A stretch of 64,000 nucleotides of DNA from Favolaschia claudopus. Taxonomy: Eukaryota > Basidiomycota > Agaricomycetes > Agaricales > Mycenaceae. The translations under genes were made by a program, and so were the position numbers. The stretch spans positions 62,001 through 126,000 of the forward strand of contig JAWWNJ010000268.1 of NCBI GenBank assembly GCA_037176885.1, written 5' to 3'. Positions 1 through 64,000 of the stretch are shown piece by piece (within the stretch, counting starts at the first letter, position 1; each line of letters opens with the position of its first letter). The notes beneath the pieces were generated by a model that made no database searches, was not told the origin of the DNA, and was given only the letters and a program-made list of their open reading frames with translations.

Positions 1-1387
1 TTCTTCGATAAGGCGAGATGTTCGGCCTATTAGACGAGCAATTGAGTGGGGCTACGGTGGCTTTCGTCGTTCTCTCCACAACAAATCAGGCCAATCCAAT
101 CGCGACGCGGATGTCGCAAGGCAAGCCATTCAATGGGACGTACGTTCTATTACGGAGTTGAAGGTCAAAACCCGAGATACTCATTGGAGAGGAAAAAAGC
201 GGCCCAATACAAATGGCTGCAATGATGATATCTGTTTCGTGGTGTCCAGTCTCAGAGTACCTATTAACTTGCTATTAACAGCCTGAAACATCACAAGTCG
301 GCGACTCACTTTAGGCAGATCTAGAGAGATATATACTGTATGCCTGGTGCACCGGCATGTCAAGACGTTGTATTATACAGCAGTAACTTTGACGCCAGCG
401 ACCCGAGACTCAGAATGAAAGGATTGGCGACAACTTGAAGGTGGCATTCAAGACTAAGTACGTAAGTATCCCCAGTGCAGGTTGAAGTTGAGTACTAATG
501 ACGCTATGAACAGGGCAGAGACAGAGCTAAATATCGGCCCTAGCAGATTAGAACGAATTTGTGGTGATCATTTAGGACGAGAAGGTGGAGAAAGCTGGAG
601 CGATGGAAAGGATGGTGGAGGTCGAAGGCAAGCGTGTCACGCCATCACGAGTGTTAAGGTCACACTGGCATCTGATCCGACAACTTGTACCCGATCATTT
701 CAACATGTTCAACCTGCCCAGACTACTTAGCGCTCGAGCGATACTTAATCATTTCAGACTTTCTCGCGCTCTAAGCGTGCTTGAGGGTGAGCAACTTTTC
801 TGCCAGATTTCGAGGTTTATAATTCATTCAGCAAATACACCTCCGAGGCTCCGAGTCGTCAGCAACGAATCTTACAAAGATTGGCCAAGTTTTTTCTCCC
901 ATCATTCGGAGGCGTAATTGATTGCTACGGATAAACGGCCCTTGCTCAAAGCGCTCACTGACCACGCATGAGAACTCATTCGGAGGCGTAAATGATTGCT
1001 ACTTACGGATAAACGGCTCCTTGCTAAAAGCGCTCATGTACTTGAACCACGCATGAGAACTTAATTACAACTTCTTGAATGCATCGGAGATGTGCAGTGC
1101 CTCAGTGTAATAGATTATAGACCGTAGACCGGGAGTAGCTCTCGATGATCACCGGATTCCACCCAGGTCGCGTGAACGCGAATACCATGGGCCCAGCGTA
1201 AGTATGCTTCAATTATAATACTTGCTTGAAGTTCTCCAGCTCTGAGAGATTCTTCCGTCAGACGCGTTCAAGTTGAATACACGGGACTTTCGTTTCTGTT
1301 CACGTTCGCAAAATACATACTTAATCCCTCCTCCGCCATCTCTACGTACCTGTACATTAAACAATCTACACCTACACCGCACGTTCC
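1..1387. other. gene-free interval
   Basis: No open frame here resembles a known family, and I could not build a spliced gene. The only structure I see is the imperfect tandem duplication at 902-1060, listed separately. The right end, close to 1388, should hold the 3' untranslated region of the minus-strand dehydrogenase. Confidence 0.5.
902..1060. repeat. imperfect tandem duplication, two units
   Basis: Unit 1 (902-975) and unit 2 (976-1060) both begin TCATTCGGAGGCGTAA and both end CCACGCATGAGAAC. The second unit is longer by small insertions near 1002, 1037 and 1042. The units abut without a spacer, as in a local slippage or unequal-crossover duplication. No coding role is visible. Confidence 0.8.
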
Positions 1388-2905
1388 TCAAAAAGTAAAC
1401 TTCTCCCCAACAATCTCCTCCGTCGCCGTCCACAGCTTCTCCGCAGTCGCCTAAGTGCAATCATCGTATACGTTCAGTGAGTTGAATAGAATAGAATAAC
1501 TGCGATGCGTACAGGATCGGAGCTGTGCGCTGCACGCTCTTTGTTCGCTTCCGCGCCGTTGGAGAGGTAGGCTCCTGCGTGATCTGCGAAAAAATATCAT
1601 TATGAAGGTCAGAGGAAATCTGATATTCCTTGGGACACAACAATGAGGAGAGCGAACGAACCGTTGAGTCGGGGGTCGAATGCCGCGACGACGGTCCTAC
1701 AAACAAGAATAAGATAATGAACAGAACAGGTGAGTGGGATGTTGTGTTGTGTGAGAGGCCAAGGAGCAATAGACGTACGTGGTAGCTCCCTGCGGGATCG
1801 ACTTCCAGACGTCGAATTTTTCGGTGCTGGGTTTCTTGTCGCCGTCGATGAAACCTTCAAGAAGAAAAGAATGAAAACTAGGAATTTCACTTCGCGTGCG
1901 ACGACGACGAACCAGCAGCCTGCATAATCTCAATCGACTGCTCCTTTTGATGAATATTGGTGAATATCACTGCGAGTCCGCGTCCTCAATCCCAACAACG
2001 CAAGCATAAAACTTAACGAGCAGAGGAACTCACAGCCAGGGCACAAGCTATACGCCTTGATCTTCCCCCCGGAGCATCTCGAAAGCTCAATCGCCATGAG
2101 CACGTTCGCGGCCTTGACGTGTGAGTAGACATTGAACGGGTGGTACGTCGCGGGATCGGGCTTCCCCACAACCTGGCTCAAGTCGAAGCCTGGGATGAAC
2201 GCATGCCCGGTGCTCGACAGGAAGACGACGCGGGGGGTGTAGCTGCCAGAGGAAGACGTGGACGCCAAAAGCTTCGGTGCGAGCAGCTTTGTGAAGAGGA
2301 AAGGGCCGATGTGGTCGGTTGCGGTTTGGCGCTCGAGATTGTCGACTGTGAGCTCGAATGGCGCGATGGGGGCAGCGGCGTTATTAATCAACACCTTCGT
2401 GAGGCATTAGTGTTATTCCGAAGTCGATCGACCTGATCCAATAATACTACGTACGTGAAGCGGTTCGCTGTAGCTGTTGACCTCCGCCGCTGCTTTACGA
2501 ATGGCGGCAAGGGAAGAGAGATCCAGCACGAGAGAACGGATATTTGCAGACGGGAAATCCTTCTTAATCGTGTCCTCCGCGACTTTTAGTCTTTGAAAAG
2601 AAACATAAGCCTCCGAGTCCTAGAGTCCCGCGAGATGATAAAACTGGGTGGGTGCATACCTTTCGGCACTGTATCCCGTGATGACGACGAGGTTCGCATG
2701 CTTTGCGATGACCCGAGCCGTCTCAAAGCCGATTCCCCCGACAGACGTGCCCGTTATCAGAACTACAAATAATACGTGAATTCGCATGAGAGAATCCAAA
2801 GATCGGTGTGAGATGGTACGTACCATTTTTGCCTTGAATCTCCCCAGCGAGAGCGTCCGCAGCTTCTTCACCGGTGGTCGAAGACGAGAATTCGGGGAGA
2901 GACAT
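1388..2905 (-). CDS. short-chain dehydrogenase/reductase, spliced
   Basis: Likely an NAD(P)-dependent oxidoreductase of the classical SDR family, close in style to the retinol-dehydrogenase/WWOX-like group that is abundant in mushrooms. The start ATG is at 2905-2903. After a first exon rich in Ser and Glu, exon 2 opens with VLITG and the cofactor loop TGTSVGGIG. Later come the structural motif INNAA (usual NNAG), the serine strand VVFLSSTGH and the catalytic pair YSHVK (YxxxK). The last exon ends EEIVGEKFTF followed by a stop at 1388-1390. At least six introns are needed, with clear GT and AG sites. A TATA-like TTATAA lies on the minus strand at 2966-2961. It stands 5 kb from the polyketide synthase, so a tailoring role in that pathway is possible but not shown. 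The family call is firm; the substrate is unknown. Confidence 0.82.
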
Positions 2906-3449
2906 AGTAGATTGAGATGGGCGTTCGACTTGTGCATTTGTTCCCTTGTGGGTGCAGAACTTATAACAAGGCGTCAAGAAGGTTGCTGTTGCTGGGAGAA
3001 CTGAATTGTATCCGGGCATCAAAGTCACGTAAATGAGCCACCAAATATCAAAGTTCTATGTGACTGCCGAAGCGGCATGAGTGTTATCTCACGGTTGACT
3101 TCCACGTTCAACAGAACATCAGATACTGTCAACTGTTTCGTAAGGGAAAGTGAAGATTCTCAGATCTGGATCTTTATTTTGGAGAACCCTTCTTCATTTC
3201 TTTCCTTTCTGATTATGAAGCCGTGCCGCTGCCGTCTCCCCGGCTGGTCAAGCTAGAATTGAGCATGGCGAGAATTGTACCAATGTTTCGAAGGTAAGTA
3301 TTTGGTTTGCCTGGATTCTATTCCGCCGATAGTATTAGATAGAATTCTTCCCTGATACACGGATTATCTTGTCACAATGGCGATTGAATTAGCAGCCGAT
3401 ATTCGGACGACGATTTTCATCACCTTCGAGATTCAAGCCTGATCTCGTC
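2906..3449. other. upstream region of the dehydrogenase, no gene seen
   Basis: It holds the probable promoter of the minus-strand dehydrogenase, with TATA-like TTATAA at 2961-2966. The rest is AT-rich DNA leading into the LINE fragment. No conserved frame was found. Confidence 0.4.
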
Positions 3450-4060
3450 TCAGTAGACAAGAGCGGCGGACTTAGTGCAGATCTCTCGAGAGAGTATGGT
3501 ACCCGAAGATCTCGACCAGACGATGCACGCTATGTACCTAGATACCAGGAATCCGTGTCTTGGGCTAAGATGGTATTGCATTGCTGCACGTGGCGAGCCG
3601 CGATGTCGGGTCGAGGCGAAGGCATCCGGAGGCAGAAACACTTGGGAACTATGGGTGAGCACACGGTCTTTGAATCTGAGGTCTGCGGCGCTATCCTCGC
3701 TCTCGACATCATTGCGGACATCCCCCGCCTCACGGACGACTGTCAACCCGCCATCATCGCCCTCTCCTCCCCCAAACCACAACCCGGCCAATACCTCCTT
3801 TCTGCATCCCACTCCATCCTCGGCCGCCTTCAACGCACCCGCCGCACCCTCCGCATCCCTGCGCATGTCGGAATCGCGGGGAACGAGCTGGTCGATGCCT
3901 TGGCTAAGGAGGCGGCGCAAGGCGTATCCACGCCACTCAAGTCGCGGATAAAGCTTTTCTCCCTCCGAGCCAGCCAGTAAATTACATTGTACATCGTAGA
4001 GTGCGACATGGGCCCTGAAGGGCCCGCAGCACTATAATGGAAAAATGAATGAATGAATGC
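3450..4060 (+). mobile_element. 5'-truncated non-LTR retrotransposon (LINE) remnant, RNase H end
   Basis: The frame 3555-3980 encodes the end of an RNase H domain of the kind found at the C-terminus of fungal LINE polyproteins. It has the helix around ESEVCGAILAL, the aspartate strand TDDCQPAIIAL and the last motif PAHVGIAGNELVDALAKEA, which holds the closing His and Asp. Reverse transcriptase and endonuclease are absent, so this is a 5'-truncated copy, the usual result of incomplete target-primed insertion. Downstream, at about 4040-4058, is a short AATG tandem run, a plausible 3' tail. Not expected to be active. Confidence 0.75.
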
Positions 4061-4233
4061 TGCACTGTTCCCCCTGATTTATGTCTCATTATAGTCAACT
4101 CGGAATTGGCGGCACATAAGATTATTTTATTACGTCGAGGAGACTTTTTGTTTTCACAGCCGTGCTACACAAGTCCAATAAAAAAAGAATAACAACAAAA
4201 CGCTCCTCGCATCCCATTTACATCTTCTTCTTC

Positions 4234-5835
4234 TTATACAGACTCCATCTTGTAGCCGCTATCAGAATACCCGGACTGCTCCACCGCTGACCCAGTGCCC
4301 GAGTAAGATTTTCCAGGGTTGACTTCAACCAGGCGCGAAACATTGACGGTGAGGTCCCTAGATCGGCTGCTGGGGTAGCGAGTGCCGTCCTGCATAGAGT
4401 TACCACCGTAAGACCCGCCATAAGACTGAGCGTCGCTGCTGACGCCCAAGCTGACGCGCAAGATGATAAGGGTGAAGGTGATTCCCTGCGAAATCTGTGT
4501 TAAGGCTCGAAGTGAATCAGGAGTATATCAGCACGTACGACAACGGCTACAGTCTAAGCAAAAGCAAAAGCAAAATCAGCCAGCGGTCACTTGATTAAAG
4601 AGAAGCCACGTACGATGTCTAAAACAAGGAACGATGCATTCGTGCCTAGAAATACAGGTTGGTCTGTGGCAAGACATCGCATCACATTCAGAGACGACTC
4701 ACCGATGAGAGTCGTGGTCATCAAGACGAGTGTAGAAGCCGAGTAAATCGCAGCGCTCTCGAGAATGATAATGAGAGTATTGCGCAGACTGCTGCCTGAC
4801 GATTTTGATAGATTCCGAACCGAGGATTGCCCACGAATGATTCTGAAGGCAACCAGCACTGTAAGAAAAAAAATAAGCAATCAGCAATCTATATCCCCGA
4901 AGAGACAAATAAAATAAAATTCGAAGACCTACAAGTGCAGATCGTGTTGGTGGCCAAGTTCATCGCATACCAGGCTGTACCCCACGGAATAATCGGAGTG
5001 TTGAAGACCGCTCCGGGAACGGCGGCAGAGAACTGATACGTTGTGCCATACCCAGCAGCTACATACACGCGCCGTCGTCAGCTTGCATTCATTCCTACTT
5101 CACAATCCAAACGCTCAAACGTACCTGCCGATCCTACCACCATGAGCATCGGAAGCGCAGCAATATACCAATTTCCATTCCAAACGCGGAAGACACGGTA
5201 AACCTGCCGGAACCTTCAGCTTCAGCACAAAGAACATGTCGTCGAAAACAATTCGAATTTCGTCGTGACTCACCGCAAAAGCGTCGGAGGTAATGACCAA
5301 TGTGCAGTAGAGCACATTCCGTGCCGTGTACGAAGGGATACTCAGGAGGTTGTAATATACAAGCGGACCCCCAGGGAACGCAATAAACGCTTGATATGCC
5401 CGATAGACGTTGGTTATCCAGTGCTAGAATATCCATCCCGAATACGTTAAGTAAGTATATATGGATCGTTTTGAGTGGCTGAGTCTGAGGTACTTACGCC
5501 AGTCGAAAGCAGCCAGATACAGGCGAGCACGGTGAGGAGTAGAGGGCTCGGATAGCGGGTTTGTTTGTTGGCTAGGAGAGACCGAACGGTGAAAATGACC
5601 ATGACCGTCAGGATACCTGTAAATGGCCACCGGTCAGTCAGTCGTAGTTCTCATGCACACGTAGAGTAGAACTGCGCTTAAACGCACCGTATCCGAAAGA
5701 CTCCATGATACAGCCCAAGAACTAGTCTCGTTGTAAGCCTTCTTCTCGAGTAGAGTAATAGCAAGAAAGGTATTGGATGAGCCTCACCATGGCGCCATGC
5801 TCGGTGATAGATTCCGACGGGGGAGCTGCAGACAT
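4234..5835 (-). CDS. multi-pass membrane protein of a mushroom-specific family
   Basis: The start ATG is at 5835-5833 and the stop at 4234. Spliced exons give hydrophobic helices with short loops: a 12-residue exon starting FLGCIMESFG, then ILTVMVIFTVRSLLANK, a long exon with HWITNVYRAYQAFIAFPGG, then VYRVFRVWNGNWYIAALPML, IIPWGTAWYAMNLATNTI, VLVAFRIIRG, and a serine-rich exon with SAAIYSASTLVLMTT. The last exon has QGITFTLIILRVSLG followed by a hydrophilic Ser/Gly/Tyr-rich tail. This order (about seven helices, a basic loop before SAAIYS, then the LIILRV helix and a soluble tail) matches the large Agaricomycete family of receptor-like seven-helix proteins of unknown function. Whether it is a receptor, or linked to the pathway beside it, cannot be told from sequence. 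Confidence 0.75.
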
Positions 5836-8042
5836 TGCGATGCGAAAAGAGAGTGGGCGACGACGAGCGACAAGGGCCAAGGCAAGGTGGTTGGTTGTCG
5901 GTGGGTACTGTATGTACACGCCCTTTGAAGGAAGGGGAAAAAACTCTAAGAGAGTGAGACAAAATAACCCAGGAAACATATATCGGCCGGTAACGACATC
6001 GGCTTGCTTCTAGGAACGAATCTCTACCCCAACTTGAACATGGGAACGAGCTGGAACGACAATCGACTCCGAGGCAACGACATCCGCGGTCATGACTAAT
6101 CAAACAAATCAGCAATCAGACAAAGAATTCGAGCGAATTCTCTGTGTTACCAAACTGAGTTGTATCCACCGTTCTTCCAACGAATGCCGAGGCAGGCTCC
6201 GAAGATACGCAGGAAGACAGACATTCACTATACATACTTTTTCAATTGCACCGGCTGTTTCCTGCAGAAGGCCACCATCCAGATCATGATATTGCGGGGG
6301 GGTGGAGTTGAATTCTGGAAGGCCAATCGTCAGACGCTTTCGAGAGTTTCCACGCACAAGGCGCGGTGACGTGTCTGTGAACAAGGAAGCCACGCCTGGG
6401 ATCATGACAAGCAAGCTACCCGCACAGCGTGGATGCGGTTGCAGTTCGCGAAAAGTCTAGGCCGAAAAGATTTTCCACTGACTGAATCGTAGCCAAACCC
6501 AAGCCGAAAAAAAAAACATGTACATATCGTTTTGCCAGCCGACGGCGGCTCCCCATGCTGCCGTCGTCGTGACTCGTATTACTTCAAGTTGCTATATTCA
6601 GAAAATGCCGCTTCCCTGCCAAGGCCGCAGCCGCTGTCCCGGCAGATCGAGGGGTAAGGACGCTTCAGCTTTACCGAAAAGTGTCTGAGTACTTACCCGA
6701 GTCCAGCCCATTGCCCAACGTTACTAATACCCCGGGGCCAACGCCTAACGCCACTGGATCAAGCCGAACACCGAATACTGGGAAAAAACTTGCGTGGATT
6801 CCCAGCGGACCCTGTCTCAAGAAGTTCGGCGTCCAAGGCAACAGCAGATCAAACAAACAAGTCTTCCGGCTGAGGGCAGTGTGAGCAGGAAGATCAGATT
6901 CAAAAAGAGAAGAGTAAGAAAATCATCAAGGACTGTGGAGATGGTCAGATTCCAAGATTGGCCAGCGCATAGGTTATCAATCGGCGTCGGAGAACCTCCA
7001 ATTTGCTACTTCCATAACGCAGAATCATTGCAACCACGCGGATTAAATATGGTTCAGTCTTCGAGAGCGGAGGTCTGACCGCGCTTGGCTTGTACTGCAG
7101 CAAATAATCAGTCTCTGTGAAAAGGGGTAAATTGAAAAAACGAAATACTTCTAATTGAATTGTCGTAGAAGGTTCTTCAGGCCGACTTGATCGAAGTGGA
7201 GACCGAAATCCAACAGATTGACAATAATACCACAGGATGAAACGGGAGCAAGTTCTACAGTGAACAGAGTGTACCCCCAATTCAAACTTTTAGAGTTCTT
7301 GAAACTTGTCAGCGTGGATAATTGGAAACGGATGAATCGGGTTTTGCTAGGCAGCCACGCGATATGTGGCGGACATTGAACGGAGGCACGGCCTCTTGCT
7401 GTCAAGCATTCATTGAAGTGAATCGGAAACGGCTGAATTCGGCTTTCACCGAGCTGTCCGAGCGCCACAAATACAGTGCGTAGATCGGGAGCAGGCATTC
7501 GGGTCTTCAATGGTATTCCGTCTGATAGAAGCTGGGCAGACTGGGAAGAAGCATAACCCGACCCTTCTGTTGCTGGGTGGGCAATTCGGGGTGGATCTTA
7601 TGAAAGGAGAAAGCAGATTGATCAGAACGCTGAGAAAACCAAGCCTGATGTTCACACACACCTCTCCGTTGACCGCTTTTGATGCTCGAAGTCGAAGGCA
7701 GGGTCGTGCAGAAGATCGGGAGGGGTTACACGGACGACTACCATTGTTGCATTCCATACATGCAGGTTTTGAAAACGAGCGAGCACATTTGGAACTGCGG
7801 TGTCGGCATCAGTGACTCGACAGTGAAGATGTTCCCAGCGTCATTGTGAATATCCTTCGACCAAGAATATCCTTCCATCTTTTCACATTGATTTGCACGG
7901 CGACAATATCGAAAACGTGGTGACAATTGCCTGGATGCCGCCAAGATGGAATCGAAAAGTCTGTGTGAGTACGAGTATAAGGTAACAAAACGAGGAGCGC
8001 GCGACTTTCCCCTTCTCAAAACCTAACCTCGCTCCGCCGCCA
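5836..8042. other. 2.2 kb intergenic region before the polyketide synthase
   Basis: This divergent region holds the upstream flank of the membrane protein on the left and that of the polyketide synthase on the right. Several frames of 60-120 codons exist on both strands, but none shows a family motif or a coherent splice pattern. Apart from the TATA-like box near 7976 I see nothing functional. Confidence 0.45.
7976..7981 (+). promoter_or_regulatory. TATA-like box of the polyketide synthase gene
   Basis: TATAAG lies 62 bases before the ATG at 8043, a usual distance for a fungal core promoter. No experimental support; one short match can occur by chance. Confidence 0.4.
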
Positions 8043-11000
8043 ATGGCACAAAACGACATGAAAGGCATCGCTGTAGTGAGTCAACCTGGAGCTGAAGACG
8101 CTTTACATGCACTCACAAGCCGTTTAGATTGGGATAGCAGCCCAGCTGCCCTCTGGGGCTTCGTACGAGGAGGACTTGGACTATTCGTCGTTCTGGAATT
8201 TCTTAGTCCAGGGAAACACGGCGTATGAACCCCTCGCAAATATCCTGCCCGACCTCGCAAAGTACGTCAAAGAGAACTCTTCCTCAAAGACTCTCAGCAA
8301 GCTGACTTACGCCCACATAGATCAAGACCAGACGTCAAACATCCCTCTCACGGAGCCTTCTTGAAGAACGCCACCGGTTTTGACAACATTTCGTTAGGTA
8401 TCAGCACCCGGGACGCACGCGTCATTCCATACAGCACTCGTCGATTATTGGACTTGTCGTTTCAAGCGCTGCTGGACTCCGGTATCGAGTCGCGGGGTCG
8501 TAATATTGGATGTTTTATGAGTGGTAATCGTACTCTACAGGGAGAGGTGTGTCCACGATTATGTTTTCAGTCAAAAGATTTCTCTGAAGACGAGATATTT
8601 GGTACAGACCGGAATCGACGCGGATGGCAGTTTTTCCGGCTTCCCCTACGCAATGGCGAACCGTATATCGTACGCCCTCGACCTCACGGGGCCGTCGATG
8701 CTCCTGGATACAGCGTGTAGCTCGTCTTTGTACGGACTTCATCTCGCGGTTTCTGCCCTTCAAAAGGGAGAGTGTGAGGCTGCTTTGGTTGGAGCGGCGC
8801 AAATCAACCGAGAGTATGTATTCTTCTACGTCTTCCGTTGAACTTCTTGGTTGAAATCTTCCAGCCCTTCGGAATGGTCGGCGTACGCTCAAGGTGGGGT
8901 ACTGGCGGAGGATGGGATGTGTCGGCCGATGGACGCCGATGCCAAAGGGTGAGCATTAACGGATCACCGGTCCGATCACTTCTAACCTTTCCCTCCACCC
9001 CCGCAGATTCGGACGCGGCGAAGGCGCGGTGGTCGTCGTCCTCAAGCCCTTGAAGACTGCCATTCGTGACAATGATCATATTTACTCCGTTGTAAGTTCT
9101 ACTCTGTCCGATCACTTTCAACGGGTACCGGTGTTGATATTCGAAAGATTTTGGGGTCTGCGATTAACGGAACGGGCTCGCGAATGCCCCTCAATGTTCC
9201 AAACGGGCCAGCGCAGCAGAAAACAATTTTGGATGCATATAAGCTATGCGGTTTGCGGCCTTCCGACGCAGATTATGTCGAGCTGCACGCTACAGGCAAG
9301 TTTCGTCTTCTCAAGAGGGCTGGATATTGCAGGCTAAATGGTTGTAGGTACATCTGTGGGCGATCCCATCGAAGCCAACGCAACGGCGGAAATATTTGCC
9401 AAGGACGAATCGGCCGTGTTTGGCGCCGTGAAAGGAAACATTGGGTATGTTTCCTGCGTGATTCTGTCGCAGTGAACGCTCACTGTGAATTTTGAAGACA
9501 TTTGGAGGTCGCATCGTTTCTCGCATCGCTCGTGAAGGCATGCCTTATGTTCCAGCATAACATCATTCCGCCCACCGCAAATTTCGTCAACCCCGCTCCC
9601 ACCATCAATTGGGCAGATTATCGACTCTCAGTACCCACTGCACCTATTCCGCTTGGCTGTAGTTCGGTTTCAGGCAGGTCCACGATCTCCTTGTCAAGCT
9701 CTGGCCTTGGCGGTACGACCGGTCACGTCGTTCTGCAAGCGCCACCTCTCCTTCCCTCGAAACCTTCGGAAACCTCCACCGCTCCGATTCTATTTTGCGT
9801 CGGCGCTTCATCCTCCAACGCTGCCGACCAGATTACAAACGGGGTGCTTCAACTCGATCTTGTAGACCGCGTATCTCTCCGCGATTGTGCCGTTACGCTT
9901 TCTCGACGCGCTCGGCAGCTTCCCTGGAGGAAATACTTCACACTCCCTTCGCAGCGTGCCATTCCATCAGCAACTCTCGTTCCCAGCGATCACTCTTCCT
10001 CTCTTGCGTTCGTTTTCAGCGGCCAAGGCCCTCAGAATCTTGAAATGGGACGCCAACTTTTTGCCGAGTATCCCGTCTTCCGACAAACCATTCTCGAAAT
10101 GGACGCTGTCTACCGCCGTGTAATGGGTGTTTCTCTCATAGAGTCGACCGGGCTGTTTTCTCCCCTTGATTTGCTGTCTGCATCGCCCACCGTGACGCTG
10201 GCGGATTCTGGATGGCCGGTTACCATTACCTGCAGCGCCGTTGCGATGGTACAGCTGGTGAGTATTTTGTCTTGGATTTTTCAGAGCGGATCGAAATTGA
10301 CTCATCACGGTCCCCAGGCTTTATTCGACCTTCTCCAATCCGTCGGTATCGTCCCAGATCTTATATTCGGGCATTCGGCCGGCGAGACAGCCGTTCTTTA
10401 TGCATGTGGCGCTGGCCCCAAAGCGATGGCGATGGAGATAGCCATTGCTCGTGGCGAAGCTATGACCTGTACGGAGGGAACGGAGGTGGGGATGGCGATG
10501 CTTGCGTGTAACTCCGAGCGCGCCTCCGTCTTGATGGCTTCCCTCCTGGCTGCCGACGCTATCGACGGTGTCCTTGAGCTTTCGTGCTTCAACGCCCCCG
10601 ACTCCGTCGCTGTTTCCGGTACAGCTGTGCTACTCGACAAACTTGTCCTCCTCGCTAAGGATGAGGGCATATTCGCGCAGCGCATTCGAACGATGGTTCC
10701 CGGTCATTCATCGTTCATGGACCCCATCAAGGACGATTATCTTTCGAGAATGCGCGACATCTTCTCTCGCTATCCTGGCTCTCACATCCCTCGCATCCCT
10801 GTTCATTCTACGTGTCGCGCCGACAAGCTGGTGGATGTCTTCACTCCGGAATATTTCTGGGATAATTGTCGCAACGCTGTCCTTTTCCACAAAGCTGTCT
10901 CCGACGCACTTCCGTCATCTCCCATTTTCCTAGAAATGTCTTGCCATCCGGTACTATCCTCCTCCATCTTAGCACGCGAGGTTTCCGATACGCGCGTTCT

Positions 11001-14000
11001 CTGCCCGATGCGCAGAGCGTCGAAGAAGGACAAACAGTCCTCCCCTCCCACCGAACCCGAAACCTTCCTGGACACACTCGGTCGTCTGTCGCTCCTTGGC
11101 GTCAATTCCCTCGACCTCAGCGGTCTATACGGTCGCTCCTCCTTCAAATCCAAACTCATCGAACACCCTGTCGTCATCCGTACCATCCCACCACCCAAAT
11201 TAGTCTCTCCGCGCCTCCGTCAATCCGCGGTGCAGGATAACGGCCCTCTGTCGTCTTCGAATCTGCGTGTTGGCAAGGATAGTCATCCTGATCTCGTTGA
11301 GCATGTTATCAATGGTGCGCATCGTATCATCCTCATCGCTGTTATCGTTCTATTGACGAGCAATGTGGGATTTGCGTAGGTGAACCCGTGTTTCCCGCCA
11401 CTGGGTATCTCGAACTGGTACGTGTGTATAGACAAAGTCATTTGAATCTTCTCTCATCGATCGTCCATAGCTCGTCGAAGCGGAAGCAAACTTCCTTTGG
11501 GACATCGAATTCGTGTCTATTATGTCGCTTGCGTCTTCCTCACCACTGGAGGTTTCGTTGCAGCGATTGGATACATCTTGGGCTGTTACGACGCTCACGG
11601 TGTGTGAATTGGCCATGAATATCTGTTTCTCCGGACCGGCACTGATTTGCCTGTCTAGAGCGTTGGTGAACGTGAACACGCTCGGGGATTCATGGACAAA
11701 TCTGCCGTGCACAAGGCGCCTCGAGTCGTTGACGTCGAAAACTTGTTCAAGAAACTTCCTGCTTTGGATTTCGAGAGTATGTCCCCGTTCTTCGTTGTTA
11801 CCTCAAGCACTGATATCGGCTCACGCTGTTGCTAGACTTCTATCCTTCGCTCAAGCCGCTCGCGGGGTACGGTCCTCGATTCCAACGTGTTGTGCGTTGC
11901 CACGGCACGCCAGCCGAAGTGATCGCCGAGATCCGAGGGCCAACTACCGAAGAGCGGCAAGTCAACATCATTTTTTTCTTTTCAAAGTTATCATTTATAA
12001 TATGTCTAGAGCCAGCGGCTACCTGTTGAATCCAGCAATCTTGGATGCGTGCCTTCATGTCATGCTCCACCCCAGCATTTCGAAACAGTACACGAAAGAT
12101 GTCATGTACCTGCCGTCGCGGCTTGAGCATTTCATTTTCAACCGCGATCACAGATGTGCTGAGGGAAACTGGTTCTCTCAGATTCGCCTCGGTGAATGGA
12201 CGCCGGGTGAGTATCTCTTCTTGCCTTTTAATGGTTCTCATTGATGATCGGTTTTATCTGGTGCAGAAACTCGTAGTTATGATATCTTAATCATGGATTA
12301 CGCCGGTGTAGTTGTCTGCGAGTTACGGAGTTTTGTTGTGCGGAAGTTCAGCTCGGCTGCTCCAGCTTCTGTCGGCCGCCGATTTGACCTAGCGTTTCAA
12401 CCCGTCGGAATCCATGATTCGCTCAGTCCCATTTCATTGTCGTTTCCGGAACGCGCAGACAGGAAAGAAGTTCAGCTTCTTTTCTCTGTTTTGGATTCGA
12501 TGGCCATTGATATCATAGCCAAGTCCCTTGAAAACGATCCTGTCGTTGGTGAAGAGGTGTGTGATGACGAATTTGTCTTTACGCTGGGGTTGATGTTTAC
12601 TCAGGAATCTCGTCGACGATACATGGCGTTTGCTCGCGGCGCACTTCAGCGCCGTAAGGAAGTGCAAGTCTCACCCGAAGAGCTCCAATACCTCCAAGAA
12701 AAATGGCCGCACCACTTTGAGATCACGAAACGTATTTCTGGCGTTCATGAAACTGTCTTCCAAACTCCTCAGGTAAGTGGCGCCTGCGTTTCTTATGGGT
12801 TGCTCCGCCTGATCGACGAATAGCATGCGGTAGACGCGTTATATTCAGACACTCTGATGGCAAAGTTCTACACTAAGAGCAATCAAACGACGGACGTCGT
12901 AGCCTATGCGGCCGACGCATTCTCAAACCTTCTTGATTCCCTTCGAGCAATGGGAAAGCGATCCATCAAGATCTTGGAAGTCGGCGCCGGTAAGTATTGG
13001 TCAATTCGTAAGATCGCATGGGCTTTATATCGTGCAAGGTACCGGACTGTTTACCTTCCCTCTCATCGAGAAAGTGAAGCAGCATGCGGACCTTTTGATC
13101 GAGTACACTGTAACGGACATCTCGTATGCGGTGAGTGCCATATCTCCTCCATATCTCGTTCGCGTCCCAACCTACGCTTATAGCTTTCCTCTACGCTGGC
13201 CCGGAATCTCGCATATCCGTCCGCAATTCCCAAAGCCTACGATATCAGCAAAGACCCCGAAGCGCAAGGCATTCAACTCGGATCGTTCGATATCATTGTT
13301 GCTCGTGAGTCACTGATTCGACTCAGGAGCGTTCAATTGACCTCTCCATAGTCCACGTTCTGCATGCCGCTCCTAGCGTTAGAGCCTGTCTCGCCTCCCT
13401 CCATGAACTCCTGGTTCCTGGAGGCTGCATTCTCACAGTAGAGCTCGATGGGACGAGTTGGACCGACGCTACGAAGAATTCCGGCAACATCTGGTCCGAC
13501 ACGGTGTTTGGACCATTTGCAGAGTGGTTCGCTTTCACCGACGGTCGTGACCATGTCACTATGCCCCCGGCGAGATGGGAGAAGCTGCTTGCGGACGTAG
13601 ATTTCGTTAATATTCAGACTTGCGTTGAGAGCAGTGGCGATGGGCGGGAATTCTTCTTCCGAGCGCAGAGACCCATCTCATTTCCTGATCGATCTGGCGA
13701 CTCTCAGCCCGACTTGCGCCATATATTTTTGTTCGAGTTTGGCAAGGAGATCGAGCTTCAGAGCCAGCTTCGTGACCTTGATACCGCGACTCCCGAGACG
13801 ATCTATCTTGTGGCTTTGCGCGGGCGGGACGGCGACGCAGCACTTGGTTTCTCTGCTTCCCTCAGGAAGGACCTTCCACTGTGGGATATCCGACTAGCCA
13901 TTTTCAATTCGTCTTCCGATCTTTCCAATCCTAACTCTTTGCTCACTCAGCATGCAGGTACGTATCCGTTCGCATGAGGTTATCAGTTTGCTCATTGATC

Positions 14001-17000
14001 CCCCAGGTATTTTTGCCCAGGGGGAATCCGCCGTTCTATTTACGCAGGACGGCGTCGTCCACGTTCCTCGCGTAGTCTTATCCTCCCCGCCGTCGCAAAA
14101 TTCGGATGAGAGCCCGGACTCTGATCACGTTACCATTCGCATCTCGCACTGGGCTGGCGCTTCGAATGTGTTTGATGGCTTCGTTGGTGAAATTGTCGAG
14201 AGCAGTCAACACGGGATGTCTGTGGGCGAGTGTGTAGTCGGCATGACGGAGAAATCGACGGAATCTTTGCTTCGTGTCCCTATGCTGCACGTTAAATCCA
14301 CCGTCAACTCGCTCGATGCCGCCTCTGCTGTTCAGCTCTGCGCTGCAATCGTGTCCTCCCTCATCCCATGGCCTTTGTCTGCCGCCAACACTCGTGTCGC
14401 CGTCGCTATCGAGGATCAGATATTCGTCGAGGCGCTTCGAGGTCACGCTTTGAAGACTTCCGGAATCAAGTTCTCCTCGCCAGACTTCAGAGTTGAGGAT
14501 GCTTTACAGCGTTTGGATCTTTTGATCACGGACTCTACCACGCATTCTCAACATCCTCACTTGCGTCGATGGATCCCGCGATCGGGTAAACTCTGCGTAT
14601 GGGACGATATTCTCAGGGCGACTCTTCGTGACGATCCTTCGTACATCCGACGCATTGTCGTCAACGACGCGAAAAAGACGCAGAACGGACATGCAACCGT
14701 TCACCAGAATGGGTATTCTACCAACGGCCATGTCCCGCATTCCCATATCGTCGAAAGACCCCTGCACTCGGGAGCGGCACCACCCTTCCGTGGCGATGGA
14801 GCATATATTCTCTTTGGTGGTATTGGCGGTTTGGGGATCGATCTTGCTGTGTGGATGTTTCAGGTACGTTTCCATTCATGCCTGCTTTTATTTCGTTTGG
14901 AGTGCTAAGTTCCTATCGTTTAGCATGGCGCTCGACATCTCACTCTCACTTCTCGGAGGGGCGCCGATTCGCTGGATCGTATGAAAGATGCGCTGTCCCT
15001 CGCCAAAATCGCTTTTCTTGAAGCTCAAAGCGACCTCGAGCTTCAGCTTCGCAAATGCGACGCTACGAACGTCGACGAGATGCAGGCTCTTCTCAATAAT
15101 CTGGAGGTTCCTGTAGCTGGATGTTTCCTCATGACGTTAGTCCTCTCTGACGCCCCATTCCTTAAACAAACACAGAACGCCTTCTCCGACGTCTACGCAT
15201 CGAAACTTGGCGTGTTCGAAGTGCTTTCTAGGGTGGCGGATCTAAAATCGTTAGACTTTCTGGTGAACTTCTCGTCGATCAGTGGGTTGGTTGGTATTGC
15301 TGGACAGACGAATTATGCGAGGTTTGTCTTATCTATGCAAGTTGATATCGATTGAAAGCTGACATGGTTTGCTTCGTTAGCGCGTGTACATCGTTAGACG
15401 GTATCCTGGCAAATTATCCCAATGCGTTTTCGCTCATCACTCCCGGTATATTTGACGCCGGATATTTGGTGAGTACTTGGTAAATTCCTCCTTGACGCTG
15501 TGAGTTGATAATTGTTATTAGGATCGAAAAGAGGTTAGTAAAGATGATTACGCGATCATCTCGGCGGACGGTATGCTATCCATTTTCAAATCGTCCATCT
15601 TCTTCTAGCTGACGCAAAACCATAGCGTTATGGGCGTATCTCGAGGATGGTCTGCGGAAGTTGGATGAGGGTACTCCATTCAATCAGTATTTCCCCGACG
15701 TCGACTGGCGAACCGTGGACCGACAATTTACCCTCCCCGCCTCTTGTCGCCACCTACTTTCTACATCAGCCTCTCTGGATTTAGACGAGCCTTCTATCCT
15801 TCTGAGTGGGGAGGCGCTTCTTACTCAAATCTTGAATCTACTTGAAGTCTCGACCGAGGACTTTGACATCGAGCAACCTTTGGCGACATACGGGCTCGAT
15901 TCGCTGAGCGCCGCAAAGCTCTCATCCATACTTCGTCCCTACGCCTCGTTCACGCCTGTTCAACTTCTGGGGGAGGCGTTACCTGGGCAGAGGTTCAAGA
16001 GCAGCTTCAATATTCCGCACAATTCGGAGGCGGCAGTGAAGCGTGCAAAGCCATTCTCCTCGATATACTTGGCGTCTCTGAAGATGACTTTTCCGCGGAT
16101 GTTCCATTGAGCGCGTATGGCCTTGATTCGCTCGGGGCGTCGAGATTGGCCACGGCGCTGAGACCGTTGATGCCCGCCGTGACGCAGATGCAGCTCATGG
16201 GTCATACAACTTGGGCTGAGCTTGTCGGCGAATTGGGACAGCTCTCATCTGAGTCCCATGTGCAAACGACGTTGGTGGAAATCTGCAGCGGTAACGATCT
16301 CCCGCTGATCATTCTCCCGGGTGGAAATGGTTCTATGGGGTTGTTCTACGCCCTCAGGACTCACTACAAGGGTGCTCTATGGGCGGTTCAGGTCACCGAT
16401 TCTACACCGCTTGATTGCCTTTCGGCTTTGGTTGCATTTTGGAAAGACCAGATATGCGAAAAATGGCCACACGGGCCGTATCGCTTCGCCGCGTACTCGG
16501 GCTCGACTCTCCTTAGCGTGGCCCTGATAAAGATGTTCGAGGAGGCCGGCGAGGAGGTGCTGGGGCTCACCTTCATCGATCATTGTCCCGCCCTTTGGCT
16601 GAGCGAGGAATCCGGTGTGATATTGCGGGAGAAAACTACTGCGGAGTTCTGTTCCTTCTCAGAACAGTCCCTCCTTCAGCTTCTTCGCATCGACAGCACG
16701 AGCGCTGACGCCTTGGTGAGCTATGACGCTGCCATCAACGGGCTGCCCGATGCGCCGAAGAACACGGTCAAAGAGTTGGAGGTCCTGTCGAAGGTGATGA
16801 CGGTGCAGTTTGATTTCCTGCGCCAGTTCTATCCAGACGGGGAGATTAGAACAATGTCGCACGAGGCGTTCACCACGCCATTTACGGCCTGGTTGAGCGC
16901 TTTCAAGGCACCATTGGCACTGATCGTTGTGGAATCGGGTTTCGTCCACGTCGCTCCGGGTAGATGGGCTGATTTGGGAGCGAACGTGTAGGAAAACCGG

Positions 17001-17080
17001 TTGAGGTTCATTATGTTGATGGCGTTGGGCATTTTGGTTTATTCAAAGACTCCCGCGTCGCCGAGTTGTTGCAGGCCTAG
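8043..17080 (+). CDS. reducing polyketide synthase, KS-AT-DH-MT-pseudoER-KR-ACP-ACP-TE
   Basis: Builds a methylated, at least partly reduced polyketide from malonyl units. I built 25 exons: 8043-8075, 8128-8261, 8321-8546, 8608-8813, 8865-8948, 9007-9091, 9148-9295, 9348-9444, 9498-10257, 10318-11314, 11380-11417, 11471-11599, 11659-11776, 11836-11956, 12010-12206, 12267-12772, 12824-12989, 13039-13130, 13184-13304, 13352-13957, 14007-14863, 14924-15321, 15381-15468, 15522-15570, 15626-17080. About 2,570 aa. KS has DTACSSSL (Cys near residue 168), HATGTSVGDP and GNIGH. AT has GHSAGE (about 611). DH has HVINGEPVFP (about 920) and LDACLH. MT has LEVGAGTG. KR has GGIGGLG and [11 protein letters not shown]. 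Two ACPs have YGLDSLS and YGLDSLG. TE has AYSGS and GVGHFG. No working ER is seen. Two reading-frame breaks at G runs (15969-15973, 16976-16978) must be bridged to keep ACP2 and the TE histidine. Confidence 0.9.
8707..8730 (+). other. ketosynthase active-site motif DTACSSSL
   Basis: Codons for DTACSSSL, with the nucleophilic cysteine at 8716-8718. The two companion histidines are present downstream in HATGTSVGDP (around 9286-9360) and GNIGHLEVA (split by the intron ending 9497). All three catalytic residues are therefore kept, so the condensing domain should be active. Confidence 0.9.
15889..16135 (+). other. tandem acyl carrier protein sites
   Basis: Two phosphopantetheine attachment motifs, YGLDSLS at about 15889-15909 and YGLDSLG at about 16115-16135, are separated by some 75 codons. 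Both keep the Asp-Ser pair. A one-base break in a G run at 15969-15973 falls between them: the first ACP is read in one frame and the second in the next. Tandem ACPs followed by a TE occur in several fungal PKS groups. Confidence 0.85.
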
Positions 17081-17586
17081 ACGTCATAGAAGAATTTTAG
17101 ATAATCTAAATAGACCCAGTGTATAGTGTGTATATTCGAAATGAATCCGACAATAAGTCATTTTCATCCTTAGCGCATTCTCGGCGAGTACATCCGATCG
17201 AGGTGAGTTACACGGAGAAAGACTGCAACTTCGAAAGGCTGGAACTCAAACGTGTTGACTGGGCCGTGTGACATCTTCGTTCAAATCGCTGTGAACTCCG
17301 TCGAACCGTCGGGCTTTCAATGTGTAGACGGCTACTTACACCGAAGTGACCGTTGAGCTGAACGGGGACCGATTGGCCAAGCGATGCGGAATCACTGGCA
17401 GCCGGATTCAAATCTACTGGCAGATTTTTACTACCAGATTGGAGGTGGGTATGGTAATAGCTGTATCTTATTCGAGTGATAACTCGGGCCCCAACACTTG
17501 AACTCAGACGAAATTGCGTCCAGTTGTCCCACCAGCGGGAATTGTATAAATATTCGATGTGCAGGACCCTTACTATCCAATTTACA
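17081..17586. other. intergenic region between polyketide and terpene synthase genes
   Basis: About 0.5 kb, holding the 3' end of the synthase transcript and the promoter of the next gene. A TATA-like TATAAATA is at 17545-17552. A minus-strand frame over 17208-17609 has no recognisable motif and I do not call it a gene. Confidence 0.45.
17545..17552 (+). promoter_or_regulatory. TATA-like box of the terpene synthase gene
   Basis: TATAAATA, 35 bases before the ATG at 17587. Good match in sequence and distance; no other support. Confidence 0.5.
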
Positions 17587-18782
17587 ATGCTCAACCCGGT
17601 GGCTGTCAAACCCTCGTTAATTCTTCCCGACCTTCATGCTCGATGGCCTTTCCCTCTCAACCGCAGTCCTTTTGCCAAAACCATACCATCGGAAACCCTG
17701 GCTTGGATAGAGGGTCTGGGTATCCTCTCTACAACACTGAGAAAGAAATTCCAAGCCGCAAATTTCGGCGAACTCGTCTCTATCGCCTATGCCCATGTTT
17801 CCGACCCCGAAAAATATAGAGTGTGCTGTGATTTTGTTACGGTATTATTTTTGGTGGATGATATAACGGACGAGATGGGCGTGGAGGAGGTGAGAGCGGT
17901 GTTTGCAGTTGCGAGGGACGCGCTCAGGTTCTTGTCCATTTCTTTCTATCAAGTTCATTGTTAAATTCCAAGTGGTTACCAGAAATCATGACCAGCCACG
18001 TCCAATTGGAGAAAGTCCTATTGGCGAGTTGCATAGAAGGTGTGTTTCAGCTCGAAATTGTTTGAATTCCATATACGCATCTAACTTCTTCTTCTCAGCT
18101 TTTCCGAACGGCTGCACAAAGTCTCTCGACAGAATGCCATTGAAAGTTTCCTGCTCAATTATGATCAGTATGCGAAAGCAGTCACTGCAGAGGCAGAGGA
18201 TAGAGAAACAAACAAAATTAGAACCCTCGACTCATACCTCGCAATACGGCGCCAAACGGGTGGTGTGATGTGCTGCTTCACCCTCCACCTCCTTGGCGCC
18301 GAAGTCTCTGACGAGATTCTGCGCGACGAACGAGTTCAAAGGCTGGAGGCACTTGGCCTGGATATGATCTGCATCGGAAATGTTCGTATTCGTCGGTATA
18401 CTGCCGAGACAACCCAACTGCTGCTTATTTTCAATCTCAGGATATTCTATCCTTCAACGTCGAATACGCACGGGGAGACATACACAACGCCGTCGTCATC
18501 CTCATGCACGAAAGGAAACTGTCCATCCAAGAGGCCATCGGTTTTGTCGATACTCTCTATCAACAAATGTTGGACGAATTTTGTCGCATTGCCATTCGTG
18601 GTCCCCTGGCCTCCTGTGATTCGATGGCGATGCGCAATGCGATGAGAATGTACGTGGCGGGAATAACCAGCTGGGTGACAGCAAACTACGAGTGGAGTCT
18701 TGACTGTCGGAGGTATTTTCCTACGGGACAGAATCCGACTCATACGAATTGGGTTGTTCCACTTATCTGCCAGCAGAAATGA
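17587..18782 (+). CDS. sesquiterpene synthase (class I terpene cyclase)
   Basis: Cyclises a prenyl diphosphate, most likely farnesyl diphosphate. Four exons, 17587-17927, 17983-18039, 18099-18381 and 18441-18782, keep frame exactly and give 340 aa, the normal length for fungal sesquiterpene synthases. The first metal-binding motif is DDITD in FLVDDITDEMG. The second is NDILSFNVE, fitting ND-x2-S-x3-E and formed across the last intron. Near the end, NYEWSLDCRRYF supplies the RY pair that contacts diphosphate. The order LPDLHARWPFPL at the start and PRPIGESPIGE after the first intron is that of the basidiomycete pentalenene/protoilludene-type clade. Product not predictable. It sits 0.5 kb after the polyketide synthase in the same direction and 1.6 kb before a P450. 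Confidence 0.92.
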
Positions 18783-20351
18783 ACTTGGCCGATATGCCCG
18801 AAACGTGCCAGTTCATATATTCACTCGTAAGTAGAATAGACAGATGCCCTATAGAGCGAGTTTTTTGCACCAGTTAAGAAAATCCTTCCCGATTTATTGG
18901 CTTTTGAAATGAATCTCATAGAGTCTGACTTGAACTGTTAACTTCTAAGCTACGAAAACGGAATGCGTTGCCGATTTGCCGCCACACATTAGATTCCGGC
19001 AATCAACACTGGGATTAGCCGGCTGCAAGTTCAGGGTTTGCCGCATGGCCGATCTGATGGATGCCGAAATGATGGCCAGTCCATATTTGTGATTTGTGTT
19101 CGATCTCTGCAGTCATGGTCCTTCTCAAAATCGGGACACAGGCTATGGAGTATATAGTATATGGAAGGTGGCCTCAGGATCTGGAGACTTACTATGGCAA
19201 GCAATTAAAAGCAAAATTCAAATAACTCCTGAATTTACAGATCAGGTACCGATACGGAGCTGGTGGAAGGCTCGATACGTCGATACAGAAGATTTAAACC
19301 ATTATATGGGCTCAAAGGACATCCCGCAGCGCCAACTTGACGCACTCAGTGCACATTTCGGGGCCGGATTTACGATGCCGAAAGTGAAGATTGATCCGGA
19401 GCGATCTTGCAACATTGAGTGGCTCAACATCGAACGACGACTGCAAGCTACGTCTTTTGCTCCTGGCCCTTTCCGCTGTGCCACTTTTCTCAGCACAACA
19501 AGGTGAGTGTTTCTCCTGAATTTACCTTTGGTAGCTGTGTTTTTGTGATGCGATGACCGTGACGGAACTTCCGAATTCCGAGCTGTATTTTGCAGTTATT
19601 TTTGTTCGGAGCTAAAAAGATGAATCGGGGTAAGTTCACTACTTCCCCGATAAGCCGGCGGCAAAGTTGAAAAGGTGCTCAAGCGCCGAAAACAATCCAC
19701 TACTGTACCGACTAATAACAGGGATCTTATCCCTTTGTTTTGTGGTCTGGCTGCCGAGTGCTCCTCTCTGATGCGCTGAGCTGAATGATTTGCGTTCTAG
19801 CTAGACGCCCGGACGGTGTCTTACCTCACGATTCGCGCTGACTGCTGCGATTGTCGTCAATGCTCCGAGCCTCCGACATACACGATGGTACATTATGCCT
19901 CGGCCGATCTGTGTGTAATCACACGTCCTCGCGAGCTCAGAGCCTCTCCGAGTCGCGGGCAAGTAAAATTCAAATTGAATGAGTTCAACTTGAGAATTTA
20001 TAATCTTGCAGGAGATTTCTCAGTCATTTTGTCTGTCCACTCGTTTCAAGGGATTCACAAAGGTACTTAATACTAGCCTGATCTTGGCTCCTTTCTTCCC
20101 TTCCTGCTAGCAAGACTACTTAGTAGTAGTAAGATTTGCGTTGGATTTGAGTAAGATCGGTGTACCGAGGATCGGTGGGCCGCGGCCCGGATATGAGCGC
20201 ATAGAAAGTGTTCACACGCCGGAGTTGCGTCGGAGACACCAAGTGTCCGCGATTTTCGGTACCGCCACATCGCACGGCTCTATTCTTGAATATATAAGAG
20301 ACGAGAAAAGTTCGGTATGCTTTCCACGCTACGTCCAGCTTGCGTCCAGCC
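18783..20351. other. 1.6 kb intergenic region before the P450
   Basis: A plus-strand frame at 19096-19506 (136 codons) has no family motif I know and no good splice partners. The stretch otherwise looks non-coding. The P450 promoter occupies its right end. Confidence 0.4.
20291..20298 (+). promoter_or_regulatory. TATA-like box of the P450 gene
   Basis: TATATAAG, 54 bases upstream of the ATG at 20352. Spacing is typical of fungal promoters. Confidence 0.5.
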
Positions 20352-22729
20352 ATGGATGATAAGCTCGTAGCTGTCTCCCTGCTTCTGTCTTGTTGTTTAT
20401 GCTCGTACTGCTTTCTCCTTCGTCGGAAGAGCATTGTGGCTCGTATCCCTGGACCGCCAGCGTCATCTTGGGTTTTTGGTGAATGGGTTTAAATCCGGGT
20501 CCTTCGAATTGCAATCCAGTTCCTCATCATCTTTCCAGGCCACATGAAGGATTTCCTGCTGCCTGATCAGTACGGCGATTTCGAGTATGGCTGGCAAAGA
20601 GAATATGGACCAGTGTACCGCATCAAAGGGTGCTTTGGGGTAAATGGCCGAACCCTTCCTCTTATTCTTATCTATACCCAACGGATAATTGTCTACAGGA
20701 AGATCGTCTGATGGTATCCGACCCAATGGCTTTGCAGCATGTGCTCAACACGAATCTCTTCGCCCACGGGCCCAGTCTTGAACAGTCAATGACCCTCGTA
20801 TTTGACGCTCAAGCCGTCATGGCAGCGCATGGTATGCAGTGCCTCTTTTAAATATCAGCCGTATATGCTAATTGTGTGGTAGGCGAAACACATAAACGCC
20901 TTCGTGCCGCACTGCAAGTCGGGTTCTCTGCGTCGGCCGTGCGCAGATATCAACCTTTGTTTCAGAATGTGGCTCGTGGCGTCAGTATGGGTCTACTTGT
21001 TCATGAAACTATTGATCCGGAAGCTCGTTTTCGCAGGTTACCGAACGATTGGACAAAGTATGCGCTCTACTAGATTCGACCACACCGACCGATATTCTAC
21101 CGATCATGAGCGAGGCTTCGTTAAATTCCATGAGTCAAGGTGGATTGTGAATGATTTAATTTTCTCCCATCTTAGGATTTTATTGCAGTTCTTATGGGCT
21201 ACTCAACGGAGAAACTCGGAAAAGATTTCGTGTCAAATAATTCGAAGGTAATGTACGTCAATTGCTTTTCTTTTATATTGTTGTTTTCGAAGTAGTTCAC
21301 GTGTACAAAGGGCTCTTGCAGCCGCCGAATCTGAGCAGCAAATTTTAGCGAGCGCCGTTTCCAGCCACTTGCCCTTGTGGTGTTGGCGGGCGATAACTCA
21401 GCTTCCCATTGCAGGCTTCGATATCATCCGCAATGCAAAGGTGTTCGCCAAGCGAGTTGGGCGGAAGGCAATCGCGGAGAAGTTGAATGCGGCACGAGAA
21501 GGAGTCGCGATTGACCCTCAAGCGCGGGCTGATGTGTTTGACCTGCTCTGTGTGTTATACTCAATTTCCAGAACGAGGCACACATTTTCTGAGATTTTCA
21601 AGTGAATATTGACCCGACATTATCAAAGAAACCTCCCAAGGCAGCGCTCACCCAAGAAGAGATCGCGTCTCAGACTGGTATGTATGGGGTCTTGATTTTT
21701 TAAAGTTTAGTCCTCAACCAAAATCTCAACAGGAATCTTGTTCATCGCCGGCGAAGACACAACCACCAGTGCCCTCGTCTTTGCTTTGTTGGAACTGGCA
21801 GATCATCAGCAGTTCCAGGATGAATTGCGTGCCGAGGTTCACCAGTTTGCGAAGATTAAATCAGATGATGCCGAGTTCAGTTATGACAATATGCCACTTT
21901 TGAATGCGTTCATCAAGGTTTGCCTGTATTCATCCTTTCCATGTCATGTAAATGACTGAAACCGTCTCCACCGAATTCACAGGAAACCCTCCGAAGAAAC
22001 GCGCCAGGGTCATTCAACGACAGGGCGGCCATCGTGGACACCGTATTACCTTTGACACAGCCAATCCGAATCTCGAACGGGGAGGTGTTGCAACAGATAC
22101 CAATACGAAAGGGACAGATAGTGACCGTAGCTACGGCGTCGTATCATAGGTGCGTCGTACTCCCCAAACTTGTTCATTCATACCGAACGCAGCCAATGAC
22201 CCGGCGTTTGCAGAAATGAAACACTCTGGGGTGACGATGCTCATGAATTCAGACCGTCACGCTGGCTTGATGGAACGGCATACCATGGGCGTGCTTTGGG
22301 TCCCTATGCGAATCTGTACGATTAATATTCATTACGCGCATTTCGCTTTTCCCGACACTGATTATTTTGTTTTTCCTAGGCTGACCTTCTTGGGTGGTCA
22401 GCGCGTCTGTCTCGGGTAAATTTTTTAAGCCTGAAACATTGACTAACAAGAGAACTCATCAACCCTACAGATGGCGATTTGCGTGAGTCCTCCATCGGTT
22501 CGGCGAAGCGTCGAATTCGAGGCTTATATTTACGTGGATATCCGAACTTACAAATGAGATTCCTGATAGGCTTCTGGAGATGCAGGTTGTGCTCTTTGAA
22601 TTGGTTGGAAATTTCCGTTTCACTCCCTCAAAAGATGGGCACCGCCTGCGGTCGCAGTTTGCGAATTCTCTCATGCCTATCTTGCCAGATGGTAATAGGG
22701 GCGCTCCGCTTACCGTCACTAGATGCTAG
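20352..22729 (+). CDS. cytochrome P450 monooxygenase
   Basis: A membrane-anchored haem monooxygenase. Fourteen exons: 20352-20478, 20539-20639, 20699-20831, 20883-20980, 21037-21139, 21189-21252, 21296-21549, 21603-21677, 21733-21917, 21983-22149, 22214-22315, 22380-22415, 22471-22482, 22570-22729. They sum to 1,617 nt, 538 aa, with every junction in frame. The N-terminus has a hydrophobic anchor (VSLLLSCCLCSYCFLL), a basic stop and the hinge IPGPP. Later come the I-helix AGEDTT, the K-helix ETLR (ExxR), FRPSRW in the PERF region, and the haem loop FLGGQRVCLG with the cysteine ligand followed by WRFA. Exon 13 is only 12 nt. All hallmark residues are present, so it should be functional. Its place after the terpene synthase suggests oxidation of that product or the polyketide. 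Confidence 0.92.
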
Positions 22730-22957
22730 CTGAACGCCATAGAGGAGAGTAGTTCTCTGGTTTTTGATCACTATTTCAGCAGATTTTGAATCGACGGCCC
22801 ACCTCTCTCATAATACAGTTCATTCGTCGACTTCCTCACGATTTGCTCTGTATCTACTAGAACCCCGTGTCATTCAGAGTACAATATATTCTATCTCAAC
22901 TTCGATTAGGCATTTGTCCATACATCAAGTCATAATCATCGCTTGTCTTCCAATTCT

Positions 22958-25749
22958 CTATGAAGACGAATCATCGACCGTCTCCTCAACCGACCCCCCA
23001 TTCGAATCCTCCCTCTCCTTCTCCCTCTCCACCTCCATCTTCCTCCTCGCCGCTGCCTCCTTCCTCCTCTTCATCTTCAACTCCTCGATCTCCCTCTTCT
23101 CCTTCTCCTGCTTCTCGATCCACCCGCCAATCCCCTCCACCGCGCCTTCAGGATCGTTCTTACTCGTCAGGAGGTACCCCTGCAGCTGTGCGATCGAATA
23201 CCGGGATGCGGGAATGGCGTCAGCGAAAGATTTTGCGAGGGCGGAGAGTCGTTCGGCGGATATTCGCTCGCCAGTGGTTTTGCTGAAGTAGCAGCCGATG
23301 GTGTTTTTGGAGGAGGAGGGCAACTCGGGGTCGTACGGGTAGAAACGGTCAAACATTTGTTCAAGCTGTTCGGTCGTTGCGAGGCCGTATTGGACCTGTG
23401 TCAATTTGAGCGAGATAATCGGTACAACGATGATACCACCAAACCTTAACATCCATGCGGCCGGGACGAATCAAAGCTACGAGAAACAATCTGGTCAATT
23501 CACATTGCTTCTTCGAAAAATTCAAACAACTCACCCGGATCCAACTGTTCAATATGATTCGTCTACGCAAACACATCAGCTCTTCCTCTCTTTCAGCAAG
23601 CAAAGCATGGGACGAACCGTAGCGAAAGTCAATCTTCCCTCTTCGCTCGCCACAGAATCCAGCACGTTCAACAACCCCGCAAGTGTCACCTGCGACCGTG
23701 GCGGGATGGGTTCCCTGGGGATGACATTGCCTTTCGCGTCCAACAAGGGTTCATCATCGGCGTCTTCGTCGCGCGACGGGAAGGCGCAGTCGATGTCCCT
23801 GTGGATGGATGAGTATATATTTACACGAGGATAGTACAACTCACTCGATAAGAAGGATGCACCGGGCAGGTGTGTCGCGGATGAGGCGACCGAGGGTGTA
23901 GTCGTCGATCCTGATAAGCGCGACACAGTTAGTCAGGATGAGTGAGATCGAAATGGAACATACCCAGGTGCAGCGAGAGAAATAAAGTAGATTTCGAGTC
24001 CGAGTTCGCCAGCCTAAAGCACAAGTACGTCGATGAGCTATGATAAAAAATTGCACGTAGGAGCCGAAAGAAGAGTATTTACCAATGCGTGAATGGTTGA
24101 ACTTGAAGTCAAGAGTCGAGTGAGTGCGTATTAAGTAGAGACAGGGATATAACCGAACCTTTTTCCCGTGCCAGGCTCCTGTTAATGCGGGAGAGATGTT
24201 CGTGAGTAGACAAAAATAATTGCTTTTTATGATACGAACCCCGTATAGAAGATAACCTAGAAGATTCGACTGATCAAAAACAAACGAAGATGGAGAGGTA
24301 TAAAGATAAACATACCACGCCGATGCGGAACCCCCGCAAACGTATACCACTCCTCACTCGACAAAAACTCCCTCGCGTCCTCCAAGATCGTCTCCTTCAC
24401 GCCCCCAGGCAAAATCAATGTCGAAAACGCCCTGCGGTTCTTCGTGACCGCGCGTGCCCACGAACCGTAATTATCTGTAAGGTGGACGGTGACGCGCGAG
24501 ATGGAGGCGGTGGTGTAGTGTACTCTTGCGGCTTCGATGAATTGGGTGAGGATGGATTTGTCGCACGAGTGGAGGAGGATGTTGATGGAGCCGCCTGAGG
24601 TACGGCCGTTGCCGTCCTGGGAGGATGCGATTAGAAATCGTCAAAATAAACCGAGAGATTGTTTTAAGAGTCGTTCAGTCAAGACTGAACGATGACACAC
24701 CTCATACCCGATAACAAACTCCACCTGCATCCAGATTTCGCGCCACCGCAACCTCTGTTTCGTATTCGACGACGGCACATACCGGACGGGTTGTTTCTTC
24801 GAGATGTCTTCATGATGATCGCGGTTCCAGCCGGCGTCGTTTTGTTTTGTGGATACGGTGAATTCGTTGGCGTCGCCCATGACATTGAGGGATTGCAGGT
24901 AATCAAGGACCCAGTCGTAGCTGAAGTCCGCTGTTGTTGGAAGGAAAGCAAGCACATGAGCGCGACAGCAAGAAGACATGGGATCACTGTGCTCACCTTG
25001 ATTGAAGTGCCCAACGATTAAGGATTGAGACTGTATGGATTGAATGATGAATTCAAAGATAGATCGACAAGAATACACACCCAATCATAGTCTTGTCTCG
25101 GTGGCGGTTGGAGAGAACCACGATAAAATGTTCGTGCTTCCTGCACAAACTCGTCCAAAACACTTCGATTCCGACTCCACACCTGCAGCGTCAATGTCGA
25201 AGCACCCTCCTTCTCATCCTTGCTAATCGTGATCCAATGCTTTCTCCTCCAATGGAAAAGTTCTGGCTCGTGAGCGCTTGGCTCGTAGATGATATCGGGG
25301 TATCCGTCGGCGCCGTTGAGAGCGAGATCCCGGTTGGCGACCTTCTCGGCGTTCCGGGCGACGACGCGGAACGTCCGGGAGCGATTCCAAACCTTGTGGT
25401 GGTCGATGTACGCGGAGACCCATTCGTAGCTTAGCTCGCCTTGTTTGAACGATGCCTTGTTCAACGGTCATTCTTGGTCGTTTTTCTGGACTAAATCGCG
25501 CAACATACCTTGACAAGGAAAACTGAGAGGGCGCAATCAGCTTCAGTGGTATTTAGATGAAAGGGGAAAACGCACAGCTGTTGACGGGTAGAGACCATCT
25601 TAGCGCCCACTACGCGGCCCCCTGACGACGCACAGGATGGGGTAAGCAAGGAAGGAGGAAAAACAAGGTAAGGAGCGGGGTGCGTACGTCTCGACGATGG
25701 TGCCCAAGAAGATGAAGCGCACAAGTTCAGCAACTTGAGGGTTGCCCAT
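22958..25749 (-). CDS. BCS1-like AAA ATPase with doubled N-terminal domain
   Basis: AAA ATPase of the BCS1 group, whose founder moves the Rieske protein across the inner mitochondrial membrane. Mushrooms have many paralogues of unknown role. Reading leftwards: a hydrophobic segment LVRFIFLGTIVE, a BCS1_N-type stretch with FKQGELSYEWV..VWNRSRTFRV..LFHWRRKHW..EARTFYRG, then a second such stretch with HFNQG..FSYDWVLDYL..RYVPSS..LRWREIW..EAARVHY, then EEWYTFAGVPHRRG. Walker A is EPGTGKS, split by an intron near 24170. Walker B is CILLIEDIDCAF near 23850. The sensor and pore region follow, then LATTEQLEQMFDRFYP. The C-terminal exon is a highly charged coiled coil (EKEKREIEELKMKRRKE). The stop is at 22958. 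The start is uncertain: I used the ATG of MGNPQ at 25749, but the frame stays open upstream. Probably not part of the metabolite pathway. Confidence 0.8.
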
Positions 25750-28700
25750 GACCTGTTTGATCAAAAGGATGAGTGCGCGGAAGACTTGCTTCCATGGGCG
25801 ACCGGTTGCAGTTTTGAGCGCGCGTAGAGCGCGAATGAGGGCGCTAACGCACGCATGGTGGGGAGAAGGTAGTGAGGAGGTGGTAGAAGGGTGAGGGTGG
25901 ATCTGTCGAGCTTAAGATGTCCCTGGAAGACTCCTAACACGTTGACAAGGCTGACAAGGTGTGACTTGGACAGAATGCTGTTGACCTCGATCGACGATGG
26001 GCTTCAAGGTGAAGGACAGGACAGAGCGCGCCCGTGCCACTGCGTGACTGCGTCCGTGGTCCAGCGAGCTGTGCAGAGTCACCTTGATGCCGCCGAGATT
26101 TTTTATCTGCCGTCGGCTCCGAGCTCCGCAGATCATTGATGGCGGTGTTCGACATAAATAGCCACGAGCTGCAAACTTCCAAGTTCTCCAGTACAGTAAG
26201 GTTGAAATCCTGTGATCATAAAGACCGGTGTTTTGTGATGTGGCTCGATATCCCGATTTTCTTTGAAGCTCGTTCATTTCGTGTAAACGGAGGGGACCCA
26301 GTGTAGCTTTTGGAGAAGATTCAGAACTTGTGATGAACCCTTAACAATAAGGGTGTGTGAAGCCATCTTGAGTATTCTGGAACACATTGGCACGTCTTGT
26401 GATGTATCATCAGACTATTTCCCTTTCTTGGAACCTTGGACGAGCAATATTTCCTATTGTAGCGACTGACCTGCAAATTGAGAAGCTAGGCAGTCGTCGC
26501 GCGTGCTGCCTAAATCATTCAAAACGTAGGTTGACTGGACGAGTGGTTGTAGCAACAGCTCGAAGACAGGACATATGACACACTCCCTCGCGAAAATATC
26601 ATCGAGGTCGACTTTCGGGCAGCGAATCGCGACGAAGCCATAGGGAGCATACTAGAATATCCACTGAAATCAATAATCCTCCTCCTTCGGACCTTGCTCC
26701 TCCCCTGTTTAGTCTGTTTCCGCCGGATTTTGTCATTGCCTGGCAGTGTACAGTGATCAGTTGACAAATTGAGTAGTCTGCAGAGTAATCTTTGCCCGTG
26801 TCACCTTGCTTCATTGAGAGTGGGATGACGGGAAGTTCTCTCGACGAAGGAGCAACAGCAAAAGAGTCTCAGACTCGACCAACAGTCGACTTCACGGAGC
26901 CAAAGCGGAGCTCGGGAGTCAAAAGGCGATAGTCACGCAGTCACAGAGTGTGACTCTCTCTCAAACGAACCACCACGAGTCACGACCCAAAGTGCAGGAG
27001 CCCAGCTTCGGTCTCAACGGTATATCAATGCTGCTTCGCATGGAGTCTCTTAATCTCTAAGCTCAATTCTATGGCCGAAGAGATCCAGAATCAGAGAATG
27101 AAGCATCCAAATGAAGAGTTTTTTCGGCTGATTTCGATTGTACTTGGCCGTTTTGACGATTCACGTTATACGAATATCGACAGTCTTAAACTGTCCACGC
27201 GTAACCATCTGGTCCGCTGTCTTCCATGTCTCTGGACTGTACCTGGTGCGTCTACTTTCACCTTCAAAATCGCTGCGCATTCTAACCTTAAATTCCTCAA
27301 TTGCAGCTACTTTCTCTTTGAAACCTTTGCTGCTTTACCACCTACGTGGATAGGCGTATAAGCCAACTATACTCGTACCGCGTTATATATTCGCCTATGA
27401 CTTCGGAATTCCCTGCACGAAGGTGCGTTTGTCTTTGCCTGATGCCCCGCAAAACTCTTCCATTCCGACTGACCAAACTGTTTTCAGATGTGATCCTCGT
27501 TTCAATAGTGCAGTTTTTTTTATCTCGTCGACTCGGTGGCGTTCGACGACGGCCTCATACAGCTTAGCGCGTGGGTGACAGGGGCGGGTGGGAATGAGAG
27601 CAGCAAGGAGATGGAAAACACTGGGATATCGTTCGCGCTTTGTGTTCGGTATGGTGGTACGCATGATAAACTTACTGCTCCCTACGTTCGTCTCACTGAA
27701 ATGCTCGATATTCCAGCGCTTCGGAACCTTATCTATGGGCAAACGTCTACTAGCTCCGCCGGGCTCCTCATAGTCTGGTCGGCGTCTCTCCCCGCTACTT
27801 GTACCTCCCTCTCCCAGTGCCCTTTGTCGCCACCTGTCTCGCAACTGGCAAGCCGTTGCTCAGCTCCGCGGGTGTGTACTCACCGCCAGACCGCCACGTC
27901 ACCTAGGCGGATCAAGGCTGCAAGAGTCGTTTCGAGCGTCGCATGGACTCGAACTCCATCGAAGTGGGACGTGACGCCGAGATGGTGGCGAGGTGGCGAA
28001 TGATACATCACCGGGGCATAAGATGCAGGAGGCGAGGACTGCTTGCTCGGTACGTGTGTCACTTACTCATCCGCGGCCGATTCATTCCTCCTGCTATAAT
28101 GCGCGCTGAATGTCATCCTCTTGCAGGCCTACACGTCTAACGGCTTCGCACGGTACCCACGTTCTTGTCGTATTGAGCTATTCAGACGCGGCGCGCCGAA
28201 GACAGCAAGGCGGGAAGAAGAGACCTATCACCTTCCAAGCTCGACTTGGGGTCTGTCAATGACATGGTACGTGCAGCCTTATCTTTCATTTTTCGTTTGA
28301 TTCACCGCAGCCTCGATAGTCCGGTGGTGGCAATCACCAAAATATGTCCCGCAAACCAGCTGCCACATCCTGATATCACACATGCACTTGTCTACCGACC
28401 CGTGGAGGTATGCTGGGCTCCTCTCTCATACGCAGTCGATGGTCATCTCGTATCTTCCGATGAGCACGTCGAGCGGTGCGTGGACGGCGGAGGCGGATAA
28501 TCAGCTCCGGGAGGCGGCGGCGACAGGAACATCGTGTGCTCCTACGTCCCTTCAGCATCCCGCACCTGACGTAGAACGTCCGCAAGCAGCGGTGTATCGT
28601 CTCCAGGCCCCTCCCCATGACGTCCCGCCGCTACCGCATCGCGCGGTCCTCGAGGCCGTTCCACCATCTTCATCGTCGCCCCAGCATATCTACCACTCCC

Positions 28701-28903
28701 CCTCCTGCGCCGCGCTCATACACCGGCTCGAACTCTGTCAGCTCCCCCGCCAGCCGCTCGAATATCTTTGAAATGCGGTACATCATGTCCACCACGACAT
28801 GCTTACAGCCCCTGCCGAACCCCCGTCCCCTGTCGACGTTCCTGGGGATGTCCAGCACCGGACTGGTCACAAAGAAACTTCTTCTGCGTCGAATTCTCTT
28901 CGC
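25750..28903. other. 3.2 kb region with only weak hypothetical frames
   Basis: At its left edge it may hold the upstream part of the BCS1-like gene. A possible two-exon frame begins at 27071 (MAEEIQNQRMKHPN) and can be spliced with GT at 27245 and AG before 27307, giving only about 73 codons. Other frames at 27536-28003 and 28246-28771 have no family motif. I see no reliable gene. Confidence 0.4.
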
Positions 28904-29581
28904 TCACCCCCAACACAGGACCGTTAACGATCCACACACGAGCGTCAGCCGTACAATCTCTACCCGTCCTTTGGCCCCTTCGAATCGAGGTGCGAACCGC
29001 CCGTACCAGCGAGACTCGACGGCACTGTGTACGCTGCCAGACGGTACGGGGCCCAGGGTACCCTGAGAGGCGCGGATGTCGCCCTCGCCGAGCTCGCTTT
29101 GATTCGAAAAGAACGGGAGGCGGGGGCGGATGCTATTCCGGGCTATCCAGGAGGCTGGAGGGCGTAGGGGAGGGCTAGCGCGTATGCCGAGGATCGTCCG
29201 GGACGATGGGGACGAGGGGCGATGAGCGGATTCTGCTAGTGAAGATGACGGGGAGGGCAGGGAGGAGGCCGGTGGGGATGATATACCACGTTTTGAGGTT
29301 GGTGGGCCTGCGGCGGGGGCGAGGGCGGGGAGAAGAGTCGGATTAACGAACTCCAATGATTCGTCGATGTACGGCGACGCGTCTCGGGATACGGGATGAG
29401 AGAAACACTCCGTGCCTGGAGGAGAGGACGGGCCCGCGCCGGCACGAGGCTGGTCGGATGGAATTGTAATCATCGGCGAGGTGCAGGTGCTTCGGATTGA
29501 GAGGAAGGAGCACAGGTATGGCAGCCGGGTTGTTGGGCTCCGCTGTGTGAGACGGGATCGTGATGTCGTTCTGGTCTTCAA
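28904..29581 (-). CDS. hypothetical Ser/Pro-rich protein fragment
   Basis: A minus-strand frame of about 225 codons. It may begin at the internal ATG of MITIPSDQPRAG (about 29471), and its sequence turns from Ser/Pro-rich (SLPSPSSSLAESAHRPSSPSS) to a hydrophobic stretch VEIVRLTLVCGSLTVLCWG. A GT site follows that stretch. A possible next exon at 28870-28670 reads CKHVVVDMMYRISKIFERL, so a spliced gene with a membrane segment is conceivable. Composition alone could produce such a frame in GC-rich DNA. I do not recognise a family. Confidence 0.25.
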   Translation of the reverse strand: MKTRTTSRSRLTQRSPTTRLPYLCSFLSIRSTCTSPMITIPSDQPRAGAGPSSPPGTECFSHPVSRDASPYIDESLEFVNPTLLPALAPAAGPPTSKRGISSPPASSLPSPSSSLAESAHRPSSPSSRTILGIRASPPLRPPASWIARNSIRPRLPFFSNQSELGEGDIRASQGTLGPVPSGSVHSAVESRWYGRFAPRFEGAKGRVEIVRLTLVCGSLTVLCWG

Positions 29582-31962
29582 CTTTGAAGGTGGCTATAGA
29601 GGCTTGAGATATCAATCCCGTAGCGCTGGTCGAGTTTTGGCGCAGTCATACAGAAGAAACATTGAAGAAGTAGGTTGTGGATACGTACCATACCGTTCAT
29701 AGCTGCAAGCTAGGCTAGGTTCGCAGTGCGCACCGACTAACGGCTTGTTCTCTTCAATCAGATTAGTGACATTGGGTCGTTAGAGTTGAGTTTCTTGTGG
29801 ACTTGAGGAGGAGGAGGGAGGAAGAGGCTTGACACTACTGTTTGGTCCTGCTCTGTCAGTGCTATCCCAATCCGCTTGTTCCAAGCCCCTATTTACTAGT
29901 ACAGTTTTCAACTTCACCTGGATAATGTGGTGCACCAGGTTTTTTTGAACGCATTGTTTGATATTTTGAATCTTAGGGTCGTTGCTGGCGATGGGATCAA
30001 ATTTAACAGGGCGACATCTGAATTACTCTGGGCCAAAACACATCTCTGAAGTCCGAGTTTGGTCCGAGTTGTCCCTGTATTGATATTGAGCGAACGAAAC
30101 ATTAGAAGGATATTAATGTGAGATCAAACGCTATAGAGAAATCAGCATTCAATTCTGATCTGGGAGGAAGTAAGTGGCAGAATTCCTTGAATTGAAGTTG
30201 AAAGCAAATCGTGCTCATTAAATAATCAGGAGGAAGGTTTGTTTCAACTCTTGCTGGCCTTCGATGAGTATGTTTCACTGAAACTGTTGCAGTCCAGAGC
30301 AGATACATTGAGGCAGCGCTTCAAAATTTAGCATGCATCGAAGTGATCGTTCCAAGACTGCCCATTCACTTAGGCTCCTCTCATCACCACAAATCCAACC
30401 TCCGATCCCCAGAGCCACTCCAGGTTAGCGCGTCAATTTCCTGTCAAATTATTCAATTCTTTCGTTCCACATCACTCGATCGATCGAGAAAAAATTACGA
30501 GTACTTTTAAGTACTCGTTCTTTTCGTTTCGAAGATGAAGTTTTCAGGTGGGAGTGAAAAACCCGTGTATTTTACTTTGTAATGAAATCGCTGTTTTTTC
30601 CCACGCCTTTTGAATGGTCTTTTAGGTTGTCGTTAGAAAGTTTTCTAATGGTTTCGAAGTTTGTGACCGTGTGAATTTATTGACTCGGTGAAATAGGCCC
30701 TAACCCTAGAATGACAGAAAATTTATTGATGGTGTGGATTCGGCATAAAGTGCCGGAATCCCCCGACAGTACTGGTTTCCTTGTCACTTCCACCATCTTC
30801 CTCTGCGCAGAGTCACCGTTTCGCTCCCATCACCTTCCTCCCTCCCGAACCCAAACCCGAATCTCCCCCCGCAACTCTTAACCTTGTGTTGCTGAGACTC
30901 GATCTACTTCTAGTATCTAACCCTCCGAGTCGGACAGTAACAGACTGGCAGACTGCAGGCTGTCTCACAATCAAGCCACAAATTTTCCAAGACACCTGCT
31001 GCCAAGCTTTTCAAGTCTCGAGGCTACCAAGCTCAAGCTCCAAGAAGTGCTGAATGACTGTGTCAAAGTTAAGATCGTTGCAACACCTTCTCTTCTTACG
31101 CTCGCCTCTTCCTCTCGTTCATCCCATCCCTGGCGACTGCTTGAAAATCAATTCTGTCTATTCAAAAGATGGGGTCGAGGGACTTCGGGCTATCAACGGT
31201 GTGATGTGATGTGGGTACTTGGTGCGTCGTCTACCCCTTTTCAATTTTCATTCCTAATTCCCTTCTCAGTCGTAAGTTCTCAAGTTGAACTCCTCTTCCT
31301 TTCGGATTCCCGGCCCCTCTGACTGATCCAGATTCAAGTGAAGGGGCTCTTGGATGGGCTGATCGCGTGGATCAATTTCAAATCCCTAGTGTAATGTTGT
31401 CCGTTCAATGTCATGTTCTAAAGACATCGTTTACTCAAAACTTAGTGTTAACACATTGAGTTCATGTCTTATCTTTGTCTCTAAATATGCGTTGGAGCTC
31501 TTTCGAAACAAAACGAGTGTTCTTTGACATCTTTGACTCCAACAACTAAAAGTACGAGTTCTGCCGCGCGAAGCGACGGCCCTCCACCCCCAAGTAATGC
31601 GTAATTCCTCAATCGCCGATTAGTTGGCGGGAACCGGACTCGAAACCAAGGTCCCTAGTTGTCGAAAAGGGGCATGTAAGAGCTGATTGTTTTCGATGGA
31701 AGGGTGCGAGTTCGATGTACACAACCGTTCGACGAAGGGGAATACGATAGCACCTGATTCAGATATGGAGACGGCCGACTCTTCGTTGGCCAAGGATGAC
31801 TTTCGCGTCAAATTCCGAATAAATTACCTTTCGATCAAAGCACGATTCACACGTGATCGTGTATTTGCTTATCAGCAACTCATCGGTGCTCTCCCACCTG
31901 CCTTGCACATCCGTGCTCTCACTTCGATCCTTAGCTCTTACCCTGCCGCCCCCCGCTTTGTC
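29582..31962. other. 2.4 kb AT-richer intergenic region
   Basis: No gene found. Small frames at 30781-31053 and 31047-31322 lack motifs. It contains an inverted repeat at 30497-30518 (listed) and a tRNA-like stretch near 31621-31690 that I rejected. The right end is the upstream flank of the kinase-like gene. Confidence 0.45.
30497..30518. other. short perfect inverted repeat
   Basis: Arms ACGAGTACTT and AAGTACTCGT, ten bases each, are separated by TT. It could be a binding site for a dimeric regulator or a chance palindrome. It is far from any gene I can call, and has no T-run that would suggest a terminator. Confidence 0.3.
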
Positions 31963-33982
31963 ATGGCCTTCATCTCAAATGCGAACAATTTCACCCTCGG
32001 AGACGGTGTCTACAACAATGTGCACGGAAATCTCATCAACCACACAGTCCACCACCACATATATTCGTCAAGAGCCCAATATAGAGCAGCGATAATGGAA
32101 GGTAATTTATCTAGGACAAGCCTCGCTAAGCACAGAAACCATAAGCGACGGGAACACAAGTCTAAGGAAGCAGAATATCAAGGAATCAAGGTAATCGGAG
32201 TCCCACTTTTCTTTTACAAATGAGCCAGCCGCTGGACGTCGTTGCAGATAATCCGTGAAAACCATCTCACACTGCTCCGTCAAATCGGGAGCGGTCCGGG
32301 TTATTTTCTACACAGTGGAGAAAGCAAAGGACGTGCCATGATCGTCAAAGTTTTCATTCGAGGGGCGGATGCCAGAAAGGTATGTCGATATGCAGCGCTG
32401 AGAGCATCTCTTCATCTGCCAGTAGCGCTTGGAATCAACCGTGGAATTGACCAAAGGACTTTTGTGAATATATTCTTGCCTATCCAGCTCGAAGCTAACT
32501 TTGTTGAATAGGCATCCGAATATCTCGCGTATCGAAGGGATTTCCTCACAAGCCTCGTTGACTCAGTTTATCGCTTACAAACACAGTGAGCAACGTCCAC
32601 TCGTCGCATTCTAGCTCACAATGCAATGCAATTGCTTTCATTCTCCAGCGCACTGGAAAAATGCAAAAGAGTCACTCGCCGTAGCCCTGAAAAATGACCT
32701 GACGAGGAGCATCAACCTTGGTTTGAGACTGGTGCGTTCGGTAATATGTCATAGCATCACAGGCTCAACTAAATCGAACCTTGAGATCGCGGGGCTTTCG
32801 GTGAGCAGTAAGGCACGTGAAGCGATCACTGCGCGAGTAATTTTTTTTTTCAGGCAGGAATTAATTACCTTGCGGTCGAGGGTTTTCCGTTCCAGCGACC
32901 CTTGCAGCGGCGTTGGTCGGGTATGGGGTCATCATGGGAGGACGATCCGTGGGCACCAAGGGTTGACTACGGAACCCAGAATTTCGATGTTTTTATGGAT
33001 AATGACGAGCGTTTCGTCATAAGTATTGATTTTAGCTCGTCAGAAGATCACCTATCTTCAAATTCCGTAGAAGGTGCGCACAAAGATCCATATTTTGGCC
33101 CTACACCTCTTTTTGAATTAAACTTTTCAGGTATCGGAGATAGCGATAGTATCAAGCGAACGGCTTGGGGGATCTTTGGCGAGTTGAGTACCCGAGTAAA
33201 ATTTCCACTTACTGGAATGGTCGAGATTGACTGATGAAATAAAGGTCCTCGGTGGAAGAGTTGAGCGGGATATGTTGTATGGCTCCCTAACAAATTTCGA
33301 AAGATCCTCTTCCCTTCGACGCGAATACGTTTGGGCGTATGTGTCCTCGAAGCCGCAAGACTTAGCGACCATAGCCACAGACATTGAATCGAATCTCGAG
33401 TTGAACTATTCAAATTTTCAAAGAAGAATGGCTCCTGCCCATCCACGCATCGCTCACCACTGTGCCGGCTATATTTGCGAGAGAATTGTTTTCCTCACAA
33501 GTAATCCCGCGCATGGTGCAGTTATTACGCATGGCACATGTCATGTTTGCAAACAACAAGTCAACTATCATGAGGGGTTTGAGTGTATATGTGGAAGCTC
33601 CAGTTCAGTGACCAGTTCCATATCGTGTACATCATCTCACCTTGTTACTGTTTTTCCAGGCCCAGGTACACAGCCCACCATAAAGTGTAAAGAGCGCAAA
33701 TACTGGACCCATATTGATTGTGTGGGCTGCTCAGAAGAAATTTCGTGTCGGCGCTGTGAGTTGAATCCTATTATTTCAATGAGCTCTTGAGGTGACTCTA
33801 CTCTAGGCGCTTCTTTACCTCCAATGTTAACAAGGGATTTATCACAATCACGGCGCTTGGCCGACCGTGTCGATGCCGGATGCTCAACTCTAGAGGCAGC
33901 ATATGATGCGCCAGGGGAGATTATTCAAGGCATGGCAGAAGAGTCCATGGCTGTTGCGGTGATAGGGCCGCTATACGGCTAG
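31963..33982 (+). CDS. kinase-like protein with C-terminal zinc-binding region; 3' end disrupted by retroelement
   Basis: Member of an Agaricomycete-expanded family. The start is MAFISNANNFTLGDG, with NNVHGN typical of these proteins. The next exon (32248-32379) has IRENHLTLLRQIGSGPGYF and RAMIVKVF, which resemble a kinase glycine loop and lysine strand. Then come HPNISRIEG, HWKNAKESLAVALKNDLTRSI, AGINYLAVEG and FDVFMDNDERFVISI. I see no HRD or DFG, so catalysis is doubtful. The C-terminal part has CHVCKQ, CICG, IKCKERKYWTHIDCVGC and CRRC, like a PHD-type zinc module. At 32509-32511 a TAG and a one-base phase error separate the short exon LEANFVE from HPNIS, so the copy may be damaged or miscalled. 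The last exon runs into the LTR at 33960 and ends at a stop inside it (33980-33982). Confidence 0.65.
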
Positions 33983-35770
33983 GCATGAAATGCTCGGAAT
34001 TTATCGATTTTCGAGACCTATCAGCGGGAGAAGTGAGGTTTGGATAATAGAAGATATGCCCGTCCTCGCGGGCAGTATCTTATTGCTGTGGATAGCCGAC
34101 AAGCTGGCGGGACACCAACGGGTAGCAGCGGCTTAGCGACGTTTCCCTAAACATGGGTGCGAGACTCTGCCGCTGACTATTTCTAAACTGCCGGGCCAAG
34201 GGACTTGGTGGGAAACTACTATCTCGAGGTGCTGGAGGCGACTAAGAGGAACTACTGACCTCCCTGAGGTTAGGCGCTCACCCGCCGACCAACATGAGGA
34301 AGATCTAGCGGGGGACCATACTGAGTTCAACTTCGAACTCAGGGCGGCCACTACTCTATCGACGAACAGGATCACCGGCAGGCCCTATCCGAGCATGCCG
34401 GCTGATTACGGACAGCCGGGACTTAACCGACTGCCAGCGGGAGCACCGCGGAGCCAGCGGCTATCCAGCCAACGGCTCTGTCAGAATGATAAGACGGACA
34501 TGGCGAGTTGCCGGGGGCATTTCCCGCTGATTGCGGGCAACCCGAACGGCGAGTGGCGAGCCGCTAACGCGACTCGGCTCTCCCTATTTTCCCTGGGACT
34601 TAGACCGTTCTGAAGATGGAAGACCAGACGAACTTGACCGCTGTTGAGCCGTTGACTAATTACTCAGCGGGAAGCCTTTTCGACTTCAACTCGACCAGCG
34701 GCAAGACCACATTATGAAGAAGGAATTTCGTGTCCCCTCCCGGGGACATGGCAACCAGCACGCCATTGCACCGCAATAAGGCGCAATACCCACCCGCCCG
34801 CATGGACTTTCTCCGGGAGGCAGTCTTTTCACTCACGACTCGCAATCCTGAATATACCATTGGTTCCCAGCGGGCGCGGCATCAAACTTGGACACTCTCT
34901 CATCATGATTTTATTTGGTTGTTTCTGCTCCCGCTGCATGTATTTAATCTCCCGCTGTACTTTTTGTTACTCAGTCAATTACCTACCCGTAAACAAGGGC
35001 AGTTTGTAGCGGACTCTAGAATTTGAATTGAAGCTTTGAAAGAGACTAGACTTGATATCTGAGAGAGACTCGAGTGATACGGAAAGACTTGTGGCATACC
35101 GAGCCGCCAGAACTTTGAGAGCCCCGCCAGCCTTTGAGCCCGCGCCCTCCTGAAATACGAGGCCCCGTCTCCTGCAGTTCCGCGGTATAACCAAGACCCC
35201 CGTTCGTGCTTGATTCCGCGCCGTCGACGCCCCGTGTGCCCTGCCGTTCCGCGGTATTCAAAGACCCCCGTTCGAGCTCGCCGCCGCGCAGTGGTGTAAG
35301 TGCCCCGGCCACTGTTAGTGTCCGCGCCATCGACGTAAGAGCCCCGCTCCTTGCCAGAGCCGCGCCAGTTGAATAAGAACCCCGTCCCGCTGAGCCGCGC
35401 CTTCTGCCCGCCGGTTGTCATCCAGAAAGCTTCTTCCCGGTTGACGATCCACTACCGGGCGACGCTTTTCTATTGGCACGGAGACCCTCCCCGCTAGACT
35501 CAGAATTTCTCATTTCGAAGTCTCAGAAAGAGTGACTCTTCGCTTCTCCCGCTGCGAATCGTTTTGCCCGCTACGTTCTCGCTAGACAATCTAGTAGTTC
35601 GTCCCGCTCAAACGTAGCGACCTTGATTGATTGAAGCTTGCACAAGTATTCTGAGGGACGATACGTGCTCCCGCCACCCCGAACACACACACACACACGT
35701 CGTATTGGATTAGATTTAGTGATTTTATATTTCGGTATATTTCACGCCTACACCCACACGCACCGTTTCA
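33960..35770 (+). repeat. 5' long terminal repeat
   Basis: Begins TGATAGGGCC directly after host coding sequence. The same start follows the polypurine tract at 52554, which fixes the left end. The right end is tentative: TTTCA at 35766-35770 gives TG...CA ends and precedes a tRNA-complement-like TGGAGCCCACC. A TATAAA at about 35840 and another CA at 35938 would allow an LTR longer by about 170 bp. It contains 14 CCCGCT/AGCGGG words in 1.8 kb. Confidence 0.7.
35683..35697 (+). repeat. (AC)n microsatellite inside the LTR
   Basis: A run of about seven AC units in the LTR, present with the same length at about 54279-54292 in the second LTR. Equal length in both LTRs fits a very recent insertion. 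Confidence 0.6.
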
Positions 35771-35772
35771 TC

Positions 35773-35790
35773 TGGAGCCCACCGCGAGGG
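35773..35790 (+). other. candidate primer-binding site
   Basis: TGGAGCCCACCGCGAGGG starts with TGG, as the complement of a tRNA CCA end must, and lies two bases after the proposed LTR end. Its complement would fit a tRNA with a GCCCACC acceptor strand. I could not check this against a tRNA set. Many fungal Ty3 elements self-prime instead, so this is a weak call. Confidence 0.35.
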
Positions 35791-36310
35791 GTGACAGATT
35801 ATTTGTGTCAAGTCGAAAGAAATCACTTGTGGACGCTGCTATAAACTAGCACGAACCATCCGCTGGTTGACTCGAGAATAGAATATACACCCGCCCGTTG
35901 AGCCTTTAGCTCCAGGCCCGCGATAGAAGATTTTGCCATTTAGTTTCGGAGGAGACGTGGCTTCAGAAGGACGATCCGCTAGAGTACCACCACCAAAACC
36001 TCGATCTACCAACACTAGCCTACGCGCCGCTGCTGCCGCTCTCGATCTCGAACTTGCCGATTCTTCCCTCCCGCCTGTTGCTCTCGCCCGGGAAATCTAT
36101 TCTCTGCGCGGACGATCCCAAGCACAAGCTTATCGTGCCCGCCGAACCCAGTCGTTGAGCCCCTCTGCTCCGCTGGAACAACAAACCCCGACTCAACCGC
36201 CCGGCACTAGACCTGTTACGCCCGACGGTGCAGCTACCCAGTCGTCAACGACTCTCTCGTCTGTCTCTTCACCACTACTCCAAACTTCACCAACCCCTTC
36301 AAACAATCCG

Positions 36311-37855
36311 ATGGCTGAAGACGGCAATAATACTGTCGCCCGAGGAAAGAAGCGCGCGCCGGAACCATGGGACAGGAACGCCCCGCTCTTCAAAGAAGAT
36401 GAGCCGGAGGAACTCGTTCGTTTCCTGGACCATGTGGAGCGTATGATGGAATTAGATGAGACGCCGGCCGACAAGAAGAACGAGTTCGTCTGCCGCTACA
36501 CCGCTCAAGCTACGGCTGAGGAGTGGCGGCAGTTCGACTCGTTCTCCAAGACGTTCGACGACTTTAAGAAAGAGATTCTGGAAAATTACCCGTCAGTCGT
36601 CGACCAGAAGAAGGGCTCTGTGCAGAAATTGCACAAGCAGCTTCGTAAGTTCGCTGAAGAGGGGATTGACCGGGATGATGAGGACGAGCTCATGCGCCTC
36701 ACGCGAACCATGAACGTCGAGGCGAACAAGCTTCTCGATTCGAACTTGATTTCGCACCGGGAAGCCCTCCCGATGTTCTTCTCCAAATTGACTCGCGAGT
36801 TTAAAGAGCGAATCCTGGAGAATCTCGAGAGGAAACCTCCCGCTGAGGACGACGACGAGCCAGACGCCCGCTCATGGACGCTGGCCGAAGTCATGAGCGA
36901 GGCCAAAAAGATCGCGAAACGTTCGACCGCCAACTCGGAGTTCTTTGGCACTTCTGATCGAGGTTACTCGAGCAAGTCAAAGAGCGCCAGCGGCTCTGGA
37001 CGAGCGTCGAGCGGGCGATCGATTCTCCCGAATCCGAACGTTGCGATTAAGAAAGAAGAAGAGGACCCTAACAAGGCCCTTCTTGAGACGATTAAGGTGT
37101 CGGTCGTCACTATGATGGAGCGGCTGGATAATCAGACCTCCCAATTAAAAGAGATCGACGCCGCGACCAAGAAGAAGATGGCTGAGTTAGAGTCCTTCTA
37201 TAAGTCCCTACCGGGCAGAGTCCCAGGCGCCGCTGACTCCCAGTCTTACCCGCGAATGCCTACCGTGCAATTCAAAGGGAACCTGGCGGATCAGGGGTGT
37301 CTTTATTGCGACAAGTTTGGGCATTTTAGAGATAAGTGTCTCATCCGGCAAGCCCACATAGGGAGTGGAAAGATGAAGGTCGTGGGGTTCAGAGACTGTT
37401 TCCCCGATGGGATACCTATCCCGAAAGACGGGCACAAGTCCAAGAAGCAGCAGGTAGAGGAGTACCGCCCGGCCGCCCAACCAACGGCCGCTGCGCAAAA
37501 CTACCAGTCTGTCTTCGCTCAGCTCTCCGTTCTTGACATGGACGAGCAGGAGCTGGAGGCCGCGCAAGCCGCGTTCAGCCAGAACGAGGAATTCTACTAT
37601 GACCCGAGAGAAGAAGAATTGGTTTCCTTGCGAGCTGAGCAAGTAAACCTCCAGCGGCAAGTGACGCAACTCCAGTCGCATGGTTCAGGGGGTGTTCAAC
37701 CACCCCTTGTGGCTCATCAAAGCCAACCTCCCCCGCCGCAATTCGACGCCAACGCTGTTGCGATTCTACTGGCGGCTGTCTCAGCGAACTCTCGCCCTCC
37801 CAACGGGGCTGGTCCCTCCCGAACGGGGAACAGCGCCGAAGGAGAGCATTTTTAG
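36311..37855 (+). CDS. gag: Gag-like capsid/nucleocapsid protein
   Basis: Structural protein of the element. The first ATG in frame is at 36311 (MAEDGNNTVARGKK), giving 514 aa. The frame is open upstream to about 35933 without an ATG, so a spliced or non-ATG extension is possible. The capsid-like helical part includes WDRNAPLFKEDEPEELVRF and FDDFKKEILENYPS. A coiled-coil stretch lies near ERLDNQTSQLKEID. A zinc knuckle CLYCDKFGHFRDKC (C-x2-C-x4-H-x4-C) lies at about 37298-37340. It ends CATTTTTAG, so the stop codon follows a run of five T, and the protease frame (-1) is already open there. Intact in this copy. Confidence 0.85.
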   Translation: MAEDGNNTVARGKKRAPEPWDRNAPLFKEDEPEELVRFLDHVERMMELDETPADKKNEFVCRYTAQATAEEWRQFDSFSKTFDDFKKEILENYPSVVDQKKGSVQKLHKQLRKFAEEGIDRDDEDELMRLTRTMNVEANKLLDSNLISHREALPMFFSKLTREFKERILENLERKPPAEDDDEPDARSWTLAEVMSEAKKIAKRSTANSEFFGTSDRGYSSKSKSASGSGRASSGRSILPNPNVAIKKEEEDPNKALLETIKVSVVTMMERLDNQTSQLKEIDAATKKKMAELESFYKSLPGRVPGAADSQSYPRMPTVQFKGNLADQGCLYCDKFGHFRDKCLIRQAHIGSGKMKVVGFRDCFPDGIPIPKDGHKSKKQQVEEYRPAAQPTAAAQNYQSVFAQLSVLDMDEQELEAAQAAFSQNEEFYYDPREEELVSLRAEQVNLQRQVTQLQSHGSGGVQPPLVAHQSQPPPPQFDANAVAILLAAVSANSRPPNGAGPSRTGNSAEGEHF

Positions 37856-37941
37856 AGAGTTCGAGGAAGGGGGCAAAGGGGAAACCCAGTGCGGATAAGC
37901 CCCCGGAGAACAGACAAGTACGCCCGCCTGTAGGAAAGAAA

Positions 37942-39108
37942 ATGGAAGTTGTGATGCCGAAGTTGCCCTACAAGCCGAGGACGCTGCGAAAGCCCGCTGT
38001 CGAAGCACAGCCGGCGATCGTTGAAACCAAGGAGAAAGGGCGGGAGGAGACAGAAGAACAAAATGGCGCTCAGCCGCCGGAGCTTCCGTATAGGAACGTT
38101 CCTCCGGTCAAGCCGGCCAAAAGGCCCAACGAACCTAGAGTTCGGCCGGCGGGAGATCCGCCGTTAGTGGCCAACGAAAAGAACTACGAGTTGAAGGCGC
38201 CCGTAGAGGACCAGGACGATGAGGAGGTCGAATCCTTGATAAAGGAGATCTTCGGAAACCTGGAAATAGCTCTCCCGCTGGGGAGACTGTTCGCCCTCAG
38301 CCCGAAGTTGCTGCGCCAGGCTAAGGCGTTGCTCTCGAAGAAGAGGGTCTCGCCCGCTGTTCGAGTAACCCTAGAACAGTTGATTAGCCACGCAGAGAGA
38401 GAGGCCGACGAAGATGACGAGTCCTCCAGCGTAACCGTAGAGGACCTACCTTACGAGGTAATAGTTCAGGTCGCGACAGCGGCCGACGGACTTATGCCAG
38501 CGGGAGCCCTGATCACCGTCGACCCAGTAGTCCAATATTGGCAGTCGATAGTGGAGGGAGAGCCGGTAAGGGATGTCTTCGTCGCCATCTCCGACAATGC
38601 TTCTGCCGGAGAATCAGCGGCCCTGAGAGTGGTCTTCCCGCTCATTCACGGCGCCGCTGAAGTTGAATGTATTCTGGACGGTGGATCGCAGATCGTGTCC
38701 ATGGCCCTGTCGGTAGCCACCGAACTAGGAGTCAGCTGGGACCCAGATAACTGCATCCACATGATGAGCGCCAACGGGCAAACCGAGAAGTCAGTCGGTC
38801 TGGCAAGGAACGTCCCCTTCAGGTTCAGTGACATGACGGTGTACCTTCAAGTGCATGTCATACGAAACCCGGCCTACAAGGTGCTGTTGGGGCGACCCTT
38901 CGAAATCCTGACCGCCAGCGGTATCAAAAATACCTCTGACGGGAACCAGTTCCTGACTTTGACCGACCCCTCCACGCAGAAGCGGGTGGTCGTCCCTACC
39001 TTCCCCAGAGGCCAGCGGCGACAGGTGCGGCGCGTCCAGAACGACGCATCACCGGCTGAGCAGCCGAGCAGCCAAGAGGAGCAAAATTTTCAGAATTCGA
39101 GGAGTTGA
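37942..39108 (+). CDS. retropepsin-type protease region of Pol
   Basis: Frame -1 to gag. The first ATG is at 37942, but the frame is open back through the gag stop, so it is probably reached by frameshifting or reinitiation. A long charged Pro/Glu-rich leader is followed by the aspartic protease fold: CILDGGSQIVSM holds the catalytic Asp (DGGS in place of the usual D-S/T-G), then YLQVHVIRNPAYKVLLGRPF with the second conserved LLGRP strand. The DGGSQIV form occurs in other mushroom Ty3 elements, as far as I recall. It ends at 39106-39108, overlapping the open RT frame by 49 nt, with a slippery heptamer inside the overlap. Confidence 0.82.
   Translation: MEVVMPKLPYKPRTLRKPAVEAQPAIVETKEKGREETEEQNGAQPPELPYRNVPPVKPAKRPNEPRVRPAGDPPLVANEKNYELKAPVEDQDDEEVESLIKEIFGNLEIALPLGRLFALSPKLLRQAKALLSKKRVSPAVRVTLEQLISHAEREADEDDESSSVTVEDLPYEVIVQVATAADGLMPAGALITVDPVVQYWQSIVEGEPVRDVFVAISDNASAGESAALRVVFPLIHGAAEVECILDGGSQIVSMALSVATELGVSWDPDNCIHMMSANGQTEKSVGLARNVPFRFSDMTVYLQVHVIRNPAYKVLLGRPFEILTASGIKNTSDGNQFLTLTDPSTQKRVVVPTFPRGQRRQVRRVQNDASPAEQPSSQEEQNFQNSRS
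39084..39090 (+). promoter_or_regulatory. candidate -1 ribosomal frameshift site AAATTTT
   Basis: Read in the protease frame as A AAT TTT, this is a perfect X XXY YYZ heptamer, 15 bases before the protease stop (TGA at 39106). The RT frame is -1 to it and is closed by a TGA at 39057-39059, so the site lies within the only 49-base window where a -1 shift can join the two. It is conserved at 57683-57689 in the second copy. A downstream structure was not modelled. Confidence 0.65.
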
Positions 39109-42100
39109 TTAACCATCAAGGAGAATTAGCGGTTCAGATAGAACTGGACGAGAATAATGTTCCTAGAATTTGCGCTTTGATGAAGTCTGGAGAAGAGGGA
39201 TTTTCGATGGCCGAGACGAAAATGGCCTACCTGGCGGCTGCCATGCCAGAGATTGATGATGAACCCGCTGCTCAGTTATTCCAAGAATACAACGAGCAGC
39301 TGACAGAAGGAAAAGAAGTCGGCGAATCCTATGTGGCTATCGTAGCCAACATAACGGACAAAGTCAGAGAAAAACTGAAGGATCCGGCCGCTGTGTTCAT
39401 GACTGCCGGCATCGATATCGAGTCGGTTAGGCAAGAGCAATCTCGTCATTCAGCGGGGGAGCGCTGTCAGTGCTGTGACTACGCCGATTGGGTAGTACCC
39501 GGGTTTGAACACAATGAGACGAAAGTCGCTTTGATGGAGGAAATCATTCCCGAGGATCACCCGCCTGAAGTCGAGGTGAAGGAGGTGTTCTCGAAGAAGT
39601 ATAAACCGGTAGCGCTAAAAGTAAAGCCGGTCCTCGAGCCGCTCCCTCCCGAGTTCAGGATAGAAAGGAATATCATCGGGGATCCATTGCAGAACCTCGT
39701 CCCGCTAGACCCTCACCCGCCAGAATTCGTTCCCGTTGGGAGATACACTGCGGAGAGGAAGGCGGTTGTAGACGAACTGCATAACGATGGATTCTTGAAT
39801 GATGAAGAGATGAAGCTGGTTCATCATATGTTATCTATACACGAAAATACGGTAGCATGGGATGACAGCGAAAGAGGAACTTTCAGAACGGATTTCTTCC
39901 CGCCAGTTAAGTTCCCGGTGAAGCCAGACCATAAGGTTTGGGTGGAGAGAAATATTCCCATCCCGCCAGGACAGCTGGAAGAAGTCTGCAAGGTGCTTAG
40001 GGCGAGTATCGATGCCAATATATATGAACCATCCAATGGCTCGTATCGCACCAAGTACTTTGGAGTTCTGAAGAGTGATAAGAAGTCAATTCGGTTAGTG
40101 CATTCACTGGAGCCGCTGAAGGCGGTAACCATTGCACACTCTGGGGTGCCTCCCGGCGCCGCGGATCTGGCCGAACATTTCGCAGGAAGGGCTTGTGGGT
40201 CCACGTTTGATCTTTACTCTGGGTACAACCACCGGCTGATTGACCCGGAATCTCGAGATTACACAACCTTCCAGACTCCGTTTGGTGCGCTTCGATTGGT
40301 AAGATTGCCGCAGGGTTGGACCAACTCGGTGCCGATCTTCCACGAAGACGTAACTTACATCCTGCGAGATGAAATTCCTGCGGTTACCCGGCCGTATATA
40401 GACGACGTGCCTGTCGCCGGCGGCTTCACTCGATACGAAAAGCCTGACGGGACGTACGAGACCATCCCTGAGAACCCGCTGATAAGGGTCTTTGTGTGGT
40501 TACACTTGGTAGACTGCAACCGGGTACTTACCCGGCTAGCCTATTCTGGGGCGACTGTAAGCGGGAAGAAGTTGCAGATTTGCCGGGGAACTTTTAAGGT
40601 GGTCGGCCATGTCTGCTCATACGAGGGCATGCGCCCGGATGAAGATAGAATCGGCGTCATTGAGCGTTGGGGTCCGCTGAAGGATTTCCACGATGTGAAA
40701 GCTTTCCTGGGAACTGTGGGCGTTATGAGAATGTTCATCCAAGACTATACAGTCAAGGCTGAGCCGATTCAGAAGCTCACCCGGAAGGAAGTCATATTCG
40801 AGTGGGGCCCGGCCCAAGACGCATGCATGAAAGTTTTGAAGAAGGCTTTGCGAGAATGTCCCGCGCTTAGACCTATAAGATACGAATGGGACACCGAAGT
40901 GGTACTGGCGGTCGATACGTCGTACCTTGGAGTTGGGGTGCATGTGTACCAGCGGGATCCTTTGGACCTAAATAAGCGGTACTATGCCCGCTTCAGCTCC
41001 ATACCTTTGAATGACCGGGAGTCGAGGTATTCTCAGCCCAAGCGGGAATTGTTTGGCTTGAAGAGGGCGCTAGACCACATGCAATATTGGCTGTTGGGCT
41101 GCCGCAAGCTGGTCGTCGAAACCGACGCTCAGTACCTCAAGGGCATGTTGGATCACCCGGGAATGGGGCCCAACGCTACGATCAACCGCTGGATTGAGGA
41201 GATCCTGATGTTTCATTTCACTCTGAAGCATGTACCGGGCAAGACTTTCGGGCCAGATGGACTCTCCCGCCGGCGTATTCAGCCGGGGGATCCAGAGTAT
41301 GATCATCCAGAAGACGAGTTCGATAATAACGAGCCGCCGGGTCTTCATCCTGAAAGTAGTGCTTGGCCGCCTCTCAAGAACTTCGAGGATTTCAAGCACG
41401 ATATTGACACCCGAGGTGGATATATGGTAGCGGAATTGGCGGGAGACGAGGCTCGGTCAGCCGCTGACTTCGGAAACGACGCCGAGCAGGCTTGGGCTTA
41501 CACCCGCCTTGGTAGAGAATATGTTTTCGAAGTCTTCTCTCAGTCAAAGGGTGACGACAAGCCAGACGGCGAGCCGCTGATCCCTGACCTCGAATTGAAA
41601 TACGACCCGACGAAGCGGGAACCGTATTCTGAAGACCAACGATCGGTAGCAGCGAAGCTAGCGGACGAGCGGCTGCTCCTCATGAAGGACTGGCGGCGGA
41701 ATACCCTGGCTCGCCCGGCTGGCATGAACGACAAGGAATACAAAGCCTTCTTGCGATTCGCCACCGGCTTCTTTGAGGACGCAGATGGAAAACTCTATCA
41801 TAAATCCTCAACGGGGGGTGCACATCAGTTGGTGGTAGACAAAGATCACCGAATGTATATGATGCGGGCGGCTCATGATAGCCTGGCCCACCGCGGTGTC
41901 TTCGCTACCAAATCCTTGATAGAAATGCGTTTCTGGTGGCCTGAGATGGAGCGCGACGTCACCTGGTATATTAAAACTTGCGAACTGTGTCAGTTGAGGC
42001 AAAGGACTTTATTAAAGATCCCGCCCGTTGTCACCCATACCCCTTCGCTCTTCCAGGTGGTGCACGTCGACGTGATGGTCGTTGGAACCCCTTCCAACGG

Positions 42101-43193
42101 CTTCAACAAAATTGTTGACGCCCGCTGCTCCCTCAGCAGCTATATAGAAGCGCGGCCGATAAAGAATGAGAATGCCAGAACATTGGCCTTGTTCTTACTT
42201 GAAGATGTGATTTGTAGGTGGGGCTGCCCGGAGGAATTGGTGACAGATAATGCACCGGCCTTCCTAGCGGCTGTGGCCTACCTTGAGTCTAAGTATGGCA
42301 TAAGGAATATTAGAGTTTCGCCGTACAATTCTCAAGCCAACGGGAAAATCGAAAATGGGCACTTCTCGATGAGGCAATCCTTATGGAAAGCTACTGGCGG
42401 GAATCCCAGCAAGTGGTACTGGTTCTTCCCGCAGATGTTGTGGGCTGACCGGGTCACTATTCGACGAGGAACAGGTTGTTCACCCTACTTTATGGTAACG
42501 GGCGCACATCCGATCCTCCCGCTGGATATAGAAGAGGCGACTTGGCTAGTGCATCTGCCCGGCAGGACTCTGACGACCGCTGAATTAATCGGTTATCGAG
42601 CCCAGGCCTTGGCTAAGCACGCCACTCACGTCGAACAGATGAGGGAGCGGGTCACCGACGAGAAACGAGCGAATTTACGCCGGTATGAGATAGCGCATAA
42701 ACACACTATCGAAGATTACCATTTCGAGCCGGGAGACTTGGTGCTCATCAGGAATACGACCGTCGAGAAGTCGCTGAATACGAAGATGGCCGCCAGATAC
42801 CTGGGACCAGTAATTATCATCCGTCGTACGAAAGGTGGAAGTTATATCGTAGCGGAGATGGACGGCTCTGTCTTTCAATCGAAGATTGCTCAGTTCAGGG
42901 TCGTCCCCTTCGAGCAGCGGCGCTCAATTAAGCTGCCCGCTGACATTCACGACTTAATCGACCTCTCGGCCGAGACGCTGGAAAAGATGGTCCAGGAGGA
43001 AGACGGTTATTCTGGAGATGACTTCCAATTCGGGAATGTGAGGTTGACCCCCAGCGGGGCGGCTGACGAAGAGCCAGCTCTGCAGGAGGCCTTGCCCGAG
43101 GAAGAAGAAGAGGAAGAGGAACCTAACACGGATGAGCCGCTGCCTTTCAAACGAAAGACTCGTTCTGCCACAAAAGCCGCCGCGCGGAAATGA
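39105..43193 (+). CDS. pol: Pol: reverse transcriptase, RNase H and integrase
   Basis: An open frame of 1,362 codons that replicates and integrates the element. It has no early ATG and is probably read by -1 frameshift from the protease. RT: TFDLYSGYNHRLIDP, LPQGWTNSVPIFHED and the catalytic YIDD at about residue 431. RNase H: VVLAVDTSYLG (about 599), SQPKRELFGLKRAL, VVETDAQYLKG and FGPDGLSRR. Integrase: zinc part H-x4-H (AAHDSLAHRG) and CELC, then the D-D-E core in HVDVMV (about 987), VTDNAPAF (about 1047) and NGKIENGHF (about 1082). A GPY/F-like module, ARYLGPVIIIRR, follows near 1233. The tail is acidic (EEEEEEEEP) then basic. All catalytic residues are present and the frame is uninterrupted, so this copy could be active. 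Confidence 0.92.
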   Translation: MINHQGELAVQIELDENNVPRICALMKSGEEGFSMAETKMAYLAAAMPEIDDEPAAQLFQEYNEQLTEGKEVGESYVAIVANITDKVREKLKDPAAVFMTAGIDIESVRQEQSRHSAGERCQCCDYADWVVPGFEHNETKVALMEEIIPEDHPPEVEVKEVFSKKYKPVALKVKPVLEPLPPEFRIERNIIGDPLQNLVPLDPHPPEFVPVGRYTAERKAVVDELHNDGFLNDEEMKLVHHMLSIHENTVAWDDSERGTFRTDFFPPVKFPVKPDHKVWVERNIPIPPGQLEEVCKVLRASIDANIYEPSNGSYRTKYFGVLKSDKKSIRLVHSLEPLKAVTIAHSGVPPGAADLAEHFAGRACGSTFDLYSGYNHRLIDPESRDYTTFQTPFGALRLVRLPQGWTNSVPIFHEDVTYILRDEIPAVTRPYIDDVPVAGGFTRYEKPDGTYETIPENPLIRVFVWLHLVDCNRVLTRLAYSGATVSGKKLQICRGTFKVVGHVCSYEGMRPDEDRIGVIERWGPLKDFHDVKAFLGTVGVMRMFIQDYTVKAEPIQKLTRKEVIFEWGPAQDACMKVLKKALRECPALRPIRYEWDTEVVLAVDTSYLGVGVHVYQRDPLDLNKRYYARFSSIPLNDRESRYSQPKRELFGLKRALDHMQYWLLGCRKLVVETDAQYLKGMLDHPGMGPNATINRWIEEILMFHFTLKHVPGKTFGPDGLSRRRIQPGDPEYDHPEDEFDNNEPPGLHPESSAWPPLKNFEDFKHDIDTRGGYMVAELAGDEARSAADFGNDAEQAWAYTRLGREYVFEVFSQSKGDDKPDGEPLIPDLELKYDPTKREPYSEDQRSVAAKLADERLLLMKDWRRNTLARPAGMNDKEYKAFLRFATGFFEDADGKLYHKSSTGGAHQLVVDKDHRMYMMRAAHDSLAHRGVFATKSLIEMRFWWPEMERDVTWYIKTCELCQLRQRTLLKIPPVVTHTPSLFQVVHVDVMVVGTPSNGFNKIVDARCSLSSYIEARPIKNENARTLALFLLEDVICRWGCPEELVTDNAPAFLAAVAYLESKYGIRNIRVSPYNSQANGKIENGHFSMRQSLWKATGGNPSKWYWFFPQMLWADRVTIRRGTGCSPYFMVTGAHPILPLDIEEATWLVHLPGRTLTTAELIGYRAQALAKHATHVEQMRERVTDEKRANLRRYEIAHKHTIEDYHFEPGDLVLIRNTTVEKSLNTKMAARYLGPVIIIRRTKGGSYIVAEMDGSVFQSKIAQFRVVPFEQRRSIKLPADIHDLIDLSAETLEKMVQEEDGYSGDDFQFGNVRLTPSGAADEEPALQEALPEEEEEEEEPNTDEPLPFKRKTRSATKAAARK

Positions 43194-43415
43194 ATTACTG
43201 CTACGATATCTACGTTACAATTTGAAACGGGATTCGAAGTCTTTAAGTAATTGGATTGTCTGCATCTCCCGCCAGTAAGCAGCGACTAAGTTGCGCACCC
43301 GGGGAGTGTGTGGCGGCCAGCAGAAGGATGAGCCGTGAGGTGTCCGAAACGATTGAGCCAGTACCGAGGATTCTGAAGAAAGGGGGACCCGCTGGGGGAG
43401 CTCTTTAGGAACGAG
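43194..43415. other. short gap between convergent pol and antisense gene A
   Basis: About 220 bases between the end of pol and the stop of the first minus-strand gene. The two transcription units converge here. No coding motif seen. Confidence 0.4.
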
Positions 43416-44660
43416 TCAGGGAACATGAGCATCGACGCCGGCAGAGGAGGACTCGGGGAAGTCGCGAAGACGAGCCGAGATCTTCTCCCCTTCGTCGAGG
43501 AGCTGCTCGCGCCGGGCCAGAGAGCTACGAAGGTTCTCGTGGATGACCGCCAGCTCCACCATGATGAAATACATCCGCTTGCGCAAGGCAAGGTGGTTGC
43601 TCATGAACTCCGTACCCATCTCAACGACGCTAGCGGCCTCGTCGACAACGGCACCTGAAGCGGGTGCCGAAGCGTAAAATTCAGCCGTCGCTACGAAAAC
43701 ACTCAGCGGGAGGAATCACTGACAGTGAACGGGAAACTCACCGTGGGTGAGGAAAGAGTCCTCGTGGAACGGGACGCTGTCGATGCGGGCGCGTTTGTTA
43801 CCCTTGCCCTTCTTAGCGGGGGCCGGGCTATGCTGAAAGAATGAAATGAATGAATGAAATTGAAAAGCAGAAATAACGGGCGACTTACAGCGCGCACACC
43901 CTTCTTGCCCGCCAGGGCTGACTTAGCCTTGGGACCGGTAGGGGGAGCCTTGGGAGCAGGGACATGCTCATCGTCAACGAGCATCTGGGTGAACAAACAC
44001 CCGACGGCGATGATAGAAGTATCAATCGTCAGCTCTACACAGGCCAGCTGTTAAATGAAAGAACGAACCTCGTCAGCACCAACGGTGGTGAGAGCGGGCG
44101 ACGGAGCACGAACGGTGCCTTCGTCCTCGTCCTCAGACTCGGGTTCACCCTGAGACCGCCCGCGAGTACTCTTCTAGCGGGGGATGATTGTGAGTCAATG
44201 GCGAGCACGGCAATAAAAGCTAGTGAAACCGACCCGGGTCCCCTTGGAAGAAGAAACGGTGGAGACAGGCGGGATCGCCTTCTTGGAACGGTCTTCGTGA
44301 ATGGCCTTGGTGATCCGCCGCAGGGCATCGTACCCAGCGGGGAAGGACACGTCCCGTTTACCATCCGGGTCGTACAAGGTGTGGTAATATTCACGCGAAG
44401 TGAAGATTGCCTCACGAAGAACCGCGCTCTTGTCTTCCAAGATGAAAGGCATGAGCGGGGGAAGGCGCGCCTACGAATGAAAGAATAATGTTAGCGAAAC
44501 GAGGCTGGTCAAAGTAGCCGGCGGCTCTTACGAGAATCTCGGCGACGTCCTTGAGCTGGTTTTTACGAGACTCAGGCGGCGAATACTTGACGAGGTTGGC
44601 GGCAACGTCCATAGCCTTGAGGAAATCGGCTTTGACGGTGTTGTAATCGTTTTGAGACAT
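43416..44660 (-). CDS. antisense element gene A, coiled-coil protein
   Basis: Starts MSQNDYNTVKADFLKAMD at 44660. Exon 1 ends at a GT after DVAEIL. Exon 2 starts ARLPPLMPFILEDKSAVLRE and includes YYHTLYDPDGKRDVSFPAGY. Small exons then encode an acidic linker (GEPESEDEDEGTV) and a basic Lys/Pro/Ala-rich part (GPKAKSALAGKKGVRA, KGKGNKRARI), which looks like a nuclear localisation region. The last exon holds a helical segment, MYFIMVELAVIHENLRSSL..REQLLDEGEKISARL, with a heptad-like pattern, and ends at 43416. No known enzyme motif and no cysteine cluster. TATA-like TATAAG lies on the minus strand at 44731-44726, 66 bases upstream. Function unknown; a dimeric nuclear protein is a guess. Confidence 0.65.
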
Positions 44661-45082
44661 TTTTGAAGGAAGCAGAGTAAAGACAGTAGACGAGGCTGGG
44701 GAGTAGACCCGTCCGTCCGCTGCTTCTTATACTCGAGCGGCCGTAATATAACGCCGTAAGGATAATTTGGACGAAATTTGGACAACGGCCGAACTTGGAT
44801 TACCATTTATGGTAGATGCACCCGCCGGTGGCGCAGAAAATTATTTCAAACGCGCCCGATCGTTCCGTGGCACGAAAATTTGCTGCCGGGGGACCTGAAT
44901 TTCCTCTGATCGATCAACTGAGGACAGTTGAGATTTCTGAAAGGGGGAGAGGTGGGTCACCCAGCACGTCATTTGAGGGCAGCGGGCACATCTTTACCAA
45001 GAAATAAATGTTTCCAAGGCCTCACATGGGGCGGGAGCGTGTGTTATCGGAACGAACTATCCGAGAGTACATGTGCCTGTAT
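44661..45082. other. promoter region of antisense gene A
   Basis: No coding motif. It holds the minus-strand TATAAG at 44726-44731 and the 3' end of antisense gene D. AT-rich sequence around 44830-44880 is unremarkable. Confidence 0.4.
44726..44731 (-). promoter_or_regulatory. TATA-like box of antisense gene A
   Basis: Reads TATAAG on the minus strand, 66 bases before the ATG at 44660. The same position is kept in the second copy. It suggests that gene A has its own promoter rather than depending on the LTR. Confidence 0.4.
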
Positions 45083-45711
45083 CTACACTGCCCGCATCCT
45101 AGCCGGAAGATCCAGGAAAAGATTATTTGCGAGAACGTCTAACCGCTCGCGGATAACAGCAACATACGCAGCCGGGAGATTAGCCGTTTTGGCCTCTTGC
45201 AGAAGATGGAAAACCTGGCGGGCCTCGAAGTAAAAAGACAGCCGTTGGGTTGCCTCTGCGACGCTGCGACCAACGATTACAGCATGGTATTGTTGCCAGA
45301 ATGGGAACTGCGCCAGGGTCCCCTCGTGAACGACGTCCCAAGCAGCAAGCTGTTCCTTCGTAGCCGCTAGAAGCGAGCGGGGGATCAGTTGTGGCGCAAC
45401 AGATAAGAAAGAAGTCGTCACTTACGATCGGGACCCTCTTTGAAACGGTGCCGGCGGGCAGCTATTTCATCGGCCAGCTCAGCGGTCTGAGTGTACGAGC
45501 AGTTGTGCTTCAGCAAGAAACAGCGGGTACACGGTGCTCCCCACTCAGTAAACTCGCAATGAGAACGGGCGTTGAGGCACGCAGAGCATACCCGGCCAGG
45601 CTGCCGAATGATGAGGAAATACCCGAGGCAAAATGTTCAGGAACGTACATAGTACTCCCTGAGCGGGCCGACGGGGTCATTCGGAAAGAGTGGATTTTCC
45701 AGCAAAGACAT
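45083..45711 (-). CDS. antisense element gene D, Zn2Cys6-spaced cysteine protein
   Basis: Starts MSLLENPLFPNDPVGPLREY at 45711. After an intron the next exon gives VCSACLNARSHCEFTEWGAPCTRC and then a last Cys six residues on: C-x2-C-x6-C-x8-C-x2-C-x6-C, inside the consensus of the fungal Zn(II)2Cys6 binuclear cluster. The third exon is helical: LAAWDVVHEG, RLSFYFEARQVF, YVAVIRERLDVL, ending at 45083. It aligns with genes B and C over both the cysteine part and the helical part (aromatic R-L-x-F helix, then RxRLD). It lacks the Lys/Arg-rich stretch usual after the second cysteine in Gal4-type proteins, so DNA binding is not certain. TATTTAAG lies upstream on the minus strand at 45757-45749. 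Confidence 0.65.
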
Positions 45712-45994
45712 GAGTAGACGACTGAAGCAAATGGGACCTTCCCGCCAGCTTAAATACCCCTCTGAGACCTGGCGGGAGACCCAAAAACATAGAGATCGAC
45801 GGTGGGACTCATTGCACCCGACGCTCCCGGAAGATCCGCAATACATGTGGAATATCCAACGAGGTGCTGAGCTCCCGCTGAGCGAAAAACACGAGGAAGC
45901 TTGGTTTCTAAGAAGCCTTCCTAATCGGGCAGCTTGAAACAGAGTTTTAAAGATGCAAGTTCGTTTGACAGTGGGAATATATTTCCTACTACGC

Positions 45995-46665
45995 TTACGG
46001 CCCGATGAACATAACGGGCGGGAGCCTTGCGCCGGACTGGAGAACTACAGCGTCTAACCTATCCCGGAGGAGATCTACAATTTCCTTTCGCATGCCCGCC
46101 CCCTTCGCGTCAAACCACAGCCGATACAAGAAGCGTAGCTGGCCAAACCCAAGGGTGCCGAGCATGGACCTGGCGGCGAGGATGGTGCAAGTACGCACAT
46201 CAATGTACAACTTCTCGTCGAATCGGGCGGCGGCGGCCCTGGCGTACCAGTCAAACTGAGCGATCCGCCCGGCGGAGGGAGCTAAAATCCAGTAAGCCTC
46301 CGCCGAGAGGTAGAAAGAGAGAAAGCAGACTTGCCTGGCTGAGAGGCTAGAAGAGTATCGCGACGACGGCTGTTCTCGGCCTGCCAGACGGACTTCTTAG
46401 TGTAGCAGCACAAGGCGGCGCGACCTATGAACATGCAGCTGAGGCAGGCTTCACCCCACTGAATCCAGATGCAATGGCGGTAGTTCTTGAGGCAGCACTG
46501 GCATTCGTACTCCGGCTAAGAAGGGGCACCCGTCAGCGGGAGAGCACCGAGAAAGAACGAAAGACCCACAAACTGAGCTTGAAGTACGAGCTGGTACTCT
46601 GAGGGACCGGTAAAGCTCCTAAAGCGTTCTGAGTAAAAAGTCGCTGCCAAAGAAAAGGCGGGCAT
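45995..46665 (-). CDS. antisense element gene C, Zn2Cys6-spaced cysteine protein
   Basis: Starts MPAFSLAATFYSERFRSF at 46665. The exon over 46514-46350 begins PEYECQCCLKNYRHC and continues IWIQWGEACLSC, with a further Cys eight residues later: C-x2-C-x6-C-x8-C-x2-C-x8-C. The WG before the fourth cysteine is shared with genes B and D. The last exon reads ARFDEKLYIDVRTC, QLRFLYRLWFDAKG and IVDLLRDRLDAV, ending IGP and a stop at 45995. It clearly shares ancestry with genes B and D, but identity is low, so the duplication is old compared with the LTR age. Short N-terminal exon as in D. Function not known. Confidence 0.65.
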
Positions 46666-46837
46666 CGCTCGAAGGACTCACTGGGCACCAGCCGCTATAA
46701 GTAAAATCTATAGCCGACGGGTGAGTACCACCGGCTGCCGGACCAAAAGCTCAGGTGGAATCAGACATCACGATAACGGCTTGCAGCCGGGCAAAGAGAT
46801 TTATTTGACCCTAACGGGGAAAAGCTACTAGCCTGGA

Positions 46838-47581
46838 TTATCGCTCGAAGGTCTGGCGGCGCGTGCCTTGGGTCAAGGGCACGAAGGTCGGAACATGAGC
46901 GTCCCGCCGCCTGACATCATGAAGAGAGATAGCTGCGTCGACGTCGCATTGGGCATGGATCGAACGGTCCTGAGCGCGCCACTCGCGTAAAACTCGAGAC
47001 AGGATGTTGTAGAAATACAGCCGCCGGCTGGAGTGAGCGGCATGAGACAGGTCGTGAGCAATGTCCCAGTCCCGAAGGTCGCCAGCAAATTCCTCCCGCC
47101 GACGTAAAAAGTCAGCGGGCTCACCGTCCACCGAGCCTATAAACATATCGGGGCTTAAGCCGCCGAGGCGCAGGTGGTACCAGAGTTCGAGGAATGCAAG
47201 GTCGTATAAAGTGCCGCCTAAATAGCATAAGAAAGATGAGAATTTGAAGGGCGGCTAGACTTACCGCTACGATAGACGAAAAGTGCCGGAAAAGTCGAAG
47301 ATGGATAGGTAAACTTGAACCAATCCACCCCGGTGAACAGACACTTGGGGACCTTTGCCTCCCGGCACCGAGTGCACTTCGAGCCCCAGTGAAGAAATTC
47401 ACAATCTTCGCCGGCGTCACTACAAGGCGTGCAGACGAGATTCGGCTAAGCGGCTGGTTGGACTTGGCGCAGAAATGTGTTGAGGACAGCCTACCACAGT
47501 ATAGATCTTGCGCACGAAGTCGTGACTGACCACTGGGAAGGAATGGTAGTCGATTAAGACTTCACCTATGGGCTGAGGCAT
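46838..47581 (-). CDS. antisense element gene B, Zn2Cys6-spaced cysteine protein
   Basis: Starts MPQPIGEVLIDYHSFPVV at 47581. Exon 2 carries VCTPCSDAGEDCEFLHWGSK followed by C-x2-C and a last Cys: C-x2-C-x6-C-x8-C-x2-C-x7-C. A third exon follows an intron after FVYR and reads LYDLAFLELWYHLRL, DWDIAHDLSHAAHSSRRLYF, LSRVLREWRAQDRS, ending ERQTFER-like at 46838. The middle histidines and tryptophans are not those of a known enzyme. Paralogue of genes C and D, lying in tandem with them. Each of the three has a short lead exon, a cysteine exon and a helical exon, which supports one ancestral gene copied twice. Confidence 0.65.
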
Positions 47582-48385
47582 GGCAATTGAAAGAAAAGAT
47601 GGTTTGATTGGCTATCTACCCCTATCGAATACAAGTACGGTAGCGGGTAACTCGATCCGCCGGGCCGGTTCTACTCTACGTTAGCACTCTTACGAGGCTA
47701 GCGGGAGAAATGAGGAACTAGTCACCCGGTGGAGTCCGAGGACAGCCGCTGACGGCTAGAAGAGAAGCCGCGGGCACTCCCCGCTATCTGATGATCCCGC
47801 TGATAAGCACCGTTGCCGCTCGGCATGTTGAAAAACTCGAAAGTTCGAGTGTTCAGCTCGCTCTCCAAGTCGTACTCAGCCGACGGGCGCAGCACTTGGC
47901 TGGAATCTTTTGCTTCAGACTCTTACAAATCACTTAGAGGCTCTAGCCGGGGACTCTGACTTCGGAACTCGAAAAGAACTTAAGGATTTTCACACAAAGA
48001 AAGAGTGCATCGTAAAAACTTTTATTTTTACATTTCGTCGGCTCTTTGGCCGGTACACGATGCTACTCTACGCGGGGTACTTGATTTGAATCTAAATTAT
48101 TTTTATTTTTGTGAGTACTGGCGGGTAGATTTCTACCAGGCCAGACTCTTCGCAAGAAGCGGGGTTATGGGACCCGTGCCCGTAGCTTTTGATGATTTTT
48201 GGGGGCCGCTCGGCCCCCGCGATTATGAATACAGAAAAATTTCTAGAAAGAATTCAGCGTGAAGTCAAAGGCAGCGGGGAGGTCGGGCGAATCGCTTACT
48301 TGCCGCCCGCCCACCCACGAGGAAAAGCTGTAAAGATGGTCAGCGGGGAGATAAGACTCCAGAAAGGGGGAGCGTGCTTACCCGC
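47582..48385. other. 0.8 kb spacer between antisense genes B and E
   Basis: No coding motif found. It must hold the promoter of gene B and the 3' end of gene E. It contains several AGCGGG/CCCGCT words (for example near 47702, 47790, 47806 and 48160). Confidence 0.4.
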
Positions 48386-51300
48386 TCAGCTCTCGACCGC
48401 GTCGTCGCCCGAAGGACCAGGATGATCGGGAAGGTGCCCATCGGCATCTTCCTCGCCCACTGCGTCAACTTCTGGCCCAACGTCCTCCTCGCCGCTGGCT
48501 GCGAAATCGGCAGTCCCGGGGATTTCGACTTCCTCGAGATCGCTGTCGTCTTCCTCGTCGGCTTCCCCCTGGACGCTTCCGCGTACCTCGGCCTCGCTGT
48601 CCTCCTCGCCGCTGGACCCGTCCTGCGCAAACGACTGAGCTAGGAAGTCGTCGAAAGCGGGTGCACCCACCTCGCCGGACTCGTCGTTCTCTTCTTCGCT
48701 CGAAGAAGGAACGGGCGGCTCGACTGCCCGCTGTTTGCCCTTTGGGCGTTTTTCAGGAGTTGGCGGGCGAGAAATATCCATGGCTAGCGGGAGAAGTTGA
48801 CTTTAGCAATGAATTAGAAAGAAGAGATAAGAAGTAACGTACGGTCGTCCGGGGCCTCACCCATGTCTTCCTCTTGGGAAGTCGGGTCGGGTTTGAACTC
48901 GTCGTCGGCGTCGTCGTGGACCACGGAAGAAGACTTCACCTTGCCGCTGGACTTGCCCTTGCGCTTCGGCTCTGGTGGCGGCGGGTCGGGGATCTCGAAG
49001 AACGTACCCTTACGGTACAACATCTTGAAAAAGCCGGGCACGCTCTTGTGCTCCCAGCTGTAAGGCAAGACATTGCCGTCTTCGTCGTCTGGGTCGAGAT
49101 TAATCGGACCCTTACCGTCGAGGAGGAGGCGCTGTCGGACTTTCGAGCCGTCGGGGATCTCTTCAGCGGCGTCCTCTCCCTTCAAGTCGTGGAAGAGGTC
49201 CACGCAGTCCTCCGGCTATGGAAATAAGAGGGTCAGCGGCCCAGAAGAATAATGTAAAGAAAGAATGGGACTTACTTGCACTTCGACCCACTGTGTCGGA
49301 ATCGAGAGTTCAGGCTCAGCCGGGATGAGGTAGAAGGCGAGCGGGACATTTTGGTCCTGGCGGTCCTTGGCTTCGTAAAAGGCATAGGCGTCCTCGAAGC
49401 CGGGGATAGGGACTTCGTCGAGGACCTCGCCAGGGTAATATTGCCAGCGGCGGTTCGACTTGATAGTCGACGAAGCGGTCAACCCCTGGGTCATGGCGAT
49501 GCGCAAGACCTGGTCCATGTTCTTCTCCGGCTCCTCGGTGGTCTCGCCGGCGAAGCGTTTGATGAAATCCTCCCGCTGGATCTCCCGGCGGGTGACCAAG
49601 ACAGAGAGAAGCATCTTGAAGGACTTCTGGTTCAAATTCCAGCGCGCCTTCTCGAAGCGGTCTTGGATGGCGAAACAGGTGTCCGCGGCGGTGTTGACAT
49701 CGGCGTTCAAGTCGAACCACTCTGTTGAAATGGTCAGCGGGCCTAAACGGGAAAGTAGTGGTTGACTTACCGGGTCGGGTCATCGAGACCCATTGCTTCA
49801 GCCCGGAGCCCATGGAGCTGATCTTTTCGCCGTCGAGAAGGAAAGTACAGTCCTTTGTGGACTTGCGGCTGGCGCAGGCCGTGCACTCGCCGGGACGCCG
49901 GTGGATTCGCACTTGCTGCCGCAGGCGATGCACCGCAGGCAGCGGGGGACCGTTCTAGATAGAAAAAGATTGAGGAGAGAAATAACCAGGGAAGAAAAAA
50001 GCTGTCTTACATGGGCGACGTTCAGCTCGAGATTGCCAATGAGGTGATTAGCGACCAAAGCGAACTGCTCCTTCTCGGGGTCGTACGGGAGGTCCTGGCG
50101 GCGAGCGGCTTGCGGGTAATTAGTGAACAGCTTGTTCACGACGTCTTTGTTCGGCGGCCTGAACTCCCCCTCGGGGCGAGGCTTGCTCTTCTTCTTGAGC
50201 GCTCCATCGACCTGATGGGCTGCTCGGGAAGCTAAAAGAGGGAACGCGGGAAGTTAGCCAGGAAATTCCCCGTCAGTAGAAAGAGGAACTCGCCGGCTTG
50301 GCCGGTTTGATACCGACGCCCTCCAGGGCAGCGAGTTGAGCGGCACGGGTGCCCAGCCCTTTGAGAGAGGGCACTGTGTCGACGGTGGCGGGCTTAGCCT
50401 TCTTGCTCTTTCGAGTGGCGGGGCGGCTTGGTCTCTATCACTAAGGGAAGATTTTCAGCGCAGAAAGCAGGCGGCGTTGGGACTGACTTACGAATTTCGA
50501 AGTCGGGGAGGCGGGGGACGCGCTCATCGCTGGAGCTTGGGACGCTGATGACAGACTACGAGAAGTTTATTGTTAATTCTATGTCGGCCTTACATTGGGG
50601 ACAGCAGCGGGCGACAACTACCTGACTACGAGACGGGGCCTTGCCCGCTTTGTCCTTGGCCGCCTTGTCCTCTTTCGCCTTTTTGGATGGGGACGACTCG
50701 GCGCCGGTTGAGACCTTGCGTTGATGCCGCTGCCGCTGCGACTGGGGTTTCGGCGGGGACCTTGATGGTCTTCTTGATCACTTTGACCCCGCTCGGGCTT
50801 GGGATCGTCGGTGGTAGATGTGGTCTGGACACGAACGATCAGCCGGCAAGAATCAAGATAAACTAGAAGAACCTCACCGTCTTCGTGAAATTCGGGAGTT
50901 TCTTTGGCTTGGGCCGGGGCGTGTCTCCCCCTACATGAAAGAATTGGAAAGAGAAGCGATTGGCGGTTGCCCCCGACTTACCTTGGTGGCGGCTTTTCCG
51001 TTGACTTTTCCAGTCTCAGCAGCCGCGGCGGCGGCTTTGCCGCTGACTTTACCAGACTCACTGGCGGCGGGTGCGCCTTGCCGCTAACTTTGCCAGACGA
51101 AGACGCAGCCTAAAAAGGAGAGCCTAGTCAGAGTCGCCCGGTAAAAAAAAAAAAATTAACAAAACTCACCAAGGCGGCTTTGGTCCTCTGGGGAACGAAG
51201 AGCTGGGTCGTCGGCGGCGGCGGTATGGGAAAAGCCTCCATAGTTTTGGTCGGGGCCGGGGGGAAGAATAGCTGGTTTGAACGATCAGCGGCAGCGGAGC

Positions 51301-51865
51301 CAAGAAAGTTACTGGTGGGGGCGCACCTTCTTTTGCTTGAGCTCGGTCTTGCGGTAGCGAAGGGCCTGAATATCGGGCAGGTGCTCCTCCGGGTCGTACG
51401 TCTGTATGGCTTTTTGAAGGGTGGACGCTTATGGCAGGGCCATCGGGGGCGGCTCGAGGCCTTTCTGGGCAACCCCCAAGATCGCCCGGTGCTCCCTCTA
51501 GAAAGAAGTTAACAAACCTGAAGAATAAACAGCCGATGAAAACTCACCAGCGGCTCCTGGATGGAGCGGAGCATCTTGCCGATTCCAGATTGGGAGTAGT
51601 TCGCGAGCTTCGACGGGACGAGAAGCTCCTGCAGAGTCTTCCACTCCTCGGCCTGTTGCGCCATACGGCGAACCAGTCTACACTAGAAGACTCCAGCGGC
51701 GGCGGAGGAAGTTTGGTCGACTTTGAAGACGATGCGGCGGGCGGCTGCCCAGGGCCAGACAACTGTTTGCGAGGGACCGGCGGTGGAGAAGAAGCTGCCG
51801 GGGGCGCGACGAGAAGAGCGAGAATTAGGGCGAGAGGCAGAACTGCCGCTTGGTTTGGAGGCCAT
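48386..51865 (-). CDS. antisense element gene E, large modular protein with Zn2Cys6-spaced cluster
   Basis: Starts MASKPSGSSASRPNSRSS at 51865 and ends at 48386, about 900 codons in many exons. Order: a low-complexity head; RRMAQQAEEWKTLQELLVP; ASTLQKAIQTYDPEEHLPDI; a repeat SGKVSGKA/TGKVNGKA near 51000-51110; VNKLFTNYPQAARRQDLPYD; a cysteine cluster near 49970-49850; KARWNLNQKSFKMLLSVLV with IQREDFIKRF; YYPGEVLDEVPIPGFEDAY; PYSWEHKSVPGFFKMLYRKG; and a very acidic tail. Bridging one apparent missing base at 49892-49894 the cysteines are spaced C-x2-C-x6-C-x8-C-x2-C-x8-C, as in genes B, C and D. Other breaks: an in-frame TAA at 51429-51431 and a phase error near 51065. A TATAAAG lies upstream at 52043-52037. 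Damaged or miscalled in places. Confidence 0.6.
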
Positions 51866-52540
51866 CCCGTGGGTGTAGCGTCACGAAATGAGCGAAGTGA
51901 GAAGAGCTCCCCGGTGCAAAGCGCCAGAAATCCGGTCGGCGGGCGAAAGACAGAAAGATTAAACGAAGGGGAAAGAGGGCAAGGGGGGTACCCAATCGGG
52001 GAATCGGTGGGGAATCCACCCAGAAACCTCTCGACTCTTTATACCCTGAGGAGTCGGAGTTTGAATGTTTGATGGGATTCTCGAGAGATTTTCAGAGAAA
52101 AACATTTGAATGAAGAAGCGGGGGGTCCCCGAGGCTTCTTTGATCCAAAACATTCCAAACTGCGGATGAATAGGGCGGCTTTAGAGAGCGCAGGGTTAAA
52201 GTTTGATTCAAGCGCTTCTCTAATTTGATGTACTTCCGAAAAAGGCAGGAATGACGCCTCATAATGAAAGTGACGGCATCGCCGGCCGCGGCGAGAAGTT
52301 GAGTCCAGAAACTGTCAACGGAGGTAGAGTGGGATCTAAAATTAGGTCGCCTCGAGTCCTTCGTTAAGGTTTGCTCTCATGGAATACCAAAGGGGACGAG
52401 CGGGAACCGGCCTCACTGGCGGCCCGTTCGTTATCTAAATTATTCCAAGACGAATTCGTCTGAAGTCCCCCTTCCCCGGGAAGATGGATCAGTTCTCTAG
52501 CGGGCGATCACAAGTCGTCAACTCGGGAGAGTTGAAATCT
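51866..52540. other. region between antisense gene E and the polypurine tract
   Basis: No coding motif. It contains the minus-strand TATAAAG at 52037-52043, likely for gene E, and the 3' untranslated end of the element's genomic RNA up to the polypurine tract. Confidence 0.4.
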
Positions 52541-52553
52541 AGAAAGGGGGAGA
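52541..52553 (+). other. polypurine tract
   Basis: AGAAAGGGGGAGA, thirteen purines in a row, directly before the LTR start TGATAGGG at 52554. This is the expected primer for plus-strand synthesis and independently fixes the 3' LTR boundary. No such tract stands before 33960, where host coding sequence abuts the LTR. Confidence 0.85.
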
Positions 52554-54364
52554 TGATAGGGCCGCTATACGGCTAGGCATGAAATGCTCGGAATTTATCG
52601 ATTTTCGAGACCTATCAGCGGGAGAAGTGAGGTTTGGATAATAGAAGATATGCCCGTCCTCGCGGGCAGTATCTTATTGCTGTGGATAGCCGACAAGCTG
52701 GCGGGACACCAACGGGGTAGCAGCGGCTGTAGCGACGTTCCCTAAACATGGGTGCGAGACTCTGCCGCTGACTATTTCTAAACTGCCGGGCCAAGGGACT
52801 TGGTGGGAAACTACTATCTCGAGGTGCTGGAGGCGACTAAGAGGAACTACTGACCTCCCTGAGGTTAGGCGCTCACCCGCCGACCAACATGAGGAAGATC
52901 TAGCGGGGGACCATACTGAGTTCAACTTCGAACTCAGGGCGGCCACTACTCTATCGACGAACAGGATCACCGGCAGGCCCTATCCGAGCATGCCGGCTGA
53001 TTACGGACAGCCGGGACTTAACCGACTGCCAGCGGGAGCACCGCGGAGCCAGCGGCTATCCAGCCAACGGCTCTGTCAGAATGATAAGACGGACATGGCG
53101 AGTTGCCGGGGGCATTTCCCGCTGATTGCGGGCAACCCGAACGGCGAGTGGCGAGCCGCTAACGCGACTCGGCTCTCCCTATTTTCCCTGGGACTTAGAC
53201 CGTTCTGAAGATGGAAGACCAGACGAACTTGACCGCTGTTGAGCCGTTGACTAATTACTCAGCGGGAAGCCTTTTCGACTTCAACTCGACCAGCGGCAAG
53301 ACCACATTATGAAGAAGGAATTTCGTGTCCCCTCCCGGGGACATGGCAACCAGCACGCCATTGCACCGCAATAAGGCGCAATACCCACCCGCCCGCATGG
53401 ACTTTCTCCGGGAGGCAGTCTTTTCACTCACGACTCGCAATCCTGAATATACCATTGGTTCCCAGCGGGCGCGGCATCAAACTTGGACACTCTCTCATCA
53501 TGATTTTATTTGGTTGTTTCTGCTCCCGCTGCATGTATTTAATCTCCCGCTGTACTTTTTGTTACTCAGTCAATTACCTACCCGTAAACAAGGGCAGTTT
53601 GTAGCGGACTCTAGAATTTGAATTGAAGCTTTGAAAGAGACTAGACTTGATATCTGAGAGAGACTCGAGTGATACGGAAAGACTTGTGGCATACCGAGCC
53701 GCCAGAACTTTGAGAGCCCCGCCAGCCTTTGAGCCCGCGCCCTCCTGAAATACGAGGCCCCGTCTCCTGCAGTTCCGCGGTATAACCAAGACCCCCGTTC
53801 GTGCTTGATTCCGCGCCGTCGACGCCCCGTGTGCCCTGCCGTTCCGCGGTATTCAAAGACCCCCGTTCGAGCTCGCCGCCGCGCAGTGGTGTAAGTGCCC
53901 CGGCCACTGTTAGTGTCCGCGCCATCGACGTAAGAGCCCCGCTCCTTGCCAGAGCCGCGCCAGTTGAATAAGAACTCCGTCCCGCTGAGCCGCGCCTTCT
54001 GCCCGCCGGTTGTCATCCAGAAAGCTTCTTCCCGGTTGACGATCCACTACCGGGCGACGCTTTTCTATTGGCACGGAGACCCTCCCGCTAGACTCAGAAT
54101 TTCTCATTTCGAAGTCTCAGAAAGAGTGACTCTTCGCTTCTCCCGCTGCGAATCGTTGTGCCCGCTACGTTCTCGCTAGACAATCTAGTAGTTCGTCCCG
54201 CTCAAACGTAGCGACCTTGATTGATTGAAGCTTGCACAAGTATTCTGAGGGACGATACGTGCTCCCGCCACCCCGAACACACACACACACACGTCGTATT
54301 GGATTAGATTTAGTGATTTTATATTTCGGTATATTTCACGCCTACACCCACACGCACCGTTTCA
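52554..54364 (+). repeat. 3' long terminal repeat, shared with the following copy
   Basis: Same 1,811-bp length and near-identical sequence to 33960-35770, with a few single-base length changes (for example near 52716, 52730 and 54088) and one T/C change near 53976. It is followed immediately by a second set of gag leader and gag sequence, so it serves as 3' LTR of the first copy and 5' LTR of the second. Right end tentative, as for the first LTR. Confidence 0.75.
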
Positions 54365-54897
54365 TCTGGAGCCCACCGCGAGGGGTGACAGATTATTGTG
54401 TCAAGTCGAAAGAAATCACTGTGGACGCTGCTATAAACTAGCACGAACCATCCGCTGGTTGACTCGAGAATAGAATATACACCCGCCCGTTGAGCCTTTA
54501 GCTCAGGCCCGCGATAGAAGATTTTGCCATTTAGTTTCGGAGGAGACGTGGCTTCAGAAGGACGATCCGCTAGAGTACCACCACCAAAACCTCGATCTAC
54601 CAACACTAGCCTACGCGCCGCTGCTGCCGCTCTCGATCTCGAACTTGCCGATTCTTCCCTCCCGCCTGTTGCTCTCGCCCGGGAAATCTATTCTCTGCGC
54701 GGACGATCCCAGCACAAGCTTATCGTGCCCGCCGAACCCAGTCGTTGAGCCCCTCTGCTCCGCTGGAACAACAAACCCCGACTCAACCGCCCGGCACTAG
54801 ACCTGTACGCCCGACGGTGCAGCTACCCAGTCGTCAACGACTCTCTCGTCTGTCTCTTCACCACTACTCCAACTTCACCAACCCTTCAAACAATCCG

Positions 54898-56446
54898 ATG
54901 GCTGAAGACGGCAATATACTGTCGCCCGAGGAAGAAGCGCGCGCCGGAACCATGGGACAGGAACGCCCCGCTCTTCAAAGAAGATGAGCCGGAGGAACTC
55001 GTCGTTCCTGGACCATGTGGAGCGTATGATGGAATTAGATGAGACGCCGGCCGACAAGAAGAACGAGTTCGTCTGCCGCTACACCGCTCAAGCTACGGCT
55101 GAGGAGTGGCGGGCAGTTCGACTCGTTCTCCAAGACGTTCGACGACTTTAAGAAAGAGATTCTGGAAAATTACCCGTCAGTCGTCGACCAGAAGAAGGGC
55201 TCTGTGCAGAAATTGCACAAGCAGCTTCGTAAGTTCGCTGAAGAGGGGATTGACCGGGATGATGAGGACGAGCTCATGCGCCTCACGCGAACCATGAACG
55301 TCGAGGCGAACAAGCTTCTCGATTCGAACTTGATTTCGCACCGGGAAGCCCTCCCGATGTTCTTCTCCAAATTGACTCGCGAGTTTAAAGAGCGAATCCT
55401 GGAGAATCTCGAGAGGAAACCTCCCGCTGAGGACGACGACGAGCCAGACGCCCGCTCATGGACGCTGGCCGAAGTCATGAGCGAGGCCAAAAAAGATCGC
55501 GAAACGTTCGGACCGCCAACTCGGAGTTCTTTGGCACTTCTGATCGAGGTTACTCGAGCAAGTCAAAGAGCGCCAGCGGCTCTGGACGAGCGTCGAGCGG
55601 GCGATCGATTCTCCCGAATCCGAACGTTTGCGATTAAGAAAGAAGAAGAGGACCCTAACAAGGCCCTTCTTGAGACGATTAAGGTGTCGGTCGTCACTAT
55701 GATGGAGCGGCTGGATAATCAGACCTCCCAATTAAAAGAGATCGACGCCGCGACCAAGAAGAAGATGGCTGAGTTAGAGTCCTTCTATAAGTCCCTACCG
55801 GGCAGAGTCCCAGGCGCCGCTGACTCCCAGTCTTACCCGCGAATGCCTACCGTGCAATTCAAAGGGAACCTGGCGGATCAGGGGTGTCTTTATTGCGACA
55901 AGTTTGGGCATTTTAGAGATAAGTGTCTCATCCGGCAAGCCCACATAGGGAGTGGAAAGATGAAGGTCGTGGGGTTCAGAGACTGTTTCCCCGATGGGAT
56001 ACCTATCCCGAAAGACGGGCACAAGTCCAAGAAGCAGCAGGTAGAGGAGTACCGCCCGGCCGCCCAACCAACGGGCCGCTGCGCAAAACTACCAGTCTGT
56101 CTTCGCTCAGCTCTCCGTTCTTGACATGGACGAGCAGGAGCTGGAGGCCGCGCAAGCCGCGTTCAGCCAGAACGAGGAATTCTACTATGACCCGAGAGAA
56201 GAAGAATTGGTTTCCTTGCGAGCTGAGCAAGTAAACCTCCAGCGGCAAGTGACGCAACTCCAGTCGCATGGTTCAGGGGGGTGTTCAACCACCCCTTGTG
56301 GCTCATCAAAGCCAACCTCCCCCGCCGCAATTCGACGCCAACGCTGTTGTGCGATTCTACTGGCGGCTGTCTCAGCGAACTCTCGCCCTCCCAACGGGGC
56401 TGGTCCCTCCCGAACGGGGAACAGCGCCGAAGGAGAGCATTTTTAG
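54898..56446 (+). pseudogene. gag, second copy, frame-broken
   Basis: Counterpart of 36311-37855. One-base changes at, for example, about 54915, 54930, 55003, 55110, 55490, 55510, 55627, 56073, 56280 and 56348 break the frame several times, so no full-length Gag can be read. The zinc-knuckle exon region (about 55885-55925) is intact. The pattern of base-run length changes may reflect sequencing or consensus error, in which case the gene could be whole in the real genome. Confidence 0.75.
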
Positions 56447-56534
56447 AGAGTTCGAGGAAGGGGGCAAAGGGGGGAAACCCAGTGCGGATAAGCCCCCGGA
56501 GAACAGACAAGTACGCCCGCCTGTAGGAAAGAAA

Positions 56535-57707
56535 ATGGAAGTTGTGATGCCGAAGTTGCCCTACAAGCCGAGGACGCTGCGAAAGCCCGCTGTCGAAGCA
56601 CAGCCGGCGATCGTTGAAACCAAGGAGAAAGGGCGGGAGGAGACAGAAGAACAAAATGGCGCTCAGCCGCCGGAGCTTCCGTATAGGAACGTTCCTCCGG
56701 TCAAGCCGGCCAAAAGGCCCAACGAACCTAGAGTTCGGCCGGCGGGAGGATCCGCCGTTAGTGGCCAACGAAAAGAACTACGAGTTGAAGGCGCCCGTAG
56801 AGGACCAGGACGATGAGGAGGTCGAATCCTTGATAAAGGAGATCTTCGGAAACCTGGAAATAGCTCTCCCGCTGGGGAGACTGTTCGCCCTCAGCCCGAA
56901 GTTGCTGCGCCAGGCTAAGGCGTTGCTCTCGAAGAAGAAGAGGGTCTCGCCCGCTGTTCGAGTAACCCTAGAACAGTTGATTAGCCACGCAGAGAGAGAG
57001 GCCGACGAAGATGACGAGTCCTCCAGCGTAACCGTAGAGGACCTACCTTACGAGGTAATAGTTCAGGTCGCGACAGCGGCCGACGGACTTATGCCAGCGG
57101 GAGCCCTGATCACCGTCGACCCAGTAGTCCAATATTGGCAGTCGATAGTGGAGGGGAGAGCCGGTAAGGGATGTCTTCGTCGCCATCTCCGACAATGCTT
57201 CTGCCGGAGAATCAGCGGCCCTGAGAGTGGTCTTCCCGCTCATTCACGGCGCCGCTGAAGTTGAATGTATTCTGGACGGTGGATCGCAGATCGTGTCCAT
57301 GGCCCTGTCGGTAGCCACCGAACTAGGAGTCAGCTGGGACCCAGATAACTGCATCCACATGATGAGCGCCAACGGGCAAACCGAGAAGTCAGTCGGTCTG
57401 GCAAGGAACGTCCCCTTCAGGTTCGGTGACATGACGGTGTACCTTCAAGTGCATGTCATACGAAACCCGGCCTACAAGGTGCTGTTGGGGCGACCCTTCG
57501 AAATCCTGACCGCCAGCGGTATCAAAAATACCTCTGACGGGAACCAGTTCCTGACTTTGACCGACCCCTCCACGCAGAAGCGGGTGGTCGTCCCTACCTT
57601 CCCCAGAGGCCAGCGGCGACAGGTGCGGCGGCGTCCAGAACGACGCATCACCGGCTGAGCAGCCGAGCAGCCAAGAGGAGCAAAATTTTCAGAATTCGAG
57701 GAGTTGA
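56535..57707 (+). pseudogene. protease frame, second copy, frame-broken
   Basis: Counterpart of 37942-39108. Breaks occur near 56749 (extra G), 57158 (extra G) and 57628 (extra bases), and an in-frame AAG is gained near 56938. The catalytic DGGSQIV region is intact. The slippery heptamer AAATTTT is kept at 57683-57689. Confidence 0.75.
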
Positions 57708-60700
57708 TTAACCATCAAGGAGAATTAGCGGTTCAGATAGAACTGGACGAGAATAATGTTCCTAGAATTTGCGCTTTGATGAAGTCTGGAGAAGAGGGAT
57801 TTTCGATGGCCGAGACGAAAATGGCCTACCTGGCGGCTGCCATGCCAGAGATTGATGATGAACCCGCTTGCTCAGTTATTCCAAGAATACAACGAGCAGC
57901 TGACAGAAGGAAAAGAAGTCGGCGAATCCTATGTGGCTATCGTAGCCAACATAACGGACAAAGTCAGAGAAAAACTGAAGGATCCGGCCGCTGTGTTCAT
58001 GACTGCCGGCATCGATATCGAGTCGGTTAGGCAAGAGCAATCTCGTCATTCAGCGGGGGGGAGCGCTGTCAGTGCTGTGACTACGCCGATTGGGTAGTAC
58101 CCGGGTTTGAACACAATGAGACGAAAGTCGCTTTGATGGAGAAATCATTCCCGAGGATCACCCGCCTGAAGTCGAGGTGAAGGAGGTGTTCTCGAAGAAG
58201 TATAAACCGGTAGCGCTAAAAGTAAAGCCGGTCCTCGAGCCGCTCCCTCCCGAGTTCAGGATAGAAAGGAATATCATCGGGGATCCATTGCAGAACCTCG
58301 TCCCGCTAGACCCTCACCCGCCAGAATTCGTTCCCGTTGGGAGATACACTGCGGGAGAGGAAGGCGGTTGTAGACGAACTGCATAACGATGGATTCTTGA
58401 ATGATGAAGAGATGAAGCTGGTTCATCATATGTTATCTATACACGAAAATACGGTAGCATGGGATGACAGCGAAAGAGGAACTTTCAGAACGGATTTCTT
58501 CCCGCCAGTTAAGTTCCCGGTGAAGCCAGACCATAAGGTTTGGGTGGAGAGAAATATTCCCATCCCGCCAGGACAGCTGGAAGAAGTCTGCAAGGTGCCT
58601 TAGGGCGAGTATCGATGCCAATATATATGAACCATCCAATGGCTCGTATCGCACCAAGTACTTTGGAGTTCTGAAGAGTGATAAGAAGTCAATTCGGTTA
58701 GTGCATTCACTGGAGCCGCTGAAGGCGGGTAAACCATTGCACACTCTGGGGTGCCTCCCGGCGCCGCGGATCTGGCCGAACATTTCGCAGGAAGGGCTTG
58801 TGGGTCCACGTTTGATCTTTACTCTGGGTACAACCACCGGCTGATTGACCCGGAATCTCGAGATTACACAACCTTCCAGACTCCGTTTGGTGCGCTTCGA
58901 TTGGTAAGATTGCCGCAGGGTTGGACCAACTCGGTGCCGATCTTCCACGAAGACGTAACTTACATCCTGCGAGATGAAATTCCTGCGGTTACCCGGCCGT
59001 ATATAGACGACGTGCCTGTCGCCGGCGGCTTCACTCGATACGAAAAGCCTGACGGGACGTACGAGACCATCCCTGAGAACCCGCTGATAAGGGTCTTTGT
59101 GTGGTTACACTTGGTAGACTGCAACCGGGTACTTACCCGGCTAGCCTATTCTGGGGCGACTGTAAGCGGGAAGAAGTTGCAGATTTGCCGGGGAACTTTT
59201 AAGGTGGTCGGCCATGTCTGCTCATACGAGGGCATGCGCCCGGATGAAGATAGAATCGGCGTCATTGAGCGTTGGGGTCCGCTGAAGGATTTCCACGATG
59301 TGAAAGCTTTCCTGGGAACTGTGGGCGTTATGAGAATGTTCATCCAAGACTATACAGTCAAGGCTGAGCCGATTCAGAAGCTCACCCGGAAGGAAGTCAT
59401 ATTCGAGTGGGGCCCGGCCCAAGGACGCATGCATGAAAGTTTTGAAGAAGGCTTTGCGAGAATGTCCCGCGCTTAGACCTATAAGATACGAATGGGACAC
59501 CGAAGTGGTACTGGCGGTCGATACGTCGTACCTTGGAGTTGGGGTGCATGTGTACCAGCGGGATCCTTTGGACCTAAATAAGCGGTACTATGCCCGCTTC
59601 AGCTCCATACCTTTGAATGACCGGGAGTCGAGGTATTCTCAGCCCAAGCGGGAATTGTTTGGCTTGAAGAGGGCGCTAGACCACATGCAATATTGGCTGT
59701 TGGGCTGCCGCAAGCTGGTCGTCGAAACCGACGCTCAGTACCTCAAGGGCATGTTGGATCACCCGGGGAATGGGGCCCAACGCTACGATCAACCGCTGGA
59801 TTGAGGAGATCCTGATGTTTCATTTCACTCTGAAGCATGTACCGGGCAAGACTTTCGGGCCAGATGGACTCTCCCGCCGGCGTATTCAGCCGGGGGATCC
59901 AGAGTATGATCATCCAGAAGACGAGTTCGATAATAACGAGCCGCCGGGTCTTCATCCTGAAAGTAGTGCTTGGCCGCCTCTCAAGAACTTCGAGGATTTC
60001 AAGCACGATATTGACACCCGAGGTGGATATATGGTAGCGGAATTGGCGGGAGACGAGGCTCGGTCAGCCGCTGACTTCGGAAACGACGCCGAGCAGGCTT
60101 GGGCTTACACCCGCCTTGTAGAGAATATGTTTTCGAAGTCTTCTCTCAGTCAAAGGGTGACGACAAGCCAGACGGCGAGCCGCTGATCCCTGACCTCGAA
60201 TTGAAAATACGACCCGACGAAGCGGGGAACCGTATTCTGAAGACCAACGATCGGTAGCAGCGAAGCTAGCGGACGAGCGGCTGCTCCTCATGAAGGACTG
60301 GCGGCGGAATACCCTGGCTCGCCCGGCTGGCATGAACGACAAGGAATACAAAGCCTTCTTGCGATTCGCCACCGGCTTCTTTGAGGACGCAGATGGAAAA
60401 CTCTATCATAAATCCTCAACGGGGGGTGCACATCAGTTGGTGGTAGACAAAGATCACCGAATGTATATGATGCGGGCGGCTCATGATAGCCTGGCCCACC
60501 GCGGTGTCTTCGCTACCAAATCCTTGATAGAAATGCGTTTCTGGTGGCCTGAGATGGAGCGCGACGTCACCTGGTATATTAAAACTTGCGAACTGTGGTC
60601 AGTTGAGGCAAAGGACTTTATTAAAGATCCCGCCCGTTGTCACCCATACCCCTTCGCTCTTCCAGGTGGTGCACGTCGACGTGATGGTCGTTGGAACCCC

Positions 60701-61802
60701 TTCCAACGGCTTCAACAAAATTGTTGACGCCCGCTGCTCCTCAGCAGCTATATAGAAGCGCGGCCGATAAAGAATGAGAATGCCAGAACATTGGCCTTGT
60801 TCTTACTTGAAGATGTGATTTGTAGGTGGGGCTGCCCGGAGGAATTGGTGACAGATAATGCACCGGCCTTCCTAGCGGCTGTGGCCTACCTTGAGTCTAA
60901 GTATGGCATAAGGAATATTAGAGTTTCGCCGTACAATTCTCAAGCCAACGGGGAAAATCGAAAATGGGCACTTCTCGATGAGGCAATCCTTATGGAAAGC
61001 TACTGGCGGGGAATCCCAGCAAGTGGTACTGGTTCTTCCCGCAGATGTTGTGGGCTGACCGGGTCACTATTCGACGAGGAACAGGTTGTTCACCCTACTT
61101 TATGGTAACGGGCGCACATCCGATCCTCCCGCTGGATATAGAAGAGGCGACTTGGCTAGTGCATCTGCCCGGCAGGACTCTGACGACCGCTGAATTAATC
61201 GGTTATCGAGCCCAGGCCTTGGCTAAGCACGCCACTCACGTCGAACAGATGAGGGAGCGGGTCACCGACGAGAACGAGCGAATTTACGCCGGTATGAGAT
61301 AGCGCATAAACACACTATCGAAGATTACCATTTCGAGCCGGGAGACTTGGTGCTCATCAGGAATACGACCGTCGAGAAGTCGCTGAATACGAAGATGGCC
61401 GCCAGATACCTGGGACCAGTAATTATCATCCGTCGTACGAAAGGTGGAAGTTATATCGTAGCGGAGATGGACGGCTCTGTCTTTCAATCGAAGATTGCTC
61501 AGTTCAGGGTCGTCCCCTTCGAGCAGCGGCGCTCAATTAAGCTGCCCGCTGACATTCACGACTTAATCGACCTCTCGGCCGAGACGCTGGAAAAGATGGT
61601 CCAGGAGGAAGACGGTTATTCTGGAGATGACTTCCAATTCGGGAATGTGAGGTTGACCCCCAGCGGGGCGGCTGACGAAGAGCCAGCTCTGCAGGAGGCC
61701 TTGCCCGAGGAAGAAGAAGAGGAAGAGGAACCTAACACGGATGAGCCGCTGCCTTTCAAACGAAAGACTCGTTCTGCCACAAAAGCCGCCGCGCGGAAAT
61801 GA
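57704..61802 (+). pseudogene. pol, second copy, frame-broken
   Basis: Counterpart of 39105-43193. One-base changes near 57868, 58060, 58138, 58352, 58595, 58725, 59422, 59766, 60118, 60206, 60225, 60598, 60740, 60952, 61010 and 61273 split the frame into pieces. Each piece still reads like intact RT, RNase H or integrase, with YIDD, TDNAPAF and the GPY-like module unchanged and no missense drift, which is unusual for a decayed element. Confidence 0.8.
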
Positions 61803-62025
61803 ATTACTGCTACGATATCTACGTTACAATTTGAAACGGGATTCGAAAGTCTTTAAGTAATTGGATTGTCTGCATCTCCCGCCAGTAAGCAGCGACTAAG
61901 TTGCGCACCCGGGGAGTGTGTGGCGGCCAGCAGAAGGATGAGCCGTGAGGTGTCCGAAACGATTGAGCCAGTACCGAGGATTCTGAAGAAAGGGGGACCC
62001 GCTGAGGGAGCTCTTTAGGAACGAG

Positions 62026-63274
62026 TCAGGGAACATGAGCATCGACGCCGGCAGAGGAGGACTCGGGGAAGTCGCGAAGACGAGCCGAGATCTTCTCCCC
62101 TTCGTCGAGGAGCTGCTCGCGCCGGGCCAGAGAGCTACGAAGGTTCTCGTGGATGACCGCCAGCTCCACCATGATGAAATACATCCGCTTGCGCAAGGCA
62201 AGGTGGTTGCTCATGAACTCCGTACCCATCTCAACGACGCTAGCGGCCTCGTCGACAACGGCACCTGAAGCGGGTGCCGAAGCGTAAAATTCAGCCGTCG
62301 CTACGAAAACACTCAGCGGGAGGAATCACTGACAGTGAACGGGAAACTCACCGTGGGTGAGGAAAGAGTCCTCGTGGAACGGGACGCTGTCGATGCGGGC
62401 GCGTTTGTTACCCTTGCCCTTCTTAGCGGGGGCCGGGCTATGCTGAAAGAATGAAATGAATGAATGAAATTGAAAAGCAGAAATAACGGGCGACTTACAG
62501 CGCGCACACCCTTCTTGCCCGCCAGGGCTGACTTAGCCTTGGGACCGGTAGGGGGAGCCTTGGGAGCAGGGACATGCTCATCGTCAACGAGCATCTGGGT
62601 GAACAAACACCCGACGGCGATGATAGAAGTATCAATCGTCAGCTCTACACAGGCCAGCTGTTAAATGAAAGAACGAACCTCGTCAGCACCAACGGTGGTG
62701 AGAGCGGGCGACGGAGCACGAACGGTGCCTTCGTCCTCGTCCTCAGACTCGGGTTCACCCTGAGACCGCCCGCGAGTACTCTTCTAGCGGGGGATGATTG
62801 TGAGTCAATGGCGAGCACGGCAATAAAAGCTAGTGAAACCGACCCGGGTCCCCTTGGAAGAAGAAACGGTGGGAGACAGGCGGGATCGCCTTCTTGGAAC
62901 GGTCTTCGTGAATGGCCTTGGTGATCCGCCGCAGGGCATCGTACCCAGCGGGGAAGGACACGTCCCGTTTACCATCCGGGTCGTACAAGGTGTGGTAATA
63001 TTCACGCGAAGTGAAGATTGCCTCACGAAGAAACCGCGCTCTTGTCTTCCAAGATGAAAGGCATGAGCGGGGGGAAGGCGCGCCTACGAATGAAAGAATA
63101 ATGTTAGCGAAACGAGGCTGGTCAAAGTAGCCGGCGGCTCTTACGAGAATCTCGGCGACGTCCTTGAGCTGGTTTTTACGAGACTCAGGCGGCGAATACT
63201 TGACGAGGTTGGCGGCAACGTCCATAGCCTTGAGGAAATCGGCTTTTGACGGTGTTGTAATCGTTTTGAGACAT
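62026..63274 (-). pseudogene. antisense gene A, second copy, frame-broken
   Basis: Counterpart of 43416-44660, start at 63274. An extra T near 63244 breaks the frame about ten codons in, with further changes near 62871, 63033 and 63069. Introns and splice sites are the same as in the first copy. Confidence 0.7.
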
Positions 63275-63702
63275 TTTTTGAAGGAAGCAGAGTAAAGACA
63301 GTAGACGAGGCTGGGGAGTAGACCCGTCCGTCCGCTGCTTCTTATACTCGAGCGGCCGTAATATAACGCCGTAAGGATAATTTGGACGAAATTTGGACAA
63401 CGGCCGAACTTGGATTACCATTTATGGTAGATGCACCCGCCGGTGGCGCAGAAAATTATTTCAAACGCGCCCGATCGTTCCGTGGCACGAAAATTTGCTG
63501 CCGGGGGGACCTGAATTTCCTCTGATCGATCAACTGAGGACCAGTTGAGATTTCTGAAAGGGGGGAGAGGTGGGTCACCCAGCACGTCATTTGAGGGCAG
63601 CGGGCACATCTTTACCAAGAAATAAATGTTTCCAAGGCCTCACATGGGGCGGGGAGCGTGTGTTATCGGAACGAACTATCCGAGAGTACATGTGGCCTGT
63701 AT

Positions 63703-64000
63703 CTACACTGCCCGCATCCTAGCCGGAAGATCCAGGAAAAGATTATTTGCGAGAACGTCTAACCGCTCGCGGATAACAGCAACATACGCAGCCGGGAGAT
63801 TAGCCGTTTTGGCCTCTTGCAGAAGATGGAAAACCTGGCGGGCCTCGAAGTAAAAAGACAGCCGTTGGGTTGCCTCTGCGACGCTGCGACCAACGATTAC
63901 AGCATGGTATTGTTGCCAGAATGGGAACTGCGCCAGGGTCCCCTCGTGAACGACGTCCCAAGCAGCAAGCTGTTCCTTCGTAGCCGCTAGAAGCGAGCGG
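63703..64000 (-). CDS. antisense gene D, second copy, 3' part only
   Basis: Counterpart of the last exon of 45083-45711. The stop is at 63703-63705. It is cut by the window end, so the cysteine cluster is outside. The part seen has no change that breaks the frame. Confidence 0.65.
   Translation of the reverse strand, partial: RSLLAATKEQLAAWDVVHEGTLAQFPFWQQYHAVIVGRSVAEATQRLSFYFEARQVFHLLQEAKTANLPAAYVAVIRERLDVLANNLFLDLPARMRAV

Follow-up and report, generated by a model that had tools for sequence, protein, structure and literature searches.

Why should one short word recur along the whole of a giant retrotransposon, and what might read it? The question arises from the window, the stretch of 64,000 nucleotides of Favolaschia claudopus DNA analyzed here, in which the CGG-containing word CCCGCT (AGCGGG on the other strand) is scattered over an LTR element. 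The features concerned are these:

33960..52553, both strands: element unit (LTR1 plus internal part), 18,594 bp, with 74 CCCGCT/AGCGGG
33960..35770, forward: LTR1, 1811 bp, 14 word copies; copies elsewhere in the genome are 96-100% identical
35933..37855, forward: gag frame, named from its position; 4 CCCGCT copies
37942..39108, forward: aspartyl protease frame, Pfam match under the cut-off; 6 CCCGCT copies
39105..43193, forward: pol (RT, RNase H, integrase zinc-binding domain) in Ty3/gypsy order; 14 CCCGCT copies, in all codon phases
43286..51900, reverse: antisense block of ~8.6 kb with several intron-containing genes; limits and introns placed by eye
45083..45711, reverse: small gene whose product has a cluster close to the N-terminus; three exons, modeled by eye
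45499..45588, reverse: Zn2Cys6 cluster 1, CX2CX6CX8CX2CX6C; PF00172 E 0.018, under the cut-off
46405..46503, reverse: Zn2Cys6-like cluster 2, CX2CX6CX8CX2CX8C; no Pfam match
47341..47433, reverse: Zn2Cys6-like cluster 3, CX2CX6CX8CX2CX7C; no Pfam match
49279..49779, reverse: exon of a hypervariable antisense gene, from translated matches
49850..49960, reverse: fourth Zn2Cys6-like cluster, place approximate; split over two frames in the window copy
52554..54364, forward: LTR2, common to this unit and to a second unit extending past the window

The pol frame matched the Pfam profiles RVT_1 (346-502, just under the cut-off), RNase H (567-701), and Integrase_H2C2 (911-967); a Pfam search of the gag frame gave no match. 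With RT, RNase H, and then integrase, and with an LTR pair (1811-bp repeats, 99.7% identity), the element is a Ty3/gypsy LTR retrotransposon. The Sireviruses, which are Ty1/copia elements, have integrase before RT; that identity was rejected, as integrase follows RT in the window pol. A second internal unit lies directly after LTR2, and the element thus does not end at 54364. Full-length LTR matches (the best 40 of 428 candidates, the window's own two included) were 96-100% identical, and the pol copies in the genome (the best 34 of 2175 candidates) were 98-100% identical with their frames open; the family of the window's element is therefore young. Among the 120 pol homologues listed of 802, only one carries a species name, that of Mycena chlorophos (53% identity); together with the many fungal Zn_clus matches in the genome, this indicates a probable agaric-type host. 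None of the viral contigs searched encodes a pol relative.

An exact count over the unit, 32 copies forward and 42 reverse, placed the word in every region (LTR1, 14; gag, 4; protease frame, 6; pol, 14; antisense block, 33; 3' end, 3) and, in pol, in all three phases on each strand. A first-order Markov model predicts 14.7 copies and a second-order model 16.4, and the maxima among 200 simulated elements per model were 25 and 29. CCCGCT has z values of 15.4 and 15.0, respectively; across all 6-mers of the simulated elements, the top values were 5.1 and 5.4. Third- and fourth-order expectations are high (40 and 61) because such models hold most of the word itself. The longer form CCCGCTG was found 38 times in the unit versus twice in the host DNA at 1-33959; genome-wide, it occurs 40,464 times in the 460-contig, 264.6-Mb assembly (29,842 for its reversed control), or 0.153 per kb versus 2.04 per kb in the unit. 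CCCGCT occurred 8 times in host DNA 1-33959, where 14.7 copies were expected, and 3, 2, 1, and 0 times in four arbitrary 5-kb stretches elsewhere (2.3-3.1 expected). At 30 integrase loci belonging to other Ty3 elements, the word numbered one to four per 3.2 kb, the fours being at GC 0.55-0.63. Enrichment was thus found neither in the sampled host DNA nor in the sampled other Ty3 loci, those of equal GC included. The initial annotation, which counted by eye, had given 14 copies in LTR1, and there are exactly 14, at the places it named within 8 bases. Its figures of 12 for pol and about four for the left host flank were too low (14 and 8 by exact count), but the enrichment in the one and the scarcity in the other both stand, as does its description of a word present on both strands, in coding and non-coding DNA, and in different codon phases.

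Codon usage was controlled by a synonymous-codon shuffle (500 per frame) that kept the protein and codon usage, and by a stricter one (40 per frame) that kept the codon junctions as well. Under the first, the 14 copies in pol (mean 3.3) and the six in the protease frame (mean 1.45) were reached in none of the 500 shuffles, and the four in gag (mean 1.2) gave P 0.032. Keeping the junctions raised the means in pol and the protease frame to 4.9 and 1.6, with maxima of 8 and 4; in gag, the mean was 1.9 and the maximum 6, so that gag by itself is not significant. Together with the Markov simulations, these shuffles led us to reject base composition and codon bias as the cause of the excess. The initial annotation had held that neither explains the word easily, and the Markov simulations and the pol and protease shuffles bear this out, the gag shuffle not clearly; the enrichment did not vanish on correction, and DNA of equal GC at the same density was not seen in the host sample or among the Ty3 loci.

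The consensus around CCGC is wider than CCCGCT, being roughly [C/G]CCGC[T/C][G/A], and the flanks more than about three bases out hold hardly any information. Lacking homology in their flanks, the copies do not look like pieces of one repeat. Tandem repeats were rejected as a source, the window holding only three short unrelated arrays, and so were inverted repeats, none of 60 bp or more lying within 30000-60000. No marked preferred distance between sites was found, the strongest being seven pairs at 3 bp.

Whether the word persists when the surrounding sequence does not could be asked of the hypervariable antisense gene. Among the matches listed (157 in all, from 150 scored out of 188 candidates), its exon at 49279-49779 shows 36-100% amino acid identity. 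LTR and pol, by contrast, hardly vary: an element with a 98% identical pol at C70:749564 has a 48% allele of the exon at C70:759748. In three alleles (L065, L066, and L067), 6 kb around the exon was read, and 2902, 2673, and 3757 bp, respectively, of these cassettes have no DNA alignment to the window. These parts contain 10, 10, and 14 copies of CCCGCT, as opposed to 2.8, 2.6, and 3.6 expected. Because L065 and L066 are 65-70% alike, this is persistence in two independent cases rather than three; the word is among the top words in L067 and is enriched, though not the top word, in L065 and L066. In a second comparison, aligned relatives (L065-L068 and L072) were scored for retention of the word against 6-mers of equal GC with CpG. 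At 60-80% identity, 7 of 17 word copies were retained versus 47/274 controls (Fisher P 0.022), and at 80-93% identity, 31 of 38 versus 524/803 (P 0.025); for the wider motif, the figures were 111/164 and 571/1077 (P 0.0003), all three P values being too small because individual sites were counted in more than one relative. Thirty LTR copies, nearly identical and with too little divergence between them, gave little or no sign that the word is conserved (CCCGCT, 7 vs. 10.4; SCCGCTG, 9 vs. 10.2; SCCGCY, 13 vs. 22.9, with P 0.007 under trinucleotide context and 0.08 under base and CpG class). The conservation check that the initial annotation had proposed thus gave a divided answer: copies outlast matched control words between diverged alleles, and no more than a weak effect appears among the LTRs. 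Taken with the controls above, selection acting on CCCGCT is the better reading.

What might read such a word is suggested by the antisense block. In fungi, CGG is read by domains of the Zn2Cys6 binuclear cluster class, whose six cysteines are spaced CX2CX6CX5-12CX2CX6-8C. The element has three intact clusters of this six-cysteine pattern versus none in 60 simulations, and none was found on scanning 68 other loci. The fourth cluster is intact in the diverged alleles L065, L066, and L067. In seven clusters, which were chosen by scanning for such a pattern and all of which accordingly match the Zn2Cys6 spacing, the six cysteines are the only invariant columns. With the PF00172 profile, the best of the seven reached 15.6 bits against a curated cut-off of 21, and three had no match at all. 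Foldseek searches of the PDB with two cluster models listed 14 and 23 matches, each weak, which we take to be without exception Zn2Cys6 proteins or complexes containing one; the cluster 1 model matched Zn2Cys6 folds only, weakly. A PDB sequence search with two single clusters and a four-cluster profile yielded nothing useful, and neither the small Zn2Cys6 protein nor a sister antisense exon matched any database protein at E 0.01. The cluster exon of the small gene at 45083..45711 is 96-100% identical in most copies among the matches listed, and most of these have one in-frame stop; in L072, the one copy inspected, the stop lies inside the part modeled as an intron.

We therefore favor, with a probability of about 0.5, the reading that CCCGCT is a putative double-stranded DNA binding site kept by selection, read most likely by at least one of the Zn2Cys6-cluster proteins that the element itself encodes antisense. 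The antisense genes would make small Zn2Cys6 proteins binding the word as double-stranded DNA; the density of sites would let the protein recognize the element; and, with sites across LTR, coding, and non-coding DNA, the protein would load over the element's full body. Once bound, it might keep the element transcribed or unsilenced while host genes are spared, an action that would resemble that of VANC proteins on Arabidopsis VANDAL transposons. We infer from the sequence that these genes are expressed, that their products bind zinc and DNA, and that the benefit is activation or anti-silencing. As to which of the four proteins would read the word, the conserved clusters 1-3 are to be preferred to the hypervariable fourth, since LTR and word are common to alleles whose fourth clusters differ greatly.

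Sister families were sought with P0010, a database relative of pol that is 56% identical to the window pol, and the best 34 of 2117 candidate copies were listed. In 22 of them, a match to the cluster of one copy, L073, is found antisense at a distance of 1.07-4.08 kb past pol in the downstream direction, and the 12 copies without such a match are the entire 69% identity group; of 61 matches to the L073 cluster in total, 23 are at the listed sister-pol copies and the rest elsewhere. Within the 10 kb downstream of its pol, the one stretch in which sister words were counted, L073 has one antisense Zn2Cys6-like cluster. The strongest word there is TTCCGCG/CGCGGAA (25 vs. 1.9 expected), and TCCGCGGA occurs 9 times (0.24 expected) and the palindrome TTCCGCGGAA 6 times (0.02 expected), CCCGCT being at 10 versus 5.5. 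In the window's element, by contrast, TCCGCGGA is absent and CGCGGAA is near expectation (5 vs. 4.7), and so two related families of one genome have different CGG words, that of the sister observed in a copy that itself carries such a cluster. The palindrome TTCCGCGGAA includes the yeast Pdr1/Pdr3 site; in the part of the source consulted, TCCGCGGA is the consensus Pdr1/Pdr3 element of zinc-cluster factors (PMC5539612). The initial annotation's suggestion of selection for a binding site thus gains support from the persistence in unalignable cassettes, the retention between relatives, the antisense clusters, and the sister's palindromic CGG word, all of which point to a putative site.

More distant Ty3 families were scanned for all 6-mers against codon shuffles. 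In L050 and L038, whose pol is about 24% identical to the window pol and 40% to each other, a third CGG word seems to be present, less clearly in L038: GCCGGA was the top word of L050 (z 7.4, both strands), and in the GC-rich L038, CCGGAG was second after a rare word (z 5.2, both strands). In a fourth Ty3 clade of eight loci, no CGG-containing word exceeded z 4.2; its member L048 has several near that value (CAGCGG, 5 vs. 1.1). The eight count as one clade because seven of the pieces are 76-98% mutually identical and the eighth, L033, is placed by its DNA with one of these seven. The genome-wide list of PF00172 matches includes none at the clusters of the window family and so cannot show where other families carry clusters. 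We entertain, as a possibility somewhat short of even odds, that several Ty3 lineages of this one fungus each have antisense Zn2Cys6 genes and a private full-length CGG word, forming mutually distinct self-recognition codes that each open or protect their own copies only. The hypervariable fourth Zn2Cys6 gene would then be the arms-race part of such a system.

Four other readings of the word were considered. A host Zn2Cys6 factor could bind it, the element having gathered sites for an abundant activator or the host marking the element; no element gene would be needed, the host genome has at least 149 Zn_clus matches (150 candidates scored), and TTCCGCGGAA holds a site used by yeast host factors. 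A single host factor, however, leaves unexplained the different words of families within one genome, and a silencing mark should vanish, yet the word is maintained in diverged cassettes; we think this explanation rather unlikely. Also conceivable, though less probable still, is that binding by element proteins serves something other than expression: cDNA handling or compaction, steering of integration off the element, or nuclear positioning. The extension of sites through coding DNA past any promoter is consistent with coating of the DNA, but no feature was found that favors a role in cDNA, integration, or positioning, and two by-eye gene models place the cluster close to the N-terminus, a position known from many transcription regulators, although L073 does not evidently share it. 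A neutral bias of mutation, conversion, or reverse-transcription context could in principle create the word, the GC of the element being 0.55 versus 0.50 in the host and several CCGC-containing words rising together in the unit; it is improbable, being disfavored by the Markov and codon controls, by Ty3 loci of like GC without enrichment, by the different words of different families in one genome, and by the survival of word copies over matched CpG words between alleles. Finally, a function in RNA (splicing, packaging, or translation of element transcripts) is very improbable, for although a few antisense copies form CCGCTGAC upstream of intron 3' ends, at the expected place of a branch point (the antisense block has five GTCAGCGG sites, of which three precede an evident intron end), the strand counts of 32 and 42 are near-equal and the sister word is a palindrome.

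The preferred reading, a site read by the element's own proteins, has its closest parallel in the VANC proteins of Arabidopsis VANDAL transposons, which, in the parts of the sources available to us, bind family-specific motifs dense only in their own family (PMC5735166, PMC10398659). Common to both are a short motif dense in its own family and differing by family and, as putative features here, an element-encoded reader class and density as the recognition signal. VANDALs, however, belong to the DNA transposons and VANC to another protein family; the VANDAL motifs are in tandem, in the same orientation, and mainly non-coding, whereas the window's word is scattered, on both strands, and in coding DNA too; and binding and demethylation were demonstrated for VANDAL, whereas binding here is predicted. 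Given this layout, the window's element is not classed as a VANC system, though it may work like one. Plant Sirevirus LTR retrotransposons likewise have repeated palindromes specific to the element, the majority built on a CGG-CCG core, for which the portion of the report consulted names no element-encoded reader (PMC2829016); those motifs are confined to the LTR and the neighborhood of the env-like gene, whereas the word described here extends through gag, protease, and pol and into the antisense block. The fungal DNA transposons reported to encode TET/JBP dioxygenases (PMC12730594) are also fungal elements with a gene possibly countering DNA methylation, but theirs is a catalytic enzyme, and ours a putative sequence-reading protein in an LTR element. 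The predicted proteins are like the Zn2Cys6 regulators Gal4, Leu3, Hap1, and Pdr1/Pdr3 in cysteine spacing, CGG-containing sites, and a weakly predicted fold, and unlike them in being encoded antisense in a retrotransposon and in being too diverged for the Pfam cut-off. A literature search of titles and abstracts, covering few subscription journals, turned up no earlier description of fungal LTR elements with Zn2Cys6 genes.

Sequence-specific self-recognition of such a kind is, to our knowledge, known from one plant group of DNA transposons only. If the reading is correct, self-directed anti-silencing would have evolved convergently in fungal LTR elements using a well-studied DNA-binding domain, and the coding sequence of a retrotransposon is predicted to be constrained by binding sites besides protein. 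The families would also provide a natural series of protein-word pairs, directly testable in vitro, for reading the Zn2Cys6 recognition code. Elements of this type may mark and protect their own DNA.

The first and second units of the element (window 35771-45000 and 54365-64000, respectively) were aligned, and they differ by only 2 substitutions as against 49 gaps. A difference so rich in gaps and so poor in substitutions suggests long-read assembly errors; not too much should be made of frame breaks in the second unit. Domain matches in the host DNA to the left of the element are:

9502-16991: host polyketide synthase-like exons, matching a ketosynthase C-terminal extension and an acyltransferase domain
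9502-16991: thioesterase (weak match), in the same host polyketide synthase-like region

In the 264.6-Mb host assembly (G000), the listed host Zn_clus matches often come in twos or threes that share a score but lie on different contigs; the assembly may therefore hold both of the separate haplotypes, inflating copy numbers. Elsewhere in it (G000:C1:24540-56466), CGCGGAA, the word of a sister family, is densely packed with a spacing pattern that, judged by eye, repeats; this stretch is likely a tandem or nested element using that word.

Some antisense copies of the element's own word, CCCGCT/AGCGGG, have an extended core, CCGCTGAC (46532, 49232, and 49733, minus strand). Each of the three is followed, a short distance downstream, by the 3' end of an intron and, from its position, may double as a branch point.

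The antisense gene at 49279-49779 (minus strand) is hypervariable, both here and in other genomic copies. Amino acid identity between its alleles falls as low as ~36-39% among the matches listed, the rest of the element being nearly uniform between copies carrying diverged alleles, and six cysteines were retained in all three diverged alleles read. L068, a relative elsewhere in the genome, carries a distant cassette alongside a part-diverged LTR: when L068:103-1932 was aligned to the window LTR (33960-35770), its first 730 bp were diverged or unalignable, and the remaining 1.08 kb was 95% identical. Judged from the L068 sequence, both the LTR and the cassette have the look of modules that can be exchanged.
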